64,000 nucleotides of DNA, taken from Paratrimastix pyriformis. Lineage: Eukaryota > Preaxostyla > Paratrimastigidae. The stretch spans positions 181,501-245,500 of the forward strand of contig JAPMOS010000007.1 of assembly GCA_027972325.1 (NCBI GenBank), given 5' to 3'. The translations under genes and the position numbers were made by a program. The notes below the pieces were generated by a model, which saw only the letters and a list, made by a program, of their open reading frames with translations, searched no databases and had not been told where the DNA came from. Positions 1-64,000 of the stretch are shown in pieces; position 1 is the first letter of the stretch; each line of letters opens with the position of its first letter.

Positions 1-3000
1 CGACTCGCTGGGCATCTCCTCCATGTCGCGCTTCTTCCGGGGGCTGGCCATGACCGGGGCCTGGTCGTGCTTCGACGAGTTCAACCGGATCGACGTCGAG
101 GTGCTGTCGGTCATCGCCCAGCAGATCGGCCAGATCCAGAACGCCGTCATCGCGGGCCTCAAGGAGTTCCTCTTCGAGGAGGAGAAGATCACCCTGGTGC
201 CCACCCTGGCCATCTTCATCACCATGAACCCCGGCTACGCGGGCCGCACCGAGCTGCCCGACAACCTCAAGGCCCTCTTCCGCCCCGTGGCCTGCATGGT
301 GCCCGACTACGCGCTGATCGCCCAGATCCGGCTGTTCTCCTTCGGGTTCAGCAAGGGCAGCGAGCTGGCCCAGAAGATGGTGGCCACCTTCAAGCTCTCC
401 TCCGAGCAGCTCTCCTCGCAGACCCACTACGACTTCGGCATGCGGGCCGTCAACACGGTCATCTCGGCCGCGGGCAACCTCAAGCGGGACTTCCCCGACG
501 TCGAGGAGAACCTGCTCCTGCTGCGGGCCCTCCGCGACACCAACGTGCCCAAGTTCCTCGCCGACGACATCCCCCTCTTCAACGGTCCGGTGCCCCTGCC
601 CCCCCCACCCACCCACCTACCTGGCCCCCCCCTCAGGCAGGCAGTCTCCGGTGCGCCCTGGCCCCCCCGCTGCCCGATGCCGGACAGCACTCATCTGACC
701 CGTTCGGTTTTTGTGACTGTCTGTGTGGCTGTGTCTCTGTGTCTGTGGGGGTGGGCGCGGCGGCAGGTATCATCTCGGATCTGTTCCCGGGCGTGTCGCC
801 GATGAAGGTCGACTACGGGGCGCTGCGGGTGTCGCTGGTGGACACCATCGTCAGCGCGGGGCTGCAGCCGCGGGAGCCCTTCCTGGAGAAGTGCACGCAG
901 CTCTTCGAGACGACCATCCTGCGGCACGGCCTGATGCTGGTCGGGCCCACGGGGGGCGGCAAGACCCGCTGCATCCGCTCGCTGGCCGAGGCCATGCGGC
1001 GCCTGAAGGGGCGCGGGGTGGCCGGCTTCGAGGACGTCAAGCTGCACACGATGAACCCCAAATCCATCGGGCCCTTCGACCTGTACGGGGTCCTCGACGC
1101 CACCACCAACGAGTGGCGCAACGGCATCCTCACCCTGATCATGCGCAAGTGCCGGCGCGACACCAGCCCCACCAAGCACTGGGTCATCTTCGACGGGCCC
1201 GTCGACGCCCGCTGGGTGGAGGACATGAACACCGTGCTGGACGACAGCAAGAAGCTGTGCCTGTCCTCGGGCGAGGTGCTGCCCCTGACGCCCTACATGA
1301 ACATGATGTTCGAGGTGGAGGACCTCAAGCAGGCCTCCCCGGCCACCGTCTCCCGGTGCGGCATGGTCTACCTCGAGCCCGCCACCACCATCGGCCTGCC
1401 CGCCCGGGTGGCCACCTGGATGTGCCACCCCAAGCGGCGGGCCACCCTGGGGGCCCAGTACGACCGGTGCCAGGAGCTCTTCGACGCCCTCTTCGTGCCG
1501 GCCATCGAGTTCGTCCAGCGGCGCAACATCGAGATCGTGCCCACGGTCGACAGCAACCTGGCCGGGTCCATGTTCAACCTGCTCGAGTGCATGCTGGGGC
1601 CCTACGAGCCCGGCCTGGTCGAGGAGGGCACCGCACAGCAGGAGGCCCAGGAGGCCGCCGAGGCGGCCAAGGTCCCCTTGCCCACGCCCTGCCCCCCTGC
1701 CCCCATCACCTTTCCTGGGACATGCCCTCCGTCTCGCCTCGCCTGTGTCCCGATCATCATTCATCATCGGCATCCTCGGCGGCATCACCCCTGACCCCCA
1801 CCACCCCTGTCACCCCTGTCACCCCCCACCCCCAGATTGAGGAGGTGGCGGCCTCGCTGGACGCGTTCTTCATCTTCAGCATGATCTGGTCGGTCGGGGC
1901 CACGGCCAACCGCGAGGGCCGCAAGCTCTTCGACCAGTTCTTCCGCAAGCTCATCCTCACCCAGGTCCCTGGCCCATGCCCAGCAGCCATCGCCATCAGC
2001 ATCACACAGTCGTCATCATCAATCGTCATCATCAATCGTCGTCATCCAATCATCCCCATCGTCATCATCCCCATCGTCATCCCCATCGTCATCACCCAGG
2101 TTCCCAACCTGCGGACGGAGCTGCCCGCCAAGGACCTGCTGTACGACTACCAGTACCTGGCCAAGGAGCACCAGTGGGTCTCCTGGTACTCGACCATCCC
2201 CGAGTTCTCCATCAAGTCCGCTCAGCCCCCAGCCGCACATCCCCCGCCACCCTCCCACACAGGCCGCCACCCGCCCATGCGCTGAACCGAGCCGGGGCAG
2301 GCGTGGGGGCCGAGCCTCTCGGACATCATCCCCGTCCCCCCGTTCGTCCCCCATCCTCACATCCCCATCTCCGGGCTGTGGTGGCTGTGGCGTCGTGGGG
2401 GATGGGGTGGCAGGCGTGGGGCGAGCTTCTCGGACATCATCGTGCCCACCCGGGACAACATCCGGAACACCTTCATCCTGGACACCCTCCTGCGCCGGGA
2501 CAAGCACGTGCTGGGGGTGGGGCCCACGGGCACGGGCAAGTCGGTGGCCATCACCCAGCACCTGCTCAACGGGATGCCGGCCAACTACATGCCCATCATG
2601 ATGAACTTCTCCGCCCAGACGGGCGCCGTGGCCACGCAGCAGTTCCTCGACAGCAAGATGGAGAAGATCGTCAACAAGGTCAACGGGCCCCCGTCGGGCT
2701 TCAAGTTCATCGTCTTCGTGGACGACCTCAACATGCCCCAGCCCGAGCAGTGGGGCGCCCAGCCGCCCATCGAGCTGGTGCGGCAGTTCGTCGACCACGG
2801 CGGGTGGTACATCAAGAAGGACGCCAAGAAAATCCCCTTCCACGAGATCCGCTACACCCAGATCGCCGCCGCCATGGGGCCCCCCGGGGGCGGCCGGCAC
2901 CCGGTCACCAACCGGCTGCTGCGGCACTTCAACCACCTGGCCTTCACCGAGATGGAGGACGAGTCCTACGAGCGCATCTTCAGCACCATCCTGGGCAACT

Positions 3001-6000
3001 TCCTCCAGGCGCAGGACTTCCCGGCCCCCGTGCAGCAGGTCACCCAGGCCGTCACCCAGGCCACCATCGCCGTCTTCGCGGCCGTCTGCAAGGAGCTCCT
3101 GCCCACCCCGAAGAAGTCCCACTACACCTTCAACATGCGCGACATCAGCAAGGTCTTCCAGGGGCTGCTCTCGGCCCACAAGCCGGCCACCGACCAGCCG
3201 GCCGACCTGGTGCGGCTGTGGATCCACGAGACCAGCCGGGTCTTCCGGGACCGGCTGATCGACACGGCCGACCGGGAGTGGTTCGACCGGCTCATCCGCA
3301 AGCAGCTCCGCACCCACTTCAACACGACCCTCGAGGAGGTCCACTACACGGACGACGTCATGTACGGCAACCTGACCAGCCCCGCCCAGGCCGAGAACAA
3401 GCCCTACGTGCTGATGGCCGACACGGACAAGCTCAGCCGCAACCTGGACGAGGCCCTCGAGGAGCTGCGCGAGCTGCAGTCGGGCCCCCGGATGGACCTG
3501 GTCATGTTCCGCACGGCCGTGCAGCACCTGGCCCGCATCAGCCGGGTCATCCGGCAGCCCTCGGGCAACGCGCTCCTGCTGGGGGTGGGCGGGTCGGGCC
3601 GGCAGTCGCTGACCCGGCTGGCCACCCAGATGGCCGAGTTCGACCTGCTGACGGTCGAGATCAAGAAGGGCTTCTCCAAGCGCGACTGGCACACCCGCAT
3701 CAAGGAGATCCTGCGCCTCTGCGGGGGCATCGGCTCGGGGGGCGTCCCGGCCAAGCCGCAGGTGTTCCTGTTCACCGACGGGCAGATCATCATGGAGTCC
3801 TTCCTGGAGGACATCAACAGCATCCTGAACAGCGGCGAGGTGCCCAACATCTTCGACCCCGAGAAGGACATCCCCGCCATCTACGCCGACATGCGGCCCC
3901 GCGTCCAGAAGGAGGGCCTCCAGCCGACCCCCTTCAACATGTGGTCGGCCTTCGTGCGCACCGTCCGGGCCACCATCCGGGTGGTCCTCTGCATGTCGCC
4001 CGGCAGCGAGACCTTCCGCGGCCGCCTGCGGAACTTCCCCTCGCTGGTCAACTGCTGCACCATCGACTGGTTCGACCCCTGGCCCGACGAGGCCCTGTAC
4101 GCCGTCGCCCGGAGCAAACTCGAGGCCACCGAACTCGAGCTGCCCCACCCCGCCGACGGTCCGACCCCCACCCCTCGCACCCAACACCCACACCCGCGCG
4201 CCCACACGTCCCCATTCACCCCCTCTTTGCCCCCATTCACCACCTCTTTGCCCCATCACCCACCCCACCCGCACCCCACAGCGCTCCAGCAAATCCCGAC
4301 GGAGGCCGAGGTGCGCAAGGCCGTGATTGCCATGTGTGTGCACGTGCACCAGTCGGTGGAGGGGGCCACGGGCCGCTACCTGGCCCAGATGCGGCGCCAC
4401 AACGCGGTGACGCCGATGTCCTACCTGGAGCTGCTGTCCCTCTTCAAGAGCCTGCTGGCCAAGCGGCGGGCCGAGCTCAAGCTGAAGAAGGACCGGCTGA
4501 CGATGGGGCTCGACTGCCTGGCCAGCGCCCAGGAGCGGGCCGAGTCGCTGGAGGCCGACCTGAAGGAGCTCATGCCCCAGCTGGAGAAGAGCCAGCGCGA
4601 GGTCGAGGAGACCGCCATCCGCATCCAGCACGACCAGGAGGAGGCCTCCAAGACCCGCGAGGTGGTCGCCGCCGACGAGGCCGCCGCCTCGGCCAAGCAG
4701 CGCGAGGTGCAGGACTACAGCGACGGGGTGGCCCGCGACCTGGCCCTGGCCCTGCCCCTGGTGGAGAACGCCAAGCGGGCCCTCAACAGCCTCTCGCCCA
4801 AGGACTTCTCCGAGGTGGCCCGGTACGCCCGCTACACGCCCGCCGTGCTGAAGGTCCTCTCGGCCCTCTGCGTGCTGATGCAGGTCGACCCGAAGAAGGT
4901 CGAGGACCCCAACACCCACAAGCGGGTCAACGACTACACCGAGCCCGCCCGCAAGCTGCTCAACGACACCTCCCTCGTCAGCCAGCTGCTGACCTTCTCC
5001 GAGAAGGCCAACGACCCCGGCTTCGGGCCCGTCGCCAAGGCCATCGAGAACGCCTACATGACCGACGAGGGTCCGCCCCACCCGCACACCGCTCAGCACA
5101 CCGCTCAGCACACCGCTCAGCACACCGCTCAGCACACCGCACCCCAAGCATTTGTCGGTGGGGTGACATGGCGTGACATGCCGGGCTCCCCGTCCTCATC
5201 ACCCCCCCCCCCCCCCCCCCCCCGCTCTTCGGGCTATGGTGCAGATTTCACCCCTGAGGCCGTCTCGAACGCCTCGAAGGCCTGCTCGTCGATCTGCATG
5301 TTCATCCGGGCCATCGTCACCTACCACAACGAGTCCATCAAGGTCCGGCCCCGGATCATCGCCAAGGAGCAGGCCGAGCGCCAGCTGGACGAGGTCAACC
5401 GGTCGCTGGCCGAGAAGCGCAAGATGCTGCAGGACGTCAGCGAGGCCCTGGCCCGGCTGCAGGCCGACCTGGCGGCCCTGGACCAGCGCAAGAAGGAGCT
5501 CGAGTTCAAGGTCAGCGACAGCAAGACCAAGCTCGACCGGGCCAACCGGCTCATGTCGGGCCTGGGCGGCGAGCGGGACCGGTGGCGCAAGACCCTGCGC
5601 GAGATCGAGGAGGCCGAGATCAACGTGGTGGGCGACGTCTGCGTGGCGGCGGGGGGGGTGTGCTACCTGGGGGTCTTCACGACCCAGTTCCGGGAGGAGC
5701 TCCTCAAGGAGTGGCGCGACAAACTCCTCGAGCTGCGGCTGCCCCACAGCGCGGGCTGCTCGGTGGGGACCACCCTCAACGACCCCAACCGGGTGCGGGC
5801 CTGGTGCCTCGACGGGCTGCCCTCGGACAACCTCTCGGTCGAGAACGCCCTCATCCTGCACAACGCCCGCCGGTGGCCGCTGATGATCGACCCCCAGGGG
5901 CAGGCCAACAAGTGGATCCGGCGCACCGAGAAGGACAAGCTCGACATTGTCAAGCCCTCCGACCCCAACCTGGTCCGCCCCACCACCCACCCCACCCCGC

Positions 6001-9000
6001 GCACCCCACCACCACCACCACCACCCATGGGGCCACCAGCACCCACCCGCACCCCCTTTTCCTGCCTCCCCACCGCACCATCCTCACGTCGACATCTCTC
6101 CCCCCGGGCAGATCCGTGTGCTGGAGACGGCCATCCGGTTCGGGCGGCCGGTGCTGCTGGAGTCGCTGGGCGAGGAGATCGACCCGGTGCTGGAGCCCAT
6201 CCTGCTCCGGCAGACGTTCACCGTCAAGGGGGCCGAGATGATCAAGCTGGGCGGCAACACCATCAGCTGGTCCAACGAGTTCCGCTTCTACATGACCACC
6301 AAGCTGCCCAACCCGCGCTACAGCCCCGAGACCACGGTCAAGGTGACCCTGCTCAACTTCACGGTCACCCCGGAGGGCCTCTCGGAGCAGCTGCTGGCGA
6401 CGGTGGTGGTCAAGGAGCGCAGCGACCTCGAGGACTCCAAGAACTCGCTGATGGTCAACAGCGCCAAGATGCGGGCCGAGCTGAAGGGGCTCGAGGACCA
6501 GGTGCTCGAGCTGCTGGCCGACAAGACCCGCAACCCGCTCGAGTCGGAGCAGGTCATCGTCACCCTGGCCGAGTCCAAGAAGAAGAGCCAGGAAATCGAG
6601 GTCCAGGTGCGCGAGGCCGAGGAGACCGAGCGGGCCATCGACGAGGCCCGGAACACCTACCGGCCCATGGCCACCCGGGGTTCGATCCTGTTCTTCTGCG
6701 TCTCGGCCCTGGCCAACATCGACCCCATGTACCAGTACAGCCTGCAGTGGTTCCTGGGGCTCTACGATCAGGCCATCGACATGGCCGACCCCAGCCCCCA
6801 GTTCGAGGTGCGCCTGCAGAACCTGATCAACAAGTTCACCTACCTGCTCTACCAGAACGTCTGCCGGTCGCTCTTCGTGCGGGACAAGTTGATGTACAGC
6901 CTGCTGATGTGCATCCGAATCATGGAGAAGGAGGGCCGCATCGACCCGCTCGAGTACCGCTTCCTGATCGCGGGCGGGGCCCTGGCCGAGGAGAAGCCCA
7001 AGCCCGCCCAGGACTGGCTCACCAGCAAGATGTGGACCGAGTTCCAGGCCCTGGCCAAGCTGCCCGCCTTCGTGGGCATCGACGAGGCCATCGCCCGCAG
7101 CCCCACCCAGTGGAAGCAGTCCGCACCCACGCCACCCATGCGCCTCGCCCCGCCCTGCCCCCCCGTCCCACCCTCCCGCGCCCCCGCCCTCCCAATTTGT
7201 AGCGGGCTCGTCTCATCGGGTTGGAATGTGTGGTGGGGACGGCCTCTGGGCGCCTGTCTCCTTTTGATTCGGGGGGTGGGGCAGGCTCTTCGACTCGTCG
7301 AGTGCCCACAAGGACCCCCTGCCGAGCGGCTTCGGGGAGCGGCTGAACGACTTCCAGCGGCTGCTGGTGCTGCGCTGCCTGCGGCCGGACAAGGTCACCG
7401 AGGGCGTGCAGCTGTTCATCATGGCCAACTTCGGCGAGCAGTATGTCAAGCCGCCGGGCTTCGACCTGGCCCTCTCCTACAAGGACTCGCGCCCCGACCG
7501 GCCGCTGATCTTCGTCATCTCGCCCGGCACCAACCCCGTCAAGGACTGGGAGGCCTTCGCGGCCGACATGCGCATGTCCAACAAGAAGCGCAGCCTCTCG
7601 CTGGGCCAGGGCCAGGAGAAGTACGCCGAGAAGTTCATCGACGAGGCCGTGGTCTCGGGCTACTGGGTGCTCCTCGAGAACTGCCACCTGTTCAAGTCCT
7701 GGATGCCCCAGCTCGAGAGCAAGGTCGAGGCCTTCAAGCCCGAGCAGCTCCACCGCGACTTCCGCCTCTGGCTCACAAGGTCCGCCACACGGACGCCCTG
7801 CCCCCGCGCCCTGCCCTGCCCCGCGTTCACCCCGCCCCGCGCCCCCCGTTTCCGGACACGGGGCTCACCGGTGCGCCTCTCCTCTCTCTCCTCTGCGGGG
7901 TGTCGGGGGCGGTGCAGCCAACCGTCTGCGGACTTCCCGGTGACGGTGCTGCAGGGCGGCATCAAGATGACCAACGAGCCGCCCAAGGGGCTCCAGTCCA
8001 ACCTGCTCCGCACGTACGGCTCGTTCGACCCGCAGTACCTGCAGCAGTGCAGCAAGCCGGCCGTCTGGCGGAAGCTGCTCTGGGCGACGGCCTTCTTCCA
8101 CGCCGTCATCCAGGAGCGGCGCAAGTTCGGCGCGCTGGGGTGGTGCATCCGGTACGAGTTCACCCAGGACGACTTCCGGGTGTGCACCCGTCAGCTGCAG
8201 CTCTTCCTGGACACCTACGAGGAGGTCCCCTACAAGGTGCTCAAGGTGCTCTTCGGCGAGATCAACTACGGGGGCCGCGTCACGGACCACCTCGACCGGC
8301 GCACCCTGATGACGCTGCTCGACGGGTTCCTGTGCCCCGAGGTGCTCCAGGAGGGGTACCCCTTCTCGCCCTCGGGCAAGTACCAGACCATCGAGGCCGA
8401 CGACAAGAACAGCTACCTGTCCTACGTCAACGGGTTCGACCTCAACGCCCAGCCGGAGGTCTTCGGGCTGCACGAGAACGCCGACATCACCTACGCCCAG
8501 CAGGAGACCCAGGTCCTCTTCAACAGCCTGCTGGCCCTGCAGCCCCGGGGCGGCTCCAAGGGGGCCCTGACCGAGGAGGAGGCCGTCAAGCAGACCTGTC
8601 AGACCATCCAGGAGAAGGTCATGCCGCCCTTCGACCTCGACCTGGTCGTCCGCATGTACCCCACCACCTACGAGGAGTCCATGAACACAGTCCTCACCCA
8701 GGTCCGCCCCCGCCCCCCGAAAACCCGCCCCTGCTCCCCCGCCGCCCCCATGTCGCCCCGCCGCCCCCCTGTCTCTCTCTGCCCCATGCCCATATGTCCC
8801 TGTCCGGCCCGGTGGCCCCCCCTTGACACGATCTCGTATGGCGGCATGACGGTGACTTGGGGGGGCCGGCGGGCAGGAGGTGATCCGGTACAACCGGCTG
8901 CTGGGCTCGGTGCACAAGGCCACCCGGGACCTGGTCAAGGCCATGGCCGGCATCGTGGTCATGTCCAAGGACCTCGAGGAGATCTCCCGCTCCTCTACAA

Positions 9001-9127
9001 CAACCAGGTCCCCGCACCCGCCCTGCCCGCCCCGCCCTGCCCCCGCCATGCCCCCCCCCTCACGCCCTGCACTGCCCCGGCCCTTCCTCGCTGCCCTCCC
9101 GGCCTCATGTCTGATTTGCTGGCCACG

Positions 9128-9165
<38 letters not shown>

Positions 9166-9873
9166 TTCCCTTCCCTTCCCTCCAGATCCCGACGCTGTGG
9201 GACGGGAGCGGGTCGAACCCGCTGGGGTACCCGTCGATGAAGAACCTGACGGCCTGGGTGGCGGACCTTGTGCGGCGGTGCCAGTTCATCGACGGCTGGA
9301 TCCGGGGCGGCATCCCGGCCACCTTCTGGATCTCGGGGTTCTTCTTCCCGCAGGCCTTCCTCACCGGCACCCTGCAGAACTACGCCCGCAAGTACCACAA
9401 GGCCATCGACACGATCAGCTTCGGCTGCGCCGTCGTGCCCACCCCACAGGACCAGATCGCCCAGAAGCCCCCCGTCCGTCACACAGCCCCCACACCCACA
9501 GCCCCCACGCCCACAGCCCCCACACCCACAGCCCCCACACCCACAGCCCCCACACCCACAGCCCCCACACCCACGGCCCCCACACCCACAGCCCTCCGCC
9601 CCGCCTCGCCCTGCCCCGCCTTTTCTGGAGGCCGTGGCTCATCGTCATCTTCGTGTGTCCTGGGTGTGGGGTGCGGGTGCGGCTGGGGGGCGGGCGGCCG
9701 GGCTGGGCTGGGCGGGGCAGGACGGGTGCTACATCTACGGGCTGTACGCCGAGGGTGCCCGGTGGGACATGGAGCAGATGTCCCTGGCCGAGTCGCGCCC
9801 TAAGGAGCTCTTCACCGTCGTCCCGGTCATCCACCTCATCCCCACCCAGAACCGGGTCGCCCCCACTTCGGTC

Positions 9874-9909
<36 letters not shown>

Positions 9910-10414
9910 CACGCCCAGCATCGCCCCCAACCGCCCCGTCATCAGTCATCATCAAGCAGCATCACCAGCAGCAGCATCACCAGCAGCAGCATCACCAGCA
10001 TCATCATCACCAGCATCATCATCACCAGCATCATCATCACCAGCATCATCACCAGCATCACTGCCATCATGCGTCTGCTCACCCGCTGCTCTGCTCTTCC
10101 CGGCACGGGACAGGGCGTCTACTCGTGCCCCATCTTCAAGACCCTCACCCGGGCGGGCGTCCTCTCGACCACGGGCCACTCCACCAACTACGGTCTGCCG
10201 GCCCATCCCTGCCCCTGCCTGGCCCAGCCCGCCCCCGCCTGTGCGTCCGTCCCCCCCTGTGGAGCCTGCTGGCCGGCACGCGTTCACCCTCTGTGGCCGC
10301 CCTCTGTGGGGCCGGCTGTGGGGCACAGTGATCTCGCTGGACATCCCCTCCAAGCAGGCCGCCGCCCACTGGGTCAAGCGGGGCGTGGCCTTCTTCTGCG
10401 CCCTCAACTACTAA
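1..10414 (+). CDS. Dynein heavy chain, axonemal type (3' part; 5' end outside window)
   Basis: Motor subunit of an axonemal dynein arm; ATP hydrolysis in the AAA ring drives sliding along the neighbouring microtubule doublet. Exons placed by frame: 1-584, 767-1671, 1836-1964, 2100-2215, 2414-4158, 4282-5070, 5245-5972, 6112-7118, 7285-7779, 7918-8701, 8877-9007, 9186-9473, 9721-9870, 10114-10192, 10329-10414 (stop TAA). Visible domains: end of AAA1 ([17 protein letters not shown] block near 50-90), AAA2 P-loop GPTGGGKT (about 943-966), AAA3 P-loop GPTGTGKS (about 2520-2543), AAA4 GVGGSGRQS (about 3590-3616), stalk coiled coils with microtubule-binding region (4282-5650), AAA5, AAA6 and a C-terminal block ending [15 protein letters not shown]. 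All 14 introns begin GTC. The subfamily (inner or outer arm) was not resolved. Exon 8877-9007 is one base out of frame near its 3' end. Confidence 0.95.
1985..2098. repeat. Intronic CATCAT-type repeat in the dynein gene
   Basis: Imperfect CATCATCATC/CCATCGT units fill the intron 1965-2099. Confidence 0.8.
5085..5140. repeat. Intronic 12-bp repeat (CACACCGCTCAG)n
   Basis: Between four and five perfect copies in the dynein intron 5071-5244, followed by a poly-C run. Confidence 0.9.
9480..9594. repeat. Intronic 15-bp repeat (CACACCCACAGCCCC)n
   Basis: About seven copies with single-base variants in the dynein intron 9474-9720. Confidence 0.9.
9877..10068. repeat. Intronic (CA)n and (CAGCATCATCAT)n repeats
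   Basis: About 15 CA dinucleotides at 9877-9906, then an imperfect AGCATCATCATC array from 9953, in the dynein intron 9871-10113. Confidence 0.85.
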
Positions 10415-10825
10415 GACAGGACGAGACGGCCTTCTTCTGCGCCCTCAACTCAGAGACGCCCCTGCCCCTGCCCCCGCCCTGAACTTAACACCCCCCCCCC
10501 CCCCCCCCCCCCCCCCGCTTGCCCTGCCGTTGCACTACTTACTGTATTTTTCTTGGATCTTCTCTCGCGTGGCCGTTTGGCTTGTGGCATGTGGCATGTG
10601 GCATGTGGCATGTGGCATGGCCTCTGCTGCCCCGACCGACCCGAAACATCCGCCAGCCAATGGCCAACAGAGCAGCAGCACCCAGGGCAGGGGTGGGGCC
10701 AGCCATGGACATAGAACCAGGGTGGGGGATGCGCAAGGGGACGTACAACAAGGGATGGATGGACAACAAGGGGAGGTACAACAAGGGAACATACAAGGGG
10801 AGGTGGGGGGGGGGGGGGGGAAGCC
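10415..10825. other. Intergenic, convergent 3' flanks
   Basis: Lies between the dynein stop and the stop of the minus-strand kinase gene. It holds a 23-bp copy (10428-10450) of the last dynein codons (10387-10409), a poly-C run at about 10491-10516, a (GTGGCAT)n-like stretch at 10585-10620 and a poly-G run near 10805-10820. No gene seen. Confidence 0.6.
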
Positions 10826-13800
10826 TCAGAAGTGGATCTCGCCCCCCCGGTTGGTGTATCCGCCCCCGCTGCCCCTGCCGCTGCCCCTGCGGCTGCCGCC
10901 CCCGCCGCCCCCGCCGCCGGTGGTGGTCGACCGGTTGCTCATGCCCCCCAGGTCCAGATGGATGACTCCCCCGCCCCCGCCTCCTCCCCCGGAGCGGCTG
11001 GCGGCGCGGGGCCTCGGCGGGGGGGCGTCGTTGTCGTTGTTGGTGTTGGTGTTGACCTCGAGGTGGATGACCCCCTCCGAGCCGCCGCCCGTCCCCGCCT
11101 CCCGGCCCCGGCCGCCCCTGGAGGGCATGGGCATGGGCATGGGCATGGCCGAGGGCATGCACTGGCAGGGGTGGGGGCCCCGGCCGTAGCCGCAGTCGCA
11201 GTAGAACTCCATGACGCCCGCCTCGAAGAGGTCGTGGCCCCGGTGGCAGACCCGGGCGCAGAGGGCGCAGCAGCCCCGGCTCCCCAGCAGGCCGCACGTC
11301 CGGCACCGGAAGACCATCTGCTTCTGTGGGGTGGGCGGCCGGGTGGGCGGCCGGGCGGCCGGGCGGGCGGGCGGCGGGTGAGGGGGACGGGGACGATGAG
11401 CAGGATGAAGAAGGGTGGGTGGAAGGAGGTGGAGGGGGGCAAGCCGACGGACCACGAAGCTGACCCCGGTGTCAGCGAAGGTGCAGTGCTGGCCCAGGGG
11501 TGGGCTGGCGGCCTCGGGCTCCCGGGGGGGTTGGGTCGGCCGGGCGGCGGGCTGTGGGGGCGACTGTGCCACGATGGACATCCGGGACGAGGAGCCCGTC
11601 GACCGGATCGAAACTGGGCTGTCACCCCCCCCGGAGCCGCCCCCGAGGTTGACCACCCCCATGGACAGGTTGGACATCGCGGGCGAGGGGGGCGTGGGCG
11701 GGGGCGGGGGCACCCGGGGCCCAATCGGGAACTTGCACTGGTAGGACAGGGAGACGGTGCGGGGGGGCGCGGGCGGGGTGGCGGGCGCTGGGATGGTGAT
11801 CGAGTGAGGAGGGCGGCTGGGGTTGGGCACGGGCGACTGGGGCGCTGACAGGGTGGTGATGGGGGGCGCCGGGGGGCAGCGGGGAGTCGGGATGTTGATC
11901 GAGTGAGGCTGGGGACTGGGACTGGGCATGTAACTGGCGGTGATGGGGGGCGCCGGGGGGCAGCGAGGGGCCGAGATGTTGATCGAGTGAGGCTGGTGGC
12001 TGGGGCCTGGGCTGGGCAGGGGGGGCAGAGGGCGCGGCATGGACGCGGTGACGGGGGGCACCGCGGGGCAGCGGGGGGTCGAGATGAACTGCGAGACGAA
12101 ATCGCTGGTCGAATCGCCACGGCCCGCGGCCAAGGCGGGGCGGCCCCCCGCGGGGGTGCCCTCCAGGGGACGCAGGAGATCCACCAGATCGTCCGATGTG
12201 GGGCGTTGCCCTGAACCCAAAGCCGACAAAGGCCGTGAGCATCAGTCGTCAGAGGGTCTCCGAAGCACAGGAGGGCGCGGGTGGGCGAGACAGACGCGGG
12301 TCGGTCTGGAGGCACCGCCGGATGAGGTCCTGCCAGGGGGCGGGGATGTCGGTCGGGATGGGGCCGGGCAGCTTGCCGTTGTAGACGGCGATGTTGATCT
12401 CGTGGGGCAGCATCCCCTCGTAGGGCCGGCGTCCCCCCGAGGCGAACTCCCACAGGATGACCCCGAAGGCCCTGCGCCCAGCACCCCCGGGGAAAGAAGT
12501 GTGGTCATCAGGGCCTGTGACCCCGAGCCCACCACACCCCGGCATGGGATGCCGGATGGATGGCCGACCAGATGTCGAGCTTGGGGGACACCTTGGCCTG
12601 GGGGTTGGTGTCGTCGTCTTGGAAGAGCTCCGGGGCCATGTACCCCATGGTGCCCCCTGGGGGGGGTGGGTGGGTGGCCGCAAGGGGTGAGGCGAGAGGC
12701 CGAACGGTTGTGCTGTGGGGTGGCCAAGAGGAAGTGCCAGGGAACGCAAGCAGTGTCTTCGCCCGAGTGACGACCGACCGACGCGCGACGGGCCGGCCGT
12801 GTAGGAGGCCGAGAGGAGGTGCACCTTGCACATGCCGAAGTCGACCAGCTTGCAGGTGGCGTTCATGGGGTTCCCGTCGGGCCGCTCGAAGAGCAGCACG
12901 TTCTCGGGCTTCAGGTCCCGGTGCACCACGCAGCGCCGGTCGTTGGTCCGGTGGATTTCCGACAGCCCCAGGGCCACTTGCAGGCAGTAGTGGGCACACA
13001 CCGGCCAGGGCAGGCGGCTGCTCCGGTGTTGCTGATGGGTGTGGTGAGCGCCGGGGAGGGGGAGGCGGCATGTGAGAAGGCAGTGTTGGTTGGTGGTGGC
13101 TGCAGACATCGAGGACCCCCCGGAGGGAGCGGGCGCCCAGCTCGAGGATCAGGGCGGGCGGCCACTGGTCCACGCAGAGCCCGTGGCAGCGCACCAGGTG
13201 GGCTCCCTGCATCGAACAAATCACGACGGCTTCCTTGACGAGGTCCGCAACCGTCGATCGGCGGTCTTCGGGGGTGGCTTCGAGACCCCCGGGGAGCACC
13301 TCCTTGACTGCCACGGGGGTGGGGGTCTGGCTCCCATGCTGCGTCCAGGTTCCCTGCGAGAAAAAACCGGGTTGAGACTCGGTAAACGACTCGGCAAACA
13401 GACTCTGTAAACGACGCCAAATCCTCCGCCACCAAGCTTGAGTTCGCGTCTGAGAGACCGATACTCAATCAGGGGCACCGGAAGATCTGATGCCGAGAGT
13501 CCCGAGTGATGTTGTGTGACAATCTATTTTCCAGAAGCCTGCAATAAAAGGCACAGGAAAAAAAATAACAGACGTCTCGAAACAAGGAGAGCTGTGCCGA
13601 AGGACAATAATCTTCTCGACATGCCTCGCAAAGGACCACAGGAAATGTCGGATCTTCCGGATGTGGAGAACCTTTGCAAGCCAACTCGGTGGCAGAAAAA
13701 AGGGCCCCACAGCCGGTGCACATGCAAGAGATGAAGCAGAAACGGCGACGCATCTCTTCTTCGAGTCTAAAACAGTCCTGCCAAAACGAAGGGGAAAACG

Positions 13801-13957
13801 GGCTCGGAAGAGAGAAAAGTCAAAACCAGACTTTGCAGTATTTGACTTGCTTATTGTTGAGGAATCTCGTAATGGGAAAATTCGACCGAAAATCTGCAGC
13901 GGCACTGAGCTCTTCCCTGGTGAGCTCACAGTGGCATTTTGAGCAATGTTGTCCCAT
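10826..13957 (-). CDS. Protein kinase with N-terminal paired CxxC zinc motifs and C-terminal UBR-box
   Basis: Nine exons, together 822 codons with no frame break: 13957-13832, 13777-13574, 13523-13404, 13353-13108, 13031-12779, 12656-12569, 12471-12296, 12210-11453, 11323-10826. Residues about 1-110 hold two similar cysteine units (HCSKC...YCKDC, then CTGC...LCEAC). The kinase domain follows with glycine loop GGGGFGVVYR, lysine VAVKEV, HRDLKPEN, DFG, GYMAPE and a subdomain XI DPRQRPT; all catalytic residues are present. A proline/serine-rich linker (roughly residues 390-650) leads to a UBR-box zinc finger with CxTC, CALC, CHRGHDL and FYCDCGYG, then a Gly/Ser-rich tail. UBR-boxes read N-degrons; kinase-UBR fusion is inferred from splicing, supported by in-phase junctions. 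The start ATG shares a short divergent promoter with the YbjN-like gene. The kinase resembles TKL/Tyr-like kinases, but the group is unsure. Confidence 0.85.
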
Positions 13958-14112
13958 CTCGGCAAGAAAACTTTCAGCAGCGAACGGACGGAGCCTCCGA
14001 GTGACACGACGTTCCACTGTCCGACGACACGAGGACTGCCCAACACTGGGGAGGAGAGATCCGATCAGCGCGTTTCTTGGAGAGCAGGTTGCTTTTCAAC
14101 CCTCGACGACAA
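13958..14112. promoter_or_regulatory. Divergent intergenic region (kinase-UBR gene / YbjN-like gene 1)
   Basis: A 155-bp gap between two start codons on opposite strands, of lower GC than the exons. It should carry both promoters. I saw no convincing TATA box. Confidence 0.5.
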
Positions 14113-14739
14113 ATGAGCAACAACAACAGCAACAAGACGTACAAAGTCGATGTGATGCGCTTCTTGGATGCAGCAGATATTCGATACCAGATGCGCGGTG
14201 ACACCTTTATTTTGCCCTACAACGTCGATGGCGACGAGTGGATCACCGCCATCAAGGTCAACAATGCTCAGGATACCATTTGCATCTACTCGATGTACCC
14301 CCAAAATGCGCCGGCCGATCGGCTCTCGGCCGTGTGCGAATTCATCACGAGGGCCAACTACGATTTGCAGATTGGGAACTGGGAACTCGATATCCGCGAT
14401 GGCGAGTGCCGATTCAAGACTAGGTCACTCGCTGATTTTCGCCCGATTGTCCATTCTGACCATTCCTATTCAGTGTGGACGTGGAAGGGTCCGAAGATGT
14501 GCCCGCCCTCATGAAGCAACTGCTGCGGCGCAACCTGGCCACATTCCGCCGTTACGTCCCGGTCTGCCTTGTATTTTTGGAAGCCTCATCTCATCTCGCC
14601 TGTTTGTCATTCTTTTTTCCCTTAGGGCATTCGGCGGGTTATCAACGGGGGCAACGCAAAAGACTGCTGTGACGAGTGTGAGCGGGGCGGAGGCGCAACC
14701 GCAGCAGCGCTGATTCAACTCCTCGCAGCGTTGCAATGA
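14113..14739 (+). CDS. YbjN-domain protein, copy 1
   Basis: Three exons 14113-14423, 14474-14561, 14626-14739 give 170 residues. The protein matches the YbjN pattern (type III secretion chaperone-like fold, best known from bacteria): a hydrophobic N-terminal strand region, VNNAQDTICIYS, NAPADR, IGNWELDIRDGECRFKT and a helical C-terminal half ending in RRVINGG. A CCDEC motif near the C-terminus could bind metal. Function unknown; bacterial relatives act as chaperone-like or regulatory proteins. Donors are GTCACT and GTCTGC. A paralogue at 37134-37717 has introns at exactly the same two codons and phases. The start is the ATG at 14113, which aligns with the paralogue start. Confidence 0.85.
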
Positions 14740-14942
14740 ACTGTGTTACCTTCCGTTTTTTGTGTAAATACTTTTTTGGTGGTCAACACGATAGCTCGGA
14801 CTGCACGCGGTGGCAGCGGGCCCAAAAAAAGGGGAGGAGGGTCCTGAGGCCGTCGTCGCGTCCCACATTCTCATGTTTGCGGTGTTTTTTTTTTTTTTGT
14901 ACAGGAGAACCATCGCCTGGGGGGGGGGGGGGGGGGGGGCGT
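14740..14942. other. Intergenic, convergent 3' flanks
   Basis: Contains a T-run at about 14884-14898 and a long G-run at about 14920-14939. No gene seen. Confidence 0.5.
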
Positions 14943-17050
14943 CTATTTCGGGGGGTCGTTGCCACCGGCCGGCTCAAAGTGCCTCAATAGGGCGCGCACG
15001 TGCAAAAAGTTGTTCCGCAGCAGTCCGTCGTTCCCTGCCCAGGGTGTGTGTGGTGTGTGTGGTGTGTGTGTGTGTGTGTGGGGGGGATGGGAGGTATGAG
15101 GATGGGCCCAGGACCGGGGAGGGAGCCGCACGGGGGCGGGGGCGGTGGATGGGGGACCGACCGCTCGCCTGGGCCTCCTGGAGGACGGCCGCCAGGGCGG
15201 CCCGGTACTGTGCGGGGTGCTTGGTCTGCATCCGCTCCAGCAGGAAGGCCGCCGCGTAGCTGTGGCGGCGCGACAGCCGGCCCCCACCCACCCCCACCCG
15301 GAGGCACAGAGGGGCGTCAGCATCGAGGGCATGGGCAGGGGGGGGCAGGCAGGCAGGCAAGGCTGTGGGCGTGCTGCCGGGGCCGCCGCGGACCAAGCGA
15401 GGGCCGGCTCGGAGCCCTCCAGGAGGCGCCGCCAGAAGGCCAGCCCGCCGAGCCCCTCGAAGACCGCCTCCACCTGGCTGCACTGGGCCATCAGCAGCAG
15501 CAGCACCGCCCGGGCGCCCTGCGGGCAGGCGGCCGGGTTGAGGTGGGCCAGCAGGTAGACAAGCACCGGGGTCGAGACAAGGCCCACGAAGCCCGCCGGC
15601 ACGGCCAGGGCGCCCCCCAGGAAGAGGTGCGCGGGGCTGTCCTGCCCGCTCCGGAAGGGGCACCGGGTCGGGGCTGCGCGGCGGGAGGAGGGCAGTGGGG
15701 GGGGGGGGGGGTGAAGACGGGATCGGTTGGGATCGGTTGGGATCGGTTGGGATCGGTTGGGATCGGTTGGGATCGGTTGGGATCGGTTGGGATCGGTTGG
15801 GATCGGTTGGGATCGGTTGGGATCGGTTGGGTTGGGCTGGGGCTGGGCTGGGGCTGGGCTGGGGCTGGGCTGGGGGCTGGGCTGGGGCTGGGCTGGGGCT
15901 GGGCTGGGGCTGGGCTGGGGCTGGGCTGGGGGCTGGGCTGGGGGCTGGGCTGGGGGCTGGGGGCTGGGGTTGGGTGTGGATGTGGGTGGGCTGGGCGGAC
16001 TGGCGGTGTAGCCGACGGTCTCCAAGATCAGGTCCACGCACCGCTCCAGGTTGGCCTGCCCCAGAGAGTCACGCCCCCCCAAGGAAACCACACAGGCCCA
16101 TCAGCACCCAAACTCAAATGAAATGGGGATGCGGGCACTGGGCGGGCGGGCAGTGTGGTGGTGGGGCCCGGACCTGGTTGCGCTCGCGTGCCCGGACCAG
16201 GACCGAGAGGGACTCGTTCAGGATGCCCACAAGCTCCTCGCACATGCGCCCGTCCCCGGGCACCAGGATCTGACCAGCCACAGGGCCCCCCAGCCACACG
16301 CAGGGCGATGGGCGATGGGCGATGGGCGATGGGCGATGGGCGATGGGCGATGGGCGATGGGCGATGGGCGATGGGCGATGGGCGATGGGTGATGGGTGAT
16401 GGGTGATGGGTGATGGGTGATGGGTGATGGGTGATGGGTGATGGGTGATGGGTGATGGGCGAGGGAATACGGATGGGCGACGGTGGGGGTTGCGAGCGGG
16501 ACGCGGCTGCATGGGTGGGTGGGTGGGGTGGACGGATAAGGGCGGACGGACCCTCATGCGGGCCTGGATGAGGCGCCGCTGGAGGAGGCTGAGCAGGACC
16601 GCCCGCACGGCCGGCTCGGGGTGGGCCGCCAGGCGCTCCTCCAACGAGGCACACAGCTCGCCCAGCCGCTCGCCGCAGGCGCCCGGCATGGGGCACGACA
16701 GGGCCGCCGCGCGGAAGGGCGACCAGGACGAGGAGGCGGCCGAGGGCTGGCTCGAGGCAGACGTGGCCGTCCCGCCCGCCCCGGCCGAGGCGGGGGCCAG
16801 TGGGGCCGCCGCCGCCGCCGCCCCGCCCGCACCGGCGGCCGGCTGGGCCGAGGCGGGGGCGGCCGGGGGCGGCGAGGGCGCCCCCATGGCCCGGCACTCG
16901 TCGGCCACGACCCGCAGATGGTACAGCAGCAGCTCGGCCCACCGGGCGGGCGCCTCGAAGGGCCGCGGGCCCGCCGTCCGCCAGGGGGAGCCGCCCGCGG
17001 TTCCCGGGGCAGCCGCGGGTCCCGCGGGGCCCTCGGCGCTGTCCGAGGAG

Positions 17051-17081
<31 letters not shown>

Positions 17082-20000
17082 TGCTGGCGGCCGCCGAGCG
17101 GGGCGAGGGCGGCACAGAGGAGGGCGGGGCGGCCGGGTCGAGGGAGACCCCCAGCAGGCCCTCCAGGCACCGCTGCAGGGTGGCCAGGGGCCCACCGCCC
17201 AGGCCCGTCGGCTGGCCGGCCGGGGACGTCATCATGGGCACCCCGCTGGGCGGCGGGGGCGAGGCCGAGGCGGCCACCTCGGAGATGGCCCGCTGCAGCG
17301 AGACTTCAACCTCAGCGGGCATCTGCCCCCGCCCCAGCAGCAGCAGCGACCCGGCGCGGCGGTGGCGGTGAGGTGGGCGAGAGAGCGCAGGGAGGGGGCG
17401 GGGTGGGTGGCGAGCGCGCAGGGAGGGGCGGGGTGGTCGGGCCGGGGGGGGGGGGCGGCGGACCTTGCAGTGGCCCTGGGCGAGGTGGAGGAAGGCGTAG
17501 AGGAAGGCCACCATGAGGCTCTTGTCCAGCCGCGAGCTGATGGCCGTCAGGGTCGGGTCCCGCTTCAGCTGCCCAGCCCCCGCAGCCCCCACCACAGCCA
17601 CAGCCACAGCCACAGCCACAGCCACAGCCACAGCCACAGCCCAACTCGGTTCAATTTGGGGTTACCGTAGGGAGACAGGGTGACGGAGGGCGATGGGGGT
17701 GACAGGGCACAGGACGAGGGGCCTGGGGCATGAGGTGGGCATGAGGGTAGGTGGGGGGGGGGGGGGGACCTGCTCGAGGAACATGAACTCGACGAAGTCC
17801 TCCACGAACCGCTCGGGGGGCACGCAGAAGATCTGCCACAGGTGGTGCGCCCCCTGGAAGCGCCGCAGCAGCTCGAACAGCAGCCGGCCCTGGTCCACGT
17901 CCACCTGCACTCGTCACACACACACACAAACACACACACCCAGCGCCCAGACAGCACCCCACAGCCCAGGCGGCCCATCCACACAAACCCACCAGCGCTC
18001 ACATCAGATCACGGGCCGGACCTCCCGGCCGGCCACCCCCCAAAGCCGTTCCCTTCACCACACCCACCCACCCCCTTATCCCCGCGATCGCGATGCGGGC
18101 CAGGGCCAGGGCCAGGGCGGGGGACGGGAGCAGGGGCAGGGGACGGGCCTGCTTCTTCTCTGCGACCCTGGCGGGGCATGGGGGCATGGGGGTATGGGGG
18201 CATGGGGTATGGGGCATGGGGCATGGGGGCATGGGACGGGCCTGCTTCTTCTCTGCGACCCTTGCGAGGACGTAGTCGCAGACGAGGCAGTAGAGGCTGC
18301 TCCGGCCGGCGCAGTGTGGGCTCAGCCGCCACATGGCCAGCACCGTCTGGATGCCGCCCGCCTCCTCGAGCCGCCCCAGGTTCAGCCGCGGGCTCAGGGG
18401 CGCCCCGGCCGGGTAGTCGTACCTGCGGCAGCGCGGAGGGGGGGAGGCGGAGGTGACGACCAGTATCAGACAGTCCCGCGGCCAAGCAAAGGGCCAGATC
18501 GTCACGGCACGGCACGGCACGGCACGGCACGGGGGGCATGGGGGGGGGGGGGGGGGGGCAATGGGGGGCGTGCAGGCCGCGGACAGGACGTTGGTGAGGA
18601 TGGTGCAGAGGGTTGCCCGCACCACCGAGGTGGGGCCCGCCACGGGGGCCGGAGCCAGGCCCAGCCGCCACCACAGCTCGGCCCACAGGCGCACGTCGAA
18701 GACGGCCAGCCTGCCCGCCCCGCAAAGAGGGGGGTCGGGGGTGGTCGCGCAGGTTGCGGTGTGAGGGGTGGGCCATGGAGGGGGGCGTGGGCAAGGGACG
18801 GGTGAGGGCCGGGGGCGGACCGGGCGCGGATGAGGTGGCCCGAGGGGTGGGCGCAGAAGAGCAGGGCCGCCTGGAAGAGGGCCGCCCACACGCGCACGTC
18901 GGGCTCGGCGCGCTGCAGCGTCCGCTGGGCACACAGGGCCGCCGTGTGGAGCAGCATCTCCTCAACGGCCCCCGTCAGCGCTAGGGGCCGGCCAGGCGCC
19001 GCACAGGGGGGAGAGCGATGGAGTGATGGAGGAGGAGGATGGAGGAGGAGGATATGGGATGAACGGCGGGGCGGACGGTGGGGGCGGGGGCGGGGGCGGG
19101 GGCGGGGGCGGGGGCGGGGGCGGGGCGGGGGCGTCTGCGGACCGGAGTCGCGCTGCTCGTGGAGCATGGACGCGTGCACGGCCAGGTTGACCAGCAGCTG
19201 GTACGGATACGCCCTGCCCACACAGCCCCCCACCATCACCATCGCCATCAGCAGGGGCAGCCGGAGGCGCGTGCGGGCGGCGGGGGGCTGACGTTCCGCC
19301 AGGGGGCAGGGTCGGGTTGGGGAGCGGCCCCCTTGTGCCCTGCTGTGGGCCTGAGGGGGCCTGAGGGGTGTGGTGGAACAGCTGCCGGGTGGGGGTGCGG
19401 ACCGGTCCTCGGGTGCCGACCGGTCGAGCCACTCCCAGAGGAAGGGCACGAAGGCCAGGCCCGTCCGGGGGGCCCACCGGGCCAGCAGCTGGGCCACGGG
19501 GCCCGCCTCGAAGTAGGGCTCGTCCGCCGCCCCGCCGCCCCCGGCTGGCCCACGGCGGTCCCGCTCCGCGCGGGGGCCGAGGCCGGGGCGGGCGGGCCCA
19601 GGGGCAGGGCCGCCGAGGTGGTCGAGGGCGACCGGGTCATGCCGCCGCCCCCTGGAAGGCCCACCGGGGCCGCCGGGGCCGCCGGGGCGGGCGGCTCGCT
19701 GAGGAAGAGGTCCGGCTGGTGGGCACACACGTCCATCAGGATTTTCAGCAGAACCTGCGCTAACCCACAGCCCCCCGCCCGCCAGCCCGCCAGCCCAGCC
19801 GGGGCACCCGTACCCGCGTACCATCGGTGAGCCCACCGCAGCAGCCGACCGGGAGCCCACCACAGCCGCTGGGGCGGGCATATCGTGGGTGGGCATATCG
19901 TGGGTGGGCATATCGTGGGTGGGCATATCGTGGGTGGGCATATCGTGGGTGGGCATATCGTGGGTGGGCATATCGTGGGTGGGCATATCGTGGGTGGGCA

Positions 20001-22333
20001 TATCGTGGGTGGGCATATCGTGGGTGGGCATATCGTGGGTGGGCATATCGTGGGTGGGCATATCGTGGGTGGGCATATCGTGGGTGGGCATATCGTGGGT
20101 GGGCATATCGTGGGTGGGCATATCGTGGGTGGGCATATCGTGGGCGGGGCGGGGCGGTGCAAGGGGCTGTGCAAGGGGCGGGGGCGGGCCTTGGTGGCGC
20201 CGTGGCGCATGATGGGGTCGGCGGGGTCGAGGGCCGACCGGCAGATGGCCTCGAAGTCGGGGCCCCGGATCTGCAGCGGGATCTGCAGGGCGTATACACG
20301 GTACGCCGACAGCCCCAGGGCCCGGCTCCTGGCAGCACCCCCAAACAGCACCGGGACCAGGGGGGAGCAGCAGCGGACAGGAGGAGGTGAGCGTACGGGG
20401 GGGCATGTGGGGGATGTGGGGCACGGGAGGGATGCGGGGCACGGTCGCGGGCGGGCGGGCGGGCGGGCGGGCGGGCTGGCGTAGCCGAACCTGGCGGTGA
20501 GCTGGCCGGTCTGCTCGTAGTGGAGCACCTCGTCGGCGCGGATGAGCCGGCCCACCTCGACAATCTGCCCCCGCCCCCGGGGCGCCGCCGCCGCCACAGT
20601 GAGGACCGCATGGCGTAGGCAACACACCCCCGGGCGATGCAGGCGGCAGGGGCGATGCAGGCAGGGGCGGGGGGCAGGGACCTGCTCCTCGAGGGCGGCC
20701 GCCTGGGCGACGTATGCGGCCCGGGCAAGGTCCACCTCGGCAGGCAGCGAGGCCGACGGCCGCACTGCAGAGCACCCGGTGGGTGGCATCCCATGGGCCG
20801 TGATGCTGACCCGATGCCCAGATGACCCGATGGCCCCGCGTCCCGGATGGGCGGGAGGCGCGGGAGGGGGCGGACCCTTCTTGTTGGGGGGGCAGTGGAG
20901 CCGCCTCAGGTGGCCCCCGAAGAGCACCCAGTGGGCCAGCGACTGCCCCGTGGGCAGCAGCAGCAGGTGCGGCTGCACGGGCGCGTTGGGCCCCGCAGCG
21001 GCGGCCCGGATGGCCAGGGGCGAGGCGGGCGGCTCGGTGGGGGTCGTGGTGGGCATGAACGGGTGCGGCCCCGCCTGGGCTGGGCCCCGGCCATCCACGG
21101 GGCTCGTCGCGAAGGCCGGCAGCACCGCAGAGGGCGCCAGGGGCGGCTGGGCCGCGGAGAACACGGTCTCCGGAGGAAACCAGGCTGCCCGCAAAAAATT
21201 CAGGAAAGCAAAAATTAGTCGTCGCGAGCAGGATTTGAACCTGCGCGGGGAAGCCCCAGTAGATTTCGAGTCTACCGCCTTAACCGCTCGGCCATCGCGA
21301 CTTAGATAAAAAAAGCACCACCAGAGCCGCAACAGCCAGGCCAAGCCACACTCAAGGGGGGCTGCAGACCCGGGGGCACGCGGATGGCGGTGAGATCCTC
21401 GAGGCACCACCAGAGGCCCTCCAGGGCGCCCGACTCGCGGCGGGGCAGGGCGACCGAGGGGGGCGGCTCGGCCGAGGTGACGAAGGCCCCATAGGGCGCC
21501 GGCAGGGAGAACTGGGGCGGGAGCGGCAGCCCGCCTGGAGGCCCCCATCCACCCCGAGGGCAAGGCGGTGAAGGCCTGCTGCCATACACCCTCCGAATCC
21601 GCGAGGAGCGCTATGCTCACAGCCCAGTGCCCTTGGAGACATGGCGACCGCCCCGCTCCCACACACCGCTCCCCCGCGCCGCGCACCCACCCCCACACAG
21701 AGCACCGCCCCACCCTGGCGGGGGCGGACCATCGGCCGATGGCTCCTCGTCGGCGGTGTGGAGGGGCAGCAGCGAGCGGACGGTCTGCAGGTTCTTCAGG
21801 ATGGGCCCCGTCAGGACGGCTTGCAAAGGAACCGCCCCATCGGTGGCCAGGTGGGCGATGACCAGGGAGGGAGGGATGGAGATCCCGGGCCCGAGGAGAT
21901 AACCGCAGGCGGAGTCGACCAAATCACAGATTGTGTGGGGTGGGGGAAACTGGGGGCGGGGGGGGGGGGGGGGGGGGGTAGTGGGGGGTAAGTCTCGGGG
22001 ATGAGATGCGGGGCGACCCACAGACTCTGGGGATGTACGTCTTCAGCAGGGTAAGACATCGGAGGACGATGATGGAGGAGAGGGGAGAAAAAGGTGCGGA
22101 TGGCGACCCCGACGCAAACACCAAAAGACGCCGAAGAATCTCCGTGTATGCTGCACCAAAAACGAATGGGAAATAAAGGATAGGGGGGGCCGCCATTTCC
22201 GCAGACCGCAATCGAGGGTCGCCGTCGATTCGAATGCCTTTGCAAGAGCGCTACTATCGGCTATTGTTGGAGGGTTTTCGGCAGTGTTCCGCGCCACGAG
22301 CTCGGCCAGCTCGGGGGAACTCTGATTGCTCAT
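14943..22333 (-). CDS. Very large alpha-helical protein, family not recognised
   Basis: The start ATG is at 22333 and the stop TAG at 14945-14943. Well-placed 5' exons: 22333-22207, 22150-22026, 21949-21730, then one starting at 21631, one ending at 21370, and 21184-20876. The last exon carries NDGLLRNNFLHVRALLRHF. Many further coding blocks show helical, leucine-rich segments, e.g. VGRLIRADEVLHYEQTG (near 20500), VLLKILMDVCAHQPDLF (near 19740), FVPFLWEWLDR (near 19430) and HHLWQIFCVPPERFVEDF (near 17800). This looks like an ARM/HEAT-type solenoid. Blocks are separated by about 15 introns, many filled with minisatellites, and one intron houses a tRNA gene. A Ser/Ala/Pro-rich stretch lies at 16700-17300. 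I do not recognise a family. One exon junction near 21540-21590 could not be fixed: two solutions exist, one with a GTGTAT donor. Confidence 0.6.
15721..15985. repeat. Two adjoining intronic minisatellites
   Basis: A perfect 10-bp unit GATCGGTTGG repeats 11 times at 15721-15830. It passes directly into a 12-13 bp unit built from GGGCTGGGCTGG (15831-15985). Both lie in an intron of the large minus-strand gene, so the transcript is C-rich. Confidence 0.9.
16303..16461. repeat. Intronic heptamer array (GATGGGC/GATGGGT)
   Basis: About 22 tandem copies of a 7-bp unit. The array switches sharply from GGGCGAT to GGGTGAT units near 16387, which suggests two separate expansions. It lies in an intron of the large minus-strand gene. 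Confidence 0.9.
17587..17642. repeat. Hexamer repeat (CAGCCA)n
   Basis: About nine copies of a 6-bp unit in an intron of the large minus-strand gene. Confidence 0.85.
18493..18533. repeat. Pentamer repeat (CACGG)n
   Basis: Short 5-bp tandem array followed by a poly-G run, in an intron of the large minus-strand gene. Confidence 0.7.
19078..19130. repeat. (GGGGGC)n repeat
   Basis: About eight G-rich hexamers, with G-quadruplex potential on the plus strand, in an intron of the large minus-strand gene. Confidence 0.8.
19876..20147. repeat. 15-bp minisatellite, about 18 copies
   Basis: The unit GGGCATATCGTGGGT repeats about 18 times with almost no divergence. It fills most of one intron of the large minus-strand gene. 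The near-identity indicates recent expansion or ongoing homogenisation. Confidence 0.95.
21210..21214 (-). terminator. Pol III terminator of tRNA-Ser
   Basis: Five Ts on the minus strand start six bases after the tRNA 3' end, the usual RNA polymerase III stop signal. A second six-T run lies about 14 bases further on. Confidence 0.7.
21220..21301 (-). tRNA. tRNA-Ser (anticodon CGA), inside a host intron
   Basis: On the minus strand a full cloverleaf reads: acceptor GTCGCGA/TCGCGAC, D arm GCCGAGCGGTTAAGGC, anticodon stem GTAGA/TCTAC with loop CTCGAAA (anticodon CGA, reads UCG), a long type II variable arm TGGGGCTTCCCCGC, and T arm GCAGG-TTCAAAT-CCTGC. Length is 82 nt with discriminator G. It sits in the intron 21369-21185 of the large minus-strand gene, in the same orientation. 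A five-T run follows at 21214-21210. Confidence 0.95.
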
Positions 22334-22469
22334 TTATCCCGAGTACAAATATATCCACCCTTTGGGTAATAATCGATTGGGGACCGTTGACTTCTTTTGA
22401 CGTTTTGGAGAGCGGATGCACGCCCCCAAAACGCTCACGGCCGACGACCGTGGTGGCGCGGGACGCACC
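22334..22469. promoter_or_regulatory. Divergent intergenic region (large unidentified gene / proline-rich gene)
   Basis: A 136-bp AT-richer gap between two start codons facing away from each other, so it must contain both promoters. No box could be assigned. Confidence 0.5.
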
Positions 22470-25400
22470 ATGATTATCGAACAAATGTATCACCATCTAA
22501 CACATGTGGCTAATGCCGCCCCGCGAGTTGTGATCGAGCAGCCGCATTCCAAACCCAGCGAACGGATTGGTCTGTACGGGTTCATCTTACGTGCCCACGT
22601 TCACGGGGTGATGTTTCGGGGCTGTCCAGCTCGGATGAGGAAGCAGTTTCCCCTCCGCGACGAGTATCGAGAGGTCAAGGAGACCTTTCGGCGCGTCTCC
22701 CAAGTCCGGCCATCCACCGACACACGGCCCCCTCAAACCTACCACCTGTCTGTCCCAGCTCCTTCATTGGTCCGCGCAGTGGCTCACCCCCCGACCAGAG
22801 CCGCGCAGGTCAGTCGGTCCCAGCGGCCCCGGCGGGCCGATCTGAACGCGATGGTCGAACACGGCATCAACATCGCCAACCTGCAGCGGCGCATCGAGTC
22901 CATCGGCACGGTCTGGACGCAGCCACCCCCGGGTTGACGCTCACTCCCACACCACTACCCGGCTCTTGGGCGGGCGATGCAGACCACCGAGCGCAAGAAG
23001 AACCCCTACGACCCCACCGTGAACCCGTCCTACCTGATGCGGCGCGATGTGGACGTGAACTACATGTACCAGATTCCGCCCAAGTTGCGCTCGGAGCGAA
23101 TCAGGCGCCTCATCCTGGGCGAGGCCGACGAGCGGGTCCGCCGCCCCTTGCCCCTTGCCCCTTGCCCCTTGCCCCTTGCCCCTTGCCCCTTGCCCCTTGC
23201 CCCTTGCCCCTTGCCCCTTGCCCCTTGCCCCTTGCCCCTTCTTCTCCCCGCCGACCTGATGTCTTCCCCCGCACTGCCGGCCCTGTGACTCTGGCAGCCG
23301 GGGACGACCCTGTCCACGCACCGATCCCGCCCGGGCAGCGCGGCCAGCACCCTTGTGCCCCGGTCGGCCCAGCACGGGGGGCCCGGCTACGCCACAAGCA
23401 CCCCCCGACCCCCCAGCGGTCCCCGGGCCCGGCCCGACCCCCGGGCGGCCAGCAGCGCCAGCCAGCGCCGGGAGACGATGCAGACCCTGGCGGCCATCGA
23501 GGCGGACATGGACATGCGGGCCATGACCGACTACCCGGGGCTCCCCGAGGGCCCCATGGGGAGCGGCTACCTGCAGCCCCTCGAGGGCGACGAGGGCTAT
23601 GAGGGGCCCCTGGGCCTCGACCCGGGCGCCCTACTGCCCCCGGTCGACGTGCTGCCCATTGCCGAGACGCCCGACCCGCGGGGGGCCGGCTCGCCCCGGT
23701 CGGCACGGGTCCGGCAGGCGCCCGGGTCGGCCCGCTCGCACCGGGAGGCCCCCGCCCCCCCCGAGCTGCCCCCCGCCCCGGCCTCGGCACGCTACCACCG
23801 GCCGACCAGCCCCCACGGCCGCCACCCGGCCGCCACCCGGCCCAGCACCACCGCCGTGGCTCCGCCCCACTCGGCCCGGGGCGGCGGGGCGGCGGGTGCC
23901 CCCCGGCCGGGGCGACCCTACAGCGAGCAGGCCGTCCCGGCCCGGCCCAGGGCGCCCCCGGCAGGGTCGGGAGCGGGGGCCGTGCCGCCCATGGGGCTGG
24001 GCCTCCCGTCCGATGGGGCCCGGGCCTCGGCCGGGTCCGGTTCCAGCGAGCCGCCTTCCACCGCGTCCGTGGCGAAACAACTTCCTGCTCTTGGGCTTGG
24101 GCTTGGGCTTGGGCTTGGGCTTTGGGGTGAGGTGGCGCGGGGAGAGGGGCGGGGAGAGGCGGGGAGGAGGATGAGGGAGTGAGGGAGTGAGGAGGGGGCT
24201 ACCATCGGCTACCACCCCCACCCCCCCGTCCCGTCCCCCGTCCCGTCCCCGTCCCCCTCTTCCCTGATCGTCTTGCGCTGTCCGATCCGGTGGGGTGGGG
24301 GCGATGCTGGCACACCGAGGGCAGCCTGCGGGTGCGGCAGTTCAAGCAGCACCTGGTCGACGAGATCGTCACCCGGCGCATCTACACCGGTCCGCCACCT
24401 CCCCCCCCCCCCCCCCCCCCCCCCCAGCCATCCAGCCACACCCAGCCACACCCGCCACACCCGCCACCTCCCCACGTCCCCCCGCCTGAGCCATCGGCCC
24501 TGCCCGCGGCCCGCTTGGCTGACCCGTGGTGTGGCTGGGCGGCCGCAGACGAGGACCTGGGGCTGTTCTTCGCGTGCGCCGTCGAGGAGGGCGAGGACCT
24601 GGGGCTGCCCCGGGACCTCTGCCTGGCCGTCGTCCGCGACCTCCAGCAGGAGCTCGTCCGTCCCCTCGCCCCCGTCCCCCCGTCCCCGTCCCATCGCCCC
24701 CGTCCCATCGCCCCGTCCCATCGCCCCCGTCCCATCGCCCCTGTCCCATCGCCCCGTCCCATCGCCCCTGTCCCATCGCCCCGTCCCATCGCCCCTGTCC
24801 CATCGCCCCCGTCCCATCGCCCCCGTCCCATCGCCCCCGTCCCATCGCCCACGCACACCCTCTCGCGCGCCTCTCCCTGTCCCTCTCCTGTCCCTCTCTC
24901 CTGTCCCTCTCCTGTTCATGTGGCGGGGTGGCCGCTGCCCCTCCCTGGTCCGCCCGTGCCCATCTGAACTCACCGCCCGCGCCGCCCCACCGGCAGGACA
25001 TGGACGACGACCCGGCTGGGGGCGCGGGGGCCACGGCCGCATGCCCCACGGCCGCCGACTCGCTGGCCATGACCCCAACCCGTCCCGCCCCCGGGCCCTC
25101 GGCCCCCCGCCCGGCTCCCTGTCCGTCCCCACCCATCGCCCCTGGAAAGAGCACAGCCACCCATCGCCCCCTGGAAAGAGCACAGCCACCCATTGCCAGA
25201 GGGCGGCGCCCACCTCACACGACCCGTCTTTTTTTTGGCCGGGCTGGGATCCGATGCGGGCAGACGGGACGCCGCAGGGGCCGGGGCAGGGGGTGCCGCT
25301 GGGCGAGGACACCACCCCCGAGCTGGGCGCGTCCTTCTCGGCCACCCGCACGGCGGCCCCTCCCTCCTCAGCCCCTCCCTCGACCGCCCTGCCTCCAACA

Positions 25401-25838
25401 CCCACGGCCACCCCCGCCCCGCTGGGCAGGCCCGCCCCCACGGACCGGGCCGCCTCGGCCAGCCCCAGCGCCCAGCGGCCAGCCCCCCCACAGACCGCCG
25501 GCACCCCCTCAGCACTCCCACCCACCACCACAGCAGCCACCCCCTCGGCCGCCATCCCACCCCACGAGCCCGCCCCTGCCCCCGCCCCCGCCCCCGCCCC
25601 CGCCCCCGCCCCTGGGGCCCCGACCGGGACGGGGCGGGCGGTGCTGGTGGACGCCTTCGCTGCCCCATCCCCACAGAGCCCGCCCTCGGCTCCACCCACG
25701 CCACCCCACCCGACGGCCGCCCCAGCGGCAGGGCCCCCGAGGGGATCAGACCCCTACCAATACGACGACGAGTTCGAGGGGGCAGCCGCCGACGATGACT
25801 ATCTGCAGAAGATCACTTACACCGCTCAATCCAGGTGA
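22470..25838 (+). CDS. Uncharacterised protein with conserved N-terminal core and proline-rich tail
   Basis: Eight exons give 708 residues in one continuous frame: 22470-22703, 22809-22910, 22983-23135, 23298-24064, 24325-24389, 24549-24655, 24997-25120, 25264-25838. The N-terminal part is ordinary, charged sequence (MIIEQMYHHLTHV..., then NPYDPTVNPSYLMRR and NYMYQIPPKLRSERIRR). The middle has acidic and helical segments (FKQHLVDEIVTRRIYT, DEDLGLFFACAVEE). The tail is Pro/Ala/Thr-rich and ends with an acidic DPYQYDDEFEG stretch. No known domain was recognised, and no signal peptide or membrane segment is seen. All seven introns start GTC(C/T)G, and two hold minisatellites (TTGCCCC and CCCATCG units). 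Residues 1-130 are the best region for a homology search. Confidence 0.75.
23146..23240. repeat. Intronic heptamer array (TTGCCCC)n
   Basis: About 13 nearly perfect 7-bp copies inside the intron 23136-23297 of the proline-rich gene. Confidence 0.9.
24686..24850. repeat. Intronic 13-14 bp array (CCCATCGCCCCxGT)n
   Basis: About 12 copies of a C-rich unit varying by one base (GTCCCATCGCCCC with or without an extra C), inside the intron 24656-24996. Confidence 0.85.
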
Positions 25839-26019
25839 TCGCTGAAACGTATAGCGCAGGATTACGTCGTTTTTGGCTGCTGATGTTTCTGTGAGGGGCC
25901 TCGCGGTTCTGGTGCGGGGTGGTGGGGGTGTTTGATTTGAGTGTTTGAAAATTGACACGAACGGGGATTGCACACTGGTGGGCCGTTCAACCACTTGAAT
26001 TTTCCAACCCGTTTTCCCG
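25839..26019. promoter_or_regulatory. Intergenic, 3' flank and promoter of the TOG gene
   Basis: AT-richer spacer between tandem genes. No specific box assigned. Confidence 0.4.
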
Positions 26020-27953
26020 ATGACTGACCTTGTTGCCGCCGCCACAACCGTGCTCCTCTCTGATGAAGAGGCATGGGATGTCAAGGCAGGTCTCTTGCGC
26101 AAGATTCATGAACAACTGCCCAAAGCCGAGAATAAGGCCGAGAATGCTCGGCAAATCCTGAATGCCACCGCGGCATCGATTGCTATTTTGATGGGAGATC
26201 TCCGCAGCACCCTAGTGAAAGGTTCGCTGCTGTTTGTTTTGTTTGTGCGTCAGTATGTCATCCTCGCGTTGTTTTAGAGGCCTGCTTGGCTGTTGCTGCT
26301 CTGGCGGAGGCATGCGGCGAGGAAAACTTTCTCCCTTACCTTCCTGCCTTCCAAGAGAAGCTTTTGGCCCTTGTTGTAAAGTCTGCGGTCGATGCAATAT
26401 TTTGATCTCATTTTTTTTTCTCGCGTATTAGGACGACTAAAATTATGGCCCAGTCAGGCCACGATTGCCTGATGAGAATTTGCCGTGTTTGCCCGGTTCC
26501 CGAACTGCGAGCTTTGGTTACGCCCGTCCATCCCGCAGTCAGCGCCTCTGCCACCACTGCCCCGGCCCCGGCCGCGACTGCCGAGAAGCCCGAGAAGCCT
26601 GAGAAGCCGGCCGACGAGGCAGCCGCCGGGGGGAAGAAGGCTCACCGGCGCACGCGACGTGACCCGGTGCTGGTGGAGGCCGAGCGGAAGAAGGCCGAGG
26701 AGGAGCAGGCCGCCGCGGCCGCGGCCGAGGAGGGTGTCGAGGCCGAGGCCGACAAGAAGCCCACCCCGCCCGCCCTGGCCCCGGCCCTGGCGCCGCACCC
26801 CGTCCAGAAGCGGGTCTGCATCGAGGCCGTCACGGCCTGCCTGGAGGCCCTCCTGGGCCCGGCCCCCGCGCACCCGGCCCCCCGGCGGATAGCCGCCCGG
26901 GCCGCCGCCAAGGAGGAGGAGGACAAGGACAAGAAGGAGACCCCCGCCAAGGAGGGCGCCGCCCCCGAGCCTGCCCCTGCCGCCCCGGCCGGGGCCGAGG
27001 AGCTGGATGAGGAGGCGGCCCCCGCGGCCAAGGTGCCCGCCGACCTGCTGGGCCCCATCGAGGAAGTCCTCACCAGCGTCCGCCCAACCACCCCCCCCCC
27101 CCCCCCCCCCCCCGCCCCCCCGCCCAACCACCCCTCGGTTGCCTCGCGGGCGCCCGTCTCATCCGCCTTTCCTGTCCGCCCACCCGCCCCTCGCGCGGCC
27201 CACAGTGGCTGACGGACAAGAGCGAGGATGTGCGCCAGGGGGCCCGCCAGCTGGCGACGGGGCTCTACCTGGCCCGGGTCTCGGGTGCCCTGCGCCGGGG
27301 CGCCTTCGTGGCGGGCCTGCCCGAGCGGGCACGCACCCTGCTCGAGGCCAAGCCCGCCCAGGCCCCCCGCAAGCGGGTGGCCCCCGGGCGGCCCGTCCGG
27401 AAGGCCACCAAGAAGAGCCGCGACGAGGACGACGAGGAGGCCGCCGAGGGTGCCGAGGGCGCCCGCGGGGACGACGAGAAGAAGGTCCGGCCCCCTTGTG
27501 CCGTGTGCGGGCAGGCGTGTGCTGTGTGTGTGTGTGGGGAAGGGGCACTGGCGTGGGTCATGATGGCGGCTCCTCATGCGCCCCTCCCGCCTGCCGCCCT
27601 GCCAGCAGCCCACCCGGCGCAGCTCGCGGCTGGCCACCCAGCAGGCCGACCAGAAGATCCGGGCCCAGCAGGCCCAGGAAGACGCCCCCGACGAGGAGGA
27701 GGAGGCGGAGGAGGAGGAGACCGAGGACGAGAGCAAGAAGAAGAAGAAGACCGGCAGGAGGGGCCGCCGCCCCGCCCAGAAGCAGCAGGAGCCTGCGGCC
27801 GCCCCGGCCGACGCCGCCCAGCCCCCGCAGGAGAATCCCGAGAAGGAGGCCGAGCCCGCCAAGCAGACCCCGGCCGCCGCTCCGATGGAGGTCGAGGTGG
27901 CACCCTCCCAGCCCGCCGCCCCTGTACCCGCCGCCGCCCCGACCCAAGCTTGA
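26020..27953 (+). CDS. TOG/CLASP-type HEAT-repeat protein
   Basis: Five exons, 524 residues: 26020-26221, 26278-26380, 26432-27077, 27206-27484, 27609-27953. The N-terminus reads like the TOG domain of CLASP-family microtubule regulators: WDVKAGLLRKIHEQLP, MGDLRSTLVKEACLAVAAL, a repeat ending KTTKIMAQSGHDCLMRIC, and later LTDKSEDVRQGARQLATGLY. TOG domains bind tubulin and control microtubule growth; a ciliary variant is possible given the dynein gene. The central and C-terminal parts are low-complexity, Ala/Glu/Lys/Pro-rich, with an alternating basic and acidic tail. The first donor is GTTCGC, a variant; the others are GTCTGC, GTCCGC and GTCCGG. The assignment rests on pattern, not alignment. 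Confidence 0.75.
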
Positions 27954-28092
27954 GGGCCCCTCCTCCTCCCATCTCTTCACCCCCGCCCAGCCTCCCTGTA
28001 CACACGTGTACATATTTTTATCTCTCCACCCCATACCACCCTCGTACTTGTTGGTGCCGCCGGTTGTGGATCGACACCCTCAACCAAAGAGA
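27954..28092. other. Intergenic spacer
   Basis: Short spacer between tandem genes; nothing recognisable. Confidence 0.4.
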
Positions 28093-29173
28093 ATGAGTGA
28101 AGGTCGTTCTTGTCCAACGCTGGATCGACTTCTTGCCGCAGCCCAATGTGGCTGAGGGGGACCCTCGTGCTGAGAGATCAAAGCAGGCTCGTGGGTGGTC
28201 CAGAATAATCTGGAACGGATCCCCGCGCAGGCACCAGCCGCATCCGTCCCATCCGCGAACGGTTCTCCCGTTTCCGCCGGACATTTCCCCCCATATTTTT
28301 GTTGGGGTTCGAGCATCAACTCCCGCACATTGGCATCGCCGCAACTCTCGGAGATGCTCCCGACGCTCAACAAATCCCGGACAACACAGAATAATCGGAG
28401 TCCTCTGAAACCCATTCCTTCTCAAATCGAAATATCTCAGGATATTCAAGCAAAATATCATAGAAAGCATTCTTGCAACCAAAAGGTCGGGACCACGGGT
28501 TTCCCCTCATACATATATTTCGTCAATCATTTTTCACAAGCAGCTTATGAAGGGCTGGGGATGTCAGCCCTCAGAAAAGGCCATCTCCCATTTCAATTTT
28601 GATGAGGGCGGCCATTGTGAGGAAGACACCAGCTCGACATTGTCTCTCGACCCGACAAACGGGCGAGAGCCAGAAACGGTTGTTGTTGATCCGCCAGGCA
28701 TCCCGCCGCCTGCCACAGCGAGCGACCTGTGCGGCACCCCCTTCAGCCCAGTTGGCGCTTTCCCTTTGGCGCTTCCGCTGTTCCTCCCCTGGGGGTTGGG
28801 ACCTGAGGAGGAAGCCGCGGCCCCCACCCCGGAGCCCTTGCCCCCGTTCGTCCCGCTGATGACCCCCACGGGGGTGATTTCCTTGGTGCCGCACCCGCTC
28901 TCTGGGCGGCTGCCTCCGCTACCCTCGGTGCCCCAGCCCCCGGCGGCCCCCTTCGTGGCCCCCGACCCGTACCAGCTCTGGATGTGCCACGAGTGGACCT
29001 CCCAGAGCGCCCTGGGGGCGGCCTCCTCGGGCATCCTGCTGGGGGCCGTCATGGCCTCCATGGGGTCGCTCCCCGAGGGCCCTGCCTGGGCCCACGCTGC
29101 AACGCCACAAGGCACCGCCCCTCCCGAAACTGACCTCGCGCACTCGTGTCCATCGCCCGCGCCGCGCGGGTGA
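28093..29173 (+). CDS. Hypothetical protein
   Basis: Tentative three-exon model, 28093-28147, 28187-28485, 28544-29173, giving 327 residues in one frame. The N-terminus is MSEGRSCPTLDRLLAAAQ, the middle is Ser/Asn/Gln-rich, and the C-terminal third is proline-rich and ends with a hydrophobic Gly/Ala segment (SALGAASSGILLGAVMASM) that could be a weak membrane helix. The donors GTGGCT and GTCGGG are less typical than elsewhere, so the model is weaker. No family recognised. Confidence 0.5.
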
Positions 29174-29630
29174 TGATGAGCGCCCAACCTCGCCTGATCT
29201 TGGGATGCTCCTTATTGGTGGGCGGGCTCCGCTGGACCCGGAAAGCCCCCGTTTTGTGTCACCCATCCATCCATCCATTCTCCTGCCCTTCCTCCCTCCC
29301 TTCCTCCCTCTCTCCGTCTCTCCCTCCCTCTCCATTTCCCATTTTTCGCGCCTCTCCCGTTCCAGGCGCTCCTTTGGTGCCCATCCTGCTCCTTCCGCCG
29401 CTGCCCCTGCACGGGCTCCACCCGGGCCCCGATGATGGGACATTTGTATTCTCGGCCAGTGCGCTTCTTCCTTCCTGTTTTCATGTTGCGCGCGCCCCTT
29501 CTTTCATGGGTCTCCTTGGTTGGTTGGGTTTCTGTTCTTGTTCCGCTTGTTCCGCTTGTTCTTCTTGTTGTTCCTGTTGTTCCTGTTGTTCCTGTTCTTC
29601 TTGTTGGCTGGCTTGTTTTTTTCTTTCCTG
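29174..29630. other. Intergenic, convergent 3' flanks
   Basis: Pyrimidine-rich on the plus strand, with CT-rich (about 29260-29340) and GTT/CTT-rich (about 29520-29640) stretches. Weak ORFs on both strands are low-complexity translations. No gene seen. Confidence 0.5.
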
Positions 29631-32600
29631 TCAGTTCTTCTTCTCCTTCATCTTCCCTCCCCCCCCTCGATTCGGTGGCGTTTCGATCTGACGACAATCT
29701 GACGATGAGATAGAGGTTCGCGATCCGGGGGGCGGGGGGTGGAGGCTAGAGGCCCTGGCCAGGACGGGCGCCATGCCCGGGAAGCGAGCCAGGACGTGGA
29801 GGGCCTCGGTGAGCTGCGCCGTGGGCGACAGATACAGACAGGTGTGGGTGCCCAGGGGAAAGGGTCGCAGCGGGAGCATGAGGAATGAGCTGGGGGGGGG
29901 GGGGGGGGGGGAGGGGAGGGGGGAGGGAGGGAGGGAGGGGTTGCGTGCGTGGAGGGCAGACCTCTTCTTGCGCCCCGGGCGGCCAGCAGGGCGCACAGCT
30001 GGGCGGCCCGAGGCTGGTCGCCGTTGGCGCCGATGTGGTAGGCGTACTGGCCGGCAAGGTCGCGGGCCGTCGTCTGGTTGGGGCTGCCGAGGCCCCGAGG
30101 GAAGCCGGCTGAGCGCGCAGGCCAGCCGATGCTGTGGCGGTGGATGGCAGGGAAGGGACGGGACATGAAGCAGACTGGGCCGAGCCCAATGGGGGCAGGG
30201 GCTGGGTGGGCGTGCGGGCCTCGAGGTGGGCCGTGGTGTGCAGGTAGCGGGCCGCGGGGTCGGCTTGGCTGAGGGCCGCCAAGGCCTGCTCCTGGGCCGG
30301 CCCTGCAAGCGGAGAGGGCAGTGGCAGCAGCGTCAAGGCGACTGGCAGGGGGGGGGGGGGGGGGGCACACGGACCGGACTTCTGGGCGCAGTAGAGATCA
30401 GACAGGCCAAGCCACTCACCCCCGTCGAGGCGGACCCACGCCCCCGCGGCCGGGTCGAAGGCGTGGCGGAACCCACCCGGCTCGACCCCGGCCACAGCCA
30501 CGGCCGTCGCGCTCCCATCGCCCGGGGCCCGGGGTAGCAAGTCGAGCGAGACCAGGTGGGGCTGCAGGGCCGGGGCACGGCTGGCGGCCAGGGCCGATGA
30601 CTGGGTCCCCGTGGCCAGCATCGACCAGCCCGCCCCGGGGGCCCCAGCCCCCGAGGCTGCCCCGGCTCCCCCGGTCGTGCCCGCCCGGTGGGGGGCCGCC
30701 AGCGGGGGCACCGGCAGGGTCAGCAGGGGCGCGACCGAGGTCCGGCAGAGCAGTCGCACCGGGCCGGGGCAGCCGCAGAGAGGGGGAGCACCGCCACTGC
30801 CCATGATGGCAGGCGGTGGCGGCGGCGGGGTCATTGGAGCCAGCGACCTGCCATCCAGAGCAGCACAGGGAGAGCGATGGGACGGGGTCAGGATGGGACG
30901 GGATGGATGGACGACGAGGTTGTGGGCGCATCGGACCAAAGGTAGAGCGCGCCCTCGGTGGTCAGCAGGCCCACGGTGGGGCCCTCCATGGCCAGCCAGG
31001 CCGCGTGGCCCACCATCAGCGGGCCGCTCAACTGCGCCCCACGGGCCCCGTCCCGACCCACGCCGCCCCACCGACCCACCCAGCAGCACGGTGACCCCAT
31101 GCGCAGGCCATTGGGCAGCCGGGTGGCGGAAGCGGCATGGCGGGTGGGCAAGCAGCGCAGCAACGATGGGCGGGGTGGTGATGGGGGCCGGCGGGGCGGA
31201 CCCGCGAGCCGGCCCTGGAGAGCAGCGCCAGGGCGCCGTCGTCTGTGGCCACCGCGCAGCCGAGGCCCGAGCCGGCCAGGGCACAGGGGCGGCCCCCCAG
31301 CACGGCCGACCACAGCGGGACCGCCTCGGGCCCCGGGGCCGCGACGGCCCCCATGCGGCTCCGCTCCAGCCAGCGGCCCCCCTCCGACTCGTCGGCCGCC
31401 CCGCTGCCGGTGCCGGTGCCGGTGCCGGTGGTGGGGCCGGCAGCCGGGGCGGGCAGGTCGAGGTAGCACTGGACGGTGGTGCTGGCCGAGGCGGAGGCCC
31501 CGGAAACCCCGGGCATGAGGGCCGCCGGGGCCGGGGTGAGGGCCGCCGAGGCGGACAGGGACAGGTCCCCCAGCAGGCCGGCCGGGGTGCTGACGGCCCG
31601 GTACACGAGCCGCACTGGGCGGGCAGAACGTGCGAAAAAGAGAGGCATGCTGAGATCACCCGATGGGGGGTGGCGGCACGGACCGGGTTTGGGGTGGCCG
31701 TGTGGGCCCGGGGGGGCCGGGGCGAGGGCCTCCATGAGGGCCACCCGGGTCCGGAGGGGGCACTGGGCCATGGCGGGGTGCTCGAGGAGCTCCCCCAGGA
31801 TGCCCTCGCTCTCGCCCTCCCCCAACCGGGGGTCCTGAGGCGGCTGCAGCGACGGGCCCGGCTGGGGCTGCTGGGGTGCGGGGCCAGGCGGTGACAGGGC
31901 CAGCCGGTGCTGGGCGTGGAGCGGCGTGCTGTGGGGGGGCGGGCGCAGCGGCGGGCACAGCTCGGCGGAAATGGCCGGGGTCGCCGCCTTGGCGGGCCCT
32001 GGGGCGGCCTTGGCCGGGCTGCCAGTGGGCTTGCTCGCTGCCCCCGCGGGCTTGGCTGCGGGCTGACGGGCGGCGGGGTGTGAGAAGGGCCGGTGAGCAG
32101 CAGCGGGGGCAGGAGACCTTGGCTGGGGCCGCGGGTTTGGTGGCGGCCCGGGCGGGCGGCCCGTGGGGTGAGGCGGAGGAAGGGGCCGACGAACGGGGCC
32201 GCTTGCTGTGATCCCCTCGCCCACGGGCCCGACCGGGTGAGCAGGGCATTGCGGGGGAAGAGGAGGCAGACGAGGGCAGACGAGGGCAGGGGGGGCGAGG
32301 GGCGGGGACGGACGCGGGTCCGGTCGAAGAGGCGGCCGGGGCGGCGGTAGCCGGGCTGGTGGCGGGAGAGGCGGGGCGGCCGCTTGGCGGGAAGGGCGCT
32401 GCTGGTGTCGGGGGCGGCTGGGGCCGGGGGCGGGGCAGGCGAGTCCGGGACCACGATCACCTCGGCCCCCGTGGCCGCCCACGCCGGCTGGGGCTGGCCG
32501 TGGGGCTGCGGCAACCCAGCAGGCGCCGTGCTGCTGGGAGGGGCGGCGGGGGCCGGACTTGGTGGGGGTGCCGACGATGCGCCCGGGGCTGGGGGTTTGG

Positions 32601-34212
32601 ATGGTGACTGCAGCAGCAGCGGGGAGTCGGTGGTGGTGGCGGGCGCCTCGGCAGCAGCAGCGGCGGCGGTGGCGGTCGGGGCAGTGGGGGGCTGTTTGGC
32701 GGGGCTGGGGACGGCCGGCGCGGGCTGGGGCTCGACTTCCATGGGGGCCGCCCCAGGCTCGCCAGGTGGGGCCGGCGCGGGCGGGGCGGAGGGGACCGCC
32801 GACATGGCGGAGGCGCTGGCAGGTGGCTCGTCCCTGGGGGCTGGGGCCGACCCCTCGGGCGGCAGGATCGGCGAGGATGGGCCCACGGGGCTGGGGATGG
32901 GGCCGGAGTTGGGGCTGGGGCAGGGGGCCGCCTCGGGCGGGGGCGGGCAGGGGGAAGGGGCCGGGGGTGCATCAGGGGTGGTGGCGGGGGCTGCTGGCGG
33001 TGGGAGAGGCGAGAGCGGCGCGGGCGGGGCCAAGAAGGCCGTCACGGGTGTCGGTGAGGCGAGGAGCTCGGGGGATGCGGCCCGGGGGGCGGACTGCTGG
33101 GGGGCCGGTGCCGTGGGGGAGGATGGAAGCCCAGCCGCGGGGGCGGGGGGCAGGGGGCTGGCCGAAGAGGAATCGAGTGGAGGAGAGGGTGCGGGGGCGG
33201 GGGCGGGTGCCGAGGGGGCCGCCGGGTGGCGCTTGGAGGTCAGGCTGCGGTGGGTCACCTCGGTGCTGCCCGGCCCGGGCCCACGGCAGACACGGAGCAC
33301 ATGAGCCCGTGGGGCAGGGGCAGACACGGAGCCCCTTCCATCATCACCAAGTGGGAGGTGAGGCGAGGGAGGAAGTGTGCATGCGGGTGGCGGACCTGAC
33401 GATGGTGGGCGCGATGCGCTTCTTGGGGCGGCCCGAGGGGCCCACCGGGGCCGATGGAGGGACCCCAGCCGCGGCTGTGCCGCCCGTGGCGGCGGGCGGG
33501 ACGGGGGCCGCCATGGGGGCTGAGGGGGGCGCCACAGCAGCGGCAGCCGGAGTGGCGAGGGGCGGCGTGGGGGCCGTCAGCAGAGGGGCCGCCGCTGCGG
33601 ATGAGGATGAGGGGGGTCGCGGGGCGGCCAGGGCGGCCAGCAGCGGCTCCACGGCGGCCGCGGACGGGGGCCCCGTGGGGCGGGCCGCCAGCTGGGCGCG
33701 AAGGGCGCAGAGCTGCGTCACCCGGCCGGACCGCATCCCGGCAGCAGTGCGGCGCCGCAGAGCCAGGCGTGAAGGCGGGTCCAGGCGACCATGCGGCAGG
33801 GTGGAGGGGGAGGGGCGGGGAGCGGGGGGCGGACCTCCTGGTAGAGGAGCAGGGCCACTAGGGGCGGGCTCTGGCCCAGCAGGATGGCCAGCGGCTCGGG
33901 CCCGTCCGCCCTGGACCGGCCGGCCCTGGACGCACCGTCAGCGGGCTCATCGGCTTGGCGGTCCGCGGGCTGCTCCGGCCCCGGCCGGGCGGGGCCCCAC
34001 GGGAAGAAGGTCAGCATGGGGCCGGCGCCCCCCGTCTCGGCCGCCCGGGCCGCGCACTGGGCCACGAGGCGCGCCCCGGCCGTGCCGACCCGCTGCAGAA
34101 CATGGGCTCGGAGGGCCGCCCAGCGCCGATACCCCTCGGCGGCCTCCTCGGTCAGCCCCGCAGCCCCCGCAAGGCCGGGCCCGCCCGTCAGCGCGCCCGC
34201 GAACGGCATACC

Positions 34213-34264
<52 letters not shown>

Positions 34265-36489
34265 ACGGGGAGGCCAGGGAGCCGCCCCATGGGTGCTGCA
34301 GGAAAGGCCGCAGGGGCCACCGCGGCAGGGACGGAGGAGGAGGAGGAGGATGCCGGGGTGGGCGCGCCCATGCCACCGGGGGTGTCGGCGTCGGTGAAGT
34401 CGAGCAGGGCCACCCGGCCCGAGAAGGAGCAGCACAGCAGCCGGGTGCCGTGCCTGGGGGAGGATGAGGCAGCCATGAGTGTGGGCGGGTGGGGGGCGGG
34501 TCGGGTGGAGGCGGACCAGGCGATGTCCGAGACGGGCTGGGTGAAGAGCTGCTGCGAGAGGCAGAGGGGCCGGGCCTGGTCGGTCCGCCAGACGGTCACC
34601 ATCGAGTCCACGCCCCCTGTGGGCCGCCATCCCCGCCACCGCCACCGCCACCCATGCACACGGGGATGGACGTCAGTGCATGAGACCGTTGGGTGTGGGG
34701 GCCAAGGGACGGTGGGGCGGACGAGGGGATGGGAGGGCAAACGGTGACCGACCGACAGCGAACAGGTAGTGCGGCACGGGCACGGCGCCCGTGGTGACCG
34801 AGCGGTGGTAGAAGGGGCGCGGGTTGAACCGCTATCCCCCACCCACCCCGCCCCCACAAACAGCCCATCAAACATTTGCGAGGCGGGGGAACGGGCGCCA
34901 AGGCGGGGCAGGAGCGGGAGGAACGCGGGAGGATGTGGCGCGCGCAGACCGAGCAGGTCATGGCCAAGGCGTGACCCCCGACGCCTCCCGTCGGCTCCCA
35001 CGACTCGCGGGCCAGGAGGGGCGCCGTCCAGGCCTTGGCCCGGCGGGCCTTCTCGCCGCCCCGGGCAGGGACCGTCACCGGCACCGAGCCCTGCACCGTC
35101 AGCAGGTTGGTCCCCGTAGGGGCCCAGCTGCACCCACCCCACGGGCCACCCGCACCCCCAATCGCCACGGCGGTTGGCCAGGGGAACCGAAAAGGGACAG
35201 CCTGGTGGGTGTGTGGGGGATGGGGGGCCCGACCTGAGCCGGCCGAAGTGGATCTGGCCGGGGGATGTTCGGTAGGGGGCCCGCACCGTGCGCACCACCG
35301 ATCGGTCGGCCAGCGAGATGATCGACACGCTCCGCTCGCACTGGCGCCCACCCCCAGGGGAGGGCAGGGCAGCAAGGGAGACGGAGAACGTGAGAAGACT
35401 GGGGTGGCGCTGCCCCAAACCAGAACAGGGGTCGCATGGAGGGAGGAGGGGGGCGGGGCAGAAGTGGCGCCATGGCCGACCTGGACGGCGATATACTCGT
35501 CGAGGGGGTCCCAGGCCACTCCCTTGGCCAGATCGGGCACCTGGACGCCCCATTGGAGCCCTGCCGGCCGGCCCCCAGCAGGCACGACCGAAGAGAGGGG
35601 ATGGGCACGTGAACCATCGTCGTCGATCGGCACCCTCCGTCCATCCGCATCCCTCCCGCCCCTCTCCCTTCCCCCTCGGCCTCGGTGTGGGGACAGACCG
35701 GGGTTTGGCGGAGCCCCCCAGACCGTCACCTGGTCGGCCCCGCAGACGGCGATCCGTGTGCCGCATGGGGACCAGGACAAGTCCAGCATGTCTGCGCCCC
35801 ACCGGATAACGACAGGGCATGGCACGCGACCGGAGTGAGAGCGACTGGAAGGGGACGGCTGCCACGGACCCAGCTGGCCCGCGGCCGCGGTTCGGCCCCC
35901 CATCGGGAAGGCCTTCTCCCACTTCCAACTTGCGGCGTGCTGTGGGTGTCAAAGAGTGGATCATCCAGGGGGCCCCAAAGACGATGGAGCAGACATCCGC
36001 CTTGGGATCTGCAGAGGCCGTGGAGCGTGGGACGCCCCGCCAGATGATGACCGTGTCGTGGGAGTCGCCGCACGAGGCCAGGTACTGGCCGTCGGGTGAG
36101 AACCGCACGCAGTTGATCCCGCCCGGCGCCCCCACATCGAAAACTGTGCAGCAGCAGCACAAGTGGGGATCAATCGTCAAAAGACCAGCCCAGCCGGACC
36201 TTCCATGACCGCGGTGTACTTCTTCTTGATCTCCTTCTCCGCCCCAGTTGAGATGAGCGGTTCCATATTCCAGATGTGAATTTCTTTCAAAAGGTGCAAT
36301 TGCCTGTAACGAACGGAACAACAGACTGGTGCCAGAGGTCGCAAAGCAGCTCCCATCGGGGTGGATATCGATGGAGAAGAACTCCCGGTGTGTGTTCGAA
36401 ACCACAAGTTCATCTTCCTCAGTCCGATTCTCTTCGTCTTCCTCCGGATCGGGAGTGACGAAGATCGGGAGGACAATGTTGGCAGCCAT
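29631..36489 (-). CDS. HIRA: HIRA-like histone H3.3 chaperone subunit
   Basis: HIRA deposits histone H3.3-H4 in a replication-independent way, with ASF1 as partner. The start ATG at 36489 begins MAANIVLPIF. N-terminal WD40 blades follow: FFSIDIHPDGSCFATSG, IHIWNMEPLI, GGINCVRFSPDGQYLASCGD, LDLSWSPCGTRIAVCGAD, KGVAWDPLDEYIAVQ, VDSMVTVWRT and FTQPVSDIAWS, then a blade with LLCCSFSGRVALLDF. Near 33410-33445 the segment GRPKKRIAPTIV matches the B-domain ASF1-binding motif. After a long Pro/Ala linker, the 3' third (29.7-30.9 kb) carries the HIRA C-domain, with SLDLLPRA, WVRLDGGEWLGLSDLYC, YAYHIGANGDQPRAAQLC and LTEALHVLARFPG. Many introns intervene. The last exon boundary is uncertain, so the stop (29631) is provisional. 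Confidence 0.85.
34205..34266. repeat. Hexamer (CCCATG)n inside HIRA coding sequence
   Basis: About ten 6-bp copies encode an alternating Met-Gly run on the minus strand. The run stays in frame, so it is a coding microsatellite. Confidence 0.8.
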
Positions 36490-37133
36490 TCAAACCGGGA
36501 CGCGGTTTGAACGGGTGCCTTCAGTTGGACTCCCCTTTGGGTTCTAACCTTGACAAACTCCCCAAATCTCCACATCAAGTTTTAGCCCCAAATAGGGGAA
36601 ATTTATAGATCTCGTCGGACGCTCCCTTGCAACTTTTTGCACGTGTGTCATGTTGAGGCATTTCGATCGACGGCCTTCCGAAATCGTCGTTGCGTATTCA
36701 CAAACGTGGGACGACACGATGTTGGTTCTCGAAACAGAATTTTTTTTGCCCCCGGACTGACCAGTCCCAAAATGCCAAATGCCGTAACCACTCCCCTGTG
36801 GGCCCTGTCAGGTCGTATCGAGCTTAGCACCATTCTCCACTGCACCCCCCCCCCCCACCCCCCACCCCCCCACCCCACCCCACCCCTCGCCCTGTGGGCC
36901 TTGCCTCGTCCACGGGTCCAAGTTCTTGAAGCATCGAAGGACACTTGCCGGGGCCAGCAAACCCCTGTCCGCACCGCTCCCCCCGTCCAACCCCCTCTCT
37001 ATCCCATCCTTCCTCACCCTCCCAACAATTAATTTTCTTGTCTTTTTGGGCCCGCGACTGCCAACCGCCCGCCAAAATAGCGAGAAAACAAATGCGGTGT
37101 ATTTGCAAGGCCGCAACAATTACAAAACGTTCA
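36490..37133. other. Intergenic (HIRA upstream / YbjN-like 2 downstream)
   Basis: Contains the presumed HIRA promoter next to 36490 and a C-rich insert (36840-37030) resembling intronic filler. No ORF with protein-like character was found. Confidence 0.5.
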
Positions 37134-37717
37134 TTACGCTGACGGAATGCCGGCCGCTTCCCGATCACACTCGTCGCAGCTCTCCTTGGGGTCGCCGCCG
37201 GCGATAACCCGATGAAGGCCCTGAAAATGGCAATGACGATGAGCGATTTTTGAGAATCTCAGGCAGACCGGAGCATAATGGCGGAAGGAGTCGAGGTTGC
37301 GCCACATAAGTTGCTTTACGAGGTTGGACACAACCTCACCCTCGGAACCTTCAACATCCACACTGCGGATTATTGGGAAAGTCAGAATGGGCAATCCGGG
37401 GAAAAGCTGTGTGACCTCGTCTTGAATCGGCACTCGCCATCGCGCATGTCAAGTTCCCAGTTCCCGATTCTCAAGTCAAAGTTGGCAAGGGTCATGAATT
37501 CGGAAACGGCAAGGCGCCGATCAGCTGGCGCATTTTCGTTGAGCCCCGAGTAGATACAAATTAACTCCAGGTCATTGTTCACCATGATTACGGTGGACCA
37601 TTCCTCTTCACCGTCATGGTTGGTCAAAACGAAGTTGTCGTCGGAAATCTCATATTCAAGACCCTTTGCATCCAGGAAGCGCATCACATCGACTTTGTAG
37701 TCCTTGGGGCTGCTCAT
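37134..37717 (-). CDS. YbjN-domain protein, copy 2 (paralogue of 14113-14739)
   Basis: Exons 37717-37416, 37362-37269, 37220-37134 give 160 residues. It aligns along its length with the first copy: YKVDVMRFLDA at the N-terminus, VNN, ICIYS, NAPADRR, IGNWELDMRDGECRFKT, SVDVEGSE, RNLDSFRHY and HRVIAGG, ending SCDECDREAAG. Both introns fall at the same codons and phases as in copy 1, with near-identical donors (GTCACA and GTCTGC), so the two come from an intron-bearing ancestor by gene duplication. The start is the ATG at 37717. Upstream in-frame sequence continues but offers only a GTG. Function unknown. Confidence 0.85.
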
Positions 37718-38400
37718 TTGCTCGATGTCACGCTTGGCGCAACTGGTGTCACTAACTTCACGGGGGAGCAACCGATAGGGGCCGCATTTTCGGGGTTGCT
37801 TCCGGAGCTTGTCCAGGTCCTCGGGAGTCCATCCTTTTTTTCTTCTGGAAAGCCCGCAGCAATTTTCGTCGGTCACCCAACAATCTATGTGGGCCGACGA
37901 AGAGCGCCACCGATCTGCGTCATCCGATCATCCTCCCGATCCCGAGGCTAATCGAACATCAAACAGATCGTCGAAGAGAACCTCCTTGCACGTTTGTCCA
38001 GCGTCGGGCCAGACAGCCCAGTCCTGCGCGATTGCCACCATCTTCCTTGGTCGCCCTGGGAAACGAGAGCGCAACGATCACAAATGGGGAACCGGTGTCG
38101 CTCCAAATTCCTGGGTGCGCATCCAGGTCACTGGGCGTCCGGACGCACGCACTTTCCGGATTTCTCCAGGCGGCAACGCCTCTGGATTGGCGTCAGGGCG
38201 CGTTCGCCACCAAGCAGGTCCACGAGCCGGAGGGCCACTGTGCGCCATGACCCCTGCACTGCCCCCCGCCAAGGTCTGGCCGAGGAACAACCTCATTTGC
38301 CTGTCTGCGGGCAGAGCCAGAATACAACGAAGCTCTCTCTGCCACGAGCACGAGCACCCCTCTTTTCGCTGGGGAAAAAAAGGAACGGGAAGCAATTTCA
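37718..38400. other. Intergenic (YbjN-like 2 upstream / PPIL4 downstream)
   Basis: The frame of the YbjN-like gene stays open upstream of its ATG to about 37876, so 5' UTR sequence is likely there. I saw no other gene in the remainder. Confidence 0.45.
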
Positions 38401-40725
38401 TTACCGCGACGAAGCCGACGAAGCCGACGAAGCCGATCGGCTCCGGTGCTTGTGGTGGTGGTGGCTGTGGTGGCTGTGGTGGTGGCCATGATCGCGACTG
38501 CTGCTGTGGTGGTGGTGGCTGCTGGGGCTGTGGTGGTGCCGGCTCCGTTTGGTCTCACGATCGGAGGTGCCTGATGGCACCGGAGTTGCTGACGGGGGAG
38601 GCGGCGGGGCGGGTTGTGTGGGTCGCCCCGGCTGGGAAGGCTCGGGGATCATCTCGTACCTGCGCCGCCAGGAAGGGGACGGCCAGAGGGCGGTGAGCTC
38701 CCGTGGAGTGTCAACACAGCCCATTCACAACCCCCACACACGTGAGAGGGACTTCCGACAGACCCCGCAGTGCCCCATTCCATGGACTTGATGACCAGGT
38801 TACTCGGGACGGGGGGGTGGCCGCCTCGGCCCCCACCACCACGTGGCGGGCCCCCCGGCCTCGGGGCGGGCCACCTCGGCCTCGGCCTAAGGAAGACGCA
38901 GACGCAAGCAGAGCGGGGGGCGAGGGGGCGGTTCAGTTGCCGGTCGAAGGTCATCACCCCGTGAGCTCAGCGGGGGGTTGGGCCGGGTGGCAGGTGGCGG
39001 GTGGGGTGTGCTGCAGACCCGGGGCCGCACCGCCTCTGTGGATGCGCTGCTGGTTGCGGAACTGCATGAACTTGTTCTTGGCGACGGACTGGCTGAAGTC
39101 GACGTGGATGCGGTGGTCGTCGATGAGGGCGTTGTCCATCTTGGCGTAGGCGGCCTCGCAGGACTCCTTCGTGTCGAACTCGATGAAGGCGTACCGGAGG
39201 GACTCCCCCGTGTAGTGGTCCCGGATGACCTCGCAGCTACCCCCCCGACCCGGACCCGACCCGAAGGGGCGCGAGGAAGATGGCGAATGAGAACCAGGCG
39301 AGAAGGGGATCATCATCATCATCATCACCCAGTCATCACCCCAGTCATCACCCCAGTCATCACCCCAGTCATCCCCAGGCGAGAAGGGGATCATCATCAC
39401 CCAGTCATCACCCAGTCATCACCCGCCAATCATATCATGTCCTGGGGGACCTGATGATCTTGCCGAACTGGCTGAAGATGCGCATCAGGTCGGCCTCGGG
39501 GGTGGTGGCGTTGAGGCGGCACACGAAGAGCACATTCTCGGGGGGCCGGGCCTCGGCCTCGGGCAGGTCGCCCAGCATCTCCAGCACCACCGCGTTGGCC
39601 CGGGCCTCCCGGGCGGCGATCCGCTCGTCCTGATCGGCCACCGTCTCGTTGGGGTCCAGGGCAGCCACCTCCTCGTAGTCCTCGAACCGGTCCCCCTGGG
39701 GGTGGGAGGCCAAGGGACCCGATCAGATGGGACGGCAAGGAGGCTGCTGCCACTGGAAGTGGCGTGGTAGCAGTGGGGCGTGGTAGCAGTGGGGCGTGGT
39801 AGCAGTGGGGCGTGGTAGCAACGGGGCGTGGTAGCAACGGGGCGTGGTAGCAACGGGGCGTGGTAGCAACGGGGCGTGGTGGCAACGGGGCGTGGTGGCA
39901 ACGGGGCGTGGTGGCGACGGGGCGTGGCGACGGGGCGTGGCGACAGACGAGGAGCCTCTCGATGCGGGCCATCTCGGGGACGGGCGACGTGGCGGGCACC
40001 ACCAGGCCGGGCGGGTCGGCGAAGGGGTCGGCCAGGATGATGGTGTGGTAGATCCTGCGGGTGGATGGGGGATGGGTTCATCAGGGACGGCGAAGTGGGG
40101 CCCGGCCGGCGCACCCGCTGCTCCCCCCGTGGGCACCGGCAACAACAGACCGAACGTTCTGGTAAGGGCGGCCCTTTTCATCGGCCCAAACAGAGCTAAT
40201 CTGGCGGACAATATCCATGCCCTCGGTGACACGCCCAAAGACGGTCAGCTGTTCGTCCAGGGATGGGATCCGCGGGGCGGCAGTAATGATGAACTGCGAC
40301 CCGTTCTGATGGCGGGTACCCTGAGGCTTTGCCATGGAAACAGTGCCTTCCGTGTCGTGACGAAGATGAGCGTGGATTTCATCCTCGAAAAATCGCTGAG
40401 CAGGCCCATTCAAAATCCTACACAACCCACGCCGCCCCCATGGTTGTCATTTTATGCATTCAGAAAAGAGCAGACCCATAGATCGACTCACCACCGAGAC
40501 CGGTCCCGGATGGGTCACCAGTTTGGACGATGTAATTGTGTTGAACATTGTGAAAGAGGCACTGGTTGTAATAATGAATCTTACACAGTTTCAGGAAATT
40601 CTTGCAAGCCAGTGGGCAATCATCACAAAACAAATCTATTACGATGTCCCCCTGGCTTGTTTCGATAAGAACACTGAGAGGAAGAGAACAGATCAGAAAA
40701 CCCGAAAAAGATAAATAAACCTCAT
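38401..40725 (-). CDS. PPIL4: PPIL4-type cyclophilin with RRM (spliceosome-associated)
   Basis: A peptidyl-prolyl isomerase that associates with the spliceosome. Placed exons: 40725-40721 (only ATGAG), 40673-40476, 40417-40151, 40054-39949, 39695-39451, 39236-39019, then at least two more to the stop at 38401. Residues 1-160 are the cyclophilin domain ([68 protein letters not shown]). A linker with [11 protein letters not shown] leads into an RRM ([36 protein letters not shown]). The tail is His/Ser/Arg-rich. Domain order and linker motifs match animal PPIL4 closely. Donors are GTTTAT, GTCTGC, GTCTGT, GTCTGT, GTCCCC and GTCTGC. Confidence 0.93.
39300..39425. repeat. Intronic CAT/CCAGTCAT repeat
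   Basis: Imperfect units (CATCATCAT and CACCCCAGTCAT) fill most of the PPIL4 intron 39450-39237. Confidence 0.8.
39755..39945. repeat. Intronic 14-bp minisatellite (GGCGTGGTAGCAAC-like)
   Basis: About 12 copies of a 14-bp unit with graded variants (AGTG, AACG, GGTGGCAACG) in the PPIL4 intron 39948-39696. The gradient of variants shows stepwise expansion. Confidence 0.88.
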
Positions 40726-40835
40726 GAGGGCTACGCCAAGACTTACTCCACTATTTCTTTTTTTTGACTTGTTTCGTCCGCATTTTGTTTGCCCCTCAAC
40801 CCTTGAAATTTTCTCATCATCAATTTCCCCCACAG
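40726..40835. promoter_or_regulatory. Divergent region PPIL4 / RhoGEF
   Basis: T-rich stretch at 40755-40766. The PPIL4 start ATG overlaps an ATG on the plus strand (shared CATG at 40723-40726), but the plus-strand ATG could not be joined in frame to the RhoGEF exon. Confidence 0.4.
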
Positions 40836-43800
40836 GGAGGGAGGGTTTTCCAGACGGCTCAAGTGAACTTGCATTCCCAGCAAGCTCTTCTGCCTCCTGA
40901 TTTCACCTCTGCGCACTTCGCCCCCTCCACTGGTGTTACTGGCCCATCGGAATCCATCGATAATGCGCCTATTCAGCTCGCAGCACCATATGCGCCAGCG
41001 AACTATCCTTTACCCACTTCTACTCCTGTCATCCGACCCCTGCCGCACCGATTTCTCCCCTTTCCTCCGCACTCGAATCCCCAAACTTTGCCACCAACTT
41101 TTGGGGAAGCTTCGCTGTCCACTCGAGTCTCTGTCGCTTCAGTTCCGGCCGACGATGCCCCCCCCGCAGAACGGCGGGTCACCCTGACCCGCCTGCTCGC
41201 TGTCACCCGGGGGGGCGCCCCCGAGGTGGCGGCCAATGTGCCGCCGCCTCAACCCCATGGCCGCAGTGGTCGCCTCGGCACGTCGTCTGAACTCCCAGCC
41301 CCACCCTCCGCCAACCTCCCATCCGCCGTGCCGGCTGCCCGGCACCCTCTTCAGTCCGTCGTCGCCGCGGCCCCTCCTGCCAACCCGCTCGGCGCCCCGG
41401 CCCTCTCCTCAGCCGCCGCCCTCGAGCGCCCTCTTCCCCCTCCACCCGCAGCCCCGCGCTCGGCGCGCGCGATTGGGCCCTCCTCCTCCTCCTCTCTTTC
41501 CATCGTCCTCCCACCAGCCGCCGGCGCCCGGGACCTGCGCGTCGCCGGGTCGGCCCCGGCCACCCCCAGGGCAGGCGGCGTCCCCACGGCCACCGTGGAC
41601 CTGAGCGCTCTCCGTGCAGCCCTGGCCCCGGTCCGCGCCGCCCCCCCAGCCGCCGTGCCGGCCGCTTTGGCCTCCATCTCAGCGCTCCGCCCACATCACC
41701 ACCTGGCGGCCCGTCAACTGCCCCCCGCCCCTGGCGGCTTCGGGGCCGGCCTCTGGGGGTCGGAGCTGGGCCACCTGGACATCGTCGGGGGTGAGCCCCA
41801 GCCCCCGGAGCCCCCGCTCGAAGCCCTTGCCACCGAGGGGCCGCCCCGCCTGGTGTCTACATCCCCCTCCACCTCCCACATGACTGCCCCCCTCCCCGGC
41901 GCGGGCGCCACCTCGGGATCGTCCCGCAGCCGCCACCGCGCCCCACGGATGGGGCGGCCCCGGACCCAGTCGGTGGCCGTCCCCAAGCCGCCCGCCTCAG
42001 CGCCCGCCCCCCCGCCACCACCCGCCCTCCTCTCTGCCTCCTCCTCCCTCTCGGCGGCCTCCTCGGCCGATGCGATCCTGGCCCGGCCCGGTGGCCAGTC
42101 GGGGGCCTCGGATGGGGCCGGGCCGCCACCAGCCGGCTCCCTGCTGCAGCTGACCTCCCAACAAAGGTACACCGCCCCACAGCCGGTGCAGCAGCAGCAG
42201 CAGCAGCAGCAGCCCCAAGAGGCTGCCTCCGGCTCCTTGGGATCCCTGCTGGCGGCCGACCGCTCCTCTTCCACCTCCTCCGCCTCCTCCCCTGCCTCCT
42301 CTGCCTCCGGCCCGCGGCCCCGCTCCACCCACCACACGCGTCGCGCTCACACCAACAACCACCCGCAGCCCACCCAACCCCAGCCCCAGCCCCAGCCCCA
42401 AACTCAACCCCAAACTCAACCCCAAACTCAACCCCAGCCCCAGCCCGCACGCCCCAGCGGACCGACGGACCGCGCCGTGGCGCCGCCGAGCGACCTGATT
42501 CAGCTGGTGGCGGCGGGGGACGGGGGCCCCCGGGGCGACGGGCTGGCCCGGGCCATGCAGGCGGTCGAGGTGCTGCCCGTGGTCATGGAGGGGCCCCTCG
42601 TGGTCCAGTCGCAGACCCCCCGCGGCGGTCAGCAGCCCCGTCTCCTCTCCCCTCCCCTCCCCTCCTCTCTGCCTCCTCCCTTTCCGCACCCCCCTCCTGG
42701 CCCCCTTGAGGACAGCAGGAAGGGGTGGTCGTGTGTCCGTCCTCGCTGCTCACCCTCGGCTCCCGTTTGCCTGTGGGTGGCGTGGGTGGGTGGGGACGGG
42801 ACGGCATGACGGGCCTGCTGCTCCCCGGGCGCAGAGACCCGCACCCAGCAGTACTGGTATGCCCTCACCCGCAACGCCCTGGGCGCATACCCCAACGCCA
42901 GTCCGCCTGCCTCCCCCTCCCCCTCCCTCCCCCTCCCTCCCTCCCTCCCTCCCCTCCCCGCGCACACACACCACCGGGTTCCCACCCGAAGCTTTTCGGG
43001 TTCGGTGTTGCGCGCCGATGTTCACTTATGCACATGACGGGCCGATGTGGTGAAGGGGTGGTTGGGTGCGCGATTCGCTCCGAAGGGACTGGACATATGG
43101 ACCGGTCGTTCGTTGGGTGTGCGTGCTCTCCCTGCTATATCTGGTGGTGGTGGGTGGTTGTGCAAATCCCCTTGCGCCGCTACTCGCTGCTACCACCTGG
43201 TGGGGGTCCCTCCGCATTACGCCACGACGGCAGGTCCGTCCTCTCCCTAACGAGCCTATCAAACGCCCTCCACAGGGGATTCCTTCGCCCACGGGTGCAG
43301 TGACATTCGTGCTGTCTCTTCTACCTCTCTGGTTTTTGTTTTATTTTCCCGTTACTTCGTTCCTTCTTTACTCGACACACCACCCGCACGCGTCCTGAGA
43401 GTCCCTCGAACACCCTGCCGGCATCGGCACCTCACCGCTGGGCGTGCGTGCGGGCCTGTGGATGTGCGGGCGGGCGGGTGGCGGGCGGTTGGGCGGGGTG
43501 TGTGCCGGCACAGACAAGACCCACCTGGTGGCGGCCATCCCGCTGCAGATCATCCTCCGCGTCCGGCCGCTGGACGACCCCCAGCCGCCCTCGGCCGCCC
43601 CCGCACCCGGTCCGGCACGGCTGCACTCCCTTGCTAGCCCCCCTCTCTCTCTCTCCCCTATGAAGCTGGCCTCTGATGGCCGCCCCGCACCCTCCCCCCT
43701 GAGCGCAGGGCTGCTGTATCGGTTCGCCCTGCTGCCGGCCCAGGGGATGACCATCCTGGGCGCATTCAGCGCGGCCGAGCGGGACGGCTGGCTGAGCGCC

Positions 43801-46800
43801 TTCGAGCAGCTCCTGGCCGCCATCCACGCCCCCGCCGTGGCCCCACCGCCCGTCAAACCCGCCCCGGCCCCGGCCCTCGCCCCGCTGGAGGGCACCGTGA
43901 CGGCCCCGGCCCTCGAGAATGGGGGGCTTGGCCCCGCCGCGCCCTCGTCAGCCTCGGCCTCGGGGCCGCCGCTGCCGCCGACCGACCAGGGCGCAGAGGC
44001 TGCGGGGGCGGAGGGCCCCACCAAGCGGCGCTCCAAGCCACGCGCCGCCGTGGCCAAGTCCGCCATGGCCGCCGCCGTGGCCGCCCCCACGGCCACCGCA
44101 ACCCCCGCCACGGCCCTGAGCCTGCGGAGCCTGGGCGGGCCCCCGTCCATGCCGCCCCCCCACCGGCCCGGGTCCGGTTGGGCCTCACCCGCCTCCGTGC
44201 AGATGCCGGGGCTCGGTCGGCCCGCCGAGGACGAGGACGCCCCTGAGATGATCCAGGGGGGCTCGCCCCTCCTCCGGTCCCCCCGGCGCCCGGGCCTCCG
44301 GACCCACCCGCAATCCGCCCCCGAGCTGACCGAGCTGCCCCCGGCCCTCTCGAGCCTGCCACCCGTCGTGCCCGCCATGCCGGCCCTCTTCGGGGCTCCC
44401 ACTGCCCCCACCGCCAGCGCCCTCCCAGCCAGCGCCGGTCTCTCGCGGGCCCTCCTGGGCCTGGGCGGCGGCGGCGGCGGCGGGGTTTTCGGCAGCCCCA
44501 CCGACAGCAGCCCGCTGGCCCGCCTGACCTCGTCCCCTCCCTCGGCCGGCAGAGGGGCCGCCTCAGGGGGCCGCCTGACCGGCTCCCCCGGGGAGGCCGC
44601 GGCGCCCATGCTGCTGCTCAGCGGGGCCAGCGGGGCCAGCAGCCCGCCCTCGCCCATCTCGCCCATCTCGTCGCACTCCCTGCAGACCCCGCCCCGCCAC
44701 GGGGGCTCGCCCTTCCTCGACGAGCCCACGGCCGCCACGGCCCCCACGGTCGACCTGCCCTCGCCCCGCCTGCCCGCCGAGCCCCTGGCCACGCCTCCGC
44801 ACCCTTGGAGCCCCGCAGCCGTCTCCGCCTCGCCCCCGCCGCCGCAGGGCTCGTCGACCGAGCCGCCTCTGCCCGTACTGCCCCCCGTCTGGGCGGCCGA
44901 CCGGGCGGCGGCCCTGGCCGCCTCGACCCCACCCCGCGCCCCCGCCGCTGGCAGCTCCGCCTCACCCTCTTCCCTCTCTGCGGTGCCGCTCCTGGAGACG
45001 CCCCCCCAGCGCCCCGCGCCCCGGCCGCTGCCCTTCCTGCTGCGGGCGGGTATGGGGGTGCCCCTGACCCCCACCGCCCTGCTGGCCAGCGGGCTGGCGG
45101 CTCCCCGGCCCGCCGCGGCCTCGCCCACGGTGATGGTGCAGCCGCCCCTCTGGGGCCCGGCACCACCCGCATCCCCTGCGGCCGCCCCCACCCCGCCGTC
45201 TTCGCCGGGGCAGCGGACCCCCGGCGGCCTGCAGCGCCCCCCAAGCGCCGCCCCCTCGCCGCTCCTGTGGCCGGCGCCCCTTGGCCTCGGCCTTGGCCTT
45301 GGCCTTGGCACACCCAGCGAGGCTGCCGACGCCGCCGCTCCGCCCCCGCCGCCATCACCATCGGGCCCGCTGCTGCTGCCTCAGGTGCCCCCGGACGCCC
45401 TGCTGCCCCACCCGAACGGTCCGCCCCGCCCCCCATCGGGCATGGGGAAGGCGATTGGCTTCGTCGACTGACCGACCGACTGAACCGTGGCTGGCGTGGG
45501 GACGTGGGATGCTTGGACGCTCCGGCAGGAACGGAGGCGTCGCCCTCTGGGGGCCTGTCTGCCAGCCTGGGGACGCCCCTGATGCCCGCCGGCCGCCTGG
45601 GGGGGCCGGGCGGCGGGGCGGCCGGGGCGGGGCTGGTGGACCTCTCGCTGACCGTGCCCGCCGTGCCGCAGACCCCGAGTACGTCGACGCCGCGGCCCAC
45701 TTCCGCGCCGTCCTCTTCGCGGCCCGCTCCGCTGCCGAGGTCAGTCCCACCCTCCCGCCCTCGCCGACCCCCGCTTGGCTCCCCGGATCTGTCCCACCTT
45801 TGCGCCCCCGCTTGGCCCCCGGATCTGTCTCACCTTTGCGCCGGGCTGCTGCTCTTGCGGGGCGGCGGCAGGATGCGCTGCGGCGGGCCCTCACGGACCA
45901 GGCCCCCGACCAGGCAGGCCCATCGGCCGCCCTGGAGGTCTACCCCCGTGGCTCCCGGTGGTGGTGTGGCCACGTGTGACGACACTTGGGCCCCCCGGCT
46001 CGCTCTGTGGGAACGTGTGCGCAGCTGCGGCTGCTGGACGAACTGGCCGCCCAGCGCAAGCGGCGCCTCCTCGCCCAGCTGGCCTCCGCCGCGGCCGCCT
46101 CCCCCTCGGCAACCCCCGCCACCGCCCCCTCCTCCGCCGCTGGCTGGTGCTCCCCCTCCGGGGCTGCCGGTGCCATGGCAGACTCATCGTCACCCGTCGC
46201 GCGGGAGCGGGCCGCCGCCGCCCTGCGGCTGCAAGGGCTGGCCCTGGGGCTGCACAGGGACGAGGTCGACGAGGCCGCCGCACAGGCCGCTCGCCCCCTC
46301 GCCGCCGCCGCCGCCGCGGCCCCGGTCCCTGAGGAGGCCGTCGGCCCGATGGCCGCGTGGACCTCGATGACCCCGCCCCCCTCGTCGGCCTCCTGCTCGC
46401 CGGGGCTGTCCTCTTCGGGGGGCCGGCCAGCCAGCGGGGCGGCCGCCAGCAGCAACCCCGGCTCGCCCAGCGGGTGGCAGTCGGTCCGGCTGTCCGGGCC
46501 CGGCCGCTCGTCCAGCCCGCCCTCGGCGGCCGTCAGCCCGGCCCCGGGGGAGCTCTCCTCGGCCTCTGGGGCAGCAGCGGCCTTCCTCGCGGCACCGCCC
46601 GCCGACCGGCTGCCCGCCCCCAGCCCACCGGCAACCCCCAAGGGGGACCAGGGCCCGGGGCCCCTCTTCCCGCCCCCGCCCACTCCGCCCCTGGAGACCC
46701 CCACCCGGCCGCCGCCCGAGACCCGCCCCGGCCCGGTGCTCCCCATCCCGCTGGGCGTCCTGCCGCCCCCGCCCCCGCCCCTCTCCTCCTCCTCCTCCCC

Positions 46801-47247
46801 CTCCCCGCCATCGGAGGGGCTGCAACCGCTCGTGCCGCCTCCCGGAGCCTCTCCCGCCGGCCCCGGGCCCGTCACCACGCTTCCCGCGCCCCTGTCGGCC
46901 CTGGGGATGCTCCCCATGCCCATGTTCCTCCTGCCCCCACCCCCGCCCCCGCCGGCGTCCCCCGCCCCCGCCCCGGCGGGCCTCCCTTCAGCCCTCACCG
47001 CTCCCCCTCCCCCGCCACCGCCCGGCCCGACGACCATGGCGGGCTCCCCGAGAGCCGACGCCCTCCCGCAGCCCGCAGCCGCCCTGGCGGCCGACGCCTC
47101 GCCCTCGCCCCCGCCGCCCGCTGTCGGCTCGCCCGCCTCGCAGCAGCAGCAGCAGCAGGCAACCTCATCCTCACCACCGCCCGCCGCCCTGGCGGTTCCC
47201 ACGTCCCTGCCGAGTGAGCCGCCAAGCGGAGCCCCCGAGGTCGGCCC

Positions 47248-47297
<50 letters not shown>

Positions 47298-47668
47298 GCT
47301 CGCTGGCGGCCCTGGAGGCGCGCTTCGCGGAGGAGCAGCGGGCCCAGACGGCCCGCCACCAGGCCGAGCTGGCGGCCCTGGAGCGGCAGATGCGCGACCA
47401 GATGGCCCTCATGCGCACCCAGCTGGTCGGCCAGCTGGTGGCCGCCCTGCAACAGCAGCAGCAGCAGCAGCAGCAACCGCCCAGCGGCCCGCCCGCAGCC
47501 CCGGCGCTGGGGGCCCTGCTCGAGGCACTCCTGCCCGGGGCCGTCCCCCAACCCCCGGTGGCCCAGGCCCAGGCAGCCCCAACCGGCTCGGTAGCAGCAC
47601 CGCCGCCTGCCAGTAGTGCTGCCCCCCCGGTGGGGGCCTCGGCTGGGGAGCCCCTCCCGGCCAGCCCC

Positions 47669-47706
<38 letters not shown>

Positions 47707-50700
47707 CGACGAGGGGTCGCCGGCCCCGCCACCCCTGCCCCAGCGTGGCCGGGCCGGGACCCGCTCGGCCTCGCCGCCCACGCCCGAGCGGCGCCTGGGG
47801 CTGGGCCGGATGCAGTCCATGTCGGTCTCCCCCATGGGGCGGCCCCCCGTGCCCCCGCCCCCCCGGGCCGACGTGGCCTTCTGGATCGACGGCCCCCAGC
47901 GGGCCTGTTCGCCCTCCAAGGGGGGCAGCCCCACCGCCCGGGGCCTGCCCGTCCCGCCGCCGCCCCAGCCCCGGCTGGCCGTGGTGGGGGTGGCCGCCGC
48001 CCAGGGGGAGGCCGACGCGGACGGGGACATCGAGTCGGTCGACGAGAGCGCCGCCGAGGAGGCCGCCGAGGAGGCCCTGCCGGCCCCCCTGCGGGCCGAG
48101 TGCCGCGCCATGCGCCTCGAGGACCACGCCGCCGAGGCCATCCGCGACTACGAGGTCCGCCAGGCACCCCCCCGATCCACCCCAATCTCCCGCCCCTCAC
48201 CAACACGGGGCCCCCGGCGCCTCGTACTCATGACCCGATCCCCCGTCCCATCCGCAGCGGCAGGTGGCCCTCGTGCAGGCGCTCTTCAGGGGCCGCCAGG
48301 CGCGCAAGTGGTACGGGACCCTCTGTCTGCAATCACTGTCCCCCCCCCCCCCCCCCCCCCCCCCCAGTCGCGAGCCGCTCTGCCGCCCGTGCCTGCCCTC
48401 CGCCCATCCTTCTCATTGGCTGCCCTCCGCCCATCCTTCTCATTGGCTGCCCTCGGCCCATCCTTCTCATTGGCTGCCCTCGGCCCATCCTTCTCATTGG
48501 CTGCCCTCCGCCCATCCTTCTCATTGGCTCCCCTCCGCCCATCCTTCTCCCCTATGCGGCCCCTCACCGGTGGCGGATCCCCGGCGGGCGGGCCCCCCAA
48601 CAGGCAAGCGGCGCGACCCGGTGCGGGAGCTTGTGGCCACGGAGCGGCTCTACGTGGAGCGCCTCGAGGGCCTCGTCCAGGTCGGCCCCCCAGCCAACCC
48701 TCGCGCCCGGCCCACGTCCCTGACATCACTGAAAATCACGGGGCCTTGTGTGGTGGCCTGCAGTCGGTGCTGGACCCGCTCGAGAAGGCCGACCGTGAGG
48801 GGACCCCGCTGCTGTCCCGGGCCCAGATGAGCACCTTCGCCGCGGCCAACCCCAGGGTCCGCCTCGCCCATCCTCCCCCTCGCCCTCCCCCCTCGGCGGG
48901 CGGCCCATGGCCGCTCATCGTCGCCTCCCCTGCAGGCGCTGCTGCGGGTCAACGGGCCGCTGCGGGACCGGCTCGAGGAGCGGCTGGCCCACTGGCACGC
49001 CGACCAGCCCATCGGCGACATCTTCGTGGACATGGCCCGCCACCCCCCCCCCCCCGCCCCCCCCCCCGCCACCCGACCCCCAACTGCCACCTCTTCCCCC
49101 ACCAGCCGCCCTCCTGCTGCTCCATACGCATGACCATCGCACCACCACCGCACCACCACCACCGCACCCGGGCAGGCGCCCCGGCTGAGCTGCTACGGGC
49201 CGTACATCGTCAACCTGACCGCCTGCCGGGAGGCCAGTGCAGGCAAAGGCCGAGTCGGCCCCTTCGCGGCCTTCCTCGGTCCCTCCGCCCCCCTGCCCCC
49301 GACACTCTGCCTGCCCCCCCTCTCGCCCACTCACCGCCTCGCGTCCGTCCCGTGTGCTTGACCTGGGCGTTCCGTTCCCCTCCCTGGGGGGTGGGGCTGC
49401 AGACGGCCCGGGAGGACCCCCGGCTGACCTCTTTGGGGGTCATCACGACCCTCTCCGCCCCGGCCACCCGGATCGGTCAGTACAAGCTCTTCCTGGAGGT
49501 CCGCCAGCCCCCCCGCCAGCCGCCCCGCCGCCTCCACCCCACCACCACCCGCACCCCTCGGCGCAACCTCACTCCCTTCACCCCTTTCCATCGCCGCGCC
49601 GACCGGGGGGAAACAGAGGGTGCTGAAGCACACCCCGGCCACCCACCCGGACCACCCGCTGCTGGGCAAGGCCATCCAGCTCCTTATGGCCGTCGGAGAG
49701 GAGGTCTGCCCCCATTAAGTGAGGGCCCGGGATGTTCACCCAGGCGTCAGGATGCTTCCATCCTATACAAACTCAACCAGCTCGATTAGCTCAGTCGGTA
49801 GAGCGTTGCTCTAATAAGGCAACGGTCGCAGGTTCGATCCCTGCATCGAGCACATTTTTTTATTTGTGTGCAGATCGAGTGCAGCTTCCGTGCGGCGGAG
49901 CAGCTGGCCAAGCTGGCCCAGCTCAAGGAGAAGATCGCCGACATGCCCCCAGGGATGGTTCGCCTTGGCCTCCCCTCCCCCTCCCCTCCCCTTCCCCCCC
50001 GTCCATCGTCCCTCCCCCCATCCCGCGCTCTCCTCCCCCAGCAACTGGCCCAGCCTGGGCGGCAGCTGCTGTACGAGGGCCCCGTGCAGGTGCTCGAGGA
50101 CGCCCCGCCAAGCCCGGGGAGCTCCCTGTCGCCCCTGCTGGCCGCCTCGCCCGCCCCGGCCGACCTGTCGCCCCCGCTGGGCCTGAGCTCCCCCGTCATG
50201 GGCGCCGCCCAGCGGCCACCCCGCTCCGCCTCCCGCAAGCGCAGCGGCTCAACGTCCGTCCCCCCCCCCCCCCCCCCCCCCCCCCCTAGCCATACTGCCA
50301 TGCCACGCTCACGCCACACCACACCATCCCCATCCCGGTTCCTTGTGTGTTCATCCCACCCCCCACCCCCCACCCCCCACACACACACAGCAAGCGGCAG
50401 GGCCCGGTGATGCGGCTGTACCTGCTGACGGACCTGTGCCTGCTGTGCCGCTGGACCAAGTTCATGTTCGGCGGGGGCACCTTCCAGTTCGCACGGGCCT
50501 ACCCCTGCCCGCCCTGGTCTTCCCCGTCGCTACCGAGGGTCCGCCCCTCGTCTCCCTCCCCTCCCCTCGCCAATCACCCCCCCCCCCCCACCCCCCCCCG
50601 CCCATCACCACCCTCATGCATCGATGGATGGCGCGGGTGGCGGCGGCACGGGATGGTACAGACCTGCCCTACGGGGTGGAGCTGTGGGGCCCGGGCGGCA

Positions 50701-51846
50701 GCCTGGTCTTCGGGCTCGACCAGAAGCAGGACCAGGTCCGCCCCATGCCGTCCCATGCCCCATGCCCCCCACCCGCCCCTCCCCTGCGCCGCCGCCGCCG
50801 CCGCCGCCTGGCCCGGGGGGATGGCGTGCGATCGCTCACGTGTCGCGGCCGGGGGGTGTCGCGGCCGGGGGGCGGCAGGAGCTCTGGATGGAGAAGATCC
50901 GCGAGGCGGCCCACGGGCGCCTGAAGGCCCTCCGGGACGGTCCGCCCCGGGCCCGACATCCACGCGGGGCGGGCGCCTTCGGGGGCACCCACCACCCTCG
51001 CGACATAGAGCCCAGGGCACACGATACCGACCCCAGACACGGCACACGACACAAGCCCATGCCGGGCCGCCCATCATCATCGCTTCATCATCCCGCGTGG
51101 ATCGGTCGGTCTGGGGGGGGTGCCGCAGCCGAGAAGTGCGCCCTGGCGCCTGCGCTCTTCCCGGCCAGCGACGGGGCCATCCTGCGCAAGGAGATCACAG
51201 GCCTCCTCGCCCAGGCCGCCCGGGAGGGCCGCCCCTCGGCCCGCCTCTCCCCCCTGGCCGCAATCACCACGGCCACCATCCCGGGCGCCCCGTCCGTCCC
51301 CCAGCCTGCCGATCCCCATGCCCTCCCTCCGCCCTCCGCCCTCCCCAGTTGCCTGACCCTCGGGCGGTCCCATTATGGTGCGGGCAGGCTGTCCGTGGTG
51401 GGCCTCGAGACGGCCCGCCTGTTCGCCACGCTGCAGTCGCTGTACCCCAAGTACCGCGCCGTGGCCCCCGACCTGGTCGTCCTCCTGGCCGCCGCCAAGG
51501 GTCCGCCCCCCCTCCCCCCCCTGCCCCTCACATCGCCCTGCCCCGACATCTCCCGCCCCCGCGACATCTCCCACCCCCCTCGGCATCTCCCGCCCTCTCC
51601 CGCCCCCCCCCTCGTCGGCATCTCCCGCCCGGTTCTGGGTGCTGATTGGGGTGGCTGGGCGGCTCTCTTGGTGGGCCTGCTCGGTGTTGGGCCCGGGGGG
51701 TGACGTGGCGCCGGTCCAGTGCTGCCCTTCGGGGGGGTGGCCCTGCTGCCCGGGGGCCGCATCCGGACGCCTGGGTGGCGGTCGGCCTGGTGGCGGCCCT
51801 CACGGCCCAGCCCACCGCCGGCTCCATCGGCCAACCCGAGGCTGGG
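40836..51846 (+). CDS. Rho guanine-nucleotide exchange factor, PH-IQ-DH-PH
   Basis: Activates a Rho-family GTPase at membranes. Exons placed: 40836-42627, 42835-42900, 43514-45418, 45672-45739, 45872-45937, 46025-48154, 48258-48324, 48604-48680, 48764-48856, 48936-49034, 49176-49253, 49403-49498, 49617-49703, 49874-49957, 50042-50253, an exon from 50391, 50662-50735, 50879-50939, one from 51129, 51388-51500 and a last one from about 51716. Features in order: a long Pro/Ser/Ala-rich N-terminus, a first PH-like domain (YRFALLPAQGMTILGAF, ERDGWLSAFEQLL), low-complexity Pro/Ala/Gln regions with poly-Q, an IQ motif (VQALFRGRQARKWY, 48260-48310), the DH domain (VRELVATERLYVERLEGL to VLKHTPATHPDHPLLGKAI) and a second PH domain (GRQLLYEGPVQ, VMRLYLLTDLCLL, ELWMEKIREAA). 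The start codon was not found; 40836 is the first base of the first clear exon. One intron houses a tRNA gene. Confidence 0.82.
42181..42220 (+). repeat. Coding CAG/CCA run (poly-Gln/Pro)
   Basis: An in-frame CAG run encodes poly-glutamine in the RhoGEF N-terminal region. Similar poly-Q runs lie at about 47140-47160, 47449-47476 and 47671-47703. Confidence 0.8.
42901..43513 (+). other. Long RhoGEF intron (613 bp) with mixed composition
   Basis: Donor GTCCGCC, acceptor GGCACAG. It is several times longer than neighbouring introns. It has a CCCTC repeat at 42905-42960, then sequence of lower GC including a T-rich patch at 43310-43375. No tRNA or ORF of protein-like character is seen. Confidence 0.6.
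48405..48560. repeat. Intronic 27-bp minisatellite
   Basis: Six starts of a 27-bp unit containing CATCCTTCTCATTGGCTGCC (48405, 48432, 48459, 48486, 48513, 48540) inside the RhoGEF intron 48325-48603, just after a poly-C run. Confidence 0.9.
49780..49852 (+). tRNA. tRNA-Ile (anticodon AAT), inside a host intron
   Basis: A full cloverleaf reads: acceptor GCTCGAT/ATCGAGC, D arm GCTCAGTCGGTAGAGC, anticodon stem TTGCT/GGCAA with loop CTAATAA (anticodon AAT, A34 presumably inosine), variable CGGTC, and T arm GCAGG-TTCGATC-CCTGC. Discriminator is A. It lies in the intron 49704-49873 that splits the DH domain of the RhoGEF, in the same orientation. Seven Ts follow at 49855-49861. Confidence 0.96.
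49855..49861 (+). terminator. Pol III terminator of tRNA-Ile
   Basis: Seven-T run starting three bases after the tRNA. It also serves as the only T-rich stretch in front of the host acceptor at 49873. Confidence 0.75.
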
Positions 51847-51858
51847 TCTGTCTGCTCC

Positions 51859-51895
51859 ACGCACACACACACACAGACTACACACACACACACAC

Positions 51896-51957
<62 letters not shown>

Positions 51958-51973
51958 ACACAGACACAGACAC
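51859..51973. repeat. (CA)n microsatellite flanking the LINE, left
   Basis: About 55 CA dinucleotides with CAGA interruptions, ending directly at the 25-bp motif that begins the LINE segment. Confidence 0.95.
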
Positions 51974-54900
51974 ATTGAAAAGAGGGAAGAGAGACACCGC
52001 AAGAAATGTAGGCACAGTCCACGAGGGAAGCGCCATAGTCAAGCAGTGTCCACCAAGCCAACATACGCAAGCAGGCGGCAGCGAACAAGGGTCAGTCAAC
52101 GGCAAAGCGCTCAGGCGGAAGAGCACGTCAACATCCGAGACCGGAAATCAGGACCCACAAGGGATCCGTCACATGGTGTGGATGGACAGCTCACGCTCTC
52201 ACCACATCGCACGGCAGCAGCATGTGTCGCGCCAAAGGGGTCCCCGACACAGGCAAGACAAGGGGCAATCGGAGCATATGACACAGACCTTTTCGATTGG
52301 GTGCGCAAGTAGAATGTCGATGGCGAGCATCGACGACGGACGGGACGGGCAACGAACGGGACGGGTCGGGACGGGACGGCGCACCAGGGACGGGACGTAG
52401 GGGCAGCACGACCAGGACAGGCCGCACGTAGCACAGAGGGGCACGGTGAAGAACGGGACGGACGGGACGGGACGGGACGGGACGGGACGGGGCCGGGGTG
52501 TGGAGAGTGTGGGGGGAGCAGAAGGACAGGACGAAGAAAACGGTCCATCCCCACGAGACGGGGAGTGGATCCGGAAAGTGTAGTGGCACCCAGAATGAGC
52601 CTACTGATCGGAGCGCTAGGGCAGTGCCACCACCTCCGGGGGATCCCCCCGGCCACACACCACCACGGGACGGGACGAGCAAAACAAAAGGACGGGACGA
52701 GCAAGGGGACGGGACAGGACAGGGGACAAGGGACACGGGTCAGGACAGGCAGCTGAGTTACAGATGGATCGCCCATGGGGTCCACACTTGGTCGCCCCGG
52801 GACAGGAAGATCCAGTAACTGCAGCGCAGGACAGTGTCAGAGATCGAGGTGGAGAGGGTTTTGGAGCCAATGCCCAGCAGCCGGGTCATGGCATGATAGG
52901 AACGTGTCAGGAACCCGATGGAGCCCACCTCGAAGGGGACCAGCTCCACCGTCCAGCCCTTCACCGCCAGGTCGCGGGTCAGGGCCAAATAGCGGGCTGT
53001 TTTACGCTCGTGTGCCGCACTCACATTGTGCTCCGAGGGGACTGTAAGTTCCAGGAGCACAATCTTTTCAGTGTCTCCGAGCGCAGCACCAGGTCCGGGC
53101 GCTGCTGGGTGCCGGCACCCCCAGTGCAGCATCCAGGGGAACACCATTCGGGAAATCGGGCAGGTCAACGTACATCACCCAGTCACGGGCCAGATCAAGT
53201 AAGCTCGGGGCGGCAGCAGCGGCAGCAGGGACGGCAGCAGGGGCGGGGACAGGGACATGGGCGCGAGGGGCGGGAGCAGGCGGGACAGCTGGAGCAGCTG
53301 GGGCAGGAACAGGAGCAGGAGCAGGGACCGGGGCAGGGGCTTTGGCTGCACACAGCAGCAGCAGCTTTCACGAAGCGGACACAGGCACGGGTTCGAGCCG
53401 GAGCAGCCGCAGCAACAATAGCAGCAGCAGTAGCAAGGGCAGGAGCAGGAGCAGGAGCAGGAGCGGGAGCAGGAGCAGGAGCAGGGGCAGGGACAGGGCA
53501 GCCGCAACAACAGCAGCGGCCTTGACAAGCGGATGCCCCGCTTGACGGGGCCAGAGTGCGGGATTTCTCCACCTTGTCCCGGATCGCACCGGCAACCAGG
53601 GTCAAGACGTGATTGTGACGCCACGTGAATCGACCCTGCTCGAGTGCTTTCCCGCAGAAGCTCAAGATGTGAAAGAGCCCACAGTGCGCTTTCCACACAG
53701 TGCGCAACGGTCATCCACCGTTTTCCGCCATCGGGTCAGGTTCAGAGGGGAGGGACAGTGTCAAGGGTGGCATTCAGATAGAACTTGACAAGGGCCGGGG
53801 CATGTCATAGATGAGCCGGCTCCATGAGAGGTCCTGATGCATGCACTCATCCCAGTGCAGAAACCGGCCCTGCACAGCCAGCGAGAGCAGGTGTCTCCTG
53901 TGTGCCTCGTTCTGTTCCTGTTTCACCACCCCAGGACCGCGTGCCGGTGCCCAGCCGCGTCCTCCTCGGGCTGGGGGTCCGCTTCTTCTTGCGGTCGGCC
54001 CCAGACCCGCCCTCCCCGTCTGCCCGAGCTCCGTCAGACGGTTCAGCTCGACAGTCCTCTCGGCCGTTTCCAGGGTGACGGTCGGGCGGAACTTCCGCTT
54101 TCGGTCACGGGACTCCACTCCCCGGATGTATGCATACAGGTCGTTGACACGCAGGTCCGAGGTGTTTCAGCAGGTGCGAGCGCACAGTGCCCATCGCACG
54201 CAAGTGATCGCCCAGATCCACACAGCCCAGCCCCTTCTGTGCCCGATCCAGGAACAGGATGTCAGGGAGGCACACTTGGACATGCCAAACCAGGCTTTCA
54301 GACGCTCCTTCACAGGGGCATGAGGGTCCGCTCCACAAATGACTGAGGGAACTCATAGATCATGAAAGGCCACGACATCCGTGGTGCGATGGCGTGGTTG
54401 TACAGCCAGGCCTTCTGGGGTCCTGACAGGGACAGGGCATCCACCTTTTCCAGCATCCCCCCCAAGTCACCAGACACCTTCTCACGGATCTTGTCATCCC
54501 TCAGGTTCACATAGATCAACCGGCCCAGGCATTTGAAGGGCTGCTCCCCCAGGAACGGGATCGGTTCGGGGCCAATGTGCAGGCGTGGGTCATACGGGCT
54601 GTACTCTGCGCTCGTGGTGGGGGTGACAGTCCGCACCACCTTGACATCACGCCTGAACTTTTCATGCCGAACGTCAGGCACTTTTGGTCTTGGCCCGCAG
54701 ACAGCGCGACCACCCAAAAGGCGTCCATTCCATCCAGGAGCATTTGGTTGTCTTTCTCATTTTGGGTCAGGAACTTTGTGTCATCTGCGTATAGGGTCTC
54801 GCGGACCGTGATGGGGGCCGTACCCTCGGGGACCTTGAACGCGTACCCCGGCACGTCCACACTCTTCAGCCACTCCACAAGGAGGTTGTAGGTTGCGTCA

Positions 54901-54986
54901 AAAAGGATCGTGGACAGTGTGCAACCCTGGAACACCCCAGAGAGGAAGGGAATCCACCCCGTGAGATTGAAAAGAGGGAAGAGAGA

Positions 54987-54990
<4 letters not shown>
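51974..54990 (-). mobile_element. Degenerate non-LTR retrotransposon (LINE) fragment, antisense to the host gene
   Basis: Read on the minus strand from 54965 downward. Coding pieces in order: a reverse transcriptase palm ([14 protein letters not shown] near 54910, then LYADDTKFLT near 54775-54800), a thumb-like region (PFKCLGRLIYVNLRDDKI near 54520, GPQKAWLYNHAIAPRMSWPF near 54380), a cysteine/histidine knuckle region (HILSFCGKALEQGRFTWRHN, 53620-53700) and a PD-(D/E)xK-like endonuclease segment (ELTVPSEHN, ERKTARYLALTRDL, EVGSIG; 52890-53060). The N-terminal RT motifs are missing, so the copy is 5'-truncated. The pieces lie in several frames, so it is inactive. A low-complexity GGAGCA stretch lies at 53210-53510 and a GACGG-rich 3' region near 52450-52490. 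A 25-bp motif occurs at both ends (51974-51998 and 54966-54990). Confidence 0.85.
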
Positions 54991-55053
<63 letters not shown>

Positions 55054-55126
55054 AGACACACACACACAGACACACAGACACACACAGACACACACACACA
55101 CACACACACAGACACACACACACACC
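54989..55126. repeat. (CA)n microsatellite flanking the LINE, right
   Basis: About 65 CA dinucleotides with CAGA interruptions, directly abutting the second copy of the 25-bp motif. Confidence 0.95.
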
Positions 55127-55379
55127 CCGGAAGGAAGGGAGGGGAAGGCAAGGGACGGAAGGGGAGGAGTTGCACCGATGTCGATGCGTGTGTGGTGGCG
55201 CGACTGGTGGGGCGGTGTCTCGCGGTGGTGGGCAGGCTGTCCGTGGTGTGGCATGCGAATCATCGGATGATTGGACCTTGGATGGAACACCCGCTGACCC
55301 GACTGGGCGCCCTCCTCCTTCTCCTCCATCCCCCCCCCCCCCCCCCCCCCCCGTGGCATGGCAGCGCCCCGGCGCCCGT

Positions 55380-56842
55380 TGATGGGGCACCCCTCCCCTC
55401 AGGGCCGCCGCCGCCGCCGCCGCCTCCCCCGCCCACGCCGACCCCCTCGGGGCGCGCGACGCCCGACCAGGACGGGGCACCAGCTGCAGCTTCGAGGACC
55501 TCGAGCTCGACCGGTCGGGCGCTGGCCCCGCGCCCCGCCCCCGCCACCCTTCAGCGCCCTGCCCCCGCCCCCGCCCCCGCTGACGGGCGCCCCAGGAACG
55601 GCCGCCCCGGTCCGCCCCGCCCTCCCGCGCCCACCCGCCCATCCCCGCCAGTCTCGGATGCACCCGCCATCCCCACTCTCGACTCTCGGATCCACCCACT
55701 CACTACCAACCTCCCTCCCTCCCACCGCAGCTGCCGCCGCCCGGACTCCCGCCGCCCTCGCCCTCCTCCACCCCCGCCACCCCTGCCACTGCCTCTCCCG
55801 CCCCCGCGGGACCGGCGCTCGAGGGGGCTACCGAGCTGGGGCCCGCCGACCAGCGGACACTGCACTTCCACCGGTACTTCCCCGCCCGGGCCACCCCGGG
55901 GCCGGTCAACCCCCACCGGGCAGCCATCTTCGCCGACGGCCAGCCCCACCTCCTCGAGATCCTCCAGGGTCCGCACACACACACACACACACCACCGCCC
56001 CCCGGCCCCCCATCCGTTGGGCGGGCCCCACGCGAGCTCGTTGCCCATTGGCGCCTGGTTGTTTGGGCTGTGGGGCTGGCTGGGCGGGTGCAGACGCGGC
56101 CGTGCCGTGGTTGCAGGTGGTGCTGCCCCAGACGCCGCTGCTTGTGGGCCTGGTGGGCCCCGTACGTCACCACGAGGCCACCGCGACCTTCGTCGAGGCC
56201 CTGGGCGCCCTCGCCCGCTCCCGCAGGGTCCGCCCCCCAGGCGCCGTGCCCTTGGACGGCCCCGCCCGCTCGCCGTCTTCCTGGTCCCCCCGGGTGGCAC
56301 GCCCATCACTCACCATCCTTTTTCCTGGCCCACCCGGGTGGCGGTGGGTTGGGGGGGCAGGTGCTTGTGGTGTTGGCCTGCGAGCACGAGCCGGCCGGGG
56401 CGGCGGGGGGTGCCGACGGGGCCCCCAACCCGGTCGAGCTGAACCTGCGGGCGGCCCTCGAGCGGGCCGCCTCGGCCTCGGCGCCCCTGAGCCTCATCCC
56501 GGTCGCCCCGACACCGGCCCCCACGGCCTCGCCCCCGCCACTGTCCGCGCGCCCCCATCCCCTATCCCATCCCCCATCCCCTCCCCTCCGCTCCGCCCCC
56601 TCCGCCCTCCGCCCCGTGGCGGCGCCTTTCCCACACCTCCCCTCCCCTCCTCTCCCCCTCCTCCCTGTGGCCCTGCCACCCCCACTCCAGGCCCCCCGCA
56701 TCCCCGTCCCCGGTGGCTCTCGCTGCTGCTGCCGCCGCCGCTGCCGCCGCCGCCGCCGCTTCGGCTGCCACTTCGGCCGTAGCCGCCCCCACCCCACCCG
56801 CCGTCCGGCCCGACCTGCAGCCGCGGGCCCTCGCCAGCTGAG
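55380..56842 (+). CDS. Probable 3' exons of the RhoGEF gene (or a separate small gene)
   Basis: Protein-like blocks on the plus strand: [10 protein letters not shown] (near 55485-55515), [19 protein letters not shown] and [13 protein letters not shown] (55848-55970), [20 protein letters not shown] (56118-56180), [17 protein letters not shown] (56360-56410) and an alanine-rich end LQPRALAS with stop TGA at 56840-56842. GTCCGCAC and GTCCGCC donors follow the second and third blocks. No start codon context was found and the orientation matches the RhoGEF, so I infer they belong to it, with the LINE inside the intervening intron. No family recognised. Confidence 0.5.
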
Positions 56843-57505
56843 CGGCCAGGTGGCTCCGGGGGACAGACGGCCTTCTTTGGTGGCCGCCCCCCCCCCCCCC
56901 CCCCGGTGTACTGTACCCTTGCCGTTATTTTGCGCCCCCCCCCCCATCTTCGCTCCCACATCCGCTACCCCCCCCCTGCCATCCCCGCCCAACCACCCAC
57001 CCTCACGCCGGTCTTCGACTTATTTCGGTGCCGCTTGGTTCTGCCGACAGAGCCCCCGCATGATGGCCACCATCCCCACTGCACGGGTGCCGTTTCAGGG
57101 ACCCCGGAACCGTCCCCTGCATCCTGAGTCCTGTCCCACCGACAACTCCCCCCCATTCAGAGGGCTCGCAATGGCCCCAGATGCCACACCTGGCGCCCAG
57201 CCTCCCCCAGGATGGCCGGTGGGGCGGGGCCGGACCTTGTTGCCAAAGGATGGTGGGAGCGCACGCCGGGCGGAGGCGTGGGGCCACCGGGGCAAGGGCA
57301 AGGACGATGAGGAGAGGCGGTGGGGACGAGGGCAGTGGAGGCTGGGAAGGCAGGCGGGTGTGCCGAGATGATGAAAAAAAATCTTTTCGATCCCGTTCAG
57401 GCCGGCAACGGAAGGTTTCATTCCCATTCGTCCTGGACCAAAGTCGGATGGGGTCCAAAATGCGGAGGACAACGACTCTCAGACACACCCACCCATGCCC
57501 CTCCT
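56843..57505. other. Intergenic, convergent 3' flanks
   Basis: Contains poly-C runs at about 56885-56905 and 56934-56945. GC-rich reading frames here look like shadow ORFs. No supported gene. Confidence 0.5.
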
Positions 57506-57952
57506 TTATTCGGGCTGGGCGAAGGGGTTGGCGATTTCCTCGAAGCCGTCCACCGAGAAAATGGATGTTACGGCCACCCCACGGCACACGGTCAGGCCGA
57601 TCTGGCGGGTCGCCCCAGTGAGGAGATAGGGATCATTGGGGTCTACGTAGAAGGGATAAGCCTGATCGTAGACAGAACAAGGACGGACCTCGAAGATACT
57701 CAACGGCATTATCGAGGACCAGATTCACGATTGGGTCGAAGCCCTTAAGAACGCCGGCAACTGCCAGGAAAAGTATCAAAAGGTAGTGACAGTTCAAAGC
57801 ACGGCAGCCAGACCCTCGCGGCCCCCCTGGAATTTCACGCGAATAACCTTCTCAAGATACTTATTCAGCTCGATAGCTGATTCTTTCCTCGGGCGGCCCT
57901 GGAATCCACCCTGGGGTTGCTCGGCCGATGGTGATGCGGGCGCAGTGCTCAT
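57506..57952 (-). CDS. LSM7: LSm7, U6 snRNA-associated Sm-like protein
   Basis: A subunit of the LSm2-8 ring on U6 snRNA and the LSm1-7 ring of mRNA decay. Exons 57952-57814, 57760-57689 and 57642-57506 give 115 residues, close to the usual LSM7 length. Sm1 motif: LEKVIRVKFQGGREVAGVLKG, followed by FDPIVNLVLDNAVEYL. Sm2 motif: GLTVCRGVAVTSI, with the LSM7-typical RDPNDPYLLTGATRQ between. It ends EEIANPFAQPE, like other LSM7 proteins. Donors are GTCTGG and GTCCGT. Its ATG lies 74 bp from the RPC7 ATG, head to head. Confidence 0.95.
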
Positions 57953-58026
57953 TGTGCCTCACTCGCGAAACAGAAGCTCTCACCTCGAGGGATCACTCTC
58001 ACTCCCACCCCAACAGCAACAACACA
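57953..58026. promoter_or_regulatory. Very short bidirectional promoter LSM7 / RPC7
   Basis: Only 74 bp separate the two start codons, so both promoters and 5' UTRs must be compact or overlap. Confidence 0.6.
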
Positions 58027-58653
58027 ATGCGTCGTGGTGGCGGCCGCGGTGGTGGCGGTGAACGGGGCGGACGGGGCGGAGGTGCCCCTCATAAATTTGC
58101 CGCAAAGTGGGCCGCCGAAGTCCAGATCTTCCCAGATCGCGATATTCCTTTCCCCAAACCCCTCAACGCCGATGACGAGTTCAAACTTCGGAAAGCTAAC
58201 CAATACCGGGCATTTATGAAATCCTCCTCGTTCTTCCAGATCGACCGCACCGAGACCCACAAGGATTTGCAGCGGTACACGGATCGGTACGTGCCCACGC
58301 CGCCCGACATTGTACAAGATCTTGCAGGCCTCATCAATCACCCCAAACGGTGCTTTCCGCTGGAACTCCTCTCGGACAAGCCTCCCGTCCGCAGGCGGCG
58401 CGCCATCGTCAAGAAGGCCAACGAGGATTCCCTGAAGACGCTCGAGGGCAAAGAGGGGGCGGGCGAGAAGGAGAAGAAGGAAGGCGAGGGCGAGGGCGAG
58501 GGCGAGAAAAAGGACGCCGGAGATGAAGCCGACGCAGGCGAGGAGGTCGAGGAGGAGGATGCGGGCGACTACGGCAAGGACTACTACGACGACGAAAAGG
58601 ACGACGGGGATGGGGACGGGGATGGCGGGGGGGACGATGAGGCCACGTTCTAA
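58027..58653 (+). CDS. RNA polymerase III subunit RPC7 (Rpc31 family)
   Basis: Intronless, 208 residues. It belongs to the RPC3-RPC6-RPC7 subcomplex that helps Pol III initiation. The N-terminus is an RG/GG-rich segment (MRRGGGRGGGGERGG). The central helix-rich part has IFPDRDIPFPKPL, FFQIDRTETHKDLQRYTDRY and NHPKRCFPLELL, the pattern of Rpc31/POLR3G proteins. The C-terminus is a long Glu/Asp/Lys tail ending DDEATF, again typical. The start was chosen at 58027 because the open frame upstream overlaps the LSM7 gene. It is interesting next to the tRNA genes only in a general sense. Confidence 0.88.
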   Translation: MRRGGGRGGGGERGGRGGGAPHKFAAKWAAEVQIFPDRDIPFPKPLNADDEFKLRKANQYRAFMKSSSFFQIDRTETHKDLQRYTDRYVPTPPDIVQDLAGLINHPKRCFPLELLSDKPPVRRRRAIVKKANEDSLKTLEGKEGAGEKEKKEGEGEGEGEKKDAGDEADAGEEVEEEDAGDYGKDYYDDEKDDGDGDGDGGGDDEATF

Positions 58654-59093
58654 CGAGCGGTTCCTGCCCTTCCTCTTTCTTTCTCCTTCCCCTTCCCCAC
58701 CGACCCCGAAGAGCAACGTCCGATCTTTCCCGCCATCCAAACCCCCGGGGTCGTCCCGGAGAGGGTTTGTCTTCGGGCTGGTGCTCTTCTGATCAACAAC
58801 CTTCCTGCTGGCTGTGGGGGGCGGGGCGGACGGGGCGGGCTGTCGCCAAGTGGGAGCGCGGAGTTGACGCGCGACTGTCTTGAAGAACGGAGGGATTTCC
58901 GAAAATAAGACACGAACGGAGAAAGGAATCAGGGGTTGAGGACAAAAGAGCAGTCCAACTTGCTCCTGCATCCAGAGCCCTCCATCCCTCGCAGAGAACC
59001 GAACACCGGAGTCATATCAACAAAGGCAAACAAGAGAAGCTGGAGATCAAAGATAAAGAAGGCATCAAGGCCCGAGGGTCATCGTGGCCCTGC
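58654..59093. other. Intergenic, convergent 3' flanks
   Basis: Mixed composition between the RPC7 and reticulon stop codons. No gene or repeat of note. Confidence 0.5.
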
Positions 59094-59965
59094 TTATTCG
59101 GAAATGGGGGTGCCAGAATGGGCGGGGGCCGAGGGGGCGGGGGCAGCAAGTGCGGGGATGTACTTGGCAGCCTCCTCACGAGCCTTGTGGAGGTACGGGG
59201 CAACAAACTGGAGGGCGTTGTGGATGTAGCCCATAACAAGAGCGTACAAGCGATCAGTTTGCTCGGGGAAACGGGCCATGAGGAAAGGAATGCTCATGTA
59301 GTAGATGAAAACTGGGGACAGTCAGTGATGATGGCGGTGAATTGAACAGACCCATGAAAACAACGCACTTCAGGCAAATGGCACGGCTGAAAATCCACAG
59401 GAAAAAGAGGCCGCCGAAGACCTACATGGAAAACAGGCTCGGAGAGAGACTTCGGAAGAGTAATCAAACCTGGAGCGAAAAGACGAGGTCGTTGAAGGAA
59501 AGAGCGCGGCGAGCCTTCTCCATCATGGAATTGTAGAAGGGCAGGAAGGGAATCATTTGTGCAGCAATGCTGTGGGCGAGAGTCTCGATCTGCTGGGCTC
59601 TAATAATAAAAAGAGAAAAGGGACAGAAAAACATAAAACCGAGCCGAACAAAAAAGCAAACCTCTCACCCTGAACGCCCTGTGTCGACTGCTTCTTCAGC
59701 AGAGAGAGCACAGCCAGAGCGGCAAGAGCGAGGAGAGCAACGCTGGCATGGAGCCAAATGAAGGGGTAATGAGTCAGGAGGTAGTGAACGGTCACCCCGC
59801 TGAAGAGAACAAGCAGTGAGACTGTGGGCCGGCGGTAAAGGACGATTGATTGGACTGGCGAAAAAAGGATGGCCGAATTAGAGAGCGGAAAGGTAGAAAG
59901 AACAGACAGGGAGATTCAGCGGGAGAGACGCTGGGGGCGGGAGGAGCCGAAGGAACGGGTTCCAT
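59094..59965 (-). CDS. Reticulon-domain ER membrane protein
   Basis: Shapes tubular endoplasmic reticulum by hairpin membrane insertion. Exons 59965-59908, 59854-59669, 59597-59470, 59421-59352, 59311-59094 give 219 residues. After a short Pro-rich N-terminus comes SIVLYRRP, the equivalent of the reticulon DLLYWR entry. It is followed by hairpin 1 (VSLLVLFSGVTVHYLL to SVALLALAALAVLSLL), a hydrophilic loop with AQQIETLAHSIAAQ and ALSFNDLVFSLQ, and hairpin 2 (GGLFFLWIFSRAICLKCVVF and YYMSIPFLMARF). The tail carries a helical YLHKAREEAAKYIP. Donors: GTCTGT, GTGAGA, GTTTGA, GTCTGT. Two of the four are exceptions to the local GTC rule. Confidence 0.88.
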
Positions 59966-60453
59966 TTCGAGGGGATGGAGTTCGAAGTTTATCGAAGGCT
60001 GGTAGAGCCGAGGTGATTAAACGTTATAACACGACAGCGTCGACCACGAAACACTTGCAATCTCTTGAGAGACTGAAGGGGTTGCCAAAAGCTGTAACCA
60101 GCCCCCCACACCATTCGTCGCGATCGGGCCCTAAACCAACCCAACCCGTTCCTAACATTCTTGATTCTCCGCGTTCAATGAGATTCTATGGTGGTTTGTC
60201 GTCATGTCACACCTTCCATCTGTTGAAAAGATGAGAGATGGGTGACACAACCCGCTTTCGGTTTCTCATGGGGCTGATTCTTCGCATTTGCCCTCCCTGA
60301 ACTTTGCTGCTCTGCTTCTCCGCCACCTGCTGCTCTGCTTGCTGCTCTTTCTCAGCTGCCTGCTGCTCCTACTTCCGCACCCGGGGTGCGGATTCGAGCT
60401 TTGAAAGCTGAGGTCTTTCGTGCCGGGGCAATCATCGCGCCAGAGAAAGTGCA
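59966..60453. promoter_or_regulatory. Divergent region reticulon / nicalin
   Basis: 488 bp of lower GC between two opposite start codons. A CTGCT-rich stretch lies at 60300-60370. No defined box could be assigned. Confidence 0.45.
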
Positions 60454-62310
60454 ATGCGCTCCATCGCGCCCCTGCTTGTTGTTTGCTTTTTCACGGCGGC
60501 TTTCGCGGCCTCCAATGTGGTTGTCCACCGCATGGCCCAATATGATCTCCCGACAATCGGGGCATTTGGCTCGCGTTCATCCGCCCTCTCTCTCTCTCTT
60601 TCTCCATTCACCTTCCTGGACGCCGATCGTGATGTTACCGTCGACTTTTTCACCAACTTGACCAAGCCCGGCCTCCGTGTGAAGGGTTACCTTTTCCTGG
60701 TTCCCTCGACCATTTCTTCGGCGTCCCGTGCCCTGTGGAAACAATTTGAGCCGATTCTTCTCCAAAAGAACACATCGTTCCCCATTTATTTCGCCCTCGA
60801 AACACCCGAACTCCGTCAAGTGTACGACGCGGTTCATACCGGCGATCATACCTTCGAAAAGCACGTTTTCAGCGTTCGCGGTTCTCCCCAGGCAGTTGGC
60901 TCACCTAAGACTGTCAACATTCAGGTCCGTAGACCTTTCCGCCGCACCCCCTCTGAAAACCGTGTGTCAGGGCTGGCTCCGCGGCTCTGGTTCTGTCGAC
61001 CTTCCGACCATTGTCCTTGCGGCTCACTACGACTCCTTTGGCCTTGTTCCTGGGATGTCGGTCGGTGCCGACCGTCCCACGAGCGGTGTCACTGCGCTTC
61101 TTGAGATCTCCCGCGTTCTCTCTCGCATTTTCGGCGAGGAGCGCTCCCGGCCGGCATACAATGTTCTCTTCCTTCTCTGTGGCGGAAGCACCCTCAATTA
61201 CGCCGGGATTCAGCAGTGGGCCGAGTCCCAGAGAATCGCCAAGCTTGAATCTGTTCTCCTTCTCGACGGCATTGCTGACGGCTCCCTCCATGTCCGGACC
61301 GTCGACTCGACGGCTCCTCGCCACCTGACCGAGTCGCTCTCGGCCATCGCCAAGAAGATGGGCGTTCAACTTTCCATGGAGAAGACCCCCATGCCCACTT
61401 TCCCTGCCCGCAAGGAGGAGGACACCCCCGCCCCATCCCGCGGTGTTGCCCCCCAGCCCACCGTTTTCTTCCAGAATATGGAAGAGGCCCTCCTGGCGGC
61501 TCTCCCCGAGGATTCCCGGAGCACCTCTGAGATCGTTGTCCTCTCTGGCTTCCCCTCCTCTCCCAACTCTTCTCTCCCCGCTTTCCTCTCCCGTGCCGAT
61601 TTCCTGGACACTGAAAGGTCCGTCTTGCTTCGTCAGCAGGTCCACCTGACCCTCCGTTTCCCCTCCCAAAGCGACGTCTCTTTGATCTCCCGCAACACTC
61701 ACATGATCCTCGAGGCCCTCATTCGCCAAATCTGGCCCAACGCAGCCAGCCTCATCGAAGCTTCCGACGCTGTCCCCACCTTCCACATCTCCGAAGAGGC
61801 TGTCTGTCCCCCCCCCCCCCCCCATCCTCCTCCTCCTCCTCCTCCTCCTCCTCCACGGCTGGATGCTTACTCTGCTTCTCTGCACCTCGATCAGCTCGCC
61901 TCTTGGCAAGCATTCCTTTCGGGCCCCAGCGGTGCCGGCCGTGTGTCTCCCTTCGTGGATGCCCACCACCCTGCCCTGGTCGCCATCACCAAGGTCTGCC
62001 AGAGGCACGCCATCCATCCGCACGCATACCCCCGGCCCTCATAGAACATGGGGGAGACCCTTCGGGATGTGACCCTTCAAGCGGTTGCTACTCCTCGCAG
62101 CGTTCTCTTCTTTGGGGTCTGTGCCGCTCTTTCCGGCCTGTCGTTACACCATCCTCCCGTCAGCCCCTCTCCCGGACCGGCTCGATTGATCTTGCGCGCC
62201 CCTACGCTTTCCATGTCATCGTCGCTCTGTGTGTGATTGCCTACAACGCGGCCATTTTCTGCGGCTTCAAGGTTGCACCCCAATGCGCCCCTTCTTCGCA
62301 CTCATCCTGA
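60454..62310 (+). CDS. NCLN: Nicalin-like ER membrane protein (M28-peptidase fold)
   Basis: Nicalin is a subunit of the ER BOS complex that assists multipass membrane protein insertion at the translocon. Five exons, 539 residues: 60454-60924, 60971-61801, 61895-61993, 62045-62116, 62164-62310. Residues 1-18 form a signal peptide (MRSIAPLLVVCFFTAAFA). The core has GSVDLPTIVLAAHYDSFGLV, GADRPTSGVTALLEISRV, YNVLFLLCGGSTLNYAG and SVLLLDGIAD, closely matching nicalin and nicastrin. A single C-terminal membrane segment (YAFHVIVALCVIAYNAAIF) ends the protein. Length compares well with animal nicalin (about 560). Donors are GTCCGT, GTCTGT, GTCTGC and GTCTGT. Intron 61802-61894 holds poly-C and a (TCC)n run. 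Confidence 0.92.
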
Positions 62311-62518
62311 TCCCCCCGTAGTTCCTTCCGTCCCTCTCTGTCGTCCGGCGCCTGTTTGCCCAAAAGGCAGGCAAGCAATGAAGTTAACTGCAGCGTGCAG
62401 TCCTTGTTGTTTCTCTCGAGCCTCTCCAGCCTGTTCCTGTTCCGTTCAGCGTTCAGCCGTTCCTTCCTTCCTTTCCGTCCGGTGGTGGGAAAAGAGTGCA
62501 AGCGATTCGTGGTCTGAT

Positions 62519-62548
<30 letters not shown>
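62311..62548. other. Intergenic, convergent 3' flanks
   Basis: Ends in an uninterrupted run of about 30 G at 62519-62548 next to the stop codon of the minus-strand gene. No gene. Confidence 0.6.
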
Positions 62549-62549
<1 letters not shown>

Positions 62550-63637
62550 CACCTTGGGAAGGCGAGCGGAGAGGAAAAATGCTGGGTGGCGGGGGCCGCA
62601 GCCGAGGGTTTGAAGACGATCGGGCGGATGGGCGGCTTGGGCGGCTCCTCGGCCTGTTTGGGACGGGAGGCCCCGGTCCCGGATGTGGCGAAGGAGGCCG
62701 GCGGCTTGTATTGAATGGGGCGGATCGGCTCGAGCGGTGGAGCCTGCGGGGACGGGGGCAGGAGCTGCGGCACCCGCTCCCTGGCCAGGGGCACCGCCTC
62801 CACCTCCCCCTCGGCCGCCGGGGGTAACCGGGGAGGGGAGGGCGTGTCGTCGTAAGAAGGCTGCCCATCGGCTAAAGGGGGGCCAGCCCGCTCGGGATCG
62901 GCGGCAAAGGCCTCGTCCGTACCCCCAGTCTCGCCCATGTCCACGTCCGTGCCCTCGGCCTCGGCCTCGGCCTCGTCGTCGGGCTGGTCGTCCAGCACCA
63001 CCACCAGTGCATCGCCCCGCCTGGCCGAGGCGGGGGCGCCCTGCCCCTGGTCGCCATCGGGACGCGACCGCTTCGCCTCGGTCGGAGCAAGCGAGGGCTG
63101 CGGGCTGCGGGTGCGCGGCGGTTGGGACTGGCGGGGCTGCTGCTGGTCGGTCCGCCGCTCGGGGGGGACGGGTGGAGCTGCCGGGAGTTGGGTCGACCGC
63201 TCGGATGGTGGCGGGGCTGCTGCCTTCGCCTGTTTGACAACATGGCTCAGGCTGATCACGACATCGCCGGCTGGCTTGGTCGGGGGGACGCCCGGGCCGG
63301 CGCTCCCGCCTGGGACGGCCACCGGTCGCGCACAGCACAAACATCGACCGGGCTGACTGAGTTGACGCTCGAGCTCGGACACTCGTCTGTCAATCTTGGA
63401 CAACGTGTCGATGGCCTGCTGAGCCATGGCCAGAGCCCGTGTTGCGATCTCATCGATCTGGAGACGCCCTTCCTGGGCGAACTTGGTGGCATTCTCCGAT
63501 TCAAGCTTCGCCTGAGGCAAAAGTTGTGACTTTTCGGTACAAATTTCCGCTCGACGGACCTCATGCGCTAACAGGACGGTCCCGAGAAGCAACTGATGGA
63601 GTTTGCCACTTTGGAGTTGGGCGGTAATTTCAGCCAT
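62549..63637 (-). CDS. Uncharacterised coiled-coil and proline-rich protein
   Basis: Intronless frame of 362 residues from the ATG at 63637. The first 95 residues are helical and charged (MAEITAQLQSGKLHQLLLG, AKLESENATKFAQEG, then a heptad-like AMAQQAIDTLSKIDRRVSEL), likely a coiled coil. A CLCC pair follows. The rest is Pro/Ala/Glu-rich with an acidic Ala/Glu repeat and two similar PIRPIxxKP motifs near the end. No family recognised. Just before the stop codon the sequence reads AAG followed by GTGACC and a poly-C run, so splicing to a further exon cannot be excluded. Confidence 0.6.
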
Positions 63638-64000
63638 GGCTGCCTGAATAAAGAGGTGAGAATTTGCAGCTCTTTTTAAGGGTGCAGACTTCTTCCGTCT
63701 GTTCAGTCATGGCTGAAGGCAGCCGACGTCGGGAGCGAGAGATAGTTAGCGTGTTCAACCTCAGCGGCATGCAGACTTGCAGACGGGCAGCTGCTTTTTG
63801 GATCGCTCTTGTGACAGTGGTAACTCCGCTTCTATCGTTCTTCGACCAAGAGGAAGAAAACGGAAACGTGCACACGAGATAAACGAACTGAAAAAGAGAG
63901 AAAAAAAGAAGGATAAATATATGAAAAGAAGGCCGTCAAAAAGTCGGAGAAAGCCTCCCCAAATTTAAGGATCACGCATCCAAACACTATACACTCAGAG
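63638..64000. promoter_or_regulatory. Upstream region of the coiled-coil gene
   Basis: AT-richer sequence, with an A-rich stretch at 63889-63945. A short plus-strand frame from an ATG at 63708 exists, but nothing supports it as a gene. Confidence 0.4.

Follow-up and report, generated by a model that had tools for sequence, protein, structure and literature searches.

In Paratrimastix pyriformis, the 5' splice-site code appears to have been rewritten at U1, a reading to which we assign a probability of about 0.9. Nearly all introns placed or learned start with GTC instead of the usual GTA or GTG. The pattern was confirmed from sequence as real and genome-wide, and every U1 snRNA gene that was found carries a two-letter change in its 5' end matching these donors. 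A nearly fixed pairing rule therefore seems to have been rewritten. The window, meaning the whole stretch of 64,000 nucleotides analysed here, is part of one contig (C463) of a 56.06-Mb genome in 495 contigs, and its G+C content lies between 60 and 80% along its length.

GTC donors in the window and in the genome

An earlier note on this DNA had described non-standard GTC donors, mostly GTCYGY, and had claimed that all 14 introns of a dynein gene start with GTC. Both claims were confirmed in the window. A hidden Markov model with a learned donor called GTC at 67 of 73 donors, and placement by reading frame gave GTC at 14 of 14 dynein introns. The dynein gene occupies positions 1–10414 on the + strand, and GT..AG ends were demanded of its introns beforehand. 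A junction was regarded as homology-locked when an alignment to solved proteins crossed it without a gap; for dynein, the spliced protein was aligned with phmmer. Twenty junctions were tested, 18 in the window (dynein 14, PPIL4 2, and LSM7 2) and two in an EF1A gene elsewhere. All 20 started with GTC, and 16 were homology-locked, so that their placement rests on frame and homology.

Ten of the 14 dynein junctions were gap-free against solved dynein. The donor GTCCGC opened J4 (2216..2413), J6 (5071..5244), J7 (5973..6111), J8 (7119..7284), J9 (7780..7917), J10 (8702..8876), and J13 (9871..10113). J1 (585..766) started with GTCCGG and had no alternative site, J12 (9474..9720) started with GTCCGT, and J14 (10193..10328) started with GTCTGC. 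Homology left the other four undecided: J2 (1672..1835, GTCCCC) fell within an alignment gap, J3 (1965..2099, GTCCCT) adjoined a one-residue gap, J5 (4159..4281, GTCCGA) was outside the displayed alignment, and J11 (9008..9185, GTCCCC) had a frame shift just upstream. These four unlocked donors were weaker at +5 or +6. On the − strand, intron 1 (40418..40475, GTCTGC) and intron 2 (40055..40150, GTCTGT) of PPIL4 were gap-free against solved PPIL4. Intron 1 (57761..57813, GTCTGG) and intron 2 (57643..57688, GTCCGT) of LSM7, also on the − strand, were gap-free against solved LSm7.

Among the 16 locked donors, C was found at +3 and G at +5 in every case, which agrees with the previous statement that +5 G is kept. 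Position +4 was C in 10, T in five, and A in one; position +6 was C in nine, T in five, and G in two. Thirteen of the 16 had the full GTCYGY.

Two genes on other contigs were also read. The EF1A gene (locus L048, contig C461) has two introns, both starting with GTC and both with gap-free junctions. A WW-domain gene (L026) has one intron with the donor GTCCGT, placed by frame alone. As a separate observation, this EF1A is without a 12-residue stretch that the vertebrate protein has; that insertion marks opisthokonts.

Donors across the genome were learned from twenty 10-kb regions on 20 contigs, one of them on C463 far from the window. Three regions (L036, L039, and L042) hold Ns and were excluded from all training and counts; the 17 N-free regions used had GC contents of 0.54 to 0.73. 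The hidden Markov model contained codons, introns, and intergenic DNA. It was seeded with dynein codon usage, its AG acceptors were fixed, and its expectation-maximisation training covered both strands. Starts from neutral GT and from canonical GTRAGT arrived at the same donor (226 and 241 expected donors, respectively). The frequency of C at +3 was 0.81 and 0.82, respectively, and that of G at +5 was 0.64 and 0.66. At +4, C was 0.51 and T was 0.28 and 0.29; at +6, C was 0.49 and T was 0.29. A uniform six-position start, in which no GT was assumed, gave G 0.69, T 0.65, C 0.74, C/T 0.81, G 0.63, and C/T 0.78. The GT terminus was thus recovered by the uniform start, and the AG terminus was fixed in the model. 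Starts with wrong dinucleotides (GC, GA, GG, CT, TG, CA, AG, and AT) were rejected, as their likelihoods were below that of GT after equal iterations. Those from AT, GA, CT, and GC drifted toward GTC.G, the one from GG did so partly, and those from TG, CA, and AG were unmoved; AT came nearest to GT in likelihood.

With the learned model, 158 donors with a posterior above 0.7 were called in 16 of the 17 regions, a count that uses the learned letters. They included 139 GT, 130 GTC, and 100 GTCYGY donors, with C at +4 in 58%, and none of the 158 was GTRAG or GTATG. The termini are hence GT in 139 of 158 sample donors, and GT-AG ends were required for the placed introns. At the same threshold, 68 of the 73 window donors were GT. 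Of the five non-GT calls in the window, at least two (683 and 2314) lie inside dynein introns and are false, and two of the 14 dynein donors were missed.

Because the learned-model count depends on the learned letters, a donor-blind decoding was also run. It knows GT alone and therefore admits more false sites. In the sample, C at +3 was found in 80 of 113 donors, CYGY in 46, and GTRAG in three; in the window, the corresponding numbers were 42, 26, and 0 of 53. The background, every GT in the sampled DNA (16,909), had 31.6% C at +3 and 3.6% CYGY. The earlier note had raised the question of whether GTC donors are limited to one contig. GTC introns occurred in regions from many contigs, and they are therefore not limited to the contig of the window.

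U1 genes and other spliceosomal components

The genome contigs were searched for U1 with the Rfam model RF00003, and the best 41 of 992 first-look candidates were scored. Eight U1 loci on eight contigs were found, and a DNA search with one copy returned the same eight. All of them start with AUACAGACCUUG in place of the usual AUACUUACCUG, as printed in the Rfam consensus, indicating that positions 5 and 6 have changed from UU to AG. They share the 13-base 5' end ATACAGACCTTGC, and none of the eight has the usual ACUUACC 5' end. A canonical U1 with an ACUUACC start was found neither by the RF00003 search (best 41 of 992 candidates) nor by the DNA search.

All eight loci aligned at full length with RF00003 (positions 1–166; E values of 5.6e-10 to 1.1e-12). 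Their scores of 50.8–60.2 bits are under the Rfam gathering cut-off of 69.5, which is a database threshold and not a biological feature. They contain the GAUCA stem-loop I and a AAUGUUUGG stretch that resembles an Sm site, a putative assignment made from the sequence. A CCCATAA element, putatively a promoter of snRNA type, lies 59–60 bases upstream in all eight. A similar CCCATAA stretch precedes the four U6 loci as well as the U2 and U5 loci read, one of each. On five of the eight U1-bearing contigs, the sampled regions carried GTC introns; the GTC shares of GT donors were 12/13 (L029), 5/6 (L030), 3/3 (L034), 13/13 (L038), and 4/4 (L040).

It had been predicted earlier that U1, U6, or both should have changed, or else that U1 pairing is weak. 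The prediction of a change held for U1, where 8/8 loci have AG in place of UU at positions 5 and 6, and failed for U6, as 4/4 loci keep AUACAGAGA, including ACAGAGA. The proposed comparison of the two RNAs with GTCYGY was made on the genome loci, and G6 of U1 matched +3 C exactly as its pairing partner. At the U2 and U5 loci read, the usual intron-reading sequences are kept, GUGUAGUAUCUG and CGCCUUUUACUA, respectively. The searches gave nine full-length matches and one partial match for U2, seven matches for U5, and four for U6, so the major spliceosomal U2, U5, and U6 are all present.

One U12-like RNA was matched, under its cut-off, and a minor U12 class may exist alongside the GTC introns. 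U12-type donors are RTATCCTT. The learned donors are GTCYGY instead, and a U12-type identity of the introns was rejected.

The genome has a Methyltransf_10 domain that bears an NPPF motif, as in METTL16. Methyltransf_10 also matches prokaryotes (5 of 14 control genomes), and the gene is therefore METTL16-type by family and NPPF motif only. Part of the SNRNP27 domain is present, and LUC7 domains were found on two contigs. U1C was not found by a single zf-U1 search in which the best three candidates were scored. A zf-U1 match (L026) was rejected as U1C, as it reads as a zinc-finger plus WW protein.

Pairing of the donor and rival explanations

The start of all U1 genes found, AUACAGACCU, is complementary to the donor AG/GUCUGU. 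The pairs are G:C9 at −1, G:C8 at +1, U:A7 at +2, C:G6 at +3, U:A5 at +4, G:C4 at +5, and U:A3 at +6. U1 pairs at −1 to +3 and at +5, and at +4 and +6 only where the donor has U. Between −1 and +3, GGUC meets GACC in three G-C pairs and one A-U pair, and G:C4 follows at +5. In U1, G at position 6 faces +3 C, and A at position 5 faces +4, pairing with U and not with C.

Pairs at +3 to +6 were counted for ACAG and for the canonical ACUU. The locked donors had a mean of 2.6 pairs with ACAG versus 1.4 with ACUU, and 110 donor-blind donors had 2.02 versus 1.38. For 16,078 other GTs, the numbers were 1.23 and 1.60, respectively. When the letters at U1 positions 5 and 6 were varied, the raw pair counts were 4.89 for GG, 4.41 for UG, and 4.38 for AG, GG and UG thus outdoing AG; the gains over other GTs were 0.63 for GG, 0.37 for AG, and 0.03 for UG. 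G at position 6 gave the most donor pairs whatever the base at position 5.

In the donor-blind set, T was enriched at +4 and +6 (55/220) relative to +7 and +8 (27/220; p = 0.0009), and no purine depletion was seen at +4 and +6 (60 versus 65 of 220). The commonest base at +4 is C (58% in the learned-model sample; 10 of 16 locked donors), which is unpaired with A5. This counts against a tidy account, and weak U1 pairing at +4 is therefore possible in part. Predicted exon interiors (60,582 bases) showed no avoidance of GTCYGY (94 observed, 82.8 expected). GTCTGT occurred 16 times (6.5 expected) and GTRAGT twice (2.5 expected), and control motifs deviated as strongly, for example GACYGY (79 observed, 98.9 expected). 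Since the gene models were donor-blind and had missed introns, this test carries no information or speaks mildly against selection on exons.

The first seven bases of U1, AUACAGA, are identical to AUACAGA of U6 in the same genome, and UCUGU at donor positions +2 to +6 is the reverse complement of ACAGA. The donor UCUGU therefore fits both RNAs in one register. If U6 uses the published register, in which the methylated A of the ACAGA box is opposite +4 (PMC10581693), the five letters read by U1 and by U6 would be identical and in one register. A review states that m6A-U pairs tend to be unfavourable (PMC11732430). U6 methylation, if present here, could favour C over U at +4.

The strongest rival explanation, which we regard as unlikely, is that U1 pairing is marginal, that U6, LUC7-type, or SR-type factors define the introns, and that the U1 change is tolerated drift. 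It is compatible with the U1 change itself and not exclusive. The unpaired +4 C and the often unpaired +6 C agree with it, as do the LUC7 domains and the donor letters at +3 to +6, which fit U6 equally well. The review also has U6 and not U1 committing the site and mentions one red alga without U1 (PMC11732430). However, drift gives no reason for an exact +3 partner in all eight copies; G at U1 position 6 maximises donor pairs regardless of position 5.

Far less probable is a reading in which the altered U1 genes would be variants or pseudogenes, with GTC read through mismatches by a canonical U1 that was missed or unassembled. The assembly has 495 contigs, each search scored only its best candidates, and all eight U1 loci fell short of the gathering threshold. 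The diplonemid S. specki has a canonical U1 beside an altered one (PMC12621601). Against this, a canonical U1 would be expected to outscore the eight loci with RF00003, and none appeared among the best 41 of 992 candidates. The eight copies have the putative promoter element in common, at a constant spacing, and these donors make fewer pairs with canonical ACUU than other GTs do.

It is very improbable that the GTC donors are artefacts, with true GTRAGT junctions lying a few bases off and high GC misleading the placement. The exact junction base does rest on frame and homology, and decoding with a canonical prior yielded some GTRAG (8/98 in the sample, where +3 C was 60/98, and 1/43 in the window), compared with the 3/113 and 0/53 of donor-blind decoding. 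Nevertheless, no GTRAG alternative within 30 bases kept the frame free of stops at the 13 testable dynein junctions; J11 was outside this test owing to its frame shift. Other GTR alternatives were two at J4 and two at J8, each of which alters the length of the dynein protein. In a PPIL4 exon, a GGTGAGT whose GT is 16 bases upstream of the intron 1 junction is passed over, as frame and homology choose GTCTGC. The gap-free EF1A, LSM7, and PPIL4 junctions, the convergence on GTC from the canonical training start, and the independent match of the U1 change to GTC all argue against an artefact. Finally, a mixture of two organisms in the assembly, with the U1 genes coming from the other one, might be suspected from the GC range of the 17 sampled regions, but is hardly credible when five U1-bearing contigs carry GTC introns and the U1 letters match the donor.

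Mechanism, known systems, and meaning

In the recoding that we favour, U1 would select GTC donors by base pairing, and the four pairs from −1 to +3 would compensate for the A·C mismatches created by C at +4 or +6. U6, itself unchanged, would then take over the donor; its ACAGA box complements +2 to +6 in the same register. As the U1 5' end copies the U6 ACAGA box, one five-base element would serve U1 and then U6. Historically, donors may have shifted toward the best match to a constrained U6 box, and U1 may have followed by two substitutions, its first seven bases becoming the AUACAGA of U6. We infer this order, donors first and U1 second, because the review favours U6 pairing over U1 pairing in donor commitment.

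Positions 5 and 6 of U1 are usually two pseudouridines. In the altered U1, this pair cannot exist. We consider it likely, though with less assurance than the rewriting at U1 as such, that the whole donor code has been reassigned: every functional U1 5' end would copy the U6 ACAGA, and UCUGU would be read in one register, by U1 first and U6 second, with no pseudouridines at U1 positions 5 and 6. That a retained METTL16-type enzyme methylates A5, which stands in a U6-like UACAGA context, is speculation.

The usual U2-type GT-AG introns have GURAGU or GUAUGU donors. The introns described here share with them the GT-AG ends and the preference for G at −1 and +5, and the U1 aligns at full length with the Rfam model, U6 is canonical, and U2 and U5 are too where read. 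They differ in the U1 5' end, AUACAGACC instead of AUACUUACC, and in +3 C and +4 Y of the donor.

A similar case is that of Saccharomycotina, where lineage-wide +4 A-to-U donor switches occurred inside GT-AG introns (Parker et al., eLife 2023, PMC10581693). The change in donor letters is likewise lineage-wide and inside GT-AG introns. There, 227 of 230 yeasts and 9 of 10 outgroups had U1 candidates with an invariant ACUUACC, and Parker et al. tied the +4 switch to METTL16 (PMC10581693); here, in contrast, U1 itself has changed, and the genome retains a METTL16-type domain with its NPPF motif. The same authors named a change of the U1 position-5 pseudouridine to adenosine as a possible compensation (PMC10581693). 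Fritillaria borealis also departs genome-wide from the usual donor, with non-GT/AG introns, changed U2AF and m6A, and a strictly kept U1 5' end (NAR 2026, PMC13326754), whereas the termini here stay GT-AG and U1 itself changed. In S. specki, too, the 5' end of one U1 gene is altered, a C-rich copy that exists beside a canonical copy (RNA 2025); the text available reports no donor recoding with it (PMC12621601). Compensating U1 mutations made in the laboratory, in which a changed U1 5' end is matched to a changed donor (PMC11732430), follow the same logic, but at single sites, whereas the change here is natural and genome-wide. The Giardia U1 keeps ACUUAC (PMC3510501), the U1 of the Guillardia nucleomorph has ACUUAC, and the motif is kept in Bigelowiella too (PMC6461891).

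No earlier report of a matching U1 and donor recoding was found among the best matches listed in the open-access literature, searched in titles and the starts of abstracts; a genome paper may mention one. The motif letters GTCYGY, GUCYGY, GTCCGY, AUACAGACC, and ACAGACCUUG had no match in the open-access literature, and GTCYGT matched eight papers, on pig and wild boar infections or on viruses of these animals. As far as these searches of the open-access literature reach, GTC donors with a matching U1 are an undescribed state.

Few RNA contacts in eukaryotes are as conserved as the pairing of U1 with the donor. In two of the studies above, donors changed and the U1 5' end did not (PMC10581693, PMC13326754). 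If complete, a natural recoding of two letters shows that this pairing can move, and that U1 positions 5 and 6, elsewhere a pseudouridine pair, are free to change together with the donor. Such a recoding offers a natural way to test if donor evolution is driven by U6 rather than by U1. On the practical side, gene prediction programs built on GTRAGT donors may get genes wrong in this lineage.

Reading frame, tRNA genes and repeats in the window

The dynein open reading frame contains a frame shift (window 8877-9007, plus strand) just 5' of the intron J11, and past it the dynein homology was picked up in a different frame. The shift may reflect an assembly slip (homopolymers are common in this sequence), or it may mark a broken gene.

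Two tRNA genes were found in the window: tRNA Ile-AAT (49780-49853, plus strand) and tRNA Ser-CGA (21220-21301, minus strand). Both seem to be located between exons of larger genes, and tRNA Ile-AAT apparently lies within an intron of the gene read as RhoGEF from sequence alone. By eye, short tandem repeats seem to fill several introns and intergenic gaps (window 19877-20150, 23140-23240, and 15720-15970).

Predicted proteins outside the window

Judged by motifs, the predicted proteins of L046 (C463:10001-20000) look like nonribosomal peptide synthetase modules of the condensation and adenylation types. Those of two other sampled regions, L027 and L040, contain reverse-transcriptase-like and RNase-H-like motifs, and they are possibly retroelements.

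snRNA genes and EF1A

A CCCATAA..TTCC-type element was common to the upstream regions of the U1 and U6 loci (L001-L012), the U6 genes included, and of the U5 (L013) and U2 (L021) loci. A U12-like RNA (L047:1501-1675, minus strand) scored 44.9 bits, below the cut-off of 53. Its AAUGAGUAAGGAAAA stretch was well preserved, so a minor spliceosome may be present in the organism. The elongation factor EF1A (L048) was without the 12-residue stretch found in the vertebrate protein, and this absence is a hint to the organism's position.
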